A stretch of 64,000 bases of DNA from Thiomicrorhabdus cannonii (GTDB taxonomy: Bacteria > Pseudomonadota > Gammaproteobacteria > Thiomicrospirales > Thiomicrospiraceae). Below, piece after piece: positions 1-64,000 of this stretch. The first letter of the stretch is position 1. Every line of letters starts with the position of its first letter. The notes under the pieces are model-generated. The model did not search any database, had not been told where the DNA came from, and saw only the letters and a list, made by a program, of their open reading frames with translations. The translations under genes were made by a program, and so were the position numbers. Location of the stretch: contig NZ_JACBGH010000009.1 in the NCBI RefSeq assembly GCF_013391695.1, positions 1-64,000 of the forward strand, given 5' to 3'.

Positions 1-96
1 GACTATATTGAGTACTATAATCACAAACGCATCAAGCAGAAACTCAAAGGCCTGAGTCCGATAGAGTATCGAAATCAGGCCTTGGGTACCGCTTAA
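1..96 (+). CDS. IS3-family transposase OrfB, C-terminal fragment (runs off the window)
   Basis: Frame 1 from the first base reads through 31 codons to a TAA. The peptide contains [14 protein letters not shown] followed by GLSPIEYR, the typical end of the rve integrase domain in IS3/IS150-type transposases (N-H-K-R-x-x then G-x-x-P-x-x-Y/F). Only the tail is visible; the catalytic DDE residues would lie upstream of the window. The family is clear, but whether the complete element is intact cannot be judged here. Confidence 0.85.
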
Positions 97-102
97 CTAA
101 AA

Positions 103-127
103 TGTCCAAGTTTTTGGGGTCACTTCA
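103..127 (+). mobile_element. Right terminal inverted repeat of the IS3-family element
   Basis: Just after the transposase stop comes TGTCCAAGTTTTTGGGGTCA followed by CTTCA. This resembles the right end of IS150-group IS3 elements, which end in CA and match a left end starting TGAAGTGACCCC. The left end lies outside the window, so the exact boundary and target duplication are inferred. The element ends about 50 bp beyond the 3' end of argJ. Confidence 0.65.
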
Positions 128-178
128 AAATCCGGTTTTTTTTATCTTTGCGTAACTGCGCCAATTAACTGCGGTCAA

Positions 179-1387
179 TCAACTACGATATTCGGCATTA
201 ATCTTCACATAGTCAAACGAGAAATCCGTGGTCCAGACCGTCTCTTTGGCCTCACCGCGGTGCAACTTGATCAGGATATTAATATCCGTTTGCTTCATCA
301 CCGCCGCGCCCTGCTCTTCGGTATAAGAAGCCGCACGCCCGCCTTTTTCAACGATACAGACATCGTCCAGATAGATTTCAATCGCGTTGATATCCAAGTT
401 TTCCAAGCCTGCACGACCTACCGCCGCCAGAATACGCCCCCAGTTGGCATCCGACGCGAATAGCGCGGTCTTAACCAGCGGCGACAACGCCACCGCATGC
501 GCTACCTGCAAACACTCTTTCTCGTTGTTGCCACCCTCGACGATGACACTCACAAACTTGGTCGCACCTTCACCGTCACGCACAATCATCTGCGCCAAGG
601 CGATCATCATCTCGGTGACTTCCGCGGCGAATTGCTGGTACTCGGCAGAGTCGACCGAATCGATCACCGGCATGTCCGCCTGTTGCGTGGCGGTCAAGGT
701 ACAGGCATCGTTGGTGGAGGTGTCGCCATCCACCGTAATACGGTTAAAGGAGACCTTGACCGCGTCGCTCAAACACTGCTGCAGACAGGCCTGGGTGATC
801 TTGGCATCGGTTGCCGCAAAGCCAAGCATGGTCGCCATATTCGGGTGAATCATCCCCGACCCCTTGGCAATGCCGGTCAGCGTAATACTGCTGTTGCCGA
901 TCTGCACGGTTTTGCTGTAGGTTTTAGGCACGGTATCAGTGGTCATAATCCCCGCACAGGCCCCCTCCCAACCGGTAATGCTCAAACCGGCAGAGGCTTC
1001 GGCAATCCCCAGCTGCATTTTTTCCATCGGCAGGTTCTGGCCAATCACGCCGGTCGAAAACGGCAGGACTTCCTGGGCGCTGCAGCCCAGCTCATCCGCC
1101 ACCCACTGGCAGGTCTGCAAGGCATCCTTCAACCCCTGCTCACCGGTACCGGCGTTGGCGTTACCGCTATTGATCAGCAAAGCACGCGGCATCTGTTTTT
1201 GCAGATGCTGCTTGGCGACCGTGACCGGTGCCGCACAAAAGGCGTTCAACGTAAACGTAGCGGCGGTAACGGCTTCCGGCACCATTTCAATCACCACCAG
1301 ATCGGTCTTGCCGTTCTTTTTGATTTTGGCCTGGGTGGAACCCAAATAGAAACCGGCAATCGGATGCATAGAGCTTTGCTGTGACAT
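179..1387 (-). CDS. argJ: Bifunctional glutamate N-acetyltransferase / ornithine acetyltransferase ArgJ
   Basis: ArgJ moves the acetyl group from N-acetylornithine to glutamate in the cyclic arginine pathway; bifunctional forms also use acetyl-CoA. The 402-residue product has the usual length. It carries the self-cleavage motif KGSGMIHPNMATML, with the nucleophilic Thr near residue 186, where the precursor splits into alpha and beta chains. Two ATGs are adjacent; AAGGA lies at better spacing before the second, which I chose. It lies downstream of secA on the same strand after a hairpin, as in Pseudomonas (argJ next to secA). Whether it is mono- or bifunctional cannot be read from the sequence. 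Confidence 0.95.
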   Translation of the reverse strand: MSQQSSMHPIAGFYLGSTQAKIKKNGKTDLVVIEMVPEAVTAATFTLNAFCAAPVTVAKQHLQKQMPRALLINSGNANAGTGEQGLKDALQTCQWVADELGCSAQEVLPFSTGVIGQNLPMEKMQLGIAEASAGLSITGWEGACAGIMTTDTVPKTYSKTVQIGNSSITLTGIAKGSGMIHPNMATMLGFAATDAKITQACLQQCLSDAVKVSFNRITVDGDTSTNDACTLTATQQADMPVIDSVDSAEYQQFAAEVTEMMIALAQMIVRDGEGATKFVSVIVEGGNNEKECLQVAHAVALSPLVKTALFASDANWGRILAAVGRAGLENLDINAIEIYLDDVCIVEKGGRAASYTEEQGAAVMKQTDINILIKLHRGEAKETVWTTDFSFDYVKINAEYRS

Positions 1388-1468
1388 CATTATTCCTTAA
1401 TTAAAGGGTGAGTTTGATTAGATTGTTTTTGCGCATCATATCGCGAATTGCAACGCCAGAAAATACAA

Positions 1469-1488
1469 AGCCCACAAAAATGTGGGCT
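1469..1488 (-). terminator. Hairpin terminator after secA
   Basis: AGCCCACA and TGTGGGCT form a perfect 8-bp stem with an A/T loop. Read on the minus strand it is followed by TTTGTATTTT, a weak U-tract, in the gap between secA and argJ. Confidence 0.6.
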
Positions 1489-1517
1489 TGGAAGCATTAA
1501 CGGCACCTAAAGTTTAC

Positions 1518-4253
<2,736 letters not shown>

Positions 4254-4366
4254 GTGCACAGGTTCCGCTCTAAACTACGGCCAGATACAACGTTAAAGGC
4301 TGCCTGGCATGGGTAATAATGCTGTAAAATGGGAGCCATTCTACCACATCTGTTTGATGTCATATT

Positions 4367-4801
4367 ATGAAAGCCTTATTAAATAAACAAAGCGCGACGT
4401 TAGCAAATTTAATCGAAGAAGCCCAACTCTACCAGGCGCTTTTGCAGGTCGGCCAGGAAGCCTTGCCCGAGGTTCTCAAGCCGCATCTGGTTGGCGTGGG
4501 GTTCGAGCAGAACACTCTGATCCTGCAGATCGACGATAATCTGTGGAGCACCCAGCTGCGCTTTTTTGAACCGAACGTGCTGGCGATCTATCAGCAGCAT
4601 TTTCCGCACTTGCGGTTACAGCGCACGCAGATACGGGTGCTGCCGATCAGCGAACCGCCCAGACCCAAACGCGCCGTGGCCACCACCCCTTCGGCGCAGG
4701 ACGCCGAACAGATGCAGGCGATTGCCAGCGAAATCAAATCGCCGGGACTGAAAAAAGCCTTGGAACGTCTTAGTCAGCGCGCCGAACCCGCTTCGGAATA
4801 A
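4367..4801 (+). CDS. dciA: DciA-family (DUF721) replicative helicase loader/operator
   Basis: This 144-residue protein has the DUF721 fold signature in its first 100 residues: a short helical start, then LVGVGFEQNTLILQIDDNLW and LRFFEPNVLAIYQQ. A basic, disordered tail follows. DciA proteins recruit or regulate the replicative helicase DnaB in bacteria that lack DnaC/DnaI loaders. The position between lpxC and secA is the same as in Pseudomonas, which strengthens the call. Its presence suggests this organism loads DnaB by the DciA route. It is divergent from secA and convergent with lpxC, separated from the latter by a symmetrical hairpin. Confidence 0.88.
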   Translation: MKALLNKQSATLANLIEEAQLYQALLQVGQEALPEVLKPHLVGVGFEQNTLILQIDDNLWSTQLRFFEPNVLAIYQQHFPHLRLQRTQIRVLPISEPPRPKRAVATTPSAQDAEQMQAIASEIKSPGLKKALERLSQRAEPASE

Positions 4802-4820
4802 GTGCTCATTTTCAGGCCGT

Positions 4821-4840
4821 AAAAACTCAACAGGCCGGGT
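4821..4840 (+). repeat. Dispersed motif copy 1
   Basis: Perfect AACAGGCCGGGT with the AAAAACTC flank; left arm of the dciA/lpxC terminator. Confidence 0.9.
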
Positions 4841-4850
4841 AAGCGAACCT

Positions 4851-4870
4851 ACCCGGCCTGTTCAGTTTTT
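4851..4870 (-). repeat. Dispersed motif copy 2
   Basis: Perfect core in reverse orientation with the AAAAACTG flank; right arm of the dciA/lpxC terminator. Confidence 0.9.
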
Positions 4871-4891
4871 TCTGGGCGTTTTCCGAAAACC

Positions 4892-5839
4892 TCAGGAAAC
4901 GATCTTGCTGCTGCCGTATTGAATCGGCGCCGGCGCCTTGTCGAAGGTCACAATCTCAAACGCTTCAGGATGCGCCTGCAAGGCACGTAACAACTGGTTG
5001 TTCAACGCATGGCCGGACTTGTGCGCGGTGAACTCACCGATAATCGGATGGCCGATCATATACAAATCCCCCACCGCGTCGAGAATCTTGTGGCGCACAA
5101 ACTCATCCTTGTTGCGCAAGCCCCCGGCGTTCATGACCCCTTTCTCATCCAAACCGATGGCGTTGTCAAGGCTCGCACCCAAGGCCAGATTCTTCTGACG
5201 CAGCATCTCCATGTCTTTCATAAAACCAAAGGTACGCGCGCGGCTGACCTCTTTGAAATAAGAGGTCGAGGAGAATTCCAGGGTCATTTTTTCCGCCGTG
5301 GCGTTAAAAGCCGGATGGTCGAAATCGATCGAGAAATTCAATCTGAAACCGTTGTAGGGATGGAACTCCGCCCAGCCGCCCTTGTCGTTCTCGACGCGGA
5401 CGTTCTCCAGAATGCGGATAAACGCTTTCGGTTTGTCCTGAATCTGGATGCCAGCGGATTGCAACAGGAAGATAAAATGCGACGAACTGCCGTCCATGAT
5501 CGGCACCTCATCCGAAGTGATATCGATATAGAGGTTGTCGATCCCCACGCCGGCCAAGGCCGACATCAAATGTTCGATCGTGGCGATTTTGATGCGCTCG
5601 CCGCGTTCTTCGTTGACAATCGTGGTACACAGCGTGGTTTCGCCGACGATTTCCGGGGTGACTTTGAATTCGACCACCGGCTCGACATCGATGCGGCGGA
5701 AGACGATACCGGTATCGACCGGTGCCGGACGCAAGGTCATAATCGATTCATGCCCGGTATGCAGGCCGATGCCTTTGGCTTTGATAGGGTTCGCGAGGGT
5801 TCTTTGATTCACTGACAACTCTGATACATAAGGCTTCAT
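4892..5839 (-). CDS. lpxC: UDP-3-O-acyl-N-acetylglucosamine deacetylase LpxC
   Basis: LpxC is the zinc enzyme of the first committed step of lipid A synthesis. The 315-residue product has zinc-ligand motifs EHLMSA (His about 90) and RHKILDAVGD (His about 250, Asp about 254), plus SGHALNN with the catalytic His. The open frame extends 12 codons further upstream. I chose the ATG giving MKPYVSEL; a GTG ten codons inside (VNQRTLANPI) matches the usual enteric start better and is possible. Shine-Dalgarno signals are weak for both. In most relatives ftsZ directly precedes lpxC; here ftsA does. Confidence 0.95.
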   Translation of the reverse strand: MKPYVSELSVNQRTLANPIKAKGIGLHTGHESIMTLRPAPVDTGIVFRRIDVEPVVEFKVTPEIVGETTLCTTIVNEERGERIKIATIEHLMSALAGVGIDNLYIDITSDEVPIMDGSSSHFIFLLQSAGIQIQDKPKAFIRILENVRVENDKGGWAEFHPYNGFRLNFSIDFDHPAFNATAEKMTLEFSSTSYFKEVSRARTFGFMKDMEMLRQKNLALGASLDNAIGLDEKGVMNAGGLRNKDEFVRHKILDAVGDLYMIGHPIIGEFTAHKSGHALNNQLLRALQAHPEAFEIVTFDKAPAPIQYGSSKIVS

Positions 5840-5875
5840 TCGGCAAAACGGAATGCAGCGCAAAAAAATTTTCAA

Positions 5876-5991
5876 AATTTTAACACAATTGTCATTCGCG
5901 CCATCATGAAATTAGCCAACGAATTCAACGTGCTCACCGCCGTGGCGAGCAACCTAGGCATCTTTACGCATCAACCAAGAATACAGAAGGA
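5876..5991. other. Gap between ftsA and lpxC where ftsZ is normally found
   Basis: This 116-bp gap holds no ftsZ remnant that I can recognise. It contains an imperfect hairpin (GTGCTCACC against GGCGAGCAAC) without a U-tract, and a 29-codon plus-strand frame from 5906 that I do not believe is a gene. ftsZ is intact elsewhere, at 37464-38711. Confidence 0.6.
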
Positions 5992-7239
5992 TTAAAAACT
6001 CTTTTTAAACCAGTTCTTCATGCGGTTGAAAATATCCTCGGCGCCGACCGAACCGCGCGCGCCCTTCTCTTCAAAGGCCGCTTCGCCGATATGCTCCTTG
6101 GCGTACATCAACAAACCCACGGTGGTCGCATAGGACGGGCTGCCCACCTCATCGGTCAGTCCGGTCACGCCTTGCGGATAGCCCAGACGCACCGGCATAT
6201 GGAAGACCTCTTCGGCCAACTCCACCGCGCCTTCCACCAGGGAGCTGCCGCCGGTCAGCACCACGCCGGCTGCCAACACATCCTCAAAACCGGAACGGCG
6301 CAATTCCGCCTGAATCAGCTGGAAAAGCTCCTCATAACGCGGTTCGATGACTTCCACCAAAGTGCGGCGTGACAGACAACGCGCCGGACGGTCGCCGACA
6401 CTCGGCACCTCGATCTCTTCGTCCTGATTGATCAGCTGCGGCAAGGCGCAGGCATACTGACGTTTAATGTTTTCCGCCGCCTGAGTCGGCGTGCGCAAGG
6501 CTACCGCAATATCGTTGGTGACCTGATCGCCGGCCACCGAAATCACCGCCGTGTGGCGAATCGCACCGTTGTGGAAAATGGCGATATCCGTCGTGCCGCC
6601 GCCGATATCCACCAGGCAGACGCCGAGTTCTTTTTCGTCTTCGGACAATACCGCTTCGCTGGAGGCGAGCTGTTCGAGAATGATGTCGGCCACACCCAGA
6701 TTGCAGCGCTCCACACATTTGATGATATTCTGCGCCGCACTGACCGACGCGGTGACCATATGCACTTTGGCTTCGAGACGCACGCCGGACATGCCGATCG
6801 GCTCGCGGATACCGCCCTGATTATCGATCATATATTCCTGAGCGAGAATATGCAGGACGCGCTGGTCGCCCGGAATGGCGATCGTCTTGGCCGCGTCCAT
6901 GACGCGTTCGATATCGTCCGGCTGCACATCCTGATTGCGGATCGCGACCATGCCCATCGAGTTGAAACTTTTGATATGGCTGCCGGCAATGCCCACATAG
7001 ACCGATTCGGCGGTAAAGCCGGACATGCGTTCAGCCTCGTCGATGGCGCGCTGAATCGACTCCACCGTGGCGTCGATATTGACCACCACGCCTTTCTTCA
7101 AGCCGCGTGACGGGTAAGTGCCCATGCCCACCACTTCAATTTCACCATCCGGTTTGATTTTGCCGATAATGGCCGCGATTTTCGACGTGCCGATATCCAA
7201 ACCTACGACTGTATTTGAAGCTTGCTGTTTACGAGCCAT
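5992..7239 (-). CDS. ftsA: Cell division protein FtsA
   Basis: FtsA is the actin-like ATPase that anchors FtsZ to the membrane and recruits the divisome. At 415 residues it is normal length. The phosphate-binding loops VGLDIGTSKIAAIIG (near the N terminus) and LVDIGGGTTDIA (about residue 210) are present. The C terminus ends in a basic amphipathic stretch, FNRMKNWFKKSF, the membrane-targeting helix. It follows ftsQ by 55 bp on the same strand. Unusually, no ftsZ follows. Confidence 0.97.
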   Translation of the reverse strand: MARKQQASNTVVGLDIGTSKIAAIIGKIKPDGEIEVVGMGTYPSRGLKKGVVVNIDATVESIQRAIDEAERMSGFTAESVYVGIAGSHIKSFNSMGMVAIRNQDVQPDDIERVMDAAKTIAIPGDQRVLHILAQEYMIDNQGGIREPIGMSGVRLEAKVHMVTASVSAAQNIIKCVERCNLGVADIILEQLASSEAVLSEDEKELGVCLVDIGGGTTDIAIFHNGAIRHTAVISVAGDQVTNDIAVALRTPTQAAENIKRQYACALPQLINQDEEIEVPSVGDRPARCLSRRTLVEVIEPRYEELFQLIQAELRRSGFEDVLAAGVVLTGGSSLVEGAVELAEEVFHMPVRLGYPQGVTGLTDEVGSPSYATTVGLLMYAKEHIGEAAFEEKGARGSVGAEDIFNRMKNWFKKSF

Positions 7240-7294
7240 GTTTTACTTTACCCTTACCACTTAAACGTTCTCTGAACGGAACGATTGCTAAATT

Positions 7295-8002
7295 TTATTG
7301 CTTGACGGCGGCTGCGCTGCCGCGTTTTACGGAAAAACCATTACTATAGCGTAAATCAAAAACCTGCGCTGAATTTCTAAGCGAATCCTGAAGTTGGCCG
7401 TAACTGGCGATAAAGCGCTGCAACTTGTGCGCCTCATCGCGGCGATCCAAAATGAGGCGTATGCCGTTGGCCATGTCGACCTCCCAAACGCCGTTGGCCG
7501 CTTCGCGCAGCCGGGCGACCGTCCAATCGAGCGGTTTGAGCGCCTGCTGAAACTGCGCCAGTTTAAGCAACAGAACCGCGGCGTTTTCCAAGCGGCCATC
7601 CAACCGGACAAACTGCTCGAAGCCCTTGATGCTGCGCGGAAAAAAGACTTCCCCGTGCTGATTGACCAGACCGTCTTCACCCCAGCGCGCCACGGGTTGC
7701 TGCTCGATCAGCGTGATCTTCAGCTGGTCGGGCCAGCTGCGTTTGACCACCGCCTGACTGACCCAATCCAGGCGTTGCAGATCGGCCTGAATCTTGTTGA
7801 GCTCCACTCCCCAGAAAGAGGCGCCAAGATAAGGCTGCATCACGGCATCTATCTCGGCCTGCGTCAACTGCTTGAGCGGCTGCATCAAGCGGTAGTCGTC
7901 AATCGGGCGCTGGCTGCTGGTTTCCCATTTATAGCCCAGCCAGCCCAAGACGCCGATTGAGAGCAAAACCAAGAGAAGCAATGCCGGTTTACGCAACGTC
8001 AT
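7295..8002 (-). CDS. ftsQ: Cell division protein FtsQ
   Basis: FtsQ is a bitopic divisome scaffold linking FtsB/FtsL to the cytoplasmic assembly. The 235-residue protein has a single N-terminal membrane segment (about residues 6-24) and a periplasmic POTRA-like region, ending in an FtsQ/DivIB domain (for example KRSWPDQLKITLIEQQPVARW). A copy of the dispersed 12-bp motif lies 2 bp upstream of the start codon, occupying the ribosome-binding region, so translation may rely on its GGCCGGG or on coupling to ddl. Confidence 0.93.
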   Translation of the reverse strand: MTLRKPALLLLVLLSIGVLGWLGYKWETSSQRPIDDYRLMQPLKQLTQAEIDAVMQPYLGASFWGVELNKIQADLQRLDWVSQAVVKRSWPDQLKITLIEQQPVARWGEDGLVNQHGEVFFPRSIKGFEQFVRLDGRLENAAVLLLKLAQFQQALKPLDWTVARLREAANGVWEVDMANGIRLILDRRDEAHKLQRFIASYGQLQDSLRNSAQVFDLRYSNGFSVKRGSAAAVKQ

Positions 8003-8004
8003 AG

Positions 8005-8024
8005 ACCCGGCCTGTTGAGTTTTT
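8005..8024 (-). repeat. Dispersed motif copy 3
   Basis: Perfect core with the AAAAACTC flank, in the ddl-ftsQ gap, directly upstream of the ftsQ start. Confidence 0.9.
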
Positions 8025-8059
8025 AAAACCCACTTTTTGCGTCATATAATCAGGCTGCC

Positions 8060-8965
8060 TTAAAGCGTGGTGGAAAGAATATCCACCACCAACTGCTCGA
8101 ATGAGCGCCCCGCTACCTTGGCGGCCATCGGCACCAGACTGTGGTCGGTCATGCCCGGCACGGAGTTCAGCTCAATCAACCAAGGGTTCTGCTGTTCATC
8201 AAGCATCACATCGATGCGTCCCCAGGTGCGCGCACCGACCACTTCAAAAGCCTGCAGCGCAAGTGCTTGGATTTTCTGCTCGACCTCGGCCGGCAAACCG
8301 CAAGGGCAGATGTATTGGGTGTCGTTGGACTGGTATTTGGCTTCAAAATCGTAGAAGGCGTGCGAGGTTTTCAGCTGAATCAGCGGCAAAGCCTCACCGT
8401 TCAAGACCCCGGCGGTATATTCCGAACCGGTAATCCAGCGCTCGATCAGCACTTCGCTGTCATATTGCTCGGCAAACGCCACCGCGTCAGCCAGGTCGGC
8501 CAGATTATCCACCTTGCGCATGCCGATACTGGAGCCTTCATGGCACGGTTTGACAATCACCGGAAAGGGGATTGAAAACGCCGCCTTGTCAAACGGACGG
8601 TTGGCCGAAACCTGCACAAAATCCGGGGTCGGCAGACCCGCGCCGCGCCACAACCATTTGGTGCGCAACTTATCCATGGCAATCGCCGAGGCCGCCATAC
8701 CGCTGCCGGTATAGGGCAGGCCCAAATCCTCCAGAACCGCCTGCACGGTACCATCCTCGCCCCAGCGGCCGTGCAAGGCGATAAAGGCGCGGTCGTATTC
8801 TCGGGCAACGGCTTGCAAATCCGCCAGAGTCGCGACATCGCAGCCAATGGCATCCACACCGGCGTTTTGCAGGGCCTGCGTCACCGCACGTCCGCTTTTC
8901 AGTGAAATTTCTCTTTCCGCCGCTTTACCGCCCATCAGCACGGCGACTTTACCGAACGCCTTCAC
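8060..8965 (-). CDS. ddl: D-alanine--D-alanine ligase
   Basis: This ATP-grasp enzyme makes the D-Ala-D-Ala dipeptide for peptidoglycan. The 301-residue protein is DdlB-sized. It shows HGRWGEDG near residue 65, the ATP-grasp strand VIVKPCHEGSSIGM, and the metal-binding end ELNSVPGMTDHSL. It overlaps the end of murC by 4 bp (ATGA type), so translation is probably coupled. Confidence 0.96.
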   Translation of the reverse strand: MKAFGKVAVLMGGKAAEREISLKSGRAVTQALQNAGVDAIGCDVATLADLQAVAREYDRAFIALHGRWGEDGTVQAVLEDLGLPYTGSGMAASAIAMDKLRTKWLWRGAGLPTPDFVQVSANRPFDKAAFSIPFPVIVKPCHEGSSIGMRKVDNLADLADAVAFAEQYDSEVLIERWITGSEYTAGVLNGEALPLIQLKTSHAFYDFEAKYQSNDTQYICPCGLPAEVEQKIQALALQAFEVVGARTWGRIDVMLDEQQNPWLIELNSVPGMTDHSLVPMAAKVAGRSFEQLVVDILSTTL

Positions 8966-10356
8966 GCCTTGTCTCCTTCATTCTGCTGCCACTGCTTGGC
9001 CAATTGACCGATACTGCCCGCGCCCATGACCAGCAAAACATCGTCGTCCTGCAACACCTCTTCGGCCACGGTTTCCAGTTGTTCCAAATCTTCCGCATAA
9101 ACCCCCTGATGCGCGCCACGCAGACGCATGGATTGCAGCAGCGCCTTGGCGTCAAACCCGGGAATCGGCGTTTCACCCGCCGCGTAAACCTCGGTCAGAA
9201 TGACCACATCGGGCTCCAATAACGCCTGCACAAACTCGTCGAACAGATCGCGGGTACGCGAATAACGGTGCGGCTGAAACACCAGCACCAGACGTTTGCC
9301 CGGAAAAGCGTCGCGTGCGGTCGAAATCGTGGCCGCCAACTCGGTCGGATGGTGGCCGTAATCATCCACCAAGGTCACATTGCGGCCGCCGACCAGACGC
9401 TGCGGATAGACCTCAAAACGACGCCCCACGCCGCCGAAACCGGCCAGGGCCTGCTGAATCGCCTCCACCGGAACATTCAATTCCAAACCGATGGCAATCG
9501 CCGCCAAGGCATTCTGCACATTGTGGCGGCCCGGCAGATTCAAGGTCACCTCGAAACTCTGCTCGCGCCCCACCAACACCTGAAAGCGGGTCTGCAAACC
9601 CATTGACTGCACATTGATGGCGCGCACGTCCGCGGCTTCATCAAAACCGTAGGTCATGAGCTTGCGCGTCAAGCGCGGCAGCATTTTGCGGATATTGGCA
9701 TCGTCCAGGCAGAGAATCGCCAGCCCGTAGAACGGCAGACGGTGAATGAATTCGACAAAGGTGTTTTCCAGATTCTGGTAGTCACCCTGATAGGTTTCCA
9801 TATGGTCTTCGTCGATATTGGTGACGACGGACACCATCGGCGACAGATGCAGGAAAGAGGCATCCGATTCGTCTGCCTCGGCCACCAGATAATTGCTCGA
9901 CCCCAAACGTGCATTGGAACCGACCTGATTGAGTTTGCCGCCGATCACGAACGTCGGGTCCAAACCACCCTGCGTCAGCACCGCGGCCGTCAGGCTGGTG
10001 GTGGTGGTTTTGCCGTGGGTGCCGGCAATGGCGATACCGAAACGCATGCGCATCAGTTCGGCCAGCATTTCGGCGCGCGGAATCACCGGAATGCGCATCT
10101 CTTTGGCCCAGGCAATTTCGGAATTGTTTTTGGGAATGGCGGTGGAAACCACAACGACATCGGCGTTTTTGACATGCTCCGCTTCGTGCCCCAACTGAAT
10201 CAAGGCACCCTGCTCCTGCAAACGGGCAACCGTCGGATTATGTTTCAAATCCGAACCGCTGACGGTATACCCCAAGTTTAAACAGACCTCTGCGATGCCG
10301 GCCATACCGACACCGCCAATACCGATAAAGTGAATCTGTTTAACCTTTTCTTTCAT
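8962..10356 (-). CDS. murC: UDP-N-acetylmuramate--L-alanine ligase MurC
   Basis: MurC adds L-Ala to UDP-MurNAc, the first Mur ligase step. The 464-residue protein has an N-terminal Rossmann motif (FIGIGGVGMAGIAEV), the Mur ATP loop AGTHGKTTTTSL and the central DEDHMETY motif. It is the first dcw gene downstream of the foreign block that separates it from murG. An AAGG-containing leader precedes the ATG. Confidence 0.97.
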   Translation of the reverse strand: MKEKVKQIHFIGIGGVGMAGIAEVCLNLGYTVSGSDLKHNPTVARLQEQGALIQLGHEAEHVKNADVVVVSTAIPKNNSEIAWAKEMRIPVIPRAEMLAELMRMRFGIAIAGTHGKTTTTSLTAAVLTQGGLDPTFVIGGKLNQVGSNARLGSSNYLVAEADESDASFLHLSPMVSVVTNIDEDHMETYQGDYQNLENTFVEFIHRLPFYGLAILCLDDANIRKMLPRLTRKLMTYGFDEAADVRAINVQSMGLQTRFQVLVGREQSFEVTLNLPGRHNVQNALAAIAIGLELNVPVEAIQQALAGFGGVGRRFEVYPQRLVGGRNVTLVDDYGHHPTELAATISTARDAFPGKRLVLVFQPHRYSRTRDLFDEFVQALLEPDVVILTEVYAAGETPIPGFDAKALLQSMRLRGAHQGVYAEDLEQLETVAEEVLQDDDVLLVMGAGSIGQLAKQWQQNEGDKA

Positions 10357-10462
10357 AATCCGCCTTTAACATTCATCGCGGCCTGCGCTCCAATAGCCCG
10401 CCACGCCGCTTAGTATATTTTGGCAATATGATACCTTGGATTGGAGCAAATCGGGGGCAATC

Positions 10463-10804
10463 TTATTGCAATTTTGAGGTGTCCGCAGAGGCGGAATCAA
10501 AAGTGGACAGGCCGGGTGCCTCGACGGGTTCGGGAATCACCCAGAAATACTGGGCGAGAATCGCGGCCAACTCGGAGGGTTTATGCAAAGGATCGGTGAT
10601 TTCAAAATGATTGAGCATGGCGCCTTGCAGCACGCCCTTTTCAAGCGCCTCGTCTATCAGACGCAAAACGAGCTCCGCCGACTCCCCTTGCAACACCCCG
10701 GCTTCGGGATTCCACCACAGGAGCATTTCGGAAAATTCAGTTTGATGGGACACCAGCGGAATCAGCTCGAGCCGAATCCACTGTAGAGGAGTTGAAGAGG
10801 TCAT
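10463..10804 (-). CDS. Hypothetical 113-residue protein between sufS and murC
   Basis: I do not recognise this family. It is acidic and hydrophobic in parts (MLLWWNPEAGVLQGESAELV; ILAQYFWVIPEP), with no signal peptide or membrane segment. The C terminus is low-complexity, rich in Ser, Thr and Asp. It is on the suf strand, 80 bp after sufS, so it may be the last gene of that transcript. A copy of the dispersed motif (11 of 12 bp) lies within its 3' part and encodes APGLST. Codon use looks like that of its neighbours, so it is probably real. Confidence 0.6.
   Translation of the reverse strand: MTSSTPLQWIRLELIPLVSHQTEFSEMLLWWNPEAGVLQGESAELVLRLIDEALEKGVLQGAMLNHFEITDPLHKPSELAAILAQYFWVIPEPVEAPGLSTFDSASADTSKLQ
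10507..10517 (+). repeat. Dispersed motif copy 4 (11 of 12 bases)
   Basis: ACAGGCCGGGT inside the 113-residue hypothetical gene, preceded by AAAAGTGG rather than AAAACTCA. Confidence 0.7.
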
Positions 10805-10884
10805 AGAGTGCCTAGGTCGTAATAAAGAGGAAAAGCGTAGGTTCCTACTTTACTCCTAAACACCTCTAAAAGCACCCCGCAAAG

Positions 10885-12114
10885 TTACAGCAGCATCTCC
10901 TTGGCCTCTTCAATCGCCGCCACCAAGCGGTCGATATCATCGCGGTTGTTATAGACACCGAAAGAGGCGCGCACCGTGGCCGGCACATTGAAATGCTGCA
11001 TCACCGGCATGGCGCAGTGGTGGCTGGCACGCACCGCAATGCCGTCCTGATCCATCAACGTCGCCAGATCGTGCGGATGGGCACCGTCCAAAATAAACGA
11101 CACCACGCCACCTTTATGCTCGGCTTCACCGATAATACGCACCCCATCAATCTGCTTGAGGCGCTCGGTCGCATAACTCAACAGGCCGGCTTCATAAGCG
11201 GCAATGCGCTCCAAACCAATCGATACCATAAAGCGCATCGCGGCGGCCAGCCCGATGGCGCCGGCGATATTCGGCGTGCCCGCCTCGAACTTATAGGGCA
11301 ACACGTTGTATTCGGTTTTCTCAAAGGTCACCGAATAGATCATATCGCCACCGCCCTGATAGGGCGGCATCGCTTCCAACAAAGCCTCTTTGGCGTAAAG
11401 CACACCGATGCCGGTCGGGCCGTACATTTTATGGCCGGACAGCGCATAAAAATCGCAATCCAGGTCCTGCACATCCACACGCATATGCGGCGTGGCCTGC
11501 GCACCGTCCACCAGGATTTTGGCGCCCACGGAACGCGCGATTTCGACCATCTCTTTGACCGGGTTAATGGTCCCCAAGGCGTTGGACATATGGGTAATGG
11601 CCAACAATTTGGTCTTTTCGGACACCAGGCCTTTCAGCGCGTTCAGACAGACTTCACCACGGTTGTTCATGCGCAGCACCGTCAGACGAATCCCCATCTG
11701 GTCACGCAACAGCTGCCACGGCACGATATTGGAGTGGTGCTCCATCTCAGTGACGATCACTTCATCTCCGGCCTGAAGATTGGCGCGACCCCAGCTATGC
11801 GCCACCAGGTTAATCGCCTCGGTGGTGCCGCGAACAAACACAATCTCCTTGGTGGAGCGCGCGTTCAAAAACTGGCGGCTGGTTTCACGTGCGCCTTCAT
11901 AGAGTTCGGTGGCACGTTCGCTCAGACCGTACACGCCGCGATGCACATTGGCGTTTTGTTCACGATAGTAGCGCTCGATGGTGTCGATGACCATCTGCGG
12001 TTTCTGGGAGGTCGCACCATTATCCAGATAGACCAACGGCTGCCCGTTTTCACGTAGCTGCAAAATCGGGAACTGCGCCCGTACCTGTGCAAAATCCAAC
12101 ACACTGCCGTCCAT
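10885..12114 (-). CDS. sufS: Cysteine desulfurase SufS
   Basis: SufS is a PLP enzyme that takes sulfur from cysteine for Fe-S assembly by SufBCD. The 409-residue product has the PLP lysine motif SGHKMYGPTG and the sulfur-carrying cysteine in RASHHCAMPVM, typical of group II (SufS/CsdA) desulfurases. The start giving MDGSVLDF lies 4 bp after the sufD stop; the upstream extension of the frame overlaps sufD and is rejected. No sufE or sufU partner is seen in the window, so the sulfur-transfer partner must be elsewhere. Confidence 0.95.
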   Translation of the reverse strand: MDGSVLDFAQVRAQFPILQLRENGQPLVYLDNGATSQKPQMVIDTIERYYREQNANVHRGVYGLSERATELYEGARETSRQFLNARSTKEIVFVRGTTEAINLVAHSWGRANLQAGDEVIVTEMEHHSNIVPWQLLRDQMGIRLTVLRMNNRGEVCLNALKGLVSEKTKLLAITHMSNALGTINPVKEMVEIARSVGAKILVDGAQATPHMRVDVQDLDCDFYALSGHKMYGPTGIGVLYAKEALLEAMPPYQGGGDMIYSVTFEKTEYNVLPYKFEAGTPNIAGAIGLAAAMRFMVSIGLERIAAYEAGLLSYATERLKQIDGVRIIGEAEHKGGVVSFILDGAHPHDLATLMDQDGIAVRASHHCAMPVMQHFNVPATVRASFGVYNNRDDIDRLVAAIEEAKEMLL

Positions 12115-12118
12115 TATC

Positions 12119-13429
12119 TTACCCACGCAACGTTTGCGACAAAATTTGAGCCACCCATTCGCGAATCGCGCCATGACTGACCACCTCGACCGGCTCCAAC
12201 AGGAACGCCTCGGTGATCATGCGCACCGCTTGCGGGCGCGGAATACCGCGAGCCTGCAGATAGAAAATCTGCTCTTTATTAATCTGACCGGTCGCCGAAC
12301 CGTGCGAACATTTGACGTCATCCGCATAGATTTCCAATTGCGGCTTGGTGTCCATCTGCGCACTGTCAGACAAAAGCAAGTTTTTGTTATCCATCTGCCC
12401 GTCGGTTTTCTGTGCCGCCCGCGCCACCTTGATCATGCCGTTGAACACGCCGACCGCCTCGCCGTCCAGCACATATTTATGCAGCTGCTGGCTAAAGCCG
12501 TGCTCCTGATTGTGTTCGGTATAACTGCGCGAATCGACCGTCTGCGCCCCTGTTGCATAACAGGCACTGTTCTGAATGGTTTCGATGTGTTCGCCGTTCA
12601 TATACACATGGTTCTGATGACGCGAAGTGACACAGCCCAAGCCGGCATACAGCGTATTGAAACCGCTGTGTTCAGCCTGATAAACGAACTGGTTATTGAA
12701 GTAATAGCTCTGCTTATTCTGCTGCTGCAACACCACCTGCTTGACTCGCGCATGGGAAGCGATGTCGATTTCACTGACCACATTGGTCAGGGCGCATAAG
12801 TCGTCCGACAGGGAAACGTAGGCTTCCACCAAGGTCACGTCGGCATATTCGCCGACCGTGATGCGGTTGCGCAGGTTCGAAAGATGATTCGGCTGCGTCT
12901 GCACATGCAACACAAACAGCGGCATTTCCAGCACGGCGTGCTTGTCGATCTGAATCACCACACCGTCGTTCAACAGCATGGTATTCATAACCGCAAACGG
13001 TTCCTGTGCCACATCCTGCTGATGTGCCTGCAGCTGCACGGCCGATTCCGGCACCTGCTGCAGATCTTCAAATGACTCGATGGTCACCCCTTTCGGCAAT
13101 GCAGACAGGTCGTCCGACAGGCTTTCGCTGAACCAGCCGTCCACCAGCACGATGCGCGTGGCACCAAACGACGGCAGAAAAGGCAGAATATCCGCCTGCG
13201 TCAGATGGCTGATACCTTGCAGACGGAAATGTGTCTGCACAAAATCCGTGAGCTTGGTATAACCCCAGTCTTCATCGCGGCGCGTCGGGAAGCCCTGTTC
13301 CAGAAACTGCGCTTTGGCGCTCTGACGCAACGCAGTTAGATAGGGACTTTCGGCTTTATTCAGATCATCGGACAACTGCGCATAATGCGTCATGGCCGAC
13401 TGCATTACCGGTGTGAATTTCTTAGCCAA
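12119..13429 (-). CDS. sufD: Fe-S cluster assembly scaffold subunit SufD
   Basis: SufD pairs with SufB on the SufC ATPase dimers to build Fe-S clusters. The C-terminal beta-helix region contains DDVKCSHGSATGQI, which includes the conserved SufD histidine, and a C-terminal helical EAFLLEPVEVV segment. Start choice: a TTG at 13429 lies 7 nt after the strong Shine-Dalgarno AAGGGGAG that overlaps the sufC stop, giving MAKKFTPVMQ. The first in-frame ATG is at 13405. The longer open frame upstream is inside sufC. Confidence 0.92.
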   Translation of the reverse strand: MAKKFTPVMQSAMTHYAQLSDDLNKAESPYLTALRQSAKAQFLEQGFPTRRDEDWGYTKLTDFVQTHFRLQGISHLTQADILPFLPSFGATRIVLVDGWFSESLSDDLSALPKGVTIESFEDLQQVPESAVQLQAHQQDVAQEPFAVMNTMLLNDGVVIQIDKHAVLEMPLFVLHVQTQPNHLSNLRNRITVGEYADVTLVEAYVSLSDDLCALTNVVSEIDIASHARVKQVVLQQQNKQSYYFNNQFVYQAEHSGFNTLYAGLGCVTSRHQNHVYMNGEHIETIQNSACYATGAQTVDSRSYTEHNQEHGFSQQLHKYVLDGEAVGVFNGMIKVARAAQKTDGQMDNKNLLLSDSAQMDTKPQLEIYADDVKCSHGSATGQINKEQIFYLQARGIPRPQAVRMITEAFLLEPVEVVSHGAIREWVAQILSQTLRG

Positions 13430-13433
13430 TGCC

Positions 13434-14192
13434 TTACTCCCCTTGGTGCTGCTGGATGATGTCGTCGTAACCGTGCTCTTCCAATTCATGCACCAACTCA
13501 AAACCGCCCGACTTGACGATGCGGCCGTTGTACAGCACATGCACATGATCCGGCTTAATGTAATCCAACAGACGCTGGTAGTGGGTCACCACGATAAAAC
13601 CGCGTTCCGGCGAGCGCAAGGCATTGACGCCATTGGCGACGATGCGCAGTGCGTCGATATCCAATCCCGAGTCGGTTTCATCCAGAATGCACAACTTAGG
13701 CTCAAGCAACGCCATCTGGAAAATATCGTTACGCTTCTTCTCGCCACCGGAGAAGCCGACATTGACCGAACGTTCCAGCAGATCGGCACGCATGTCCAGC
13801 AGTTTGATCTTTTCACGCGCATATTCGTCAAAATCAAACATATCCAATGGCGGCAAACCCTTTTCTTCGCGCACGGCGTTCACCGCCGTTTGCATAAACA
13901 GCTTGTTGCTGACCCCCGGAATTTCCACCGGATACTGGAACGCCAAAAACAGCCCCTTGCGGGCGCGTTCTTCAGGATCCATCTCCAACAGGTCTTCGCC
14001 GTTGAACGCAACCGAACCGGCGGTCACCTCGTAATCTTCACGCCCCGCCAGCACGCTGGCAAAGGTGCTTTTACCGGAACCGTTCGGCCCCATAATGGCA
14101 TGAACCTCACCCGGCTTAACCTCCAGATTCAACCCTTTCAGAATCTGTTTCTCTTCAACTTGTGCTTGCAGATTTTCGACTTTCAACAACAT
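13434..14192 (-). CDS. sufC: Fe-S cluster assembly ATPase SufC
   Basis: SufC is an ABC-type ATPase that powers the SufBC2D scaffold in the cytosol. The 252-residue protein shows Walker A GPNGSGKST, the signature region FSGGEKKR and Walker B LCILDETDSGLD. It lies between sufB (41 bp upstream) and sufD, on the same strand. Confidence 0.97.
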   Translation of the reverse strand: MLLKVENLQAQVEEKQILKGLNLEVKPGEVHAIMGPNGSGKSTFASVLAGREDYEVTAGSVAFNGEDLLEMDPEERARKGLFLAFQYPVEIPGVSNKLFMQTAVNAVREEKGLPPLDMFDFDEYAREKIKLLDMRADLLERSVNVGFSGGEKKRNDIFQMALLEPKLCILDETDSGLDIDALRIVANGVNALRSPERGFIVVTHYQRLLDYIKPDHVHVLYNGRIVKSGGFELVHELEEHGYDDIIQQHQGE

Positions 14193-14233
14193 GATTTAAA
14201 TTCTTTTTTATTCGTAAAATGGTAACTAAGGGA

Positions 14234-15727
14234 TTAACCCACCGAGCCTTCAAGGCTGATCGCCAGCAACTCTTCGGCTTCCTGCGCGAATTCCAGCGGC
14301 AACTCGCTGAACACCTCTTTACAGAAGCCGTTGACAATCATCGAAATCGCATCCTGTTCGCTGATGCCGCGTTGCTGGCAATAGAACAACTGGTCTTCAC
14401 CGATGCGCGACGTGGTCGCTTCGTGCTCGACCTGCGCCGTCGGGTTCTCCACCTCGATATACGGGAAGGTATGCGCGCCGCACTGGTTGCCGATCAGCAT
14501 CGAATCACACTGGGTGAAGTTGCGCGCGCCTTCCGCCGAAGGCAGAATCTTCACCATGCCGCGGTAGGTGTTATCACTTTTGCCCGCCGACAGCCCTTTG
14601 GAGATAATCGTACTGCGGGTGTTCTTGCCGATATGGATCATTTTGGTACCCGTATCCGCCTGCTGGCGACGGTTGGTCAGCGCCACCGAATAGAACTCAC
14701 CGATGGAGTTGTCGCCTTTCAAAATGCAGCTCGGGTATTTCCAGGTGATCGCCGAACCGGTTTCCGCCTGCGTCCAGGACAACTTGGCATTCTTGCCTTC
14801 GCAGATGCCGCGCTTGGTCACAAAGTTCAAAATACCGCCTTCGCAATCGTCATCCCCCGGATACCAGTTCTGCACGGTGGAGTACTTGACCTCGGCATCT
14901 TCATGCACAATCACCTCCACCACCGCCGCATGCAGCTGATAGGTATCGCGGATCGGCGCCGAGCAGCCTTCGATATAACTCACATAACTGCCTTTGTCGG
15001 CCACCAGAATGGTGCGCTCAAACTGGCCGGTTTTGGCCTCATTGATGCGGAAATAGGTCGACAGGTCGATCGGGCAACGCACGCCCGGCGGCACATAGAC
15101 AAAGGTGCCGTCGGAGGCCACCGCCGAGTTCAAAGCTGCAAAATAGTTGTCGTGATATGGTACGACCGTGCCCAGATATTGCTGTACCAGTTCGGGGTGA
15201 TCCTGCACGGCCTCGGAGAACGAACAGAAGATAATGCCGAACTTTTCCAGCTCTTCACGCTTGGTGGTCGAAATCGACACCGAATCGAAAATCGCGTCCA
15301 CCGCGATATTGGCCTGATCGTCGTAAATCGGCACTCCCAGCGCCGCAAAGGCCTTGGCCACTTCCGGATCGATGACCTCTTCGGCGTTCTCGCTTTCGGT
15401 GCTGCAGGCGCCGCCGCAGGCACCGCATTCCGGCGCCGAATAATAGCTGTAATCCTGATAATCGATCGGCGTGTATTTGGCCTTGCCCCAGTGCGGTTCA
15501 GCCATCTTCTGCCAATGCGCGAAGGCCTTCAAACGAAACTCAAGCATCCATTCCGGTTCGTTCTTCTTCGCGGAAATAGCGCGCACCACCGCTTCATTCA
15601 AACCCTTTTCAAAGGTTTCCACGGTCGTTGTGGTCACAAAACCTTCTTTGTAGTGTTTGTTTTTACTCAACAACTCATTGATTTCTTCGTACTGAGTTGA
15701 AGACGTTAATTCATGTGCTTGCGACAT
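14234..15727 (-). CDS. sufB: Fe-S cluster assembly scaffold subunit SufB
   Basis: SufB is the core scaffold on which the nascent cluster forms. The 497-residue product keeps the conserved [18 protein letters not shown] and [20 protein letters not shown] stretches. A cysteine-rich patch, CGACGGACS, sits about residue 105. The ATG giving MSQAHE follows GAAGAG at suitable spacing; another ATG lies four codons upstream. It is the first gene of sufBCDS. No iscR or sufR regulator gene is adjacent. Confidence 0.96.
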
Positions 15728-15739
15728 CGGACTCTTCAC

Positions 15740-15846
15740 TTAAAAAACTTATTTCATACTATTTTAGTTGGTTATTATATAAATGTCTACAGCCGTGCCA
15801 TTAACAAATTATATAATCAAGCCGTTTCATTAATTATTTCAATCAC
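15740..15846 (-). promoter_or_regulatory. AT-rich upstream region of sufB with two TATAAT hexamers
   Basis: On the minus strand the gap upstream of sufB contains two perfect TATAAT hexamers (plus-strand ATTATA at 15774-15779 and 15808-15813). Neither has a convincing -35 at 16-18 bp, which would fit activator-dependent or stress-dependent control. No certain operator is seen. Confidence 0.4.
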
Positions 15847-16578
15847 TTAAAAAGACAACTGGCAAGCATCCACCAGCTCTTGCAGCTGTGCTTGCGGCAA
15901 ATCAACCCCTTGGATTTGCAACCAGCCATCGGGGACATCACCAGGGACCTCACCGGCCGCAGCAAAGGTATCCAACCCAAAAGGCGTGCCCTCTAGCTGC
16001 ACCGGATTGACATATTCAAATGTATAGAACACCCCGGTAACGCGCCAGATTCTCACCCCCCAGTTGCGCCTCAAAGCATCCAATCCCATTAAAAGATGCT
16101 CGAGGTAAAGCTTCTTCACTTCATAACGGCAGGTTTGCAAACCCGGCAGAGTTGGCATCGCGGCAGTTTGCTGCAACGCATCTGGCAGGGTGTCACGCTC
16201 AAACCCCACCCATCCCTGCGGAAAACGCCCGTAGGTCAGGCGCACCACAGGCAACGGGCGCTGTGCCTTAATCCACTTGATCCAGTGCGACTGAAGCGTG
16301 AGATCAGCCGCCTCAATAAAATTGAGCAGGACACCATCCGCCAACTGCAACAATTCAGCCAGGTGACTCAGCGCATGGGCATCCTGCATCTCATCAAACG
16401 CCGGACGCGCATCGATGACACACCACACCTGCTGATGCGGCTGTTTTGGTTCGCCAAGATCAGGCAGCGTGCCAAGCTCCACGCACTCGAGATCGAGCTG
16501 CTCCCGTATCGCCTGTTGAACGCGGCTTTTGCCGCTCCCCGGCAGGCCGACCAAAAGAATCTGCGCTGTCTTTGCCAT
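15847..16578 (-). CDS. CobW/G3E-like P-loop protein, degenerate, in the znu locus
   Basis: This is a 243-residue protein with Walker A LLVGLPGSGKS at the N terminus. A CobW-like middle follows (WCVIDARPAF, then LADGVLLNFIEAADLT). The C-terminal region (RIWRVTGVFYTFEY, then DGWLQIQGVDLP) looks like the CobW_C domain. G3E GTPases normally have NKTD or NKxD for guanine; here the equivalent place reads NFIE. The metal-site CxCC motif is also missing. It starts 16 bp after the znuA stop on the same strand, with AGGGTGGG before the ATG. Inference: a zinc metallochaperone relative that has lost nucleotide specificity. Other P-loop families are possible. Confidence 0.5.
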   Translation of the reverse strand: MAKTAQILLVGLPGSGKSRVQQAIREQLDLECVELGTLPDLGEPKQPHQQVWCVIDARPAFDEMQDAHALSHLAELLQLADGVLLNFIEAADLTLQSHWIKWIKAQRPLPVVRLTYGRFPQGWVGFERDTLPDALQQTAAMPTLPGLQTCRYEVKKLYLEHLLMGLDALRRNWGVRIWRVTGVFYTFEYVNPVQLEGTPFGLDTFAAAGEVPGDVPDGWLQIQGVDLPQAQLQELVDACQLSF

Positions 16579-16593
16579 ACCCACCCTATTGAC

Positions 16594-17589
16594 CTATTCA
16601 GGCTTTAAACAACTCTCAAAGGCGGCACCCAGCTGCAACAGCCATTCGTCATACGGGCGATAAACCACTTCAACGCGCTGACCTGCCGCATCGTAAACCC
16701 CCATCGGGTCGAGATTGCCGATTCTGACATTCAAACCGGACACCACCGCACTGACCCTTTTTTCCGGAAATTGCGGTTCTTTGAAAACACACCGCACCTC
16801 ACCTTCGGTCATCGCCCGACGCAGATTCTGAACACGTTTCAGACTCGGCGTGATTTCGGGATTCAAGGTGATCGAACCGACCCCGTTGAGATGATAATGT
16901 TTTTCGAAGTATTGGTAGGCGTCGTGCAACACCAAATAGGGAGCTTGCCGATAGGGCTGAAGTTGCTGCATCAGCTGCACATCGGTCTGCTCCAGATGCG
17001 CCAGCCATGCCTGGGTACGCGCTTGAATCGACCCGGCCTGTTGAGTTTTCAAACGCTGCAATTTTTCACTGACCGCCAGAATCAAGGCACGGGCATTATT
17101 GGGCGACATCCATAAATGGCCATCAAAGTGCAAGACGGCATGGCCGTGTCCGGCGTGATCGTGTGCATCGGCATGATTGCCGGCGCCCTCATCCTCGTGG
17201 CGCTCATGATGTTTATGCTGCCAAACACCGCCCTCCCGCACCGGCAGTTTTTCCACCGCTTGCAGTTGCGCCATCGCCACATTCGCCTCGGGATAACGCT
17301 GCGCCGCCTTGTGCAGCCAGCTATCCACCGGCGTTCCCACGGAGACAATCAGATCGCTATTCTGCAAGGTGAAAAGATGTGAAGGTTTAAGCTGAAAGCC
17401 ATGCGGGGACACGCCGGGCTCCAGAAGCACCGTCAAGCGGTCATCCTTATCCAGCAAGGGCGCAATCATGCCTGCCAGCGGCGGAATGCTGACGCTAACG
17501 TTAACGGCGTGCGCCGGCATTACTGCGGCGCAGAACCATAGCGAAACGACCTTTGCAAGATTACGCTGTATTTTCATCCACTTTGCCAT
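16594..17589 (-). CDS. znuA: Zinc ABC transporter substrate-binding protein ZnuA
   Basis: ZnuA is the periplasmic zinc receptor of the ZnuABC importer. The 331-residue protein has a signal peptide ending in PAHA, zinc-ligand histidines in SPHGF, DGHLWMSP and LHDAYQYFEKHY, and a long His/Asp-rich loop (about residues 126-152) that is typical of ZnuA. GGGAGAG lies 5 nt before the chosen ATG. A copy of the dispersed motif in the middle encodes KTQQAGS. It is divergent from znuC, with a perfect 8-bp palindrome between them. Confidence 0.95.
   Translation of the reverse strand: MAKWMKIQRNLAKVVSLWFCAAVMPAHAVNVSVSIPPLAGMIAPLLDKDDRLTVLLEPGVSPHGFQLKPSHLFTLQNSDLIVSVGTPVDSWLHKAAQRYPEANVAMAQLQAVEKLPVREGGVWQHKHHERHEDEGAGNHADAHDHAGHGHAVLHFDGHLWMSPNNARALILAVSEKLQRLKTQQAGSIQARTQAWLAHLEQTDVQLMQQLQPYRQAPYLVLHDAYQYFEKHYHLNGVGSITLNPEITPSLKRVQNLRRAMTEGEVRCVFKEPQFPEKRVSAVVSGLNVRIGNLDPMGVYDAAGQRVEVVYRPYDEWLLQLGAAFESCLKPE
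17031..17049 (-). repeat. Dispersed motif copy 5 (within znuA)
   Basis: Perfect core with the AAAACTC flank, read in frame as KTQQAGS in a ZnuA helix. Confidence 0.9.
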
Positions 17590-17616
17590 CTAAACTCTCC
17601 CGCGCTTACGCAATTC

Positions 17617-17640
17617 GCTATAAAATACGCCCTTTATAGC
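17617..17640. promoter_or_regulatory. Perfect palindrome in the znuA-znuC divergent region, probable Zur-type operator
   Basis: GCTATAAA, 8 bp of spacer, then TTTATAGC: two perfect 8-bp arms centred between divergent zinc-uptake genes only 69 bp apart. The left arm contains TATAAAAT, a -10-like element facing znuC. The dyad arrangement suits a dimeric repressor covering both promoters. The sequence differs from the classical enteric Zur box, so Zur is an inference from context. Confidence 0.6.
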
Positions 17641-17658
17641 CGGAATCCGGATTTAACC

Positions 17659-18438
17659 ATGTCTTTACTGCTCAAAGCCGACCGCATCTACCACTCTTTC
17701 GCACAAACCGAAGTGCTGCACAACATCTCGCTGCAGATTCATGCCGGTGAAATCGTGACGCTGATCGGCCCCAACGGCGCCGGCAAATCGACTCTGTTAA
17801 AAATCCTGTTGAAACTGATTGAACCCACAGCCGGTAGCGTGACGCAAAAGACCAACCTCAAGATCGGCTATATGCCGCAAAAAATCCATATCGATCCGAC
17901 CCTGCCGATGACGGTCGAGTATTTTCTCGATCTCGGTCAGCCGCGATCACAAAGCGGTCTTTTTTTTAGCGCGCATCATACCATAGAGACACATGCCGTG
18001 GTGGAGGAACTCAATATCGGCCATCTGTTGAAGCAACCGATCCAGAACGTTTCCGGCGGCGAAATGCAACGCGTCCTGCTGGCGCGCGCACTGCTGCGCG
18101 ACCCCGAGCTGCTGGTACTGGACGAACCCGTGCAGGGCGTCGACCTGCAGGGGCAGACCGAACTCTATCACTATATTAATGAATTGCGCCACCGACGTCA
18201 TCTGGGCATTTTAATGGTCAGCCACGACCTGCACATCGTCATGAAAAACACCGACCAAGTGCTCTGCCTGAACCAACATCTGTGCTGTTCGGGCACCCCG
18301 CAAAGCGTCAGTCAGACGCCGGAATTCATTGCCATTTTCGGACAGGGTGCGGAAGAGCTGGCGATATACGAACACCATCACAACGAACATACCTGTGAGG
18401 CGACGCATGGTCATCACAACCACCTTCACACCCCCTAA
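17659..18438 (+). CDS. znuC: Zinc ABC transporter ATP-binding protein ZnuC
   Basis: ZnuC is the cytoplasmic ATPase of the zinc importer. The 259-residue protein has Walker A GPNGAGKST, signature VSGGEMQR and Walker B LLVLDEP. The C terminus is a His-rich tail (EHHHNEHTCEATHGHHNH) that could bind zinc, as in many ZnuC proteins. It is followed 11 bp later by znuB. Confidence 0.96.
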   Translation: MSLLLKADRIYHSFAQTEVLHNISLQIHAGEIVTLIGPNGAGKSTLLKILLKLIEPTAGSVTQKTNLKIGYMPQKIHIDPTLPMTVEYFLDLGQPRSQSGLFFSAHHTIETHAVVEELNIGHLLKQPIQNVSGGEMQRVLLARALLRDPELLVLDEPVQGVDLQGQTELYHYINELRHRRHLGILMVSHDLHIVMKNTDQVLCLNQHLCCSGTPQSVSQTPEFIAIFGQGAEELAIYEHHHNEHTCEATHGHHNHLHTP

Positions 18439-18449
18439 AGGAGTCACTT

Positions 18450-19244
18450 ATGGCATGGATGCCTGAATTTCTGGTACTTGCCCTGCTCGGCGGACTCGGC
18501 ATTGCGCTGATTGCCGCACCTTTGGGCGTGTTTATGGTGTGGCAGCGCCAATCCTACTTTGGCGCCACCCTCGCCCATTCCGCCCTGCTAGGCGTCAGCC
18601 TTGGGTTGTTCTGGAATATCGACCTGAGCCTGAGCGTCATCGCCCTGTCACTTTTAATTGCGTTCGGCATCCATCAACTGGCACGCAAGACCCAACTCTC
18701 GTCGGACACCCTGCTCGGCATACTCGCGCACAGCAGCCTGGCCTTGGGCCTGGTACTTTTGAGCCTGCAGAACAACGTGCAAATCGACATTATGAGCTAT
18801 CTGTTCGGCGACATCTTGAGCATCACCCCAACCGACCTGCTGCTGATTGCCGCCGTCGGATTGATCACCCTGCTGTTCTATTTAAAGCACTGGCGCGACC
18901 TGTTGAATATCACGCTAAACAGAGAGCTGGCGCAGGTTGAAGGCATAGCCGTAAAACGCATTCAACTGCAATATGTTCTGCTGCTGGCGCTGATGATTGC
19001 GCTGTCGATGAAAATCGTCGGCGTCTTGCTGGTCACCTCTCTGCTGATCATTCCTGCGGCGGCGGCCAGAAGGCTTGCAACCACCCCGCAAACCATGCTG
19101 TTTTTCAGCCTGATTTTAGGTGTCGTTTCAGTAATTGGCGGCCTGGCCGCTTCGTTTGTCTGGGACATCCCGACCGGCCCGGCGATTGTATTGGCCGCCA
19201 CGCTGATTTTTCTGATGCTCTTAAACAAAAAAGCCCCAAATTAA
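18450..19244 (+). CDS. znuB: Zinc ABC transporter permease ZnuB
   Basis: ZnuB is an ABC-3 family integral membrane permease. The 264-residue protein has seven or eight hydrophobic segments. A strong Shine-Dalgarno (AAAGGAG) lies 7 nt before ATG. Its last codons overlap a hairpin that acts as terminator for the convergent chemoreceptor gene. Confidence 0.96.
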   Translation: MAWMPEFLVLALLGGLGIALIAAPLGVFMVWQRQSYFGATLAHSALLGVSLGLFWNIDLSLSVIALSLLIAFGIHQLARKTQLSSDTLLGILAHSSLALGLVLLSLQNNVQIDIMSYLFGDILSITPTDLLLIAAVGLITLLFYLKHWRDLLNITLNRELAQVEGIAVKRIQLQYVLLLALMIALSMKIVGVLLVTSLLIIPAAAARRLATTPQTMLFFSLILGVVSVIGGLAASFVWDIPTGPAIVLAATLIFLMLLNKKAPN

Positions 19245-19251
19245 TGGGGCT
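19228..19251 (-). terminator. Terminator of the CZB chemoreceptor gene, inside the znuB 3' end
   Basis: GCCCCA / TGGGGC form a stem with a 6-nt loop; on the minus strand the stem is followed by TTTTTTG. It overlaps the znuB stop codon, and on the plus strand it lacks a T-run. Confidence 0.8.
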
Positions 19252-19274
19252 TGAATCGCTCGGACAATCTCGGA

Positions 19275-21740
19275 TCAGACGATCTCATCGATCATCTGAT
19301 TGAGAATCGCCACAACCTTGTTGCTGTAGTCGTCCACTTTGCCCAGACCTTCTTCAACCGCCTCGATATCACCCACCGATTTGGCATCCATGACCTGTTT
19401 GATGCTTTGATGCATCTGCATATGCTCGTCGCCCAGCGTCTGCATTAACGGCAGGTGCATATACTGCTGCCCTTCGCCGTAATACCATTTGCCGAGCACA
19501 CAGGAGGTATGATCGGTCGCCGCCTCGTAGGTGACGCCGATATCCATTCCCTCAACAAAGGCACGGATTTTCGACTTCCACGCCAGATGCGCCTCGATCA
19601 TTTTCTCGAATTGGACGCCGGTTTCGGAATGCACCAGCTTCTGCATACGCTGCTGCACCGTCGCATTGACATTAAAACTGTTGACCTGCGTGCGCAACTG
19701 CATGGCATCCTGCTGCAACGCACCGCTCGCCTCGGCAGCCTGCTGCACAATCAGCGCATTTTGCTGCGTCATGCGGTCCATTTCGCCAATGGTACGGTTA
19801 ACCTGCTCGATGCCTTTGGCCTGCTCGCTGCTGGCCTGACTGATTTCCGAAATCATCTGCCCCATTGTCTGGATACTGCCATTGATCTGCGACATCACCT
19901 CGCTGGTCTGCTGCACGTAAGAACCGGTGGACTCACTGATTCTGACGCTGTTCTCAATCAGGGTTTTGATCTCGCCCGCCGCCTCGGCGGATTTGGCGGC
20001 CAGATTACGCACCTCACCCGCCACCACGGCAAAGCCTCGTCCATGCTCACCGGCTCTGGCCGCTTCAACCGCCGCATTCAGCGCCAGAAGGTTGGTCTGG
20101 AAAGCAATGCCATCAATCAGGGAAATGATGTCGTTGATCTTGCGGCTCGCATCGACCATCTTGTGCATCGAATCCAAGGCATCGTCCATGGTTCTTAAAC
20201 CGTCCTGCAACTGCGATTGCGCGCTTGATACCATGTGGTTGGCTTGCTGGGCATTTTCTGCATTGTGACGAACGGTTGAGGTCATCTCTTCCATGCTTGA
20301 AGAGGTCTCTTCCAGTGCCGCGGCCTGCTTCTGAATACTCTGGGAGATGGTTTCATTACCCTTGGCCAGATCATCGGAACCATCGGCCACGCAGCCGGCA
20401 ATCGCCCCTACCTTGCCGACCATAACCGCCATATTGGCAACGGAACTGTTCAATGAATCCTTCAAAGCCGCCATTTTGCCTTTATAAACCCCTTCCACGT
20501 GATGGGTCAGATCGCCTTCGCTGATCTTGGCCTGCACAAACGCCACTTCATCCACAAAGCGCTCCAGATCCTCGAGCGTTCTGTTAAGACTCACATTAAG
20601 CGGTTTAAAATCGCCGTTGACTTCAGCGGTGGAACGTACCGAGAAATTGCCATGAGACAGGGCAATCAATGTCTTGCCGATGGAATCGACGATGGAGCGC
20701 ATAAATTCAGCAGACTGGTCTAAATTCTGGATCACCTCTGCGAATGCGCCTCTTAACACCAGATTGTCATTTTGCGCGGTCTGCAGCTGACAATTACTGA
20801 AATTCTGCGAGGTTTGCTGCAACAGTCCAACCACCCCTTCAATCTGATCCAGCGACTCATTGACCCCGCTTTTAAGTGCCAGAAATTGTCCGCGCTGACC
20901 CTCTTCAACCCGTTTGCTGAAACGCCCCTGTGCCGCCTCCTGCATAACCGCAACCACATCCGTTACAATCCGTTCCATGCGATCAAACAGGAAATTGACC
21001 TGCTCGGAGACTTTTGCCAGCTCGTCTTTACCCATCATCGGAATACGGTGACTCAAATCACCGGTTTCGGTGATTTTCTGCATCGTCTCACACATTGCGT
21101 GAATCGGCTTGAGGAAACTTTTGGCCACCACCCAGCCGATCAGGCTGAAAAGCACCACACTGATGGCCAACCACGACCAGATCAATACTTCACCCTGCTC
21201 CTGCCCCTCATACAACCTCTTAACCGCCAAATCGTTCTGCTCAAGCTCATACTGACGGAAAGCCTCGACGATTTTCAGGAAAGCCTCATATTTCTCCTTG
21301 AACTCGGTCGTCAGAATTACAATCGCTTCTTCGGTAAAGTCCTCATCCATCGCCAACATGAAGCTCGAATAAGAGGTATTGGCGCTAGCGACATTGCTCA
21401 TCAGCTGCTCTCTGAATTCCGTTTCCTTGGCATCCAGCGAAATCTCTCTCAAGCCGTTGAACACCTCCGAAATCTTATCCCGCGAAGCCTGCAAGGCCTG
21501 TTTAATTTGCTCACGTTGTTCAGGTTCGCTCAACAGCACATAATCGCGCTGCAAGATGGCACGCGCCTCGGTCGCATTCTTGAGTTCGTTCAATAAAGTC
21601 ACTTTGACCCCATTGACCTTGATAATCTGGTCCATGGTGCGACTGCTTTCGTTGATGAGGAATTGGGTAACCAGATTACTGGCCAATAGGAAAAAAATAG
21701 CACCGGCAATGCCGATAATCATACGAACTTTAATCGTCAT
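19275..21740 (-). CDS. Methyl-accepting chemotaxis protein with C-terminal zinc-binding CZB domain
   Basis: This 821-residue receptor has a membrane segment (8-28), a four-helix periplasmic sensor region, a second membrane segment (185-206) and HAMP (208-260). Three further HAMP-like G[RDN][FL]S/T repeats follow at about 272-300, 363-392 and 408-436. The MCP signalling hairpin tip ([18 protein letters not shown]) lies at 543-582. The last 110 residues are a CZB domain: AHLAWK (His 718), SCVLGKW (Cys 747) and EHMQMH (His 773, His 777). CZB domains bind zinc and tune chemoreceptor output. It is convergent with znuB, so zinc uptake and zinc-linked taxis genes are neighbours. Confidence 0.93.
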
Positions 21741-21891
21741 GAAAAACTCACTCTCTCTGTATTTTTATCTTTTATATTTTATATTTTTATGGATTAAGGG
21801 CTTCGGGACAAAGATAGCATCCGCCCCGAAAATACCTGAACAAAGAGTGATTCTATAGAAAAAGAGAGGCCGGATAATCAAATATTTTTAG

Positions 21892-22380
21892 TCAGACTTT
21901 ATCCAGCGTTATAAACTCAAACGCAAAAGCATGATGCGCATCGCTTGGATGGAATTCCGATTCGGATTTAACCCATTGATACCGCGTCCAATCCGGGAAA
22001 TACGTATCCCCCTCTATTTGCGCATCGATTAAGGTCAGGTATAAACGCTCGGCGCGCGGCAACATTTGCTCATAAAGCTGGCCGCCGCCCATAATAATCA
22101 CCTCGTCCGCCGACTGGACTGCCGCAAGCGCTTTGTCGACCGTATCGAAAACCATGACGCCATCCAGTTGCAGCGCGGGATTGCGGCTGATGACGATATT
22201 CTGGCGGTTGGGCAGCGGACGCGAACCAATCGATTCAAAGGTTTTGCGCCCCATAATCACCGGCTTGCCGAGGGTCTTTGCCTTGAAATGGCGTAAATCG
22301 TCCGGCAGATGCCACGGCATATCGTTATCCCGGCCGATCACGCGATCTTTTGTCATGGCGGCGATCATGGCTATTTTCAC
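21892..22380 (-). CDS. folA: Dihydrofolate reductase
   Basis: FolA reduces dihydrofolate with NADPH. The 162-residue protein has [20 protein letters not shown], the substrate acid in LPDDLRHFK, and the NADPH-binding GRKTFESIG and [11 protein letters not shown]. Its start overlaps the end of thyA by 4 bp (ATGA), so it is in a thyA-folA operon. This pairing is functionally sensible because ThyA produces dihydrofolate. Confidence 0.96.
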
Positions 22381-23210
22381 ACCGATACCTCCGCCTTGAT
22401 ATGCGGATGCGATTGATAGTCGGTGATTTCAAAGTCCTCGAAGCGGTAATCGAAAATACTCTCCGGCTGGCGGTGAATCACCAGCTTCGGCAACGGATAA
22501 GGCTCGCGCTGCAACTGGATTTTGGCCTGCTCCATGGTGTTGTTGTAGAGATGGACATCGCCGCCGGTCCAAACAAACTCCCCCACCTCATAACCGGTTT
22601 GCTGAGCCACCATATGCAGCAGCAACGCATAGCTGGCGATATTGAAGGGCACGCCCAGGAAGGTATCGGCACTGCGCTGGTAGAGCTGGCAGGAAACCCG
22701 CCCGTTGGCCACATAAAACTGGAAAAAGGCGTGACACGCCGCCAAGGCCATTTTGCCGTTGGCGACATTCTGCTGCGGACTGACGGTTTCGTCCGGCAGA
22801 TCGGCCGGATTCCACGCCGACACAATCATGCGTCGGCTGTTCGGATTGTGCTTCAAGGTGTCGATAACCTCGGCAATCTGATTGATGGTTTCCCCGCCCG
22901 GGGTCTGCCACGCGACCCACTGCTTGCCGTACAAAGGCCCAAGATCGCCGTTTTCATCGGCCCATTCGTCCCAGATGCGCACGCCGTTCTCTTTCAGATA
23001 GCGGATATTGGTATCGCCGGTTAAAAACCACAGCAACTCGTGAATAATGGAGCGCAGATGCAGTTTTTTGGTGGTCAGCAGCGGAAAACCCTGCTGCAGA
23101 TCGAAACGCATCTGATAACCGAATACCGAACGTGTGCCGGTTCCGGTGCGATCGCCCTTATCGGTGCCGTGGTCAATAATGTGCTGAAGAAGGTCTAAAT
23201 ACTGTTTCAT
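22377..23210 (-). CDS. thyA: Thymidylate synthase
   Basis: ThyA methylates dUMP to dTMP. The 277-residue protein contains the nucleophile motif [13 protein letters not shown] and the substrate-binding [24 protein letters not shown] region, each at the expected position. It lies 20 bp downstream of lgt and overlaps folA, the lgt-thyA-folA order seen in many gammaproteobacteria. Confidence 0.97.
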
Positions 23211-23230
23211 AGGTTTCCTGATCGATAAAC

Positions 23231-24034
23231 TTAAGCGCTTTTAGGTGAATCGGCACGTTTGTAGGCCCAGAGCATCAGTCCTAACCCCATCGCAACCATC
23301 GGCATCGACAAGACCTGTCCCATGGTCAGCCAGCCCCAGGCCAGATAGCCTAACTGCACATCCGGCATGCGATAGAACTCCACAAAGAAACGGAAGGCGC
23401 CATACCCCAGCAGGAACAAGCCGGCGACACTGCCGGCCGGACGCGGTTTACGCGCATACCACGCCAACAAGACGAACAGCACCACGCCTTCCAGCAAAGC
23501 CTCCAACAACTGCGTCGGATATTTATGCACCACCTGCTGCAACGCCGGATCATAGACCGCCATGCCCAGCGGCGAATCGGTCACCTTACCCCAGAGCTCA
23601 CCATTAATGAAGTTGCCGATGCGTCCCGTCAACAGGCCGATAGGCACACTCGGCGCGACCAGATCGGCCACTTGAAAAATCGAGAATCCGGCCTTGCGGG
23701 CATACAGCCACATGGCCAGCGTCACGCCCAACAGCCCGCCGTGGAAAGACATGCCGCCCTGCCACACCTGGAAAACGGCCAAAGGGTGTTGCAGGTAATA
23801 AGCCAGGTCGTAGAAGAGAATATAGCCGATGCGCCCGCCGAGAATCACCCCCATGGCGATATAGAACAGCAGGTCGCCAACCATCTCGCTATTCCAATCC
23901 GCCATCTTTCTGGCGCGCCAGACGGTATATCCCCAACCGAGGACAAAGGCAATCAGGTACATCAGACCGTACCAGTGAATCTGGAAGAAACCCAAGTCTA
24001 ATGCAATCGGATCAAGCTCAGGATAGTGCCACAT
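23231..24034 (-). CDS. lgt: Phosphatidylglycerol--prolipoprotein diacylglyceryl transferase
   Basis: Lgt adds diacylglycerol to the lipobox cysteine of prolipoproteins in the inner membrane. The 267-residue protein has about seven membrane segments. It carries the Lgt signature [13 protein letters not shown] and the HGG motif SFHGGLLG. First gene of lgt-thyA-folA. Confidence 0.97.
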
Positions 24035-24136
24035 ACGCTCTTGCTATTTCTGTTAAATAAAAAGGAGCTAGCATAATAACAAAAAAAACTGCAGCCTGCC
24101 CTCAGTAAGCGTGCAATCTTGGAACGCGCCCACAAA

Positions 24137-24171
24137 AAAGCCGGGGAATACCCGGCCTGTTGAGTTTTTTT
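24137..24171 (-). terminator. Terminator after the second chemoreceptor gene, one arm supplied by the dispersed motif
   Basis: GCCGGG tattc CCCGGC followed by TTTTTTG on the minus strand is a strong intrinsic terminator. Its upstream arm is the GGCCGGG of a dispersed motif copy. Confidence 0.85.
24150..24171 (-). repeat. Dispersed motif copy 6
   Basis: Perfect core with the AAAAAAACTC flank, forming part of the terminator between the chemoreceptor gene and lgt. Confidence 0.9.
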
Positions 24172-24187
24172 GAGGCGGTTTTTACGC

Positions 24188-26227
24188 CTAGATTTTGAAC
24201 TGATGCAGCAGTCTTTCGAGCTTGTTGGCGAGGTTCTGCATCTTGTGGCCGGCCTTTTCGGTATTTTCCGTGCCGGCTGCCGAGCGTTCGGTCACCGAAT
24301 AGATCTCGTTGATATTGCGGTTGATTTCCTGTGCCAGCTGACTTTGCGAGTGGGCCGCACTGAACATCTGTTCGCTCATCTTATTGATGTCATCCATCAG
24401 AATCATCACCGGATTCAAGGCGCGCTCCGAGGTATAGACCGCATTACAGCTCGATTCGGTCGCTTCCAGGCTCTTCTGCACCATATCCACGGTCGAAAGG
24501 GTCGCCTTGCGGATCTTGTCGATAATGCGTTCGATCTGCAAGGTCGATTCCTGCGTGCGCTGTGCCAGACTGCGCACCTCGTCGGCCACCACCGCAAAAC
24601 CGCGTCCGTGCTCGCCGGCACGCGCCGCCTCGATGGCTGCGTTCAACGACAGCAGGTTGGTCTGCTCGGCGATCTCGCGGATTACATTGACCACCGTACC
24701 GATCTGCTCGCTGTCTTCACGCAATTGCGACACCGCTTTGGTCATGGCGTGCATGCCGTCCGACAGCTCCTTAATCTCGCTGGCGGTGCCTTTGACCAGA
24801 TCGCCGCCCTCTTTGACTTTAGAGGCAGCTTCCTGTGTTGCACGCGAGGTGTTGTGCGAGTGATCTTCGACACTCTTCGCTTTGGTGGTCATATCCACCA
24901 TCGCATTCGACAGTTCACGCGACGAGGTCAGCTGCTGCTGGGTACCCGCTTTGGTTTCGTGGGTGATTTCCAGCAGACCTTTGGAAGAGACCTCCAATTC
25001 GTCAACCGTCAACGAAACCTCTTTGAGCATCAACTGAATTTTCTCGATAAACTGGTTGAAGTAGCGCGACAAGTCCGCCAATTCATCTTTGCCCTTAATA
25101 TCCAGGCGCTGGGTCAGATCGCCATCTTCCTCGGCGATCGCTTTCATGGCGCCGGAGGCATACTGTACCGGCTCGACCACCGACTGCGTGACTCTGCGCG
25201 ACACCAGCATCCCCATAATCTGCCCGATAATCGACACCGACAGCACCCAGATAATATTGTAGATGCTGGTGTCCATGACCGACTCGCTGACCGCCACCAT
25301 TTCTGACGTCGCCGCCTTGGAGATGCCCACCAACTCGCTGTCCAGCGCCATGAACAGAGGTTCAATTTCGTGCTTCATCAGCCAGGTGTCCATGCGCCAT
25401 TTCTCGCCCTGATGAATCCCTCTCAACTGCATGAAATGCTCGCGATAAGTTTGGTAAACGGCCATTGCCTTCGCCAGACCTTCTTCCTCTTCCAGCGTCA
25501 GCTCAATCGCTTTTTGTGTCGCCATGCGGGTCAGCAACTGCTCGCTTGAATCCAGATAGGACTCGGTCAACTCATACATCACATCGGTTCTGAAAGCCAC
25601 ATAACCGCGCAGATTCGACACCATGGTCAACCAGTTCTTCTGCAGGCTCAGCAAATCCATCAATAACGGTTTGCGAGACGGCTCAATCGCCTCCAGCTCG
25701 GACGCCAGCATCAGATTGATCTGATTCTGCATCTCGTTGGCCAGCGACAGCATGTTCTCATTCATGTACTCGAACGCCGGGAACTTTTTGCTGCGGTTGG
25801 ACTGCAAATCTTCCAACTGCTCCACCAGATTCGGCAACATGGCAAGATTTTCCTGTACGGCGGCATACTGCTCCAGCAGCAGCTGTTTTTCAGTTTCGCC
25901 CTGGCCATTGGTTTGAATGGCGGCAATGTTTCTGTTCACACGCTCGACCAAACTGGCATAGCCTTTCTGGTAGGTTTCCAACAGCGTCTTGTCGTTGGTG
26001 GACATATACAGACTCAGAGCATTCATGCTCTTTTCCAGATCCAACGCCAGGTCAGACGCTTCAATGGCGACCGGCTGCCTTTCGTTCACCACCTCGGAAA
26101 CGCTCTGGCGCACCAGGTATAGATTAATCACCGCCTGCAACGTAATGATCGCCAGAACGGTCCAAATGACGCCAAAACCAAAGCGCATTTTTTGTTTAAT
26201 CGTGAGTTTTTGTAGAAATGCGTGCAT
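24188..26227 (-). CDS. Methyl-accepting chemotaxis protein
   Basis: This is a 679-residue transmembrane chemoreceptor. It has a basic N terminus, a membrane segment at about 16-38, an unusually large, mostly helical periplasmic region (about 280 residues), a second membrane segment (322-342) and HAMP (344-400). The MCP signalling domain has the tip [18 protein letters not shown]. No CZB domain or CheR-binding pentapeptide is seen at the C terminus. Ligand unknown. It stands alone, with a terminator downstream and a 147-bp AT-rich gap upstream. Confidence 0.93.
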
Positions 26228-26374
26228 ATTCGTTCACTTCACATTTTTTTGACAAAGAATTTTACTGCACTTCCATCAAGCAAGGTAAATGCCAATACCG
26301 ACTTTTAACCAGGAAATTATAATGAATAATAAAGAGTTACTGCCAAACACCACAGAAGCCTGCAAATGAAGGCA

Positions 26375-27163
26375 CTAGCGTTGCGGATAATTGCCGCGCG
26401 CGATCAGTCCGCCGTCAATCGTCAGAATCGAGCCCGTCATCCAGGCAGCGGCGTCGGACAGCAGATAAGCCGTGGCTTCGCCCATCTCCTCGGTCTTGCC
26501 GTAACGCCCCAGCGGCATACGCTCGCACCACTGGGCTTCGATCTGCGGTTGCGACAAAATCGCCAAAGTGCGCTCCACCGGCACCACACCGGGTGCCAAT
26601 CCGTTGACACGGATGCCGTACTGCCCCCATTCCACCGCCTGCACCTTGGTGATGGCGTCCAGTCCGGCCTTGGAAGCGGCATACGCCGAAAACCATTCGC
26701 ACGTCGCCTGACCGTGGATACTGGTGTTATTGACGATGACACCGCCCTGTTTCGCCTCGATACAAGCCTTGGCAAACGCGGCGCTCAACAGATAGGGCGC
26801 CTGCAGATTCACCGCCAAGGTAGCGGCAAATTTGTCCCCTAACGGGTCCTTAAGCGAGGTGGACTTGGTGACGATCCCCGCGTTATTGACCAAACCGTCC
26901 AGCCCATCAAAGCATGACCCGGCCTGTTCAAAAAAATCGGGCAGATTTTCCAGCCGACTGAAGTCGCAACGCAATACCTGCGCCTGCGCACCCAGCTGCG
27001 TGACCTGCTGCAACGTATTTTCAATGCCGTTTGCATTGCGGTTGTAATGCAGCACCAAGCGGCAACCTTCACGCGCCAGCACCTTGGCCATGCCTGCACC
27101 GATGCCACTGGAGGCGCCGGTAATCAGAATGCGTCTGCCTTTCAACTCGGGAAATCTTGCCAT
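26375..27163 (-). CDS. Short-chain dehydrogenase/reductase
   Basis: This is a classical SDR of about 262 residues. It has the cofactor motif TGASSGIGAGMAKVL, NNAG, a catalytic Ser in NTSIHG and YAASK. The HYNRN after the second strand suggests a preference for NADP. The substrate is unknown; glucose-1-dehydrogenase- or 3-oxoacyl-reductase-like enzymes look closest. A dispersed motif copy encodes EQAGS. It follows murG by 15 bp on the same strand, so it may be read from the dcw transcript, though SDRs are not dcw genes. Confidence 0.85.
   Translation of the reverse strand: MARFPELKGRRILITGASSGIGAGMAKVLAREGCRLVLHYNRNANGIENTLQQVTQLGAQAQVLRCDFSRLENLPDFFEQAGSCFDGLDGLVNNAGIVTKSTSLKDPLGDKFAATLAVNLQAPYLLSAAFAKACIEAKQGGVIVNNTSIHGQATCEWFSAYAASKAGLDAITKVQAVEWGQYGIRVNGLAPGVVPVERTLAILSQPQIEAQWCERMPLGRYGKTEEMGEATAYLLSDAAAWMTGSILTIDGGLIARGNYPQR
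26917..26928 (-). repeat. Dispersed motif copy 7 (within the SDR gene)
   Basis: Perfect 12-bp core; the flank is TTTTTTTG instead of AAAACTC. Encodes EQAGS. Confidence 0.85.
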
Positions 27164-27178
27164 CATACGGACCTTACC

Positions 27179-28273
27179 TCACTGCTCACACTGCTTAGAA
27201 GGCATTAGCGCCAGCAGCCGCGCGGCGATCTCGCCGGTCACGTCCTTGGGCGCGCCCTGCCGAATGCGATGTGAAGCCGCCACCCTGCGCTGCGGGTCGG
27301 CGCACCAGCCACCTAACGCTGCCGCCAACCTCTGCGGCGTCAAGTCGGATTGCTGAATGACCTCGCCGCCGCCCAGCGTTACCAACGCCTGGGCATTGGC
27401 CGTCTGGTGATCGTCCACCGCCTGTGGATAAGGCACCATAATCGCCGGACGCGCCGTCGCCATCAGTTCGCTGACGGTCAGCGCACCGGCACGGCTGACA
27501 ACCATATCCGCCTTTTCATAAGCACTGCGCATATCGTCGATAAACGCCACCACCTCGGCGGCAACACCGGCCTGCGCATACGCCTGCTGCGCCTGCTGCA
27601 GGGTTTTGACGCCGGTCTGATGGGTCACGCTCGGACGCTGTTCCGGCGGCAACAAAGCCAACGCCTTGGGCACGGTTTCATTCAACGCCAAGGCCCCGCG
27701 GCTGCCGCCCAGCACCAACACATGGCAACCCGTTTGTGGCTGCAACAGCGCAACATCCTCCAGTCCTGCGCGCACCGGATTGCCTAAGGTAACCACATTG
27801 TTCCCCTGCAAAACCGTTTGCGGAAAGGCGCAAATCACTTCGCGCGCCAAGGGCGCCAACAACTTGTTAGTCAACCCCGGAATGGCGTTCTGTTCGTGAA
27901 TGACCAATGGAATCCCCAGCGTTTTAGCCGCCAAGCCGCCCGGCCCGCACACGAATCCGCCCATGCCCAACACCAGATCGGGGCGCTCGGCACGCATGAT
28001 TTTTCTGGCCTGCCACCAGGCGCGCGTGACATTGACAGGCGCCTTGAGCCAACCCAACAGGCCGTTGCCGCGCAATCCCTTGATGGAGATGGCATGAAAC
28101 GGCAAGCCTGCCTTTTCCACCCACTCTTTCTCCATGCCGCCCTGCGTGCCCAGCCAAACCACGTTCACCTGCTGTTGATATAACGCCTCGGCAATGGCAA
28201 TCCCCGGAAACACATGACCGCCGGTACCGCCGGCCATGATCATGACTTTCAGTTGCGTAGTCTTCTGGCTCAC
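27179..28273 (-). CDS. murG: Undecaprenyldiphospho-muramoylpentapeptide N-acetylglucosaminyltransferase MurG
   Basis: MurG turns lipid I into lipid II on the inner face of the membrane. The 364-residue protein has the GT28 glycine loop MAGGTGGHVFPG and the UDP-GlcNAc site with SRAGALTVSEL. It overlaps ftsW by 4 bp. In most gammaproteobacteria murC follows; here the murC half of the cluster is nearly 17 kb away. Confidence 0.97.
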   Translation of the reverse strand: MSQKTTQLKVMIMAGGTGGHVFPGIAIAEALYQQQVNVVWLGTQGGMEKEWVEKAGLPFHAISIKGLRGNGLLGWLKAPVNVTRAWWQARKIMRAERPDLVLGMGGFVCGPGGLAAKTLGIPLVIHEQNAIPGLTNKLLAPLAREVICAFPQTVLQGNNVVTLGNPVRAGLEDVALLQPQTGCHVLVLGGSRGALALNETVPKALALLPPEQRPSVTHQTGVKTLQQAQQAYAQAGVAAEVVAFIDDMRSAYEKADMVVSRAGALTVSELMATARPAIMVPYPQAVDDHQTANAQALVTLGGGEVIQQSDLTPQRLAAALGGWCADPQRRVAASHRIRQGAPKDVTGEIAARLLALMPSKQCEQ

Positions 28274-29442
28274 GCTGTTTCTCCTGTTTCAGACCCGGCC
28301 TGTTCAGTTTTCGGCGGCAATCCGCGGCGCGTTTCGTAATCCACGCGAAAGACCAGCGCCAAGGCCGAAAGCAACAGCAGCACGCTACTACCGCCGTAAC
28401 TCATCAACGGCAAGGTCAGCCCTTTGGTCGGGAAAGCACCGAGATTCACACCCATATTGATCATGGCCTGCAAGATAATCCAGATGCCGATGCCGTAGGC
28501 GATCATACCGCCAAAGAAATACTCCTTGTCGAGTGCCTTGCGGCCGATGCGGAACAGGCGATACAGAATGGCCAGATACAACAGAACAAGGAAAAGCACG
28601 CCGATAAAGCCGAACTCTTCACCGTAGATGGAAAACAGGAAGTCGGTATGCGCATCGGGCAGATAGAGCAGTTTCTGCACGCTGCCGCCAATGCCGGCGC
28701 CAAACCACTCGCCCGAGCCGAGCGCAATCAGCGCCTGCGTCAGCTGATAACCGCTGCCGAACGGGTCCTGCCACGGGTCCAGGAAACTGCTGACGCGCGC
28801 CATCCGATAGGGCGATATGACCACCAGAATCGCCAGCAGGCTCGCCATCGGCAGCACCGTCAGCACAAAATAGCGCCAGGGCGCGCCGGCAATCAGCAGC
28901 ATGCCGGTAATCATCACCGCAATCACAAAAGTGGAGCCGTAGTCCGGCTCCATCAGCAGCAGAATCGCCATGACCCCGAACGGCAACGCCAGACGGATAA
29001 CCGCCTCGAAACTCTCCTTGACGGCATTCGCGTGGCGGTTCAGGTAACCCGCCATAAAGACGACGATGACCAGTTTCATAAATTCGGAGGGTTGGAAATT
29101 CATTACCAGCAGCGGCAACCAGCGTTTACTGCCGTTGATTTCTCGGCCGACGATCAACACCAGCACCAACAGAAACAGCGCAAACAGGAAGAGTTTGCCG
29201 CGATGCTTTTCCCAGAAGGAGAGCGGGATTTGAAAGAGGATATAGGCGGCGGCAAACCCGAGTCCTACCGAAAAGAGCTGGCGCATAAAATAGTGCGTGC
29301 TGTCGCCAAAACGTTTTTCGCTGATGGCGATGGAGCTGGACGCCACCATCATCAAGCCGATCACCAGCAACAGGCTGATCAGCCCCACCAGCCAGAAATC
29401 AATCGGCCATTGCTGGCTCTGCTGACGCCAACGCGCCAACAT
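28270..29442 (-). CDS. ftsW: Septal peptidoglycan polymerase FtsW
   Basis: FtsW is a SEDS-family lipid II polymerase that works with FtsI. The 390-residue protein has about ten membrane segments and the conserved periplasmic loops around SGEWFGAGIGGS and GVNLGAFPTKGLTLPLMSYGGSS. The extreme C terminus contains a dispersed motif copy encoding KTEQAGS. Confidence 0.97.
   Translation of the reverse strand: MLARWRQQSQQWPIDFWLVGLISLLLVIGLMMVASSSIAISEKRFGDSTHYFMRQLFSVGLGFAAAYILFQIPLSFWEKHRGKLFLFALFLLVLVLIVGREINGSKRWLPLLVMNFQPSEFMKLVIVVFMAGYLNRHANAVKESFEAVIRLALPFGVMAILLLMEPDYGSTFVIAVMITGMLLIAGAPWRYFVLTVLPMASLLAILVVISPYRMARVSSFLDPWQDPFGSGYQLTQALIALGSGEWFGAGIGGSVQKLLYLPDAHTDFLFSIYGEEFGFIGVLFLVLLYLAILYRLFRIGRKALDKEYFFGGMIAYGIGIWIILQAMINMGVNLGAFPTKGLTLPLMSYGGSSVLLLLSALALVFRVDYETRRGLPPKTEQAGSETGETA
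28293..28311 (-). repeat. Dispersed motif copy 8 (ftsW 3' end)
   Basis: Perfect core with the AAAACTG flank; encodes KTEQAGS near the FtsW C terminus. Confidence 0.9.
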
Positions 29443-29444
29443 GA

Positions 29445-30797
29445 TCAGCGCGCCTCCTCGGCGGCCACCATCTCACCCACCAGTTGCTCGAACACCTTGC
29501 CGCGGTGCGCATAGTTGTCAAACTGGTCAAAACTCGCACAGGCCGGTGAAAACAGTACACAATCCCCGGCCTGCGCCGTTTGTGCCGCAAGCGTAATCGC
29601 CTGCGCCAGGGTGTCCACCCTGGCCACCGCTTCGTGTGGCAAGGCCGCCGCGATCTGCTCGCGGTCACGACCGAAGACGATGGTTTGCCGGCAATACTCG
29701 TGTACCGCCGGCTGCAACGGACTGAAGTCGGCATCCTTGCCCACCCCGCCTGCCAAAAGAATAAGTTGAGCGTTACGATGTCTGGCCTGCTGCCCCATAC
29801 TTTCAATCGCCGTCAAGGTCGCGCCCACATTGGTGCCCTTGGAATCGTTGATCCACTCCACATCCTTGTAGTTGACGACCAGCTGGGTGCGGTGCGGCAA
29901 GCCTTTGAATTCGCTCAATACTTTCTGGAAAATCTCGGGCGCAATATTAAACGGCTGGCATAGCGCCATCATCGCCAAGGCATTCAAACGATGGTGCTTG
30001 CCCTGCAATACCATGTCACTCACCGTGACCAACGCCTGCTGCCCGCGCGCCAGCCAAAGCTGCCCCTCCTGTTCCATCACCCCGTAATCGTCAGGGCCGC
30101 GTTCAAAGCTTTCCGACAGTCCGAAACGCACCACCGGACAGTGGTGGATCATGCCGTGTTCGCTGAAATCTTCCGGCAACACCGCCAGGTCTGTCTGCTC
30201 GAACACTTTGGTTTTGGCTTGGATATAGTCCTCCAAATCCTCGTAACGGTCCATATGGTCTTCCGACACATTCAGTACCGTCGAAGAGATGGTCTGCAGC
30301 GAATAGGTCGTTTCCAGCTGAAAACTGGAAAGCTCCAGCACATAGACGTCGTAATCGGTTTCGTCCAACAGCAGGTCAAGCGCCGGCTGCCCCAGGTTGC
30401 CGCCCATGGCCGCCTTGTAGCCCGCCGTCTGCAGCGCAAGCCCGGTCAGGGTGGTCACCGTGCTCTTGCCGTTGGAACCGGTAATGCCAATCACCGGCAC
30501 GCCCACCGCACGGGCAAACAGTTCGATATCACCGATCACCTGTTTGCCGAGTTTGCGCAGGTTCATCACCCAAGGCTCCGACTGGGCGATCCCCGGACTC
30601 AGCACAATGGTTTCAAACTGAGCGATCCACGCCGTCGGCAGATGGCCGGTGGCGAACTCCACCCCCGGAAACCGCTGTGCCAAGGCCGACACATCCAGCT
30701 CCTCGCGAGTATCGTAAGCAAAACAATGCTCACCCTGCGCTTCAAAATAACGTAACACCGATTGACCGGTAATTCCTAAACCTGCTACTAAATACAC
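29445..30797 (-). CDS. murD: UDP-N-acetylmuramoylalanine--D-glutamate ligase MurD
   Basis: MurD adds D-Glu to UDP-MurNAc-L-Ala. The 450-residue protein has GLGITGQS at the N terminus, the ATP loop GITGSNGKSTVTTL and the SEDHMDRY motif. It lies 2 bp upstream of ftsW. Confidence 0.97.
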   Translation of the reverse strand: MYLVAGLGITGQSVLRYFEAQGEHCFAYDTREELDVSALAQRFPGVEFATGHLPTAWIAQFETIVLSPGIAQSEPWVMNLRKLGKQVIGDIELFARAVGVPVIGITGSNGKSTVTTLTGLALQTAGYKAAMGGNLGQPALDLLLDETDYDVYVLELSSFQLETTYSLQTISSTVLNVSEDHMDRYEDLEDYIQAKTKVFEQTDLAVLPEDFSEHGMIHHCPVVRFGLSESFERGPDDYGVMEQEGQLWLARGQQALVTVSDMVLQGKHHRLNALAMMALCQPFNIAPEIFQKVLSEFKGLPHRTQLVVNYKDVEWINDSKGTNVGATLTAIESMGQQARHRNAQLILLAGGVGKDADFSPLQPAVHEYCRQTIVFGRDREQIAAALPHEAVARVDTLAQAITLAAQTAQAGDCVLFSPACASFDQFDNYAHRGKVFEQLVGEMVAAEEAR

Positions 30798-30832
30798 GCT
30801 ACCATCCTAACTATGGGCCAATCCAACCTGCT

Positions 30833-31915
30833 CTAGCGCAGTTTCAAACTCGCCAGACCAATCAATACCAGAATAATCGTAATCACCCAGAAACGCACAA
30901 TCACCTGCGACTCATGCCAACCCTTCTGTTCGAAATGGTGATGCAAAGGCGCCATCAGGAAAATACGCTTCTTGCGCAACTTGTAGGAGCCGACCTGCAG
31001 AATCACCGAAAGGGTTTCGGCCACAAAAATCCCGCCCATAATAAACAGCACCAGTTCCTGCTTGACCGCCACCGCCATGCCGCCCAAGGCCGCACCGATC
31101 GCCAGCGAACCGACATCACCCATAAACACCTGGGCGGGATGGGCATTGAACCACAGAAACCCCAAACCGGCGCCCACCAGTGCGGCGGCGAGAATGGTCA
31201 TCTCACCCACGCCGGGAATGTAGGGGATATTCAGATAATCGGCAAAATAGACGTGGCCGGACAGATAGGCAAACACCCCCAGAGCGCCGGAGATCATCAC
31301 CGTCGGCATAATCGCCAGACCGTCCAGACCGTCGGTCAGATTCACCGCATTGGAGGTGCCCACAATCACCAGATAGCTCAGCACAATCGTCCAGGCACCC
31401 AGTTCAAGCACGGTGTCTTTCATATACGGGATCAACAACTGCGTCTCCGCCGGCACATTCGCCAGCGCATACAGCGTGTAGGCGGTCACCAGGCCGATGA
31501 TCGACTGCCACAGGTATTTGGTGCGCGCACGCATGCCGTTGGGGTCTTTGTAAACCACCTTTTTGTAGTCATCCACAAAGCCCACCACGCCGAATGCCAG
31601 CATCGACAAGGTGACCACCAGCAGATAGTGGTTGGTCAGGTCGCCCCACAAAAACACCGACACCGCGATCGAAAACAGAATCATGGTGCCGCCCATGGTC
31701 GGCGTGCCCGATTTGACCAGATGGGTTTGCGGGCCGTCCAGACGGATGCTCTGCCCCACCTTGAGGCGCGTCAGCCAGCGGATCATAGTCGGCCCCACCA
31801 AAAAGGAGATGATCAGCGCGGTAAGCACACTCATAATCACCCGCATGGTGATGTACTTGAACACCCCGAAACCGGAAATGTACTGTTGCAAGTATTCGGT
31901 TAAATAGATAAGCAT
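30833..31915 (-). CDS. mraY: Phospho-N-acetylmuramoyl-pentapeptide transferase MraY
   Basis: MraY moves phospho-MurNAc-pentapeptide to undecaprenyl phosphate, making lipid I. The 360-residue polytopic protein carries the aspartate motifs FVDDYKK and [10 protein letters not shown] and the HHHFE motif [12 protein letters not shown]. Its upstream region contains a 9-bp tandem repeat (31951-31995). Confidence 0.97.
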
Positions 31916-31950
31916 GCTGTCCTCTGCTCTATATTTCTATATAGTTTTTT

Positions 31951-31995
31951 ATGGTTTTTATCTGTTTTATCTGTTTTATCTGTTTTATCTGTTTT
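31951..31995. repeat. 9-bp tandem repeat upstream of mraY
   Basis: Plus strand: an imperfect ATGGTTTTT, then four perfect ATCTGTTTT units, in the 121-bp gap between murF and mraY. On the transcribed strand this reads as AAAACAGAT repeats, about 36 to 80 bp upstream of the mraY start. Confidence 0.9.
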
Positions 31996-32036
31996 ATATA
32001 TTCAATGTTCTGTATTTCTTATAGCGCGCTCTCAAG

Positions 32037-33515
32037 TCAAATAGCATGTGCCGCTTTAATCGGCTCCACCACCTTTTCCATACGCGCGCTGCGGGAGCCT
32101 TTCACCAGAACGTTATCGACCTGGCCTTCCGCGAGCAGCTGCAATACACGCGCCGCCATCAACTCGTGCGACGCATAAAAAGCCGCCTGCTCGCCAAATG
32201 CCTGCGGCATGGCCGAGGCCGCCTCACCGTACACTAGCAGATAATCCACGCCTTTTTCACGCGCATAGGCGGCAACTTCCCGGTGCGCAGCCTCACTGCC
32301 GGCACCCAGTTCGCCCATCGCGCCCAGACATAAAACGCAGCGCCCCGGCAAACTCACCAAGGTGTCAATCCCCGCCTTGACCGACGCCGGATTGGCATTA
32401 TAGCTGTCGTCAATCAACCAGCCCTTGGGCAGACGCGTTTTTTGCAGTCTTCCGGCAACCCCGCCAAAACTCAACAGGCCGGGTAGTATCTGCGGCCATT
32501 CCAGTCCGGCCGCCATACAGACTGCGACACAGGCGGCGGCATTAAGCGCATTATGCTTACCCAAAAGCGGCATTGTAACCGTTTGCAACTGCCCTTTCAC
32601 TGACAATTCAAAACGACTCGTTTCGCTGTCGGCGGCATAACTCAGTAAACGCACATCGGCGCTTTCCGCCTCGCCAAAACACAGGCTATTCTCCACCCCC
32701 AAACGGGCGATTTCAGCCTGCCAGTAATCAAAACCGGGCGAATCGGTATTCAAAATCGCAAAGCCGTTGCCATGCAGGCGGTTCAAACCCAGAAAAATCT
32801 CGCCCTTGGTCTCGATCACGCCCTGCAGCGAACCGAACCCCTCCAGATGGGCGCCCGACGCGTTGTTGAGCAACGCGATATCCGGCTCGGCCAACAAGGT
32901 CAAATACTCAATCTCTTTGCGATGGTTCGCGCCCATCTCGATAATCGCAAACTCATGTTCCGGACGCAAATTCAGCAGCGTCCGCGGCACGCCGAAATCG
33001 TTATTCAGATTGCCTTCGGTCGCCAAAGTCTTGCCGACATTGGAGAACAGATTCAACAGCATCGCCTTGGTGGTGGTTTTGCCGTTGCTGCCGGTTACGG
33101 CGATAAGCTTCTTCACCGGCATCTGACGCCGGTGCCAACGGGCAAACTGCCCCAACGCCAAACGGGTATCCTCGACCAGAATCGCCGGTACGGCACAGTC
33201 GACCACCTCAGAAACCAGTACCGCCGCCGCGCCCTGCTTGACGGCATCCTCAATAAACGCGTGGCCGTCAAAGCGCTCGCCCTTGATGGCGGCATACAGA
33301 TCACCCGGCTTGATGTTGCGGCTGTCGGTACTCACACCACCAAAACGCACGGGGATTTCGCTGCAAGGGCCAAGCCACTCGCCCTGCACGCTCTCCTGCA
33401 GCTGCGTCAGCTCCCAGCTGAAAGCCGCATCCTGAATACTTTCCTGCACCTTGAGTTGCTGTTCCATTCTATTAACCTGCTGTTGCGGCGTCAGACCGTC
33501 CTGCATCTTGTTCAT
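32037..33515 (-). CDS. murF: UDP-N-acetylmuramoyl-tripeptide--D-alanyl-D-alanine ligase MurF
   Basis: MurF adds the D-Ala-D-Ala made by Ddl. The core matches the family (STDSRNIKPGDLYAAIKGERFDG, ITVTGSNGKTTTK-like AVTGSNGKTTTKAM). I chose the ATG preceded by GAGGG, 13 bp after murE, giving about 492 residues. That includes a Gln/Glu-rich extension of roughly 35 residues before the usual start; an internal ATG at 33467 would give the more typical length. A dispersed motif copy encodes PGLLSFGG. Confidence 0.94.
   Translation of the reverse strand: MNKMQDGLTPQQQVNRMEQQLKVQESIQDAAFSWELTQLQESVQGEWLGPCSEIPVRFGGVSTDSRNIKPGDLYAAIKGERFDGHAFIEDAVKQGAAAVLVSEVVDCAVPAILVEDTRLALGQFARWHRRQMPVKKLIAVTGSNGKTTTKAMLLNLFSNVGKTLATEGNLNNDFGVPRTLLNLRPEHEFAIIEMGANHRKEIEYLTLLAEPDIALLNNASGAHLEGFGSLQGVIETKGEIFLGLNRLHGNGFAILNTDSPGFDYWQAEIARLGVENSLCFGEAESADVRLLSYAADSETSRFELSVKGQLQTVTMPLLGKHNALNAAACVAVCMAAGLEWPQILPGLLSFGGVAGRLQKTRLPKGWLIDDSYNANPASVKAGIDTLVSLPGRCVLCLGAMGELGAGSEAAHREVAAYAREKGVDYLLVYGEAASAMPQAFGEQAAFYASHELMAARVLQLLAEGQVDNVLVKGSRSARMEKVVEPIKAAHAI
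32466..32484 (+). repeat. Dispersed motif copy 9 (within murF)
   Basis: Perfect core with the AAAACTC flank; antisense to the gene, read as PGLLSF. Confidence 0.9.
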
Positions 33516-33528
33516 ACCCTCGTCCCGC

Positions 33529-35061
33529 TCAAGAGCGCGCTGCAAACCACGCCTCGACGACCTGCTGGTCGCTGAAAGAATGGCGCACGCCGGCAATCTC
33601 CTGATAGGCTTCATGCCCTTTGCCCGCAATCACCACCACATCGTCAACGACGGCATGTTGCAGCGCATACTCAATCGCCGCATGGCGATCCTCGATCACG
33701 ATGACTTGGTCGACATCGGCAAAACCGGCCAGCGTGTCATTAAAAATCTGCTGTGGCGACTCATGGCGCGGATTATCGCTGGTCAGCACCACCTTATCCG
33801 CTAGAGCCTCGGCAACCGCGGCCATCAACGGGCGCTTGCCGCGATCGCGGTCGCCGCCGCAACCGAACACCACCCACAACCGCCCGGAGGATTCCGCCGG
33901 AAAATGCGCTTTTACCGCCTGCAACACATTTTGCAAAGCGTCCGGCGTATGGGCAAAGTCCACCAGCACGGTGGGGCGCTCGGCCACCTTGTGCATCCGC
34001 CCCTTGACTGCCTTCAACGCCGGCAAGACCGCGCAGGCCGCCGCCCAGTCAAAACGGCACGCCATCAGGATACCCAATGCACAGAGGACGTTTTCGAGAT
34101 TGAAACGGCCCATCAGATTCAAGCGGACCTCGCAGGGCGCTTCGGCAAACTGCAGCGCCAAGTGCATGCCGGTTACATCCAGCGTGGCGCTCTGACAGCA
34201 AAGATTCACCCCTCTGCCGCAGCCGCAAGCCTCATGACACGGCTGCACGCTGTAGGCAAGAGCCTGCGGACAGTTTGCCAGCAACTGCTGGCCCAGACTG
34301 TCGCAGGCATTCAACACCCTAAAGCGGCTTTCATAATCGCTGAACAAGCTGCGCTTGGCATCGCGGTAGTCGGCTTCGTCGGCATGAAAATCGAGATGGT
34401 CGCGCGTCACCTGTGTCAGCGCAACACATTCAAACGCCACGCCCGCTACCCGTCCCAGACGCAAGGCGTGGGACGAAACCTCCATCACCACCCAGTTGGC
34501 ACCGGCCTTTGCAAAATCATGCAGTAAGCGCTGCACGCTGACCACATCCGGCGTGGTGTTTTGCGTGTCGCTCAGGCGGGTTTCGCCACTGGCGCGCATC
34601 AAGCCGTGGCCGAGCGTGCCGATCAGGGCGGGCGTCTGTCCGAGCACCGCCAGACTCTGCGCCAGATAGTGCGCGGTGGAGGTTTTGCCGTTGGTGCCGG
34701 TAATGCCGACCACCTTCAGGCGGCGGCTCGGCGCATCATAAAACCAGTTGGCCAGCGCGGCGAGGCGTGTCTGTAAATCCGTCACCACCCAGACAAGCGG
34801 CGCTGACGGCAGCGTCGCATACCCGGCCTGTTCAGTTTCTGTGAGCGGCCGATCCGTCAAAATCACGGAGGCTCCCTGCCGGCCGGCTTGCGCTAAAAAA
34901 TCCAAACCGTGCTTCTGGCCGCCCTGAATCGCAATAAAGACGTCGTTTTCCTGCAAGGCGCGGGAGTCGAGGTGCAAATCCCCCACGCGCTGCGCGGCGA
35001 GCCCCTCATCCAATTCACCCGCCGGTTGCAGATGGGCAAACAGTTCCGCCAGCGTCTTCAT
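33529..35061 (-). CDS. murE: UDP-MurNAc-L-Ala-D-Glu--meso-diaminopimelate ligase MurE
   Basis: MurE adds the third amino acid. The DNPR motif (TSDNPRHES) marks the meso-diaminopimelate-specific type. The 510-residue protein carries the ATP loop GITGTNGKTST and the conserved VMEVSSHAL. It lies 24 bp downstream of ftsI. A dispersed motif copy near the N terminus encodes TEQAGYA. Confidence 0.97.
   Translation of the reverse strand: MKTLAELFAHLQPAGELDEGLAAQRVGDLHLDSRALQENDVFIAIQGGQKHGLDFLAQAGRQGASVILTDRPLTETEQAGYATLPSAPLVWVVTDLQTRLAALANWFYDAPSRRLKVVGITGTNGKTSTAHYLAQSLAVLGQTPALIGTLGHGLMRASGETRLSDTQNTTPDVVSVQRLLHDFAKAGANWVVMEVSSHALRLGRVAGVAFECVALTQVTRDHLDFHADEADYRDAKRSLFSDYESRFRVLNACDSLGQQLLANCPQALAYSVQPCHEACGCGRGVNLCCQSATLDVTGMHLALQFAEAPCEVRLNLMGRFNLENVLCALGILMACRFDWAAACAVLPALKAVKGRMHKVAERPTVLVDFAHTPDALQNVLQAVKAHFPAESSGRLWVVFGCGGDRDRGKRPLMAAVAEALADKVVLTSDNPRHESPQQIFNDTLAGFADVDQVIVIEDRHAAIEYALQHAVVDDVVVIAGKGHEAYQEIAGVRHSFSDQQVVEAWFAARS
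34821..34838 (-). repeat. Dispersed motif copy 10 (within murE)
   Basis: Perfect core with the AAACTG flank; encodes ETEQAGY. Confidence 0.9.
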
Positions 35062-35085
35062 CTTTGGCCACCTCTTATCGACAGT

Positions 35086-37041
35086 TCAGTGTACATAGGT
35101 CGAAACCACTTCATCGAGCGGCTGGTCATGCGGCACGTTGCGCAAACGCAAGGCATGCTCCATGACCTCTTTGAACACCGGCGCGGCTACCGCGCCGCCG
35201 TAATAAATCCCGCGGCTCGGCTCGTCCACCGCCACCACCATCACCATATCCGGATTGGATACCGGCACGATGCCGGCAAACAACGACATATAGGTATTCT
35301 GCTCGTAACCGCCGTTTTTGGTTTTATGCACCGTACCGGTCTTGCCCGCCACACGGTAGCCGGCAATCTGCGCTTTCGGCGCGGTACCGCCACGGGCCAC
35401 CACTTTTTCCATCATCAGCAGCACCTCTTGGGCGGCTTTCTCACCGACCACCCGCTCCAGCGCCGGCGGTTCGGTTTGCTTGAAGAGGCTCAAGGGCATG
35501 ATATTCCCCTGATTGGCCAGCATCAGATAGGCGTGTGCCAGATTCAGCAGATTGATGTTGAAACCGTAACCGAAGGAAGACGACACCTGGTAGAGCGGCG
35601 TCCACTGCTCCACCTGCTTCACATAACCGCTCGCCTCGCCCGGCAGGTAGAGTCCGCTGTCACGCCCGAAACCGATCGTCTTCCACAAACCCCACTGCTG
35701 TTCCGCCTTGAGGCGCAGCGCCACCTTGGACTGGCCGACGTTGCTCGATTTCTGGATAATGCCCTCGGGCGTCAGCCAGCCGTTGTCATGCGTATCGGTA
35801 ATGCGGTAACCGTCGATACGGATCGCGCCGGGGCGTGTGTCAATTTCTTCATCCGGCTTGAGCACACCCAAATCCAGTGCTTTGGCGATCACAAACGGTT
35901 TGACCGTCGAACCCGGCTCCAGCAGGTCGGTCACCACCCGGTTTTTAATCCCCTCACCGCTCAGTTTGGCGCGGTCATTGGGGTTGTAGCCCGGCAGACT
36001 GACCATCGCCAGCACCTCGCCCTTTTTGGCATCCAGCACCACCGCACTGGCCGATTTGGCCTGATGCTCGATCATCACCGCCTTGAGTGCGCGATAGGCA
36101 AAAAACTGGATCTGCTTGTCGATGCTCAGGGTAATGTCCTTACCCGGCCTGGCGGGTTTGACATCCTTGACAAAATCGATGACCCGGCCTGCCCGGTCCT
36201 TAATCACCTGCTTTCTGCCCGGCACGCCTTTGAGCCAGTCGTTATACGCCAGCTCCAAGCCTTCCTGCCCTTTGTCGTCGATATTGGTGAAGCCCACCAG
36301 ATGCGCGCTGATCTCGCCGGCCGGATAGTAACGCTTGTACTCGTCCTGCACATACACGCCGTAAAGATCGAGTTTTTCCACCTGTTCGGCCACATAGGGT
36401 TCAATCGAACGCTTCAGGTAAACAAAACGCCGTTTGGAAAAGGTCTTGAGCTTCTGCTCAATCTCTGCCGGCGTCAGACGCAACGCCTTGCCCAACTTGA
36501 CATACAGATTCTGAAAGCCCTGCATCTGCTCCGGATCGATCCAGATGGAAGGCTGGTCTTTATGCACGACTATCTGCGTCTGGTCGCGACCTTGCGGCGC
36601 AAAGGTCATCCCGACCTTTTTCAGATAGATGCCCGGCAACTCCAGCTGTTCGATCGCTTCGATGATTTTGGCGTCGGTTTCCTGACGGATAAAACTCAGG
36701 CGCTTATGCTGCTGACGTTTGGCCAGCTGCAGCAGCTGCGTCTCACTCAAGCCGAGCAGACTCAGAAACTGACGGTAATCTCTCTGAAAGCCCATCACCT
36801 GTTTGGCGTCGACCCAGACCGACGCCATCGGCGTGCTCAACGCCAGCACGTCACCATTGCGGTCGTAAACCGTGCCGCGCGGCGCCGGAATCTCCAGGGT
36901 ACGCACCTGACGTTTGGTGCCCTCTTCCTGTAAAAAGTCGGCACGCAACACCTGTACATAGAAAGCACGGCCGAGCACCGCGATAAATCCGAGTGCGATC
37001 AGGAAAAAGACCACTTTATCGCGGCGAAACTTCAGACTCAT
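35086..37041 (-). CDS. ftsI: Septal transpeptidase FtsI (PBP3)
   Basis: FtsI is the class B penicillin-binding protein that cross-links septal peptidoglycan. The 651-residue protein has an N-terminal membrane anchor (about residues 10-28), a dimerisation domain and the transpeptidase motifs STVK (SxxK), SSN and KTGT. It overlaps ftsL by 26 bp. It is somewhat longer than the E. coli protein (588 residues), mainly in the non-catalytic N-terminal half. Confidence 0.97.
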   Translation of the reverse strand: MSLKFRRDKVVFFLIALGFIAVLGRAFYVQVLRADFLQEEGTKRQVRTLEIPAPRGTVYDRNGDVLALSTPMASVWVDAKQVMGFQRDYRQFLSLLGLSETQLLQLAKRQQHKRLSFIRQETDAKIIEAIEQLELPGIYLKKVGMTFAPQGRDQTQIVVHKDQPSIWIDPEQMQGFQNLYVKLGKALRLTPAEIEQKLKTFSKRRFVYLKRSIEPYVAEQVEKLDLYGVYVQDEYKRYYPAGEISAHLVGFTNIDDKGQEGLELAYNDWLKGVPGRKQVIKDRAGRVIDFVKDVKPARPGKDITLSIDKQIQFFAYRALKAVMIEHQAKSASAVVLDAKKGEVLAMVSLPGYNPNDRAKLSGEGIKNRVVTDLLEPGSTVKPFVIAKALDLGVLKPDEEIDTRPGAIRIDGYRITDTHDNGWLTPEGIIQKSSNVGQSKVALRLKAEQQWGLWKTIGFGRDSGLYLPGEASGYVKQVEQWTPLYQVSSSFGYGFNINLLNLAHAYLMLANQGNIMPLSLFKQTEPPALERVVGEKAAQEVLLMMEKVVARGGTAPKAQIAGYRVAGKTGTVHKTKNGGYEQNTYMSLFAGIVPVSNPDMVMVVAVDEPSRGIYYGGAVAAPVFKEVMEHALRLRNVPHDQPLDEVVSTYVH

Positions 37042-37369
37042 GCGGTGCTACTTGCAGATACAGGGTTTGTAAATTGTGGCGCGATTGCGATTTATCCAGC
37101 GTCATATGCAGTCTGGACTGGGCAATGCGCTCCACTCGGGCAGGCGAACTCAGATGCATCTTCTCCAGCATCAGGCGCCCCCACTCTTCACGCGCCTGAA
37201 TATTTTTCTGCAGCGCGCGGTAATATTCGGTTTCGGTATGCCGTATCTGGTGCTGTATCTGGATAATCGCAACCAAGCAGATCAACACCGTCACCCCCAA
37301 GCTGAAAATAAAAAACCCACGCCACTTAAACGGAGTTAAGTGTGTGGGTTTGGGGAATCTTTTCAACAT
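37016..37369 (-). CDS. ftsL: Cell division protein FtsL
   Basis: FtsL is a small bitopic protein of the FtsQLB complex. The 117-residue protein has a basic N-terminal tail, one membrane segment (about 19-37) and a coiled-coil-like periplasmic stretch (REEWGRLMLEKMHLSSPARVE), a pattern typical of FtsL. Position directly before ftsI and overlap with it support the call; sequence identity in this family is always low. Unusually, ftsZ lies directly upstream. Confidence 0.9.
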   Translation of the reverse strand: MLKRFPKPTHLTPFKWRGFFIFSLGVTVLICLVAIIQIQHQIRHTETEYYRALQKNIQAREEWGRLMLEKMHLSSPARVERIAQSRLHMTLDKSQSRHNLQTLYLQVAPHESEVSPR

Positions 37370-37463
37370 GTTGGCGTCATACCTATGTCAAACCTTTCAG
37401 TCCATTGAGTTTATGAAAACCGGATCAACCACTCCTCATCACTCAATCGACCGATCGGCTTGC

Positions 37464-38711
37464 TTAGTCAGCCTGACGGCGCAAGAAGGCGGGAATGTCC
37501 AGATAGTTCGAGTTCGGCAAACTACCTGTCAAACCACCGTTAGCCACCATCTTCGGACGCTCCACTTCAACCTTAGGCGTCTCCTTGACGGTTTCCACCT
37601 TCATCGCAGGCTGCAACGGCTGCTGAACCGGTTGCGGTGCCGCCTGAACAGGCTGTGAAGCTTCAACGGTTGCGCTGGTTTCAACCGGTTCCTTATTGGC
37701 CTGTACCGCTGTCAGGTTAGGCTTCACCATCTCCGGCTTTTTTGCAACCGCCCCCGCTTCCGCCAGGCCGGTAGCCACCACGGTAACACGGATTTCATCC
37801 TGCATCGATTCATCAATCGACGTCCCGATAATCACCTTGGCGTCCGCTGCGGCGACCTTGTCGATCACGTCACCCACTTCGTTGAACTCACCCAGAGTGA
37901 AATCCAGACCACTGGTGATATTGACCAGCAGACCTCTGGCACCGGATACACAAATGTCTTCAAGCAACGGGTTGGCAATCGCCTTCTCGGCGGCTTTGAC
38001 CGCACGGTCTTCACCAGTGGCATGACCCACCCCCATCATCGCCATACCGCGTTCCGTCATCACGGTACGCAAGTCTTCAAAGTCGACGTTGATCATACCC
38101 GGACGCGTCACCAACTCGGAAATCCCCTGTACCGCACCGTGCAGCACTTCGTTGGCATAGTCGAATGCCTTGGCTAGCACGAAGTCGCGACCCAACACTT
38201 TCAACAATTTGTCGTTAGGCACGGTGATCAGGGAATCCACATGTTCAGCCAATGCATCGATACCGGCATCCGCTACCTTGTTGCGGCGCTCGAAGCTGAA
38301 TGGGCGGCTGACGACACCAACCGTCAAAATACCCATTTCGCGTGCCGCCTGCGCCACCACCGGCGCCGAACCGGTACCGGTACCGCCGCCCATACCGGCG
38401 GTGATAAAGACCATATCCGCATCGCGTAGCTGCTCTTTGACCTTATCGATATCTTCTTTGGCGGCTTGCGCACCGCGGTCCGGATCGGCACCCGCACCCA
38501 AACCACCTGAACCCAACTGGATACAGACCGGCACTCTCGAATTTGCCAAGGCCTGCGCATCCGTATTGGCGCACATGAATTGCACGCCCTCTACATTGGA
38601 GCGCACCATATAATCCACCGCGTTACCGCCGCCACCGCCGAGACCGATGACCTTGATAACCGGCATACCAGGCGTACGCACTGGTGTCGTTTCTTTCCCT
38701 ACAAATTTCAT
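37464..38711 (-). CDS. ftsZ: Cell division GTPase FtsZ, in an unusual position
   Basis: FtsZ is the tubulin-like GTPase that forms the division ring. The 415-residue protein has GGGGGNAV, the tubulin signature GGGTGTGS (108-115), the T7 loop NVDFED (208-213) and a Gln/Pro/Val-rich linker. The C-terminal peptide [12 protein letters not shown] binds FtsA and ZipA in relatives. AAGGGGA precedes the ATG. It is complete and the only ftsZ in the window, but lies between rsmH and ftsL rather than between ftsA and lpxC. The 139-bp gap upstream probably holds its own promoter; I could not place a convincing -10/-35 pair. Confidence 0.98.
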
Positions 38712-38850
38712 GACGACGATTCCCCTTAATCAGCATGACATTTAAAAAAACCGTGTAATGCCTGCCCGAACCCATTCCAAACAAACTTTACACTTTAGGA
38801 GCGCTTTGAACGAGATGAACACACTCGTGCAAAACCCTCTTCAAAAACTC

Positions 38851-39807
38851 TTACAAACGCTCGGCAATCCGCAACACCGCGCTGCGCGAACGGCTATTGA
38901 GACGGCACTCTTCTTCACTTGGAAACACCGGCTTGCCGACGCGCTTCAGCACCGGCTCAATCACCTCGATCTGCACCGGCGAATCGGGAAACAAGTCTTT
39001 CATCGTGGATTGGTCACGCATAAACTGCTTCACAATGCGGTCTTCCAGCGAGTGGAAACTGATGACCACCAGACGTCCGCCCGGCGCCAGCACCTCCAGC
39101 GCCGCTTCCAATACATTTTTCAACACATCCAATTCACGATTCACCGCGATACGAATCGCCTGAAAGGTGCGGGTTGCCGGATGCTTGTTCTTTTCGGTTT
39201 TCGGCGAGACGCGTCTGACCAGCTCCGCCAAATCCAAGGTAGTTTTCAACGCGTCCTGGACACTGGCTTCCTTGATGGCGCGGGCGATGCGCCCGGCAAA
39301 ACGCTCTTCGCCATACTGCTTCAGCACCTTGACCAGCGTCGCCTCTTCCACCTGCTGCAGCCACTCACGTGCGCTCAGACCGGCTTGCGGATTCATGCGC
39401 ATGTCCAACGGCCCTTCACGCATAAAACTGAAACCGCGCTCGGCATCGTCCAACTGCGGCGACGACACCCCCAAATCCAACAGCAATCCGTCAACCTTGC
39501 CGGTCAGGCCACGTGCGGCGCAAAACTCCGCCACCTGTTCAAAACTGCCGTGCTGAATTTCAAAGCGTGCGTCCTGAATATGTATGTTGGCATACTCGAT
39601 CGCCTGCGGATCCTGATCGATTGCCAGCAGCCGACCCTTTTCGCCAAGCTGTTGCAAGATAGCGCGACTATGCCCGCCACGCCCGAAGGTGCCGTCGATA
39701 TAGACACCATCCGGGCGGATATGAAGACCTTCAAGCGACTCGTTCAGCAATACCGAAAAATGCACCTGCTGACTGTCTTCATTCGGATTTAGGATGGTTT
39801 CGGGCAT
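38851..39807 (-). CDS. rsmH: 16S rRNA (cytosine1402-N4)-methyltransferase RsmH
   Basis: RsmH (MraW) methylates N4 of C1402 in 16S rRNA; RsmI (60357-61262) adds the 2'-O-methyl group on the same nucleotide. The 318-residue protein has [10 protein letters not shown], the SAM loop GTFGRGGHS and [11 protein letters not shown]. Start and mraZ stop overlap as TAATG. Confidence 0.97.
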
Positions 39808-40265
39808 TACAGCGTCAAACTCGCTAAAGATTCGGAAATTTGATTCGACGCAGCCGAATCCAACATATCAGGCCGCTGCGCATCCCACGCCTCTTGCGAC
39901 CACAATTCAAATTTATTGCCCTGACCGAGCAGAATGGCGTTTTTGTCCAGCTTGGCGTGATCCCGCAGCAAACTCGGCAACAACACACGGCCTTGCGAGT
40001 CCATCTCCATCTCGCTGGCGTGACCCAGCAACAGGCGCTGATACAAACGCGCTTGCGGGTCGACGTTCGGCAAAGACATCAAATTGCGTTCGATCACTTC
40101 CCATTCATCGAGGGTGTAGATCAGCAAACACGGGCTGTGCAAATCAATGGTGGCGACCAACTGGTTGTCACTCGCATCGGCAATCGACTCACGATAACGC
40201 TTAGGGATCGCCAAACGCCCCTTAACGTCCAAGTTAATCGAATTGATTCCACGAAAGAACAACAT
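39807..40265 (-). CDS. mraZ: Transcriptional regulator MraZ
   Basis: MraZ is an AbrB-like, ring-forming DNA-binding protein that represses its own dcw operon. The 152-residue protein has two MraZ repeats, the first with [21 protein letters not shown] and the second with [18 protein letters not shown] (the DxKGR/DxQGR signatures). It is the first gene of the cluster. Its promoter and a matching set of GTGG repeats lie directly upstream. Confidence 0.97.
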
Positions 40266-40267
40266 TT

Positions 40268-40328
40268 AAAAATCCACTTTTCGCCACCTTTCCCCACTTG
40301 TCGCCACTATATTGCTCTTAATACCCAC
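40268..40328 (-). promoter_or_regulatory. MraZ-box operator: tandem 10-bp GTGG repeats
   Basis: On the minus strand four 10-mers follow exactly head to tail: GTGGCGACAA, GTGGGGAAAG, GTGGCGAAAA, GTGGATTTTT (40268-40307). A fifth box, GTGGGTATTA (40319-40328), lies in the promoter spacer. MraZ is known to bind TGGGN-type repeats with 10-bp phase upstream of its own gene. Confidence 0.85.
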
Positions 40329-40334
40329 TGTCAA
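40306..40334 (-). promoter_or_regulatory. mraZ / dcw operon promoter
   Basis: Minus strand: TTGACA (plus 40329-40334), 17-bp spacer, TATAGT (40306-40311). This is a near-consensus sigma-70 promoter; start about 40299, leaving a leader of about 35 nt. The -10 overlaps the first MraZ box. Confidence 0.85.
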
Positions 40335-40791
40335 CCCCGCAACCTGGCGTTTAAGACAAAAATTTCATTACAGGACAACAACTTAGAAACCTCAATTACC
40401 CCGCAACAAACACATTAGAAACACCTAATAAAACTTTTATTTCATAGGGTTATGTCAATAACAAAAAGCTGTTTTTTAACTAAGCATCACAATATACTGA
40501 ATACGCAATGAAGCGCAATCACACACCTGTTAGCGGGGACTTGTCTACAACATATAGTGTCAATATAAACCACACACACAACATAAGGATTTGGTAACGA
40601 CAAAATAACGGCCAAATTCAGGCAGAAAAAATCCGGTGGAGTTTTTTCCCTAAAAATTTCGATTTTTTTATTTAATAAGACGAAACTCTGTTTTCGCCAC
40701 ACACAAAATGCGACAAGCCGGATGGACATACACAGGTTCAAAGAAGGAAGAAAACGCGCGCTTTAAAACGCGAAAAGAAGGGAGATAAAAA
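40335..40791. other. Intergenic region between mraZ and rnpB, no gene seen
   Basis: This AT-rich stretch holds no credible coding frame; an 84-codon minus-strand frame at 40487-40741 is Cys-rich and lacks a ribosome-binding site. A weak hairpin (CGCG, TTTTAAA, GCGCG, then TTTTC on the minus strand) near 40753-40773 and a T-run at 40785-40790 could end rnpB transcription. Confidence 0.5.
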
Positions 40792-41188
40792 GAGGCAAAA
40801 GCGAATCTATAAGCCGGGTTCTGTACTCCGAAGAGCGACAATCATTCATCTAGGGAAAGCATCACTGCTTTCCTCGAGCAACCTACCCGAAAACCCGCGC
40901 GAGCCACGCGGCGCGCCGGCAAGCCGACGACCCGTTTTCCTATTTGGTCTTGCACCGGATGGGGTTTTCACTGCCACTTCTGTTGCCAGAAGCGCGGTGC
41001 GCTCTTACCGCACCATTTCAACCTTACCTGATCCCCGAAGGGCCATCGGCGGTATATTTTCTGCTGCACTTTCCGTCGGCTCTCACCGCCCAGCCGTTAA
41101 CTGGCATCCCGCTCTATGGTGCCCGGACTTTCCTCGAGAAACCAAGCCGAAACCCGATTCCGCGCGACTGTCCAATCCACTTTTGCGG
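40792..41188 (-). ncRNA. rnpB: RNase P RNA, bacterial type A
   Basis: RNase P RNA is the catalytic subunit that cuts tRNA 5' leaders. On the minus strand the hallmark elements appear in order: GGACAGTCGC near the 5' end, GAGGAAAGTCCGGGC (conserved region I), the AGTGAAAAC...CAAGACCAAATAGG region, and ACAGAACCCGGCTTAT near the 3' end. The ends pair as GCAAAAGTGGATT with AGATTCGCTTTTGC, forming P1 and fixing a length near 395 nt. A TATGCT hexamer just upstream of the 5' end (41194-41199) could be the -10. Position upstream of mraZ is as in Pseudomonas. Confidence 0.96.
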
Positions 41189-41271
41189 GGCGAAGCATAC
41201 TGCAAATCGCCACAAAATACCACCTAAACATGCCGCGCTAAAGTTTTCTCTAAATCCGCCGATACCTTTTG

Positions 41272-41283
41272 AACAGGCCGGGT
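41272..41283 (+). repeat. Dispersed motif copy 11
   Basis: Perfect core, flanked by CTTTTG, in the rnpB-yjfB gap. Confidence 0.85.
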
Positions 41284-41317
41284 TTCTCATCCTGGGCATT
41301 TTTAAAAGGAATCTTCC

Positions 41318-41518
41318 ATGGAAATTTCAGCAAACGGCGCCGTTTCGGCCGCATTGGCACAGCAGCAAGTCTACTCGCAGGGCGAAGTGCAGGTCAGCAT
41401 GCTCAAAAAGGCGATCGACACCCAATCACAGGGCGCTTTGCAGTTAATCGCCTCTTTGCCGACACCGCCGCCGGCGCCTGTCGGAGCGCTCGGTCAGAAC
41501 ATCAATATCAAAGTATAA
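41318..41518 (+). CDS. YjfB-family putative motility protein
   Basis: This 66-residue protein resembles YjfB. It starts with MEISANGAVSAALAQQQ, followed by QVSMLKKAIDTQSQGALQL, the typical small-helix core, then a Pro-rich tail ending in NINIKV. Members are often near flagellar genes, and their role is unproven; no flagellar genes are seen here. A good AAAGGA ribosome-binding site precedes the ATG. It stands between rnpB and dacB. Confidence 0.75.
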   Translation: MEISANGAVSAALAQQQVYSQGEVQVSMLKKAIDTQSQGALQLIASLPTPPPAPVGALGQNINIKV

Positions 41519-41523
41519 ACAAC

Positions 41524-42846
41524 CTAGGGCGCGGCCTGCATGACCGGACCGCGCGGTTTTTCGGCACGCAACTCGCGTGCCAGCACCTTGGCGACCTCAT
41601 TGCGATAGAGGTAATAGGGCACCTGCTCGTTAATCATCAACACAAACGGCAACCAGTCCTGCTGCTGTTGGATATAACCGGCCAGTGCGCTGACGCCGAT
41701 CAGTGAGCCGGACTTGGCAAACACTCCCTGCTCAACTTCCGGCAACAACGCCTTCCAGGGGCGAAACGCCTCCAGCAACGCCACCAATTGCTGCGGACTC
41801 AAACGGTTATTGCGCGACAACCCCGCCCCCTCTTCGATATAGGCTCCCTGCCAGTCAAAGTGAGCGGCCAGCTGTTCGGCAAACAGGCGTCTGACCTTGT
41901 CGGCACTGGCCGGCGCGCCGTAGAGTTCAGCGCTCAATTTCAACGCCAGCTGATTGGCAATAAAGTTGGTGGAATACTTCATCATCGGCTTGACCACCTC
42001 CGCCAACGTCATCGCATTCCAATGGCGGTAGAACGGTTGGGCATCATTCGCCACTTTTGCCCAGCGCACCTCGTCACCCATGACTGTCCCCTGCTGCCGC
42101 AGAAACGCCGCCAGCAGCTCAGCAAAATAGCGCTGCCCGACCTGGGCATCCGTACCGTTATTGATGCGCTGCTTGCCCGGCTTTAAATCCCGCCCCAAGG
42201 CTTGCGCCAACGGCGTCAGCGGCGTTTGCGGTTCGGCCGACACCACTTTGCCGCCGATTTTGGCGAGATAGAGCGTATTGAAATTCGCCGCCAGCGCCGA
42301 GGGCACCGCATCATACGGATTATCGCTGCTGCCGCTGCCGGGCAGCGTCAGATCGCTATCGAAATAACTCACATCCAAGACAATGCCATCCAACCGCCCC
42401 ACCCCGGCCTGTTGAAAACGCGTCTGCAAATTGGCGGCCACGCGCTGCAACTCTTCGGACGTCAAAAACGGATCGCCGTAGCCTTTCACCCGTAAATAGC
42501 GCTTATCCTGATGGGTCTGCAAAAAGAAATCGGTTTTAAAGCGGTGCTCCGCGCCCCAGTGCGACAAGGCGATAAACGCCGTCACCAATTTGGTGGTTGA
42601 GGCCGGCACAAAGGCTTCACCGGCCGCTTTGCTGACCAGCGGCGTCTTGTGACTGTCCAGCACCAGCAAACCGGCCTGCTGCATCTGCGATAATTCCGGC
42701 AACGCCTGCCAAACGGCAGCCTCCGACGCCGCCTGTGCCGGCGCAACCGGGAGAGTCGTCACAACGCCAAGCAACGCGCCAACCAATAGCCCCTGTCTGC
42801 AAACACGCCTGAATTGCACAAACCGCTTAGTCATTGCCAACGTCAT
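41524..42846 (-). CDS. dacB: D-alanyl-D-alanine carboxypeptidase/endopeptidase DacB (PBP4, S13 family)
   Basis: DacB is a periplasmic class C penicillin-binding protein that trims or cuts peptidoglycan cross-links. The 440-residue protein has a signal peptide ending APAQA, SxxK as ASTTK, SxN as YSTNF, and KSG (FAKSGSLIG) in place of KTG. A second ATG four codons in (42834) may be the true start. A near copy of the dispersed motif encodes FQQAG. Confidence 0.93.
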   Translation of the reverse strand: MTLAMTKRFVQFRRVCRQGLLVGALLGVVTTLPVAPAQAASEAAVWQALPELSQMQQAGLLVLDSHKTPLVSKAAGEAFVPASTTKLVTAFIALSHWGAEHRFKTDFFLQTHQDKRYLRVKGYGDPFLTSEELQRVAANLQTRFQQAGVGRLDGIVLDVSYFDSDLTLPGSGSSDNPYDAVPSALAANFNTLYLAKIGGKVVSAEPQTPLTPLAQALGRDLKPGKQRINNGTDAQVGQRYFAELLAAFLRQQGTVMGDEVRWAKVANDAQPFYRHWNAMTLAEVVKPMMKYSTNFIANQLALKLSAELYGAPASADKVRRLFAEQLAAHFDWQGAYIEEGAGLSRNNRLSPQQLVALLEAFRPWKALLPEVEQGVFAKSGSLIGVSALAGYIQQQQDWLPFVLMINEQVPYYLYRNEVAKVLARELRAEKPRGPVMQAAP

Positions 42847-42883
42847 CCACCCAAAACCGCTTTAAATTCGCCTGAAAAAACCC

Positions 42884-42895
42884 AACAGGCCGGGT
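42884..42895 (+). repeat. Dispersed motif copy 12
   Basis: Perfect core with AAAAAACCC flank in the dacB-rsmJ divergent gap. Confidence 0.88.
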
Positions 42896-42978
42896 CGTCG
42901 GCCTTTTTCAAACCCGACGCAAACCAAACCGTTATAATAGCGCCAACTTATCCACCTGTCTGTAAGCGTTCCGGTTTT

Positions 42979-43836
42979 ATGATCAGCGTCTGCCAACAAC
43001 TTTACCCGCACAAAGCCCTGGCACTGGGCCAACAACTCGGCTTGCCGCTGCTGGATGCATTGCCCACCGCAAAACAGTGGCAGGCAGCCGAATGGCAGGA
43101 ACAGTGGGTACTGGCCTGGTTCCACGAAAAAAACCAGGATGAAAACGATCCCGCCCAACTCGGACTGTTCAGCGCCCACAGCGGGCCGGTGTTTGTTGAT
43201 TTTATCGGCGGCAAAAAACAGCATCGCCGCCAGTTCGGCGGCGGCAAAGGCCAGCCGCTGGCACGCGCCGTCGGCTTCGGCAGCCTGTTTCAGGGCGATG
43301 ACACGCCACGGGTGATCGACACCACCGCCGGCATGGGCAATGACGCCTTTGTATTTGCCAGCCTGGGTTGCGAGGTGCTGATGATCGAACGCTCGCCAAT
43401 TGTCGCCGCGCTGCTGCAAGACGCTTTGAATCGTGCGCACCACGCTGTGCAGCACGCCGATTGCGACCCCGAACTGGCCGCCACAATCCAGCGTCTGCAC
43501 TTAGTCAATGCCGATGCCGCCGACTATCTTTTGCAACAGCAACCGCCAGCCGACGTCATCTATCTCGACCCGATGTATCCGGAAAAGAAAAAAAGCGCTT
43601 CAGTCAAAAAAGAGATGAAGGCGTTGCAGCAATTGCTCGGCCCCGACATGGACAGCAGCCGCCTGCTCGCCGCCGCCCTGCAAACCGCATCACAGCGCGT
43701 CGTCGTCAAGCGCCCCGCCAAGGCACCGACCCTCGAGCATCCGCAGGCCATCCAACCCAATGCGCAGGTCGAAAGCCCCAACACCCGTTACGACCTCTAT
43801 TCCATCAAGGCCCTCAAAGCCGCCGGGAAGCTTTAA
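42979..43836 (+). CDS. rsmJ: 16S rRNA (guanine1516-N2)-methyltransferase RsmJ
   Basis: RsmJ (YhiQ) methylates G1516 of 16S rRNA. The 285-residue protein has the SAM-binding DTTAGMGNDAFVFASLG, the catalytic YLDPMYPEKKKSASVKKEMK and GGGKGQPLARAVG. The open frame extends 55 codons further up, but homologues begin near MISVCQQL, so I chose the ATG at 42979. The upstream extension spans the dispersed motif copy. Confidence 0.94.
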   Translation: MISVCQQLYPHKALALGQQLGLPLLDALPTAKQWQAAEWQEQWVLAWFHEKNQDENDPAQLGLFSAHSGPVFVDFIGGKKQHRRQFGGGKGQPLARAVGFGSLFQGDDTPRVIDTTAGMGNDAFVFASLGCEVLMIERSPIVAALLQDALNRAHHAVQHADCDPELAATIQRLHLVNADAADYLLQQQPPADVIYLDPMYPEKKKSASVKKEMKALQQLLGPDMDSSRLLAAALQTASQRVVVKRPAKAPTLEHPQAIQPNAQVESPNTRYDLYSIKALKAAGKL

Positions 43837-43982
43837 ATAACATCCCACTAAAAAGCATTAAATCCCCTTATCAACACCTTCTATTACTAAAAATATGCTT
43901 ATAAAATAAGTCTTACTCATTATTCATAAAGATTAATTTCAGAATAATGAATAACAAATATATTTTTTATCAAAGGGCTTTT

Positions 43983-45359
43983 ATGTTTTTCAAGTACTCA
44001 TATTTAGTTTTCATTACCTTTTTGTTAACAGCCTGTGGTGGCGGAGGGGGCGGTTCCGACTCGGGTGCGGTGGATAACTCAAGTGGCGATTATGATTATG
44101 TTTATATTCCTCCAATTCCACAAGTTGACTATTCCAATTTCAAGAGCTCAACCAATTCAGCGGAACTTATTCAATCGGTCGATACCTCAAGCGTAGCGGT
44201 TGGTATCTATGACTCTGGTTTTTTGGCCGATCATCAAGAGTTCGACGCGGGGCGTTTGAATCGTCAGAATTACGATGAATACGCTTTGCATGACGCGATT
44301 GTGGCGGGCGAATATCCTAGCTATGGCGATGGTGATCCTTGGGAGTGGGCTGAACATGGCACCCGCGTAGCCTCTATCGCGGCCGGCGGCGGCATGGGTA
44401 TGGCGCCACAAGCTGGGTTGCAAACCTCTATGCATAATTACTTGTGGGATTCTTTCAATACAACCAACTACACGAACTCGTTTACAACGGATGAATATGG
44501 TTTTATCGAGGGTGAGAGCCGCTGTTTCAAGCAGGTTAATTACTACCCTTGGTGTATTGACGACTCGACATATCACGCTCTTAAAATGAAAGAAGCGTCC
44601 ACACAGCCTCTTGTTGCCGTTAATTACAGCTTCTCCACGCCGTTTGGCGTCTATCAAACAGGTATTGATGTATCGTTTGATTTAGCTAAATGGGAAGACG
44701 GTAGTTGGGTAGATGAGTTTTACAACAAGGCAAGACCTCAAGATTCTTGGGGAACCTATGATGTAAACACTGAATACAATGCGTTGTTGGAAGCTATGAA
44801 CAACGGTGAAACCGTGTTTGTTGTGGCCGCGGGTAACTATGCTGAAAGCTTGACCCAGGATTCGGTTTTGCCTTGGCAAGATAAGATGGCGACCTCGGAT
44901 TATGAATATAAGGCCACAGTGGTTCATCACCTGTTTGACCCGACAAGCGATGACAATCACGATGGCATCATTGAAGCCGAAGAGCGGGGTATTACGGATG
45001 GGATTTTGTATGTAGGGTCTTTAAATAGTTCGGGCCGTCTTGCGTGGTACTCAAACTATCCGGGGTCTTCCCCAGAGGCACAGGCTCGTTTCATTGTGGC
45101 TCCGGGGGATTTTAATTCTGCGGATTCATACGGCTTGGATAGCTACTCTTATGACAACGGTACTTCATTTGCCGCGCCTGTAGTCACAGGGGCGATTGCG
45201 TTGCTAAAAGCGAAGCATCCTGATATCGAAACCCATGAAATCGTGAAGGCTATGTTGAATACGGCCAGCAAGGATATTTCTGATTACTCGCCTGAAAAGT
45301 ATGGGCAGGGTTTACTTGATGTGGCTGCAGCAGATGCACATTTGAGTTTAACCAATTAA
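43983..45359 (+). CDS. Subtilisin-like (S8) serine peptidase, predicted lipoprotein
   Basis: This is a 458-residue lipoprotein with lipobox LLTAC (Cys 18) followed by a run of glycines and a Ser/Asp-rich linker. The S8 triad is visible: Asp 77 (VGIYDSG), His 125 (EHGTRVASIA), Ser 395 (NGTSFAAPV), with oxyanion Asn 285 (AAGN). An EF-hand-like calcium loop (323-334: D-x-N-x-D-G-x-I-x-x-x-E) sits between the Asn and Ser motifs. AAAGGG precedes the chosen ATG; an upstream ATG at 43947 lacks a site. The gene is clearly more AT-rich than its flanks, with codons ending in A or T, which suggests recent acquisition. Substrate unknown. It probably acts at the cell surface or in the periplasm. Confidence 0.88.
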   Translation: MFFKYSYLVFITFLLTACGGGGGGSDSGAVDNSSGDYDYVYIPPIPQVDYSNFKSSTNSAELIQSVDTSSVAVGIYDSGFLADHQEFDAGRLNRQNYDEYALHDAIVAGEYPSYGDGDPWEWAEHGTRVASIAAGGGMGMAPQAGLQTSMHNYLWDSFNTTNYTNSFTTDEYGFIEGESRCFKQVNYYPWCIDDSTYHALKMKEASTQPLVAVNYSFSTPFGVYQTGIDVSFDLAKWEDGSWVDEFYNKARPQDSWGTYDVNTEYNALLEAMNNGETVFVVAAGNYAESLTQDSVLPWQDKMATSDYEYKATVVHHLFDPTSDDNHDGIIEAEERGITDGILYVGSLNSSGRLAWYSNYPGSSPEAQARFIVAPGDFNSADSYGLDSYSYDNGTSFAAPVVTGAIALLKAKHPDIETHEIVKAMLNTASKDISDYSPEKYGQGLLDVAAADAHLSLTN

Positions 45360-45396
45360 ATCTTTGTCGTGATGTGCTAAGTTTTAATCGCAACGA

Positions 45397-47244
45397 TTAA
45401 TCAAAATCCGCTTTTCGCAACAGATTCAAAAACTCAAAACCAAAGCGTGCCAGCTTGCTCTGCCCTACGCCGTTGATCGCCAGCAATTCGCCGTCGGTTT
45501 GCGGTTTGTGTTGCGCCATCTCGCGCAACACCGCATCGTTGAATACCTGATAGGCCGGAATATCCTCGCTTTGGGCAATCTCGCGGCGTAGCGCACGCAG
45601 CTGCTCAAACAGCGCCAGCTCCTCCGGTGCCAGATCGGCGCGCGCACCACCCGGCCTGCCCACTTTTGGCGCCGCCTTTTTCGGCAACGCCAACTGTAAG
45701 TCCACCTCGCCTCTTAAAACCGCTTTGGCCGACGGCGTGAGACGCAGCACCGAATAGTGCTGGATATCCTGATACAGATACCCCAGATGCACCAGCTGGC
45801 GGATAATGCTCAGCCATGCCTCGCCGCTGAACTCCTTGCCGATGCCGTAGGTGCTCAACTGATCATGCTTGAGATCGCGGATGCGCTCGGTGTTCTGGCC
45901 GCGCAGCACCTCCACCACATGACGCGCGCCGAATCCCTGATTCAAACGGTAAACGCACGACAACACCTTCTGCGCCGCCACCTTGCCGTCAAACAGCTGC
46001 GGCGGATTCAGGCAGACATCGCAATTGCCGCAAGGCTTCTGGCTCGGTTCGGCAAAATAGTTCAGCAATACATTGCGCCGGCAGGTCTGCGATTCGGCAA
46101 AGGCCACCATGCTGGAGAGTTTGAACTGCTCGATGCGGCGCTGCTCCTCATTGCCGATCTGCTCGACAAAATACTGCGCGGTGGCCACATCCTGCATCGA
46201 AAACAGCAGCAACGCCTCGCTTTCCAGCCCATCGCGCCCGGCGCGGCCGGTTTCCTGATAATAGCCTTCGATGTTTTTGGGCAGATCGTAATGCACCACA
46301 AAACGCACATTGGGCTTGTCGATGCCCATGCCGAACGCCACCGTGGCCACTACTATATCGATCTCATCGCGCAGAAAACGCTGATGCACCGCATCGCGAA
46401 TCTGTGCGGGCAAGCCGGCATGGTAGGCGGCGGCGCGGTAGCCTTCGGCCTTCAACGCCTCGGCCACCTCCTCGACGCGTTTGCGGCTCAAGGCGTAGAC
46501 CACCCCGCATTCCGCCGTCTGTCCGAGTCCGCGCGCCTCCAGAAACTGCAGCAGCTGCTTCATCGGCTGGCGTTTTTCCAGCACCGTATAGCGGATATTG
46601 GGGCGGTCGAAACTGCTGATATGCACCCGCGCCTGTTGCAAGCCCAGACGCTGCAGAATATCCTCGCGCGTCACCCGGTCGGCGGTCGCCGTCAGTGCAA
46701 TAAACGGCACCTGCGGAAAATGCTGGCGCAACTGGCCAATCTGACTGTATTCCGGACGGAAATCATGACCCCACTGCGAAATACAGTGCGCCTCGTCAAT
46801 CGCAAACAGGGCAATCGGCAGGCTTTGCAAACGTTGCATAAAGTTGGCGTTCAGCAACCGTTCGGGCGACACATACAGCAGATCCAACTCGCCGCGGTGC
46901 AGTTTGGCCAACACCTCAACCGACTGCTCGCGATCCATCGCCGAATTATAATAAGCGGCCGACACGCCGTTGGCCTGCAACGCCGAGACCTGATCCTGCA
47001 TCAGCGCAATCAGCGGCGACACCACAATCGCCGTGCCCGCACGCATCAACGCCGGAATCTGATAACACAACGACTTGCCGCCGCCGGTCGGCATCAGCAC
47101 AAAACAGTCGCGTCCGGCCGCCACATCCTCGATAATCGCCGCCTGCAACGGCCTAAACGCATCGTAACCGTACACGCGCTGCAATACGCCCAAAGCGGCT
47201 TGGCGCAAATCTGACGCATTTAAATTCTCAACAGGCCGGGTCAT
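45397..47244 (-). CDS. recQ: ATP-dependent DNA helicase RecQ
   Basis: RecQ is a 3'-5' helicase in recombinational repair. The protein (about 615 residues) has Walker A MPTGGGKSLCYQ, the box AIDEAHCISQWGHDFRPEY, the RecQ zinc cluster (CRRNVLL, CGNCDVC) and a C-terminal HRDC domain. The start giving MTRPVENLN fits homologues; an ATG seven codons upstream (47265) is possible. The first codons lie on a dispersed motif copy. It is divergent from the Spy-like gene. Confidence 0.95.
   Translation of the reverse strand: MTRPVENLNASDLRQAALGVLQRVYGYDAFRPLQAAIIEDVAAGRDCFVLMPTGGGKSLCYQIPALMRAGTAIVVSPLIALMQDQVSALQANGVSAAYYNSAMDREQSVEVLAKLHRGELDLLYVSPERLLNANFMQRLQSLPIALFAIDEAHCISQWGHDFRPEYSQIGQLRQHFPQVPFIALTATADRVTREDILQRLGLQQARVHISSFDRPNIRYTVLEKRQPMKQLLQFLEARGLGQTAECGVVYALSRKRVEEVAEALKAEGYRAAAYHAGLPAQIRDAVHQRFLRDEIDIVVATVAFGMGIDKPNVRFVVHYDLPKNIEGYYQETGRAGRDGLESEALLLFSMQDVATAQYFVEQIGNEEQRRIEQFKLSSMVAFAESQTCRRNVLLNYFAEPSQKPCGNCDVCLNPPQLFDGKVAAQKVLSCVYRLNQGFGARHVVEVLRGQNTERIRDLKHDQLSTYGIGKEFSGEAWLSIIRQLVHLGYLYQDIQHYSVLRLTPSAKAVLRGEVDLQLALPKKAAPKVGRPGGARADLAPEELALFEQLRALRREIAQSEDIPAYQVFNDAVLREMAQHKPQTDGELLAINGVGQSKLARFGFEFLNLLRKADFD
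47225..47241 (+). repeat. Dispersed motif copy 13 (recQ 5' end)
   Basis: Perfect core with TTCTC flank; in recQ frame it reads TRPVEN, directly after the start Met. Confidence 0.9.
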
Positions 47245-47383
47245 CACAGGTCTTGGGCATTCCATAAAAAGGCTGGCAAAAATAGACCAATTAACGGCAA
47301 ATTACAAGGTGGATTTGCAATAACCGGGTTTCGTGCTATGTTATCCACCTGTTTGCAAACAAGCGGTAAAAGGAATCCAAACC

Positions 47384-47800
47384 ATGTTAAAAAAATGGCT
47401 TTTCATCGGCATCATGGCACTCACCCCGGCGGTTCAAGCGGACGATTTCAAACCCTCTTCGCCCATTACGGCGCTCATGCCGATTGTGATGGACAACCTC
47501 GACCGCCTTCATCTGACGCCCGCCCAGCTCGATAAGGTTCGCGCCATCTCGCGCGACAATTTCGCCAAGGTCGAATACATCAACGCGCAATACCACGAGA
47601 TTAAAAGCGAACTGAAAGAGATCACACTGGATGTGGACGGCGACAAAAGCCGCGCATTACAGCTGGTGAACGAACTCGGCGAGCTCGACAAACAGCGCAT
47701 GACATTAACGGTGGAATGCGCGTTCGGCCTGAAAAGTCTGCTGACGGCCGAACAATACGACGAAGTGATCGCCACCCTCAAATTCAATCAGGGAAATTAG
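47384..47800 (+). CDS. Small periplasmic Spy/CpxP-like protein
   Basis: The 138-residue product begins with a signal peptide (MLKKWLFIGIMALTPAVQA). The mature part is helical with two LTxxQ-type stretches (HLTPAQLDKV and LLTAEQYDEV), as in CpxP/Spy stress proteins, which act as periplasmic chaperones or metal-responsive regulators. AAAGGA lies before the chosen ATG; 17 extra upstream codons are rejected. Similarity is weak, so function is a family-level guess. Confidence 0.6.
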   Translation: MLKKWLFIGIMALTPAVQADDFKPSSPITALMPIVMDNLDRLHLTPAQLDKVRAISRDNFAKVEYINAQYHEIKSELKEITLDVDGDKSRALQLVNELGELDKQRMTLTVECAFGLKSLLTAEQYDEVIATLKFNQGN

Positions 47801-47817
47801 GCTATCCGGTAACGCAT

Positions 47818-49416
47818 CTAACGTTTGCGTTCCAGGCGCTTCACGCCCCATAAAACCACCAGGCTGATCAGAATCAGACCCAGCGCGGGAAGTGAAGCGC
47901 GTTCATACAGGCCTTCCGCTCCCAATTCATAGACCTTGATGGCCAGCGTATCCCAACCGTAAGGACGCAGCAGATAGGTGGCCGGCAGCTCTTTCATCAC
48001 ATCCACCGACACCAGCAGAAACGCCACCGCAATACCGGGCATCACCAGCGGCAGATAGACCCGTCTGAATACCGTGAAACGTCCCGCTCCCATGGTTTGC
48101 GCGGCTTCGACATAGCTCGGACGGATGCTCTCAAACGCCCCTTCCATCGGGCCGATTGCCACCGCAATGAAACGGCTCAAATAGGCGTAGAGCAGCACCC
48201 CCAAACCGCCGGAAACCAGCAGCACGCGCTCAATTCCAAAGCTGTTCTGCAACCAATCCAGCAACGTCTTATCCAGCACCCAGAACACAAACAGCAAACC
48301 GATCGCCATCACCGAACCGGGCAAGGCATAACCCATGCTCGACAGACCCACCCAAAAACTGCTGGCCGCATGGCGCCGCCCCTGACGGTATTTCAAGGTC
48401 AGCAACAGTAACGCCACCCCCACCGCCAGCATTCCTGCGGTAATCCCCAACATCAGGGAATTGGCCATCAGCGTCCAGTAATGCGCATCCCATTCCTGCT
48501 CGAACATCTGCCATGCCCAGACCAGCAACTGCCCGACCGGCAAGACAAAGGTCAGCGCCACCACCAGCCCGCTGAACCCCGTTGCCGCCCAAGCCTTGCC
48601 GCCTTTCAGTTTAAAAGGCGGTGTCATCAAAGACTGATCGGTATAAAAACGCGCGCGGCCGCGGTTGTAACGCTCCACCACGATCAGCAACACACTCAGC
48701 AGCACCAGCAGACTGGCGACCTGCGCCGCCATCTCGACACTGCGGTAATCCTCCCATGCCGAGTAAATCACCGTGGTGAAAGTGTCGTAGTTAAACATCG
48801 ACACCACGCCGAAATCCGCCAACGTCTCCATCAGCACCAGCGTAATACCGGCGACAATCGCCGGCCGCGCCAACGGCAGACTGACCCGCCAGAAAATTCC
48901 GGCATTACTCGCCCCCAAGGTTTGCGCCGCTTCCAACAGGCTATGACGCTGCGACTGGAAGCCGACTTTGGCAAGCATATAGACATAGGGATAAAACACC
49001 GCCGTGAAGACGACGATGACGGCAAGATGGCCGGAACGGATATCAATGCGCTCAAACGCAAACTGCGCATGGAGAAAGGACTGCACCGGGCCGGCAAAAT
49101 CAAACAGCCCCAAATAGACAAATGCCACGACATAAGCGGGCAACACAAACGGCAGGAAAAACAGCCACTCGAACCAGCGCCTTCCGGGATAGTCGCACAG
49201 CGTCACCAGCCACGCCAGCGCGGTGCCGAGCAGGCCGGCGCCAATCGTCACGCCCAGCAGTAACACCAACGTATTGAGCAGCATCGGCGCCAGCAGCGTA
49301 TCGGCAAAGTGCGCCCATAGATCCGACTGCGGAGCCAGCCACGACAAGGCAACGATAAAAACAGGCGCCGCCAAAATGGCGGCGACAGCAATCAGAAGAG
49401 CCAATCCTCTATTCAT
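47818..49416 (-). CDS. Iron(III) ABC transporter permease (FbpB type)
   Basis: This 532-residue permease has two fused ABC-permease (BPD_transp_1) halves, each with about six membrane segments and an EAA-type loop (EAAQTLGASNAGIFWRVSLP; EAAQTMGAGRFTVFRRVYLP). It lies 24 bp after the substrate-binding gene. Family permeases import iron(III) or, less often, thiamine; the neighbouring receptor decides for iron. Confidence 0.9.
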   Translation of the reverse strand: MNRGLALLIAVAAILAAPVFIVALSWLAPQSDLWAHFADTLLAPMLLNTLVLLLGVTIGAGLLGTALAWLVTLCDYPGRRWFEWLFFLPFVLPAYVVAFVYLGLFDFAGPVQSFLHAQFAFERIDIRSGHLAVIVVFTAVFYPYVYMLAKVGFQSQRHSLLEAAQTLGASNAGIFWRVSLPLARPAIVAGITLVLMETLADFGVVSMFNYDTFTTVIYSAWEDYRSVEMAAQVASLLVLLSVLLIVVERYNRGRARFYTDQSLMTPPFKLKGGKAWAATGFSGLVVALTFVLPVGQLLVWAWQMFEQEWDAHYWTLMANSLMLGITAGMLAVGVALLLLTLKYRQGRRHAASSFWVGLSSMGYALPGSVMAIGLLFVFWVLDKTLLDWLQNSFGIERVLLVSGGLGVLLYAYLSRFIAVAIGPMEGAFESIRPSYVEAAQTMGAGRFTVFRRVYLPLVMPGIAVAFLLVSVDVMKELPATYLLRPYGWDTLAIKVYELGAEGLYERASLPALGLILISLVVLWGVKRLERKR

Positions 49417-49440
49417 TACGCGAACAAATCGGGCAGACGC

Positions 49441-50463
49441 TTAACGGTAGTTGGCGCGCTGCATCAGCGTCACCGCCTCGTTCTGCAAGGCGCCGATTCT
49501 TTCCAGACCGAGCTGATCCTGTTTAAAATCGCCCCACGAATAAACAATCGCGTCGACCGGCACCTGCGGATTGACCGAGAACTCCTTATTCAGCGCGGCA
49601 AACAGCTCCTGGGCACGGTCACTGGCGAGCCAGTCCAGCAGACGGTTGGCGGCCTCAACATGCTTGGCGTGCTTCAGCACCCCCGCTCCGGAAACATTGA
49701 CATGCGCGCCGGTGGTATTTTGATTGGCCCAGAAGAGTTTCAAGGGCGCATCCGGCTTTTCCTGCTGCAAACGGCCGAAATAGTAAGTGTTTACAATCCC
49801 GACATCGCACTGCCCCGCCAGAATCGCTTCCATTACCTGCGAATCCTTCGCCATGGGCGCAGCCGCCAGATTATCCACCCAGCCTGCCAGCATTTTGGCG
49901 GTGGCCGCTTCGCCGTTGTGCGCCAGCAAAGCCGCTACCAGCGATTTGTTGTAAACCTTTTTGGAGGTTCTCAAGCACAAACGATCCTTCCACTGCGGCT
50001 CCGCCAGAGCTTCGTAAGTAGACAGCTCCTCCGGGCGGACGCGCTCGGTGCTATAGACGATGGTACGCGCACGGATCGACAAACCGCTCCACAGCCCCTT
50101 GGGATCGCGCAAATGCGCGGGCACGGCTTTTTCCACCTGCGGCGCGTTCATCGGCTGAAACAACCCTTGCGACGCGGCATACCAAAGATTCCCCGCATCC
50201 ACCGTCATCAGCACATCCGCCGGCGTCCGCTCCCCCTCGGCCTTAACACGCTCGATCAGCGCATTATCCTTGCCGGTCAAATAGGAAACCTTAATACCGG
50301 TATCCTGAGTAAACGCCTCAAATACCGGCTTAATGAGATGCTCGGTGCGCGAACTGTACACCACCACTTCCTGCGCATAGGCAAAGATTGGTGCCATGAA
50401 CGACAAAGCCGCTGCCACAATGGTCGCCGCATACCCGGCCTGTTGAGTTTTTTTGAACGTCAT
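49441..50463 (-). CDS. Iron(III) ABC transporter substrate-binding protein (FbpA/IdiA type)
   Basis: The 340-residue periplasmic protein has a signal peptide ending AYAQ, an N-lobe VVVYSSRTEHLIKPV and the iron-binding tyrosine pair in NTYYFGRL. The signal peptide contains a dispersed motif copy encoding KKTQQAGYAA. It is preceded by the ATPase gene (31 bp) and followed by the permease: ATPase-receptor-permease rather than the usual FbpABC order. Confidence 0.92.
   Translation of the reverse strand: MTFKKTQQAGYAATIVAAALSFMAPIFAYAQEVVVYSSRTEHLIKPVFEAFTQDTGIKVSYLTGKDNALIERVKAEGERTPADVLMTVDAGNLWYAASQGLFQPMNAPQVEKAVPAHLRDPKGLWSGLSIRARTIVYSTERVRPEELSTYEALAEPQWKDRLCLRTSKKVYNKSLVAALLAHNGEAATAKMLAGWVDNLAAAPMAKDSQVMEAILAGQCDVGIVNTYYFGRLQQEKPDAPLKLFWANQNTTGAHVNVSGAGVLKHAKHVEAANRLLDWLASDRAQELFAALNKEFSVNPQVPVDAIVYSWGDFKQDQLGLERIGALQNEAVTLMQRANYR
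50433..50454 (-). repeat. Dispersed motif copy 14 (signal peptide of the iron receptor)
   Basis: Perfect core with AAAAAAACTC flank; encodes KKTQQAGY. Confidence 0.9.
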
Positions 50464-50494
50464 TTTTTGTCTCTCTCCTCATGCTTACCAAGGT

Positions 50495-51184
50495 TTAATG
50501 CACTGTCTGCCAGGTCTCGACCAGCCCTTCTTTTAGCTCGCCAATGCGATCGGCCAGGCGCTGTGCCTCCGCCAAATCGTGCGTCACCAAAATCGCCGAC
50601 ACCCCTTCGGCCTTGAGGACACGCTTGACCTCATCCACCAACGGATAGCGGGTCTGGCTATCCAGGCTCGAAAAGGGTTCATCCAGCAACACCAGTCCGG
50701 GACGCGGCGCCAAGGCACGCGCCAAGGCGACGCGCTGCTGCTGGCCGCCGGACAACTCGTGCGGATAACGCTTCACCATCTCAACCGGCAAACGCACCAG
50801 CGCCATCAACTCCTGCAACCGTTGCTGGCGTTCTTTCTTGCTCCAGGAGGCGATGCCAAACAGAATGTTCTGCTCTACCGTCATATGCGGAAACAGCGCG
50901 TAATCCTGAAAAACCATGCCGATGCCGCGCTTTTGCGGCGGCACCAGACACTTGTCGCCGCACAACACACAGGTGCGGTTGAGATGCACTTCACCGGCCT
51001 GCGCACACTGCAAGCCGGCAATCGCGCGCAGCATGGTCGTCTTGCCGCTGCCGCTCTGCCCCAGAATCGCGACTATCTCGCCTTGCGGCATGTCCATGAC
51101 AAAATTGCGTAACACTTGACGTTCACCCAATGCAATAGTGAGATCTTTCACTGCCAGCACGGTCGCACTCCCTGTTAATTTCAA
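50495..51184 (-). CDS. Iron(III) ABC transporter ATP-binding protein (FbpC type, short)
   Basis: The 229-residue ABC ATPase has Walker A GQSGSGKT, signature LSGGQQQR and Walker B LVLLDEP. It lacks the C-terminal TOBE/regulatory domain of FbpC (normally about 350 residues). Upstream lies a Fur-like site. A CxxCxxxC-like CVLCGDKC between Walker A and the signature is odd and may bind a metal or be chance. Confidence 0.88.
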   Translation of the reverse strand: MKLTGSATVLAVKDLTIALGERQVLRNFVMDMPQGEIVAILGQSGSGKTTMLRAIAGLQCAQAGEVHLNRTCVLCGDKCLVPPQKRGIGMVFQDYALFPHMTVEQNILFGIASWSKKERQQRLQELMALVRLPVEMVKRYPHELSGGQQQRVALARALAPRPGLVLLDEPFSSLDSQTRYPLVDEVKRVLKAEGVSAILVTHDLAEAQRLADRIGELKEGLVETWQTVH

Positions 51185-51238
51185 TATTCAAGTGGCCTCA
51201 TCCTACACTCAAACAACCCGAATATCAATACAAAAAAG

Positions 51239-51251
51239 AATTGTTATCATT
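51239..51251. promoter_or_regulatory. Fur-like site upstream of the iron ABC operon
   Basis: On the minus strand AATGATAACAATT matches the Fur core AATGATAATCATT at 11 of 13 positions, about 60 bp upstream of the ATPase gene start. Confidence 0.55.
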
Positions 51252-51300
51252 TACAAAAGCATTAGTTTCATTGCTTTGCCGCGGGCCATGCGGCACGCTC

Positions 51301-51328
51301 CAAGCATTCCGTCCCAAGCATTCCGTCC
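51301..51328. repeat. 14-bp tandem duplication downstream of hemP
   Basis: CAAGCATTCCGTCC occurs twice in tandem, followed by a partial third copy (CAAACATT), 8 bp beyond the hemP stop. Confidence 0.8.
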
Positions 51329-51335
51329 CAAACAT

Positions 51336-51530
51336 TTATTTAGTCAGAATCAATTTATTCTCTTTGGTACGCTGCAGGCGGTAGAGCGTTTCACCATGCT
51401 TGATCAACACCTGTGAATCGTCCTGCAACAGCTGCTCGCTCTCTAAAATCCTCGTCTCCTGTGCACCAGACCTCGCGCGGGAGACCTCTTCTGCGGGTCG
51501 CAGCGCCGCCTTCTCTTTATTTTCTGCCAT
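51336..51530 (-). CDS. hemP: Hemin uptake protein HemP
   Basis: The 64-residue protein ends with the HemP signature: SEQLLQDDSQVLIKHGETLY, then RLQRTKENKLILTK. HemP family proteins sit with haem or siderophore uptake genes and are usually Fur-controlled; their exact role is unclear. The start giving MAENKEK follows a short leader; an ATG two codons upstream is possible. Divergent from tonB, with Fur-like boxes between. Confidence 0.85.
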   Translation of the reverse strand: MAENKEKAALRPAEEVSRARSGAQETRILESEQLLQDDSQVLIKHGETLYRLQRTKENKLILTK

Positions 51531-51585
51531 ATTCAAACCAACCTTTCTCTTGACGGTTGTGACAACGGCCTTGCCACTTTATTAA

Positions 51586-51606
51586 AAATAATTCTCATTA
51601 TGATAG
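51586..51606. promoter_or_regulatory. Fur-like box between hemP and tonB
   Basis: AATAATTCTCATTATGATAG contains the hexamer array ATTCTC-ATTATG-ATAGAT, close to the GATAAT-type Fur array. It lies about 55 bp upstream of hemP. Confidence 0.65.
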
Positions 51607-51671
51607 ATAAGCCGAGGCCCGTTTTCAAATACTAATACGAATAATTTTTATTTATTATTTTATTACTCACA

Positions 51672-51686
51672 GCATTGATAATAAGA
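51672..51686. promoter_or_regulatory. Second Fur-like site upstream of tonB
   Basis: CATTGATAATAAGAA matches the ATGATAATCA-type core at about 9 of 11 positions, about 105 bp upstream of tonB. Confidence 0.4.
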
Positions 51687-51792
51687 ACGCTTTACATTAA
51701 GATTTGCAAACTGTTTTAAAAAGCGGCCATTTTTAAACGTCGGCCCTACGCCTCACAGAAAAACAAGACGAGTCATTAACCGATACAGACCT

Positions 51793-52560
51793 ATGTTCAA
51801 CTTTAAACGCACGGCTACATTCACCTCGTTTCTCGGCGCACTGCTGTTGCACGCGCTTTTGATCGCCTGGTTCTGGCAAATCGCCACGCCCGAACTGCAT
51901 GCGCAGGAACAGACGGAGCAGGTCACGTGGGTGGAATTGACGCAGGTCTCCCCGCCGGCGGCGATGCCGCAACCGCTGCCACAGACGGTTCAACCGGTCG
52001 AAGAGGTCATTGAAAACGACCCTCTGGCGGAAGAGACCATTAAAAAACCGGAAATTGAAGAGCCAAAGAAACCGGAAAAAACCCAAGAGCCACAACCCAA
52101 GCCGCAACCCAAGCCGAAACCGAAAAAGCCGGTTGAAAAACCGCTGGAGAAAGTCGTAGAAGAACCGGTTGAAGCGTCTGAGCCGTTACAGCCCAACGAC
52201 ACCGATTTGCCGCCGGTAGACAGCCCGCTTAAAGAAATGACGCCGGAGGCATTGCCGGTCTCCGCTCCGCCGGAGGAGCCCTTGATTGAAGCCACGGCCG
52301 ATTACCTGAATAATCCGCTGCCGCATTATCCACGCCTGTCAAAGCGGGCGGGTGAAGAAGGCACCGTGGTCTTGAAAGTGCTGGTCGGCGCCGCAGGTCA
52401 GGCCAGACAGGTGGAACTGCATACCACCTCCGGCTACGCGCGCCTGGACCAGGCCGCACTGGAGGCCGTTAAACACTGGCAGTTCAGACCGGCCAAACAA
52501 GGTTCGGTCACCATCGAAAGTTCGGTGCTGGTACCGGTCAAATTTGTTTTGCAATCTTAA
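51793..52560 (+). CDS. tonB: Energy transducer TonB
   Basis: TonB passes proton-motive energy from ExbBD to outer-membrane receptors. The 255-residue protein has an N-terminal anchor (about residues 11-28, with the conserved His in LLLHALLIA). A long Pro/Lys/Glu spacer and a C-terminal TonB domain (YPRLSKRAGEEGTVVLKV, then AVKHWQFRPA) follow. It is the first gene of tonB-exbB-exbD. The ribosome-binding site is weak. Confidence 0.94.
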   Translation: MFNFKRTATFTSFLGALLLHALLIAWFWQIATPELHAQEQTEQVTWVELTQVSPPAAMPQPLPQTVQPVEEVIENDPLAEETIKKPEIEEPKKPEKTQEPQPKPQPKPKPKKPVEKPLEKVVEEPVEASEPLQPNDTDLPPVDSPLKEMTPEALPVSAPPEEPLIEATADYLNNPLPHYPRLSKRAGEEGTVVLKVLVGAAGQARQVELHTTSGYARLDQAALEAVKHWQFRPAKQGSVTIESSVLVPVKFVLQS

Positions 52561-52577
52561 TATTCGGAGAAACAACC

Positions 52578-53258
52578 ATGCAGTCACAGTTTGAAAGTTT
52601 TTGGCAGGCCGGGGACGCCGTGACCCATTCGGTATTTTGGATACTGCTGCTCATGTCGCTATTGAGCTGGAGCGTGATTTTGTTCAAATTCTGGCAATTT
52701 TCGCGTTACCGTCTGCTGACACCGGGCATAACCGAACAATTTTGGCATGCCGCCAACTGGCAGTCGGGCATTGATCGACTCCAAAAATTACCGGCCTATC
52801 ACGCCTTGGCAGAGGCCGGCGACAAAGGCCGCGTCTGGCTGAACAAACAGCACCCCGCCTTGTTGGCCGATGCCCTGCCATCCAGTGAAGTCATGGTACA
52901 AGCCCTGCGCGGCGCCCTGAACCACGCCAACAGCCGACTGGAAAACGGCCAGACGCTGTTGGCGTCTATCGGTTCCACCGCGCCGTTTGTCGGCCTGTTC
53001 GGCACCGTTTGGGGCATCTACCATGCGCTGATGAATATCGGTTCCAGCGGTCAGTTGGGACTGGACCAGGTTTCCGGCCCGGTCGGTGAAGCGCTGATTA
53101 TGACCGCACTGGGCCTGTTTGTCGCCATTCCCGCGGTACTCGCCTACAACGCCTTTAACCGTCAGCTGCGCTTGGTTTCGGCCGAACTGGACGGCTTTGC
53201 CCACGATTTGCATCTGTACTTCATGGCCAAGCAGTCCACTCAACAGGAGCAGCACTAA
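52578..53258 (+). CDS. exbB: Biopolymer transport protein ExbB
   Basis: ExbB forms the pentameric proton channel scaffold for TonB. The 226-residue protein has three membrane segments and the MotA/ExbB signature around GSTAPFVGLFGTVWGIYHAL and GPVGEALIMTALGLFVAIPA. It follows tonB by 17 bp and precedes exbD by 1 bp. Confidence 0.95.
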   Translation: MQSQFESFWQAGDAVTHSVFWILLLMSLLSWSVILFKFWQFSRYRLLTPGITEQFWHAANWQSGIDRLQKLPAYHALAEAGDKGRVWLNKQHPALLADALPSSEVMVQALRGALNHANSRLENGQTLLASIGSTAPFVGLFGTVWGIYHALMNIGSSGQLGLDQVSGPVGEALIMTALGLFVAIPAVLAYNAFNRQLRLVSAELDGFAHDLHLYFMAKQSTQQEQH

Positions 53259-53259
53259 G

Positions 53260-53727
53260 ATGGCGTTTGGCGGATTGGACGGCGGCTCGCAACGCCCGAT
53301 GGCCGACATCAACACCACGCCGCTGGTGGACGTGATGCTGGTCTTGCTGATTATCTTCATTGTCACCGCACCTTTGATGACGCAGGCCTTGAAGGTGGAC
53401 TTGCCTAAAGCCAATGCGCAGGCACTGCAAGACGATCCGCAAGCCGTGACCCTCTCAATCGCGGCGGGCGGCGAACTGCACTGGAACGATATCGCCATCA
53501 GCGATGACGAGCAGGCCAAACAGATCATGAGCGAAGCGGCTTTGGCGACTTCACCGCCGGCCATCCGTATCGAGGCCGACAAAACGCTGCCCTATCAGCG
53601 CCTGACCGAGGTATTGTCGATGTTGCGCGCAGCCGGTTTAAACAAGGTCGGGTTTATTACCCAACCGGCCGGCGCGGCTGGAACAGCACCGGCTGCCAAC
53701 AGCGCAAAAACCGAGTCATTGCAATGA
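53260..53727 (+). CDS. exbD: Biopolymer transport protein ExbD
   Basis: ExbD is the proton-conducting partner of ExbB. The 155-residue protein contains MADINTTPLVDVMLVLLIIF, with the conserved membrane Asp in PLVDV. The ATG lies 1 bp after the exbB stop, so translation is probably coupled. An Ala-rich tail replaces the usual end. The open frame extends upstream into exbB but that part is not coding. Confidence 0.95.
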   Translation: MAFGGLDGGSQRPMADINTTPLVDVMLVLLIIFIVTAPLMTQALKVDLPKANAQALQDDPQAVTLSIAAGGELHWNDIAISDDEQAKQIMSEAALATSPPAIRIEADKTLPYQRLTEVLSMLRAAGLNKVGFITQPAGAAGTAPAANSAKTESLQ

Positions 53728-53833
53728 AATTCAACTCCTAAAACACGTAAGTGAACATCCACCAACCCAGCCAGCCAAGCGACTGCCCAGCCAGCCAGGT
53801 TTTTCTCAACAAGAAAAAGAAAAGGAAAATCCT

Positions 53834-55996
53834 ATGGCACAGCCTAAAAACGATCACCCCCTCAAAAAGAAAGCCATCGCTACCCCCATCTCTACTTTGG
53901 GCGCGATGGTCTGCGGCATGGGGCTTATCAGCCCGTTGGCAGTGGCGGCCGATCCGGCACCAACCTTGAGCACCGTCGAGGTGCGCGATGCGGCGGAAAA
54001 AGCCGATATCAGCGAAAACAACGGCTATCAGGGCACCACCACCCGCGTGGGTAAAATGCAGCAGGATCCGCATGACGTTCCGCAAGCCCTCACCACCGTC
54101 ACCCAGCAGCTGATGGAAGACCAACAGGTCTCCTCGCTCAAAGAGGCGCTGCGCAATGTTTCCGGCCTCACATTTAACGCCGCCGAGGGCGGCCGTGCCG
54201 GCGACAACATGATGCTGCGCGGCTTCTATACCTTTGGCGACATGTATCTGGACGGCGTACGCGACACCGCCCAATACAACCGCGAAACCTTCAACCTGGA
54301 GCAGGTCGACGTACTGCGCGGTTCCGGCTCCATGCTGTTTGGCCGCGGTCAGGCCGGCGGCGTCATCAATCAGGTCAGCAAAACACCGAAACTGCAAGAT
54401 GCCAATAAAATCAGTCTGAGTACCGGCAGTCACGACTACAGCGAAATCACCGGCGATTTCAACAAAAAACTCGGCGACACCACGGCGGCGCGCGTCAATC
54501 TCATGAAACGCAGCCAGGGCAGCTTCCGCAGCAACCCTGAAAACGGCGCGGAAGCCGACATCGAACGCGGCGGCATCTCGGCGAGCCTGGGCTTTGGTTT
54601 GAATACCGACAACGAAGTCGTTATCAGCCATATCCACACGGTGACCGACGACAACCCCGATTACGGCATCCGCTTCGCCGATAAAAAACCGCAGGATGAG
54701 ATGATCGACCACTTCTACGGCAGTCCGCGCAGTTTCGACAAGAGCGAAACCGATATCACCACCCTGACGCATAACTACAAAATCGACAAAAACACCGATT
54801 TGCGCACCGTGATTCGCAACGCCCACTATCTGCGCGACTATGCGGCCGCCAAACCCAGTGCTTCTGATTTGACCAGCGATAGTTTTGCCACCCGTCATCT
54901 GGATGTACACAATCTGGCCCTGCAGTCCGATATTACCCATAAACGCATGATCGGCGGCGTTCCGCACGAAATGATGGCCGGCATCGAATACCTGCACGAA
55001 GACAGCAAACGTGCCAGCCTGTTGAATCTGTCGGCCAGCGGCGATCCCAAGACTTACAGTCCGGGCGTCACCACCGGCACGCCAACCACCTACAAAGGCG
55101 ATTCCTACTCGATTTTTGTGCAGGATCAGTTTGAGTTCATCCCCGACTGGAAACTGCTGCTGGGCGTACGCCACGATCAGTTGAACGCCAAATACTCCAG
55201 CACCAACTCGCCAAAACTGGACTTTGGCGAACAGAGTTACCGCTCGGCCCTTTCCTGGCAGCCGGACGAAGCCTCGCACTACTATCTGAGCTACAGCGAC
55301 TCCTTTAGCCCGACGGCCGATCTCTACCAGCTGGACGGCGGTGAATTCCCGCCGGAGCGCAGTCAGGTCATGGAACTGGGGGCCAAATGGTTCCTGCTGG
55401 ACGGCGATTTGACCCTGCGCACCGCGCTTTACCGTGCCGATAAACAGTGGGAACGCAATACCGATTTGGAAGCGACCGCCTCGGTACTGACCAAAAAACG
55501 CCGCACCGACGGTCTGGAAGTGGAACTGGCCGGTCGCGTTACGCCTAACTGGGAAGTGTTTGCCGGCGCCGCGCTGATGGATGCCAAAATTCTGGAAGTC
55601 GCCCCGCCACAAGCGAATCGATCAGGAACGATTGTCGCACCCAACCCTAACTTTGAAGGACAACGCGCCCGCAATACGCCGGAATATACCTACAACCTGT
55701 GGACAACCTACAAGTTGCCGGGCGGCTGGAAAATCGGCGGTGGCCTGGATGGCAAAGGCGACCGCTACGCCTACAGCCCGACCAGCGGCGGCACGGACGC
55801 ATTCGACCCCAATACGGCCCCGTCCTATGTGCGTTGGGACGCGATGGTGGCTTACGAACAGAAGGATTACACCCTGCGTTTGAATGTAGTGAACCTTTTC
55901 AATACCGACTGGTATGAATCGGTTTACGACAACGGCGGTTTTGTAGTGCCCGGTTCGGATCAGGCCTATATGCTAACCGGCGAGTATAAGTTTTAA
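53834..55996 (+). CDS. TonB-dependent catecholate siderophore receptor (Fiu-like)
   Basis: The 720-residue outer-membrane receptor has a long signal peptide ending around LAVAADPAP, a plug domain (MMLRGF, DGVRDTAQYNRETFNLEQV, GRGQAGGVINQVSK) and a 22-strand barrel ending in YKF. RNVSGLTFNAAEGG and AEGGRAG resemble Fiu. ybiX follows downstream, as in known Fiu/PiuA loci. It is on the tonB-exbBD strand after a 106-bp gap without a clear Fur site, so it may share their control. AAAGGA precedes ATG. Ligand not determined. Confidence 0.93.
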   Translation: MAQPKNDHPLKKKAIATPISTLGAMVCGMGLISPLAVAADPAPTLSTVEVRDAAEKADISENNGYQGTTTRVGKMQQDPHDVPQALTTVTQQLMEDQQVSSLKEALRNVSGLTFNAAEGGRAGDNMMLRGFYTFGDMYLDGVRDTAQYNRETFNLEQVDVLRGSGSMLFGRGQAGGVINQVSKTPKLQDANKISLSTGSHDYSEITGDFNKKLGDTTAARVNLMKRSQGSFRSNPENGAEADIERGGISASLGFGLNTDNEVVISHIHTVTDDNPDYGIRFADKKPQDEMIDHFYGSPRSFDKSETDITTLTHNYKIDKNTDLRTVIRNAHYLRDYAAAKPSASDLTSDSFATRHLDVHNLALQSDITHKRMIGGVPHEMMAGIEYLHEDSKRASLLNLSASGDPKTYSPGVTTGTPTTYKGDSYSIFVQDQFEFIPDWKLLLGVRHDQLNAKYSSTNSPKLDFGEQSYRSALSWQPDEASHYYLSYSDSFSPTADLYQLDGGEFPPERSQVMELGAKWFLLDGDLTLRTALYRADKQWERNTDLEATASVLTKKRRTDGLEVELAGRVTPNWEVFAGAALMDAKILEVAPPQANRSGTIVAPNPNFEGQRARNTPEYTYNLWTTYKLPGGWKIGGGLDGKGDRYAYSPTSGGTDAFDPNTAPSYVRWDAMVAYEQKDYTLRLNVVNLFNTDWYESVYDNGGFVVPGSDQAYMLTGEYKF

Positions 55997-56146
55997 GTTT
56001 GTCTAATCGACTTATCATCGCTTGCGGAACCCTTTCCGCAAGACGGTGGTAAGGCACAGCGCGTCTACCTTTGCAATCAGGCGCGTTGTGCCTTGCCACT
56101 GTTGCCATCACCCGCAACAGAACCCAGCCAAAAGGAGAACAGTCCT

Positions 56147-56830
56147 ATGATGTTACATATTCCCGAGGTGCTAACAGCCGACGAACTCAATACCTGCCGC
56201 CGCCTGCTGGCCGAAGCCGGCTGGATTGACGGGCGTGAAACCGCCGGCGCACAGGCCGCCCAGGTCAAACGCAACTTTCAGCTTCCCGAAAACGGCGACA
56301 TCACACAGCAGTTACAGCAAATCGTGCTCGGTGCGCTCAACCGCCACCCGTTGTTTTTCAGCGCCGCCCTGCCCAAAAAAATTCTGCCGCCCTATTTCAA
56401 CTGCTACACCGGCGAGATGAACACCTTCGGCAACCATGTCGATAACGCCATTCGCACCGCTGCCAACGGCCAATTCCGCGTGCGTGCCGACGTCTCCTGC
56501 ACCCTGTTCTTTTCGCACCCGCACGAATACGACGGCGGCGAACTGGTCGTGGAAGACACCTTTGGCGAAAAACGCGTCAAACTGCCGGCGGGCGACATGA
56601 TTCTCTATCCGTCGTCCAGTGTGCATCGCGTTGAACCGGTGACCAAAGGCGCCCGCACCGCTTCGTTTTTCTGGACGCAGAGCATGATCCGCGAAGACGA
56701 ACGCCGCCGTCTGCTTTACGATCTGGATCTCAACATTATGGCGCTGCGCGAACAATACAATGAGACCGCCGAAATCGTCAACCTCACCAGCACTTACCAT
56801 AACCTGCTGCGTATGTGGGCGGAAACCTGA
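56147..56830 (+). CDS. Fe(II)/2-oxoglutarate-dependent PKHD-type hydroxylase (YbiX/PiuC)
   Basis: The 227-residue protein has the jelly-roll iron site HVDNAIR (His, Asp), the distal His in VHRVEPV and the 2-oxoglutarate Arg in GARTASFFW. YbiX/PiuC proteins go with catecholate receptors and are important for siderophore-type drug uptake in Pseudomonas; the substrate is unknown. AAGGAG lies 9 nt before the first ATG of the MM pair. The stop overlaps the next start (TGATG). Confidence 0.92.
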
Positions 56831-57882
56831 TGACCGCATCCTTTGATCTGCCCAGCCTAAAACGCTTTGAAGCCGAGGCACAAGCGCATATCCGTCATCC
56901 GCAGGCGTGGGATTATCTGCAAGATTGCGCCGGTTTGGGACGCACCCATCAGGCCAATCTGCAGGCTTTTGCCGAACAGCGCCTGGTGCCCAGACCCCTG
57001 GTGAATGTCGGCGGTGGCCATACCCGTTGTGAACTGTTTGGCCAGTGTTTTGAACACCCGATTCTGCTCGCTCCCATCGCCTATCAGATGTTGTTTCACG
57101 CCCACGGCGAGCAGGCTTCCGCCGCCGCGGCCAGCGCGCAGGGCTCGACGCTGGTGGTGAGCAGCCTGGCCAGCCAGACACTGGAACAAATTGCCGCCGC
57201 TTCCGACACACCGCCGTGGTTTCAAATCTACTGGCAAGGCAGTCGCGAACGCACCTCGCGACTCATCGACCGCGCTTTGGCGGCAGGCTACCACACCTTT
57301 ATGATCACCGTGGACGCCCCCGTCAAACAGGCGCATTTTGAACTGCCGCCGGAAATTTACGCGGTGAATCTGGAGGTGCCTGCCGCTCCTGCAGCAAAAC
57401 ACCCTCACCAAAGCGAGGTGTTTGACGGCTGGATGCGCCAAGCACCCACCTGGGAAGATATGGCCTGGCTGCGCGATACGTTGAATAAACCGCTGTTAAT
57501 CAAAGGCATATTGCATCGTGACGATGCCTTGCACGCACAAAAACTGGGATTTGACGGCCTGGTGGTGTCCAACCACGGCGGCCGGGTGCTGGACGGCTGC
57601 ATCGACAGCCTGAGTGCGCTGCGCGACATCCGCAGCGCACTCAAAGACGAACTGCCGATTCTATTCGACAGCGGTATCCGTTCGGGGCAGGACATTTATC
57701 ATGCACTGGCCAGCGGCGCCGATGCGGTGCTTTTGGGCCGGCCTTATATCTACGGTTTAGCGGCCAACGGCGCATTGGGCGTGGCGCAAGTCATCCGCCT
57801 ATTACGCGACGAACTGGAAATGACCATGGCGCTGATGGGAAAGCGCACACTCGATGACATTCACGAGCTTAGTAAGAACTAA
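56830..57882 (+). CDS. FMN-dependent alpha-hydroxy acid oxidase/dehydrogenase
   Basis: The 350-residue protein is an LldD/glycolate-oxidase-type TIM barrel. The active-site motif SNHGGRVLDG has the catalytic His and Arg (normally SNHGGRQLD); LLAPIAYQ, WFQIYWQ, TVDAPV and FDSGIRSGQDI are also present. It is read in direct overlap (TGATG) with ybiX, implying linked roles. It may act on a hydroxy acid released from siderophore processing; this is inference. Substrate unknown. Confidence 0.85.
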   Translation: MTASFDLPSLKRFEAEAQAHIRHPQAWDYLQDCAGLGRTHQANLQAFAEQRLVPRPLVNVGGGHTRCELFGQCFEHPILLAPIAYQMLFHAHGEQASAAAASAQGSTLVVSSLASQTLEQIAAASDTPPWFQIYWQGSRERTSRLIDRALAAGYHTFMITVDAPVKQAHFELPPEIYAVNLEVPAAPAAKHPHQSEVFDGWMRQAPTWEDMAWLRDTLNKPLLIKGILHRDDALHAQKLGFDGLVVSNHGGRVLDGCIDSLSALRDIRSALKDELPILFDSGIRSGQDIYHALASGADAVLLGRPYIYGLAANGALGVAQVIRLLRDELEMTMALMGKRTLDDIHELSKN

Positions 57883-57890
57883 AATTCGCA

Positions 57891-58793
57891 TTACAACGCA
57901 TCCCAATAAGGCGTACCGGCAAACTTCTCCGCCAAAAAATCAATAAACACCCGCGCCTTATGGGGCAGATAGCGGTTTTGCGGATAGACCGTATAACCGT
58001 AAACCGGCGGAATCGTGTAGTCACCCAGAATCTGCACCAGGGCGCCGCTTTGCAGCGCCTGCCAGACAATAAAAGTCGGCGACATCACGATCCCCTGCCC
58101 GGCAATCGCCATTTCGCGCAGAAAATCGCCGTTGTTCGCCTGAATCTGGCCATTCATGGCAACCACCTGCTCCCTACCCTCCGCATCCAGCAACCGCACG
58201 GTACTCTGTCCGGCGGAATAACGCAGCAACGCATGGGGTTTGAGCGCATCCGGCGTCATCGGCGTGCCGTGCTTTTGCAAGTAAGCAGGACTGGCGCACA
58301 GCGCAAAACGAATCGGTACGATACGGCGCGCCTGCATCAACGTATCTTTGAGTTCACCGATACGGAATGCCAGATCAAAGCCCTCCTCCACCATATCGAC
58401 ATGGCGGTCGGAAAAATCGATCTGCAAATTCAGCTGCGGATGCAAGCCGGCAAATTCGCTCAATAGCGACGTCAAATGCGCCAGCCCGAACGATAACGGC
58501 AAAGAGAGCCTCAGATTGCCCAACAGGGCTTCGTCCTGACGGTGCACTACCTGACTCATCTGCTCGTAATCCGCAAGCCACGTCAATGCACGCTCGTAAT
58601 AGAGGCGCCCGGCATCGGTGAGGTGAAACTTGCGTGTGGTGCGCTGGATCAGTTTGCAATTAAGACGCGTTTCCAGATCGCTCAATTTGCGACTCACCGC
58701 CGACTTGGCGAGATTGAGCTGATCCGCCGCCTTGCTGATGCCGCCGGCCTCGACGATACGCACAAAAATCTGCACTTCCTGAAACTGCGACAT
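57891..58793 (-). CDS. LysR-family transcriptional regulator
   Basis: The 300-residue protein has an N-terminal winged helix-turn-helix (FVRIVEAGGISKAADQLNLA, KSAVSRKLSDLE) and a LysR substrate domain. The first 21 codons of the open frame are omitted; homologues begin MSQFQEVQ. It is divergent from pirin, which it may control. The neighbouring hydroxy-acid oxidase is convergent. Confidence 0.92.
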   Translation of the reverse strand: MSQFQEVQIFVRIVEAGGISKAADQLNLAKSAVSRKLSDLETRLNCKLIQRTTRKFHLTDAGRLYYERALTWLADYEQMSQVVHRQDEALLGNLRLSLPLSFGLAHLTSLLSEFAGLHPQLNLQIDFSDRHVDMVEEGFDLAFRIGELKDTLMQARRIVPIRFALCASPAYLQKHGTPMTPDALKPHALLRYSAGQSTVRLLDAEGREQVVAMNGQIQANNGDFLREMAIAGQGIVMSPTFIVWQALQSGALVQILGDYTIPPVYGYTVYPQNRYLPHKARVFIDFLAEKFAGTPYWDAL

Positions 58794-58806
58794 CCTCTTC
58801 TCCTTT

Positions 58807-58883
58807 GTTGCCAAATCAAGAACACTTAATTGGAATTTTGGCGCTTTTTCAAGCACAAGGCAAGCGCTAAACTGATTGGCAAC
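58807..58883. promoter_or_regulatory. Possible LysR operator in the lysR-pirin divergent region
   Basis: GTTGCCAAATC (58807-58817) and its near-reverse GATTGGCAAC (58874-58883) flank the gap; an inner TTTTGGC also pairs with GCCAAA. Dyads of this sort are common for LysR regulators. No T-N11-A site can be singled out. Confidence 0.35.
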
Positions 58884-58906
58884 TCAACCAGCAATGGAGA
58901 AAAGCC

Positions 58907-59740
58907 ATGAACCATCCGAGAACCATACAACAACGCTATTATGGTCTGTCGGCTTCGGACGGCGACGGCGTGAAATTGACCCGCATTATCGGTCAGCCGC
59001 AGCTCAAAAACCTCGACCCGTTTCTAATGCTGGACGCCTTCGGCACCGACCGTCCGCAGGATTACATCGGCGGTTTTCCGCCGCATCCGCATCGCGGCTT
59101 CGAGACCGTCACCTATCTGCTCGCCGGCCGCATGCGCCACCGCGACAGCCAGGGCAACGAAGGGGTGATCGAAGCCGGCGGCGTACAATGGATGACCGCC
59201 GGGCGCGGCATTATCCACTCGGAAATGCCAGAGCAGCAGGACGGCTTGCTGATGGGGTTCCAGCTGTGGGTGAATCTGCCGGCACACGCCAAAATGAGCG
59301 AGCCGTCCTATCAGGAATTTCTGCCGCACAAAATCCCCGAAGAAGTTTGGAACAGCGGCACGCATATAAAGGTCATTGCCGGCCAGACCGCCAAAGGCAC
59401 GCAAGGCATTATCAAGAACCGTTTTGTCTATCCGACCTATCTGGATGTGCAACTGCAAGCGGGCGACACGCTGGAGCAACCGATTCCCGCAGGCCATACC
59501 GCATTTATATATGTGCATGAAGGCGCCATCAGCATCGGCGAGGAGACGCTTTGCGCCAAAGAACTCGGCGTTTTAAGCGACGGCGACGCTGTGCGCATCG
59601 CAGCCACCGAAACCAGCCGTTTTCTGCTGGTGGCCGGACAGCCCCTGAACGAACCGATCGTGCAGCGCGGCCCGTTTGTGATGAACACGCAAGAAGAGAT
59701 TCAGCAGGCTTTTGACGACTATCAAAACGGGCGCTTTTAG
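58907..59740 (+). CDS. Pirin family protein
   Basis: This 277-residue bicupin carries the pirin metal site: HPHRGFETV (two His), a third His in GIIHSEMP and Glu in the same segment. The role in bacteria varies (redox regulation, quercetinase activity), so no specific function can be given. A GGAG site lies 9 nt before ATG. Divergent from the LysR gene. Confidence 0.92.
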   Translation: MNHPRTIQQRYYGLSASDGDGVKLTRIIGQPQLKNLDPFLMLDAFGTDRPQDYIGGFPPHPHRGFETVTYLLAGRMRHRDSQGNEGVIEAGGVQWMTAGRGIIHSEMPEQQDGLLMGFQLWVNLPAHAKMSEPSYQEFLPHKIPEEVWNSGTHIKVIAGQTAKGTQGIIKNRFVYPTYLDVQLQAGDTLEQPIPAGHTAFIYVHEGAISIGEETLCAKELGVLSDGDAVRIAATETSRFLLVAGQPLNEPIVQRGPFVMNTQEEIQQAFDDYQNGRF

Positions 59741-59880
59741 GCCTGCCAAAAGACGAAGGCAACAAACAGCGTTCATCCTCATTCAAACGCGAAGCCTTCG
59801 TCGCTTTACTTAATATCGGCACAACACCCAAGCAAGATTACCCAGAAAACCACTATATATAAAAAAATAAAAATATTTCA

Positions 59881-59908
59881 TTGACTTACTGGCGCATCAC
59901 TGTATAGT
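59881..59908 (+). promoter_or_regulatory. Promoter of the cold-shock gene
   Basis: TTGACT (59881-59886), 16-bp spacer, TATAGT (59903-59908), preceded by an AT-rich UP-like stretch. It predicts a leader of about 145 nt. Confidence 0.8.
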
Positions 59909-60057
59909 GGGCGTCAGAAAGAAATACCTTGGTTTACCTGCTCGTCTTCGTTGTTATTCATAAAGTAATCACCGTTCTCTAGTTTTAAAGTATCAGTCTA
60001 TTTTTTTCCTCCGCCTATTCAGGCTCTTTTCTTTATCTCTATTTGAGGATGATTATT
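59909..60057 (+). promoter_or_regulatory. Long 5' leader of the cold-shock gene
   Basis: The stretch between promoter and start is about 145 nt, the size of the structured leaders of cspA-type thermosensor mRNAs. It contains CATAAAGTAATCACCG and TTTAAAGTATCAG. No open frame. Structure not computed here. Confidence 0.5.
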
Positions 60058-60267
60058 ATGTCTAACAAAATGACAGGAACCGTTAAGTGGTTCAACGAAT
60101 CGAAAGGTTTTGGCTTTATTCAACCGGAATCTGGTCCAGATGTGTTCGCACACTTCAAGGCTATCAGCGGTTCTGGTTTCAAAACCTTGGTTGAAGGCCA
60201 GAAAGTGGCATTCAACGTGACAAACGGCCCTAAAGGCCCACAGGCTGAAGACATCGTTACGCTGTAA
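60058..60267 (+). CDS. Cold-shock protein, CspA family
   Basis: The 69-residue OB-fold RNA chaperone has RNP1 KGFGFI and RNP2-like VFAHF. The residues [15 protein letters not shown] are diagnostic. GAGG precedes the ATG giving MSNKMTG; an ATG five codons up is possible. Followed by a strong terminator. Confidence 0.95.
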
Positions 60268-60296
60268 TTAGCGCCACGCAGTCAGAAGTAGTCATA

Positions 60297-60325
60297 AAAA
60301 AGCGAGATTGATTCTCGCTTTTTTT
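60297..60325 (+). terminator. Terminator of the cold-shock gene
   Basis: AGCGAGA / TCTCGCT form a stem with a 5-nt loop followed by TTTTTTT. An A-run before the stem makes it potentially bidirectional, serving rsmI too. Confidence 0.9.
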
Positions 60326-60356
60326 ATGCCCAAAAAAATGCAACAGGAGAGTGCGT

Positions 60357-61262
60357 TTACTCCGACCCCTCTTTCAGGGCAAGCACGCGGTTATAAACCG
60401 CCTTTTTCTTCTGACCGCTCAACTCCACCACAATATCGGTAATCTGCTTGACCGGCAGCTGCTGTTTCAACAAAGCCCCAATCAGCGCGTCGTGTTCGTC
60501 TTCGCAAACCGCTTCAGCCACCACATCGCCCATCACCATCAACACAAACTCGCCACGCACCTTGTCCGCATGACTCTCAAAATAGGCCACCACCTCCGCC
60601 ACGCTGCCGGACACAAACTGCTCATAGGTTTTGGTCATTTCGCGCGCCGCCACCATCTGCCGCTCGCCGCCGAACACCTCGAGCATCGCTTGCAGCGACT
60701 CTGTCAGACGGTGCGGTGATTCGTAAAACACCAAGGTACGCGTGTCGTTTTTGAGGGTTTGCAGCACCTGCAAACGCCTCTGTTTTTTGGCCGGCAGAAA
60801 GCCTTCGTAACTGAAACGGTCGGTCGGCAGGCCGGCCGCGCACAAGGCGGTAATCACCGCCGACGGCCCCGGAATCGGCACCACCTTCACGCCCTGCTGA
60901 CGCAGCAGCTTCACCAGATGAAAGCCCGGATCGTTGATCAGCGGCGTCCCCGCATCCGACACCAGCGCGCCGCTTTCTCCGGCCTGGAGTTTTTCCAGCA
61001 GTTGCTGGCTGCGCGCCTGCTCGTTATGGTCGTGCAGACTCAACAGCGGCTTATTCACCCCCAACGCCTGCAACAGCCTTTGCGTATGACGCGTATCCTC
61101 GGCGGCAATCCAGTCCACCGCCCCCAACACCTCCACCGCACGGTAGGTGATGTCTTTGAGGTTACCGATCGGGGTCGCCACGATATATAAGGTCGCTTTG
61201 GAAGTGGCATTGGCCAACCCGGCCTGCTGAGTTTGGTTTACTTGGGTTTCGGTCACGTTCAA
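60357..61262 (-). CDS. rsmI: 16S rRNA (cytidine1402-2'-O)-methyltransferase RsmI
   Basis: RsmI (YraL) adds the 2'-O-methyl group to C1402 of 16S rRNA, next to the N4-methyl group made by RsmH. The 301-residue protein has the tetrapyrrole-methylase fold: LYIVATPIGNLKDITYRA, AEDTRHTQRLL, VSDAGTPLINDPG and VPIPGPSAVITAL. The N terminus contains a near copy of the dispersed motif (TQQAG). Divergent from lpoA. Confidence 0.95.
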   Translation of the reverse strand: MNVTETQVNQTQQAGLANATSKATLYIVATPIGNLKDITYRAVEVLGAVDWIAAEDTRHTQRLLQALGVNKPLLSLHDHNEQARSQQLLEKLQAGESGALVSDAGTPLINDPGFHLVKLLRQQGVKVVPIPGPSAVITALCAAGLPTDRFSYEGFLPAKKQRRLQVLQTLKNDTRTLVFYESPHRLTESLQAMLEVFGGERQMVAAREMTKTYEQFVSGSVAEVVAYFESHADKVRGEFVLMVMGDVVAEAVCEDEHDALIGALLKQQLPVKQITDIVVELSGQKKKAVYNRVLALKEGSE

Positions 61263-61394
61263 ACGTCTCTTATTTATGTGTCACTTATCAAAAGGATAGC
61301 GACTGCAAATCGCCACCCATCAAGGCCGTTTCACTATATAATCTTCTGCAAGATTCACTTGCCAAGGCATCGCCTGTTATTAGCCTGTTTCACT

Positions 61395-63056
61395 ATGCAG
61401 CCATTCTATAGAAAAACCTCTCCGCGTACTTCGTTAATTGCCGCCGGGCTCTCATTGGCTTTGAGCGCTGGGATGCTCGCCATGAGCGGTTGCAGCGCAC
61501 CGCAACCCAAACCGCAGCAGACTGCCGGCGGCGATTTAAGCCTGCCAAAAACCACCGCCAAATCCGAGCGCGAACAGGCCTTGAAAGCGCTGGAAGCGCA
61601 GGTCAACCGCGCCAAAGCGGAAGAGGATTGGAGCGCTTTTGTCACGTTGGGTGAAACGCTGTGGCGCGAACTGGACGGCGATGCCGACAATCAGGCGGCA
61701 GTGGAATATATGCTGTGGAAAACCCTGCAAACCGCCTTCGATACCCCGCAAAAACGCGCCAAAATGCTAGCTGATCCGGTTTTGGCGACGTGGCAGCCGC
61801 TGCTGAATGCCAGCGAACAGCCCAATCTGTTTGCCCGCCAAAGCCTGGCTGATCTGGCCGAGTTCAATCCGCAAGCGATTTACACGCGCCACCTGATTCC
61901 GGCACTGCGCGAAGAGCTCAAAACCCCGCCGCAACCCAAACAAATCGCCGTGCTGCTGCCGTTCAAAGGCAAATACCACAGCATCAGCCAACAGATTCGT
62001 AACGGCCTGCTCAAAGCCTATATGATCTCCAACCGCCAGATCGCCCTGCGCTTCTACGACACCAGTGATGCCGCACAGACCTGGGCGCGTTACCAGCAGG
62101 CCAAGGCCGAAGGCGCCGATTGGGTCATAGGCCCGTTGACCAAAGAGGCCATTGACGTGCTGGCGCAACATAACGTCAAAGACGTGTTGGCGCTCAACAG
62201 TACCGAAAAAGCGCCTTTCTACAGCTTCAACTACCGTTCCGACACGGAAGCCTACCAAATTCGCAAACAGCTCGAAGCGCGCGGCTTTGCGCGTATCGGC
62301 ATTCTCAGCAGCGAAACCAGCCGCGACAGCAGCAACGCCTTTGAGCTGCGCGCGCAATGGCTCAACAACCCCTCAAACCGTGCCGACCTGGTTCAGTATC
62401 CGTTGAAAAACCCCAATCTGCGCCAGGCGCTCGGGCAGTTGATTCACGAAGAGGAGAGCGAGGCGCGCTACAACAACCTGCGCTGGCTGCTCGGTGCCAA
62501 ACCCGAATTCTTCCCGCGCATCCGCCAGGATTTGCAGGCGATTGTGCTGATGGGTAACGCCGAGCAGGTAGCGGTATTCCACCCGCAGTTCGAGTTCTTC
62601 CAACTCAAACTGCCGGTCTATGCCACCGCCAACCTCACCCCGGCCAACCTGCAGGCCATCAAAGCCAACCGCGACCTGAGTGACGTGGTGTTTCCGACCA
62701 TTCCGGCGATTTTCACGGCGCACGCCTTGGAAACCCCGCTGGAAGCCTTTGGCTGGGACAGCTTCCTGATTTCGACGCAACTGGCCAATCTTGCGCCCAA
62801 CCTCTGCCTGACCAGCGGACAGAGCGGCATTCTCTACAAAGACGGCCTGCAAATCGACAAAAAGCTCATCTGGGCGCACTACAATAAAAACGGCCAACTG
62901 GTGCGCTGGGTACCGCCGGTTGTCATTCCCGCCGCGACAGTGCCGCTAACGGATACGGACCTGACTCCCCAGGACAACAACGTCGAATCCGGCGCGGCGC
63001 CAGCAGACGGTTCGACCGATCTCGATCCCGCCTCTTTAGGACGTCAGCGCGACTAG
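61395..63056 (+). CDS. lpoA: Penicillin-binding protein activator LpoA
   Basis: LpoA is an outer-membrane lipoprotein that activates PBP1A. The 553-residue product has a lipobox (LAMSGC), a helical TPR-like N-domain (about 45-165) and a C-terminal periplasmic-binding-type domain (IAVLLPFKGKYHSISQQI, GPLTKEAIDVL, GWDSFLI). The start is the ATG preceding the lipoprotein signal; 54 upstream codons are rejected. Divergent from rsmI and followed by yraN, the standard order. Confidence 0.93.
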   Translation: MQPFYRKTSPRTSLIAAGLSLALSAGMLAMSGCSAPQPKPQQTAGGDLSLPKTTAKSEREQALKALEAQVNRAKAEEDWSAFVTLGETLWRELDGDADNQAAVEYMLWKTLQTAFDTPQKRAKMLADPVLATWQPLLNASEQPNLFARQSLADLAEFNPQAIYTRHLIPALREELKTPPQPKQIAVLLPFKGKYHSISQQIRNGLLKAYMISNRQIALRFYDTSDAAQTWARYQQAKAEGADWVIGPLTKEAIDVLAQHNVKDVLALNSTEKAPFYSFNYRSDTEAYQIRKQLEARGFARIGILSSETSRDSSNAFELRAQWLNNPSNRADLVQYPLKNPNLRQALGQLIHEEESEARYNNLRWLLGAKPEFFPRIRQDLQAIVLMGNAEQVAVFHPQFEFFQLKLPVYATANLTPANLQAIKANRDLSDVVFPTIPAIFTAHALETPLEAFGWDSFLISTQLANLAPNLCLTSGQSGILYKDGLQIDKKLIWAHYNKNGQLVRWVPPVVIPAATVPLTDTDLTPQDNNVESGAAPADGSTDLDPASLGRQRD

Positions 63057-63075
63057 AACCGCGCAGGAACCCGCC

Positions 63076-63459
63076 ATGCAGCGCACCTTACGCGGTCTCA
63101 AAAACAAACTCTTCGGCCACGCCAAAGAGCAGGACGCGGCGAAGTGGCTGCAACAGCGCGGCTTTGAAATCGTCGCGCAAAACTACCGCTTCAACAAAGC
63201 CGAAATCGATCTGATCGGCTTGCATAACACCGAGCAACGTCTGGTGTTTTTCGAGGTCAAATACCGTCAAAACGCCGATTACGGCCACCCGGCCGAACAG
63301 CTCAGCGCCGCCCAGCAAGCCCGCATCCGTCTGGCGGCGCAACATTTCCTGCTGACCCACCCACACTATGCGGATTACAGCATGCAGTTCGACCTGCTGG
63401 CCTATAGCGACGACATTCTCGAACCGCAGCATATCGAAAACGCCTTTGGCTTTTTCTAA
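63076..63459 (+). CDS. yraN: YraN family protein (UPF0102, endonuclease-like fold)
   Basis: This 127-residue member of UPF0102 has the nuclease-like core: AAKWLQQRGFEIVAQNYRF, then AEIDLIG and VFFEVKYRQ (E-x-D-x-I and E-V-K motif, as in PD-(D/E)XK enzymes). The activity is unproven. It lies 19 bp downstream of lpoA. Confidence 0.9.
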   Translation: MQRTLRGLKNKLFGHAKEQDAAKWLQQRGFEIVAQNYRFNKAEIDLIGLHNTEQRLVFFEVKYRQNADYGHPAEQLSAAQQARIRLAAQHFLLTHPHYADYSMQFDLLAYSDDILEPQHIENAFGFF

Positions 63460-63479
63460 CCTCCTCGAGCCATTTTCAG

Positions 63480-63908
63480 ATGAGTGCCTATCTTTCGCTG
63501 TTTGCCGTTTCCTTTATCGCCGCCACACTGCTGCCGGCCGGCTCGGAAGTGCTGCTCGGCAGCTTGCTGCTGGAAGGTTATGAACCCTGGGCACTCTGGG
63601 CCTGGGCAACGGCAGGCAATACACTCGGCGCGGCGGTCAATTACGGCCTCGGGCGCTATCTGCTGCATTTTCAACACCGCCGCTGGTTTCCCTTTAAAGC
63701 CGATACTCTGCACAAAAGCCAGAGCTGGTTCAATAAATACGGCGTATGGAGCCTGCTGTTTTCGTGGATGCCGCTGTTTGGCGATGCCTTGACCTTTATC
63801 GCCGGCATGATGCGCGTTAATTTCGGGCTGTTTGTGCTGCTGACGTTTATCGGCAAAGGCGTGCGTTATGCGGTGTTGGTGGGCTTAGTGGATTGGTTTG
63901 CAGCCTGA
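63480..63908 (+). CDS. YqaA-family membrane protein (DedA/SNARE-associated type)
   Basis: The 142-residue membrane protein resembles YqaA: SFIAATLLPAGSEVLLG, ATAGNTLGAAVNYGLGR and KYGVWSLLFSWMPLFGDALT are characteristic, with about four hydrophobic segments. Function unknown. It follows yraN by 20 bp; the standard partner diaA is not seen. Confidence 0.85.
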   Translation: MSAYLSLFAVSFIAATLLPAGSEVLLGSLLLEGYEPWALWAWATAGNTLGAAVNYGLGRYLLHFQHRRWFPFKADTLHKSQSWFNKYGVWSLLFSWMPLFGDALTFIAGMMRVNFGLFVLLTFIGKGVRYAVLVGLVDWFAA

Positions 63909-63917
63909 AAACCGGTT

Positions 63918-63939
63918 AAAAAAACTCAACAGGCCGGGT
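63918..63939 (+). repeat. Dispersed motif copy 15
   Basis: Perfect core with AAAAAAACTC flank, 10 bp after the yqaA stop. Confidence 0.9.
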
Positions 63940-63949
63940 GATTTGAACC

Positions 63950-63981
63950 ACCGAGACACAGAGACGCAGAGACGCAGAGAA
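63950..63981. repeat. 8-bp tandem repeat GAGACRCA
   Basis: CCGAGACACAGAGACGCAGA and its continuation form about four units of GAGACACA/GAGACGCA. Similar purine-rich repeats (CACAGAG type) occur between genes in many environmental bacteria. Its role is unknown. Confidence 0.75.
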
Positions 63982-64000
63982 AAAGCAGTTGTTTAAAAAC

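Follow-up and report, generated by a model that had tools for sequence, protein, structure and literature searches.

A dispersed 12-mer of Thiomicrorhabdus cannonii as a probable dialect of a DNA-uptake signal in the Thiomicrospiraceae

DNA-uptake signals are said in PMC12616744 to be known from two families only. The USS of the Pasteurellaceae is described in the same source as a core followed by two T-tracts, and the word reported here matches this order when it is viewed on the other strand. Head-in pairs are described in PMC1852404 for both the USS and the DUS of the Neisseriaceae, and as favoured in N. meningitidis, and five table rows of that paper, summed here, give 635 intragenic copies among 1,874 DUS copies in N. 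meningitidis. Our literature search, which mostly left subscription journals outside, returned no report of AACAGGCCGGGT or of uptake signals in the Thiomicrospiraceae among the matches listed. This word is dispersed through the window, i.e., the whole 64-kb stretch of T. cannonii DNA that was analysed, in which a first-pass annotation had taken it for an uptake signal. Judged from the sequences of T. cannonii and its relatives, AACAGGCCGGGT is probably the T. cannonii dialect of a DNA-uptake signal used in the Thiomicrospiraceae.

All 14 positions at which perfect copies had been placed in the window carry the exact word, six on the plus strand and eight on the minus strand (Table 1), and the chance expectation given for them, about 0.01 copies, agrees with the mean of 0.01 obtained over 100 dinucleotide shuffles. 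The 11-mer that had been listed at 10507 is a copy with one mismatch, GACAGGCCGGGT, which starts at 10506, and the strand count of 7 to 8 given by the first-pass annotation holds once this 11-mer is added to the exact copies. Copies with one mismatch number four in the window. Genome-wide, 482 exact copies were counted in 2.49 Mb (59 contigs), about one per 5.2 kb, with similar numbers in both orientations (242/240), while the control, AACAGGCCGGGT read backwards, was present once. This agrees with the several hundred copies that had been predicted, and the word is not confined to the window. It had also been predicted to be the top 12-mer of the genome, which stood for the 464 kb that were ranked (19% of the genome), where 94 copies were found against 0.11 expected; this count is biased upward because, apart from the window, the sample consists of 20 contig C1 stretches that were chosen with the hit list known, some hit-poor ones being skipped; the window itself is free of that selection bias.

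Table 1. Exact and one-mismatch copies of AACAGGCCGGGT in the 64-kb window
Copy	Coordinates	Strand	Context
Exact	4829..4840	+	Left arm of inverted pair 4829-4862, flanked by two ORFs that converge on it, 4367-4801 (+) and 4892-5875 (-); A-tract on the outer side; dyad resembling a terminator
Exact	4851..4862	-	Right-hand partner of the copy at 4829; 22 bp start to start
Exact	8005..8016	-	Between minus-strand ORFs 7295-8002 and 8060-8965
One mismatch, GACAGGCCGGGT	10506..10517	+	
One mismatch, AACAGGCCGGCT	11180..11191	+	Mismatch at outer position 11
Exact	17031..17042	-	Within ORF 16594-17589 (-); both upstream A-tracts present
Exact	24150..24161	-	Between ORFs 23231-24034 (-) and 24188-26227 (-)
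Exact	26917..26928	-	Within ORF 26375-27166 (-)
Exact	28293..28304	-	3' end of ORF 28270-29442 (-)
Exact	32473..32484	+	Within ORF 32037-33629 (-)
Exact	34821..34832	-	Within ORF 33529-35061 (-)
Exact	41272..41283	+	Upstream flank ACCTTTTG, not AAAACTC
One mismatch, AACAGGCCGGGG	42402..42413	-	Mismatch at outer position 12
Exact	42884..42895	+	Within ORF 42862-43500 (-) or 42814-43836 (+)
Exact	47230..47241	+	5' end of RecQ-family helicase ORF 45397-47265 (-)
Exact	50433..50444	-	5' end of ORF 49441-50463 (-)
One mismatch, AGCAGGCCGGGT	61217..61228	-	Mismatch at outer position 2
Exact	63928..63939	+	Directly past ORF 63480-63908 (+)

The A-rich upstream flank that had been described for most copies is real. 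Across the 94 copies of the 464-kb sample, AAAACT(C/G) precedes the core, with A at 76-89% in positions -6 to -4, T at 94% in position -2 and C or G at 95% in position -1. Two A-tracts lie on one side of the core, at -9 to -4 and at -22 to -18, and the bases between them are not A-rich. Against a test background of 22.5% A (the genome sample has about 23%), A makes up 63% and 53% of the two tracts in the 29 single copies well inside genes, 69% and 42% in the 49 other single copies, and 81% and 61% in the 16 paired copies. The inner core positions are nearly invariant: 32 of 39 one-mismatch copies have the mismatch at one of the four outer positions and seven at one of the eight inner positions, CAGGCCGG.

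Placement relative to genes was assessed in the same 464 kb with crude gene calls, by which 86% is coding; 34 of the 94 copies are intragenic and the other 60 are outside genes or at an edge. The in-gene copies favour one frame, which encodes Gln-Ala-Gly (19 of 34). All eight close pairs in this sample are head-in, 22-26 bp apart, and none is in a gene; they place the A-tracts outside, as in terminators, and one such pair (4829-4862) is in the window. The copies that are not in a close pair number 78 of 94.

The closest relatives of one protein encoded in the window came from a Thiotrichales MAG (96% identity) and from Thiomicrorhabdus. The comparison was extended to a family set of 62 genomes in seven genera (g1-g7), and an order-level search gave the same 62. 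We take this family to be the Thiomicrospiraceae, g3 to be Hydrogenovibrio and g6 to be Thiomicrospira. The exact AACAGGCCGGGT is abundant in two of the 32 genomes of the genus, T. cannonii (G000) and G016, the latter with 275 copies (strands 137/138), and the remaining 30 have 0-3 copies each. Cognate words are present in 38 of the 62 family genomes, and at least seven dialects were recognised from k-mer counts in short stretches of the relatives. The earlier reading missed that the exact AACAGGCCGGGT belongs, as one dialect, to a system spread through the family. The commonest dialect in the family is ACCAGGCCTGGT; forms near AACAGGCCTGTT are found in G003, G026 and G027, AGCAGGCCTGCT in G013 and G021 (pooled), ACCGGCCGGT in G006, TGCCAGGCTGGG in G038, and TGCCAGGTTGGG in G039 and G044. 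Most dialects are palindromic around GGCC, which is present in five of the seven and absent from two, TGCCAGGCTGGG and TGCCAGGTTGGG, neither of which is a palindrome, and C(A/C)GG is common to all seven as a conserved inner core. The palindromic dialects carry an A-tract on each side, near the core, which is weak in the pool of g6 and g7. Such palindromes with A-tracts on both sides would also suit a dimeric intracellular protein.

In 35 of the 62 genomes, CMGGCCKG has no fewer than 250 copies and exceeds its reversed control by a factor of five or more, a threshold of our own choice. The commonest dialect, counted as CCAGGCCTGG, has 106-856 copies in 27 of those 35 genomes, with 0-2 copies of the control, and the maximum for the same word is 46 copies in the 365 other gammaproteobacterial genomes sampled (369 minus four of this family). 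The word TGCCAGGYTGGG has 219, 236 and 264 copies in G038, G039 and G044, with strands of 95/124, 106/130 and 129/135, respectively, and at most three copies in the other 59 genomes. A crude look at chromosome position in G038 placed 58 of its 95 plus-strand copies in the first half of contig C1, a mild skew. The flank in G038, G039 and G044 is AAAATCTG (31 copies); the dialects of these genomes lack symmetry, and their strong tract is one-sided. By these counts 24 of the 62 genomes are without a cognate word (14 of g1, four of g2, one of g3, one of g4 and four of g5), several of them having been screened for other words in short stretches alone. CCGGCCGG was rejected as a dialect of G013 and G021 because the pooled counts give AGCAGGCCTGCT and the stretches contain no CCGGCCGG; the flank pool labelled CCGGCCGG consists of G006 alone, with 16 sites. 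The odd k-mers of G009 and G052 were rejected as dispersed words since they are tandem repeats, and those of G031 and G001 were set aside because, by look only, they resemble other repeats.

Blocks of the window could be aligned at about 65-86% identity to G003, G026 and G027 and at about 90% to G016, and five of the 14 exact copies of the window fall in aligned blocks. Conservation at orthologous sites, which the first-pass annotation had proposed as a check, was found as the identical word in G016; it did not extend in this form to the other sisters, which mostly carry their own dialect instead. Site 26917 has AACAGGCCGGGT in G016, AGCAGGCCTGGT in G003 and AACAGGCCTGGT in G026 and G027, and site 32473 has TGCAGGCCTGTC in G003, GACAGGCCTGGC in G026 and ACCAGACCCGGC, which is without the core, in G027. 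At these two gene sites the sister dialect is present in five of six comparisons, by substitution and ungapped. The same word is kept in G016 at sites 24150 and 34821, and site 28293 has diverged in G003 and G026, with the word absent. In comparisons that have small numbers and share genomes, 6 of 11 core words are conserved as identical words between G003 and G026 and 5 of 13 between G003 and G027, as against 5-9% of control 8-mers. If any core word is accepted as a match, 2 of 6 have a counterpart between G026 and G027 and 6 of 8 between G000 and G016 (controls 40-43%). The core words of G000 are matched in G003, G026 and G027 in 2 of 15, 3 of 14 and 3 of 14 cases, most of these core words not being full copies, and these three comparisons give weak support.

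The comEC gene of T. cannonii is split into a piece of 592 codons at C1:88.05-89.83 kb and, on the same strand, a C-terminal piece at C1:50.57-51.35 kb, and the phage genes between the two pieces include those for a Mu-type portal and tail sheath. The 36.7-kb prophage stretch has no exact copy of the word against 8.1 expected at the density of the remaining sample, one copy with at most one mismatch against 11.3, and six with at most two mismatches against 16.9; it holds eight CMGGCCKG. A 41-kb gap on C1 was rejected as evidence by itself (P 0.17), the prophage contrast being the better test. In G001, the first 20 kb of the 97-kb second contig contain two CCAGGCCTGG, where the genome average gives about seven. 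The split of comEC suggests that this strain may not be transforming now, in which case the word would reflect a longer past.

The competence genes that had been named for checking were found in part: a ComEC domain is present in 56 of the 62 genomes, and ComP_DUS (PF16732) is over the cut-off in none of the 62, with one match below it. Of the 38 genomes with the word 36 have the ComEC domain, and of the 24 without it 20 do, so that the domain hardly separates the two groups. GspH/FimT (PF12019) is over the cut-off in three of the 62 genomes, all three without the word. Among the pilin-like proteins of six genomes, none is net basic, bar a single frame in L271 that overlaps an ORF on the opposite strand. 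These searches yielded no receptor candidate. Pilus-type ATPases are present in all six genomes searched, one longer and at least one shorter in each. Going by size only, two neighbouring shorter ATPases on C1 of T. cannonii are read as PilT/PilU and another as Tad-type. A cluster on C14 encodes a secretin with MshL as its best NCBIfam match and an ATPase with PilB as its best, neither match reaching the curated cut-off, and a cluster on C17 can be read as one for type II secretion.

The symmetric dialects make a nucleoid-protein site the main rival. Here the word would be bound throughout the genome by a dimeric protein that associates with the nucleoid or organises the chromosome, and the dialects would track changes in that protein; the two-fold symmetry of most dialects, their A-tracts on both sides and the spread of sites through the chromosome speak for it. 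The dialects of G000/G016 and of G038/G039/G044, however, are asymmetric with a one-sided strong tract, and neither the absence from the 37-kb prophage nor the head-in pairing is predicted by such a protein, so that we regard it as unlikely. The symmetry could also be that of an iterated, HIP1-like palindrome kept by a GGCC-reading DNA methyltransferase together with repair, given that five of the seven dialects contain GGCC and that HIP1 has been linked to methylases (PMC4390886). This is very unlikely, because two dialects with hundreds of copies in G038, G039 and G044 are non-palindromic and without GGCC, and because the words are 10-12 bp long with A-tracts beyond.

The remaining alternatives start from the placement of the copies or from the shortness of the word. 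If the word were a stereotyped transcription-terminator stem alone, with no recognition signal, the close pairs outside genes in terminator order would be explained, and several single palindromic sites in relatives do extend into longer inverted repeats; with most copies unpaired and more than a third of them in genes, A-tracts included, we consider this highly improbable. Many copies outside genes and inverted pairs would also be left by a dispersed repeat or miniature transposon of the REP/MITE kind, but the 29 in-gene copies share, by eye, nothing beyond the word and its A-tracts, and the sisters align ungapped through sites 26917 and 32473, which leaves such an element with almost no probability. 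Much the same is true of a Chi-like recombination signal or a KOPS-like segregation signal, which would likewise be a short abundant word: the strands are balanced, the palindromic dialects are directionless and the copies are enriched outside genes, and we think it extremely doubtful. The first-pass annotation had ranked Chi, matS and REP elements below an uptake signal; in the present analysis the GGCC-methylase palindrome, the inserted repeat and the strand-biased Chi/KOPS all fit worse.

The best reading is that of an independently evolved, putative DNA-uptake signal in a third bacterial family. The original proposal of an uptake signal is supported by the abundance of the word, its presence on both strands, the in-gene copies, the head-in pairs, the AT tracts, the nearly invariant inner core, the dialects and the scarcity in the prophage. 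Since comEC is split in this strain and the ComEC domain does not tell genomes that carry the word from those that lack it, this support covers a word that looks and evolves like an uptake signal, as distinct from proven uptake. We infer the uptake, the receptor, biased import as the driver and the role in termination along the following lines. A receptor on the cell surface, perhaps one carried by a type IV pilus, would bind the core, and the flanking A-tracts would ease bending or melting of the DNA while it is pulled by the retracting pilus. ComEC would transfer one strand into the cytoplasm, where homologous recombination could then swap the local allele. With tagged alleles preferentially imported, chance near-matches would be driven to the full word in genes and outside them, and on both strands, and neighbouring copies may have been co-opted as terminators. 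A shift in receptor preference would convert old sites in place to the new dialect.

A fuller history is held with more doubt than conviction. The family may possess a third uptake-signal system, independent of those of the Neisseriaceae and Pasteurellaceae, whose ancestor was two-fold symmetric (A-tract, ACCAGGCCTGGT, T-tract) and was read by a symmetric receptor; receptor drift would then have produced the seven or more dialects, with two or more shifts to an asymmetric word, and the subclade of G017-G019 and G023-G025 may have switched to an unrelated signal, a G-run then ARAAATTTT. The family members are, as we assume, free-living sulfur oxidizers. If true, a third case would replicate independently the origin, spread and change of uptake signals. 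Having several close dialects as well as word-less relatives, this one family could be used to test whether dialects isolate species, and it could also show which protein reads the dialects and whether the words build up adaptively or as a by-product of biased import.

As compared to the known systems, the word shares with the Pasteurellaceae USS (AAGTGCGGT / ACAAGCGGT) the many copies, both strands, pairs placed as in terminators and dialects. The T. cannonii dialect, though not all dialects, also has a core flanked on one side by two AT-rich stretches, some 32-34 bp in all, as the USS does. On the other hand, the USS core GCGG, as given in PMC12616744, is absent from all seven dialect words, and most relatives here have palindromic words with an A-tract on both sides. 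Cyanobacterial HIP1 is likewise a highly iterated word and, like most dialects here, a palindrome; it differs from the present system in the dialects between related species, the asymmetric forms, the flanking tracts and the lack of a GGCC methylase site common to all dialects. The Neisseriaceae DUS, with eight dialects, is similar in being a 10-12 bp word whose dialects are a few bases apart around a conserved inner core, in its head-in pairs, and in an in-gene share in N. meningitidis that is near the one found here. It is unlike the present word in the receptor, ComP_DUS being over the cut-off in no genome of the family, in the A-tracts and palindromic dialects, and in the CTG core of all DUS dialects, as given in PMC3630211, which is missing from the ACCGGCCGGT dialect of G006. 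By this comparison, the word looks like DUS and USS in its working and like a member of neither by sequence or known receptor.

Among the family genomes that lack the dispersed word, a different uptake-like signal is possibly present in G017-G019 and G023-G025, where runs of 7-11 G followed by ARAAATTTT number 60 distinct cases in 130 kb (stretches L149-L151, L155-L157, L164 and L286-L289). A second-order model trained on these stretches themselves predicts 9.5, and the count is 0-1 per 40 kb in the comparison stretches of G004, G005 and G010. A repeat with CTTAGCTGCC reaches about 98 copies in 60 kb of G031 (L162, L228 and L229). In G001 (L124 and L125) a GC-rich repeat with GTGGATTGAAAC is present 37-38 times and looks like a CRISPR array.

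The pilin-like proteins of the two clusters listed in the table are acidic and about 250-500 aa long, and several of them contain a PCPD(T/S)D-like stretch; long pilin-like frames are present in the five other genomes read as well.

Positions of the prophage and pilin-like features
Feature	Sequence	Position
comEC with the prophage that splits it (L106-L108)	C1, window's genome	50.6-89.8 kb
Mu-type portal, tail sheath and tape measure genes	C1	within 50.6-89.8 kb
D12-class adenine methylase gene	C1	near one end of the prophage
Cluster of long pilin-like proteins	L271	6271-12144
Cluster of long pilin-like proteins	L122	263-3998

In the window's genome, an approximately 37-kb prophage divides the competence gene comEC in two. 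Interruption of comEC by transposable elements in Piscirickettsia salmonis is the subject of PMC12955456.
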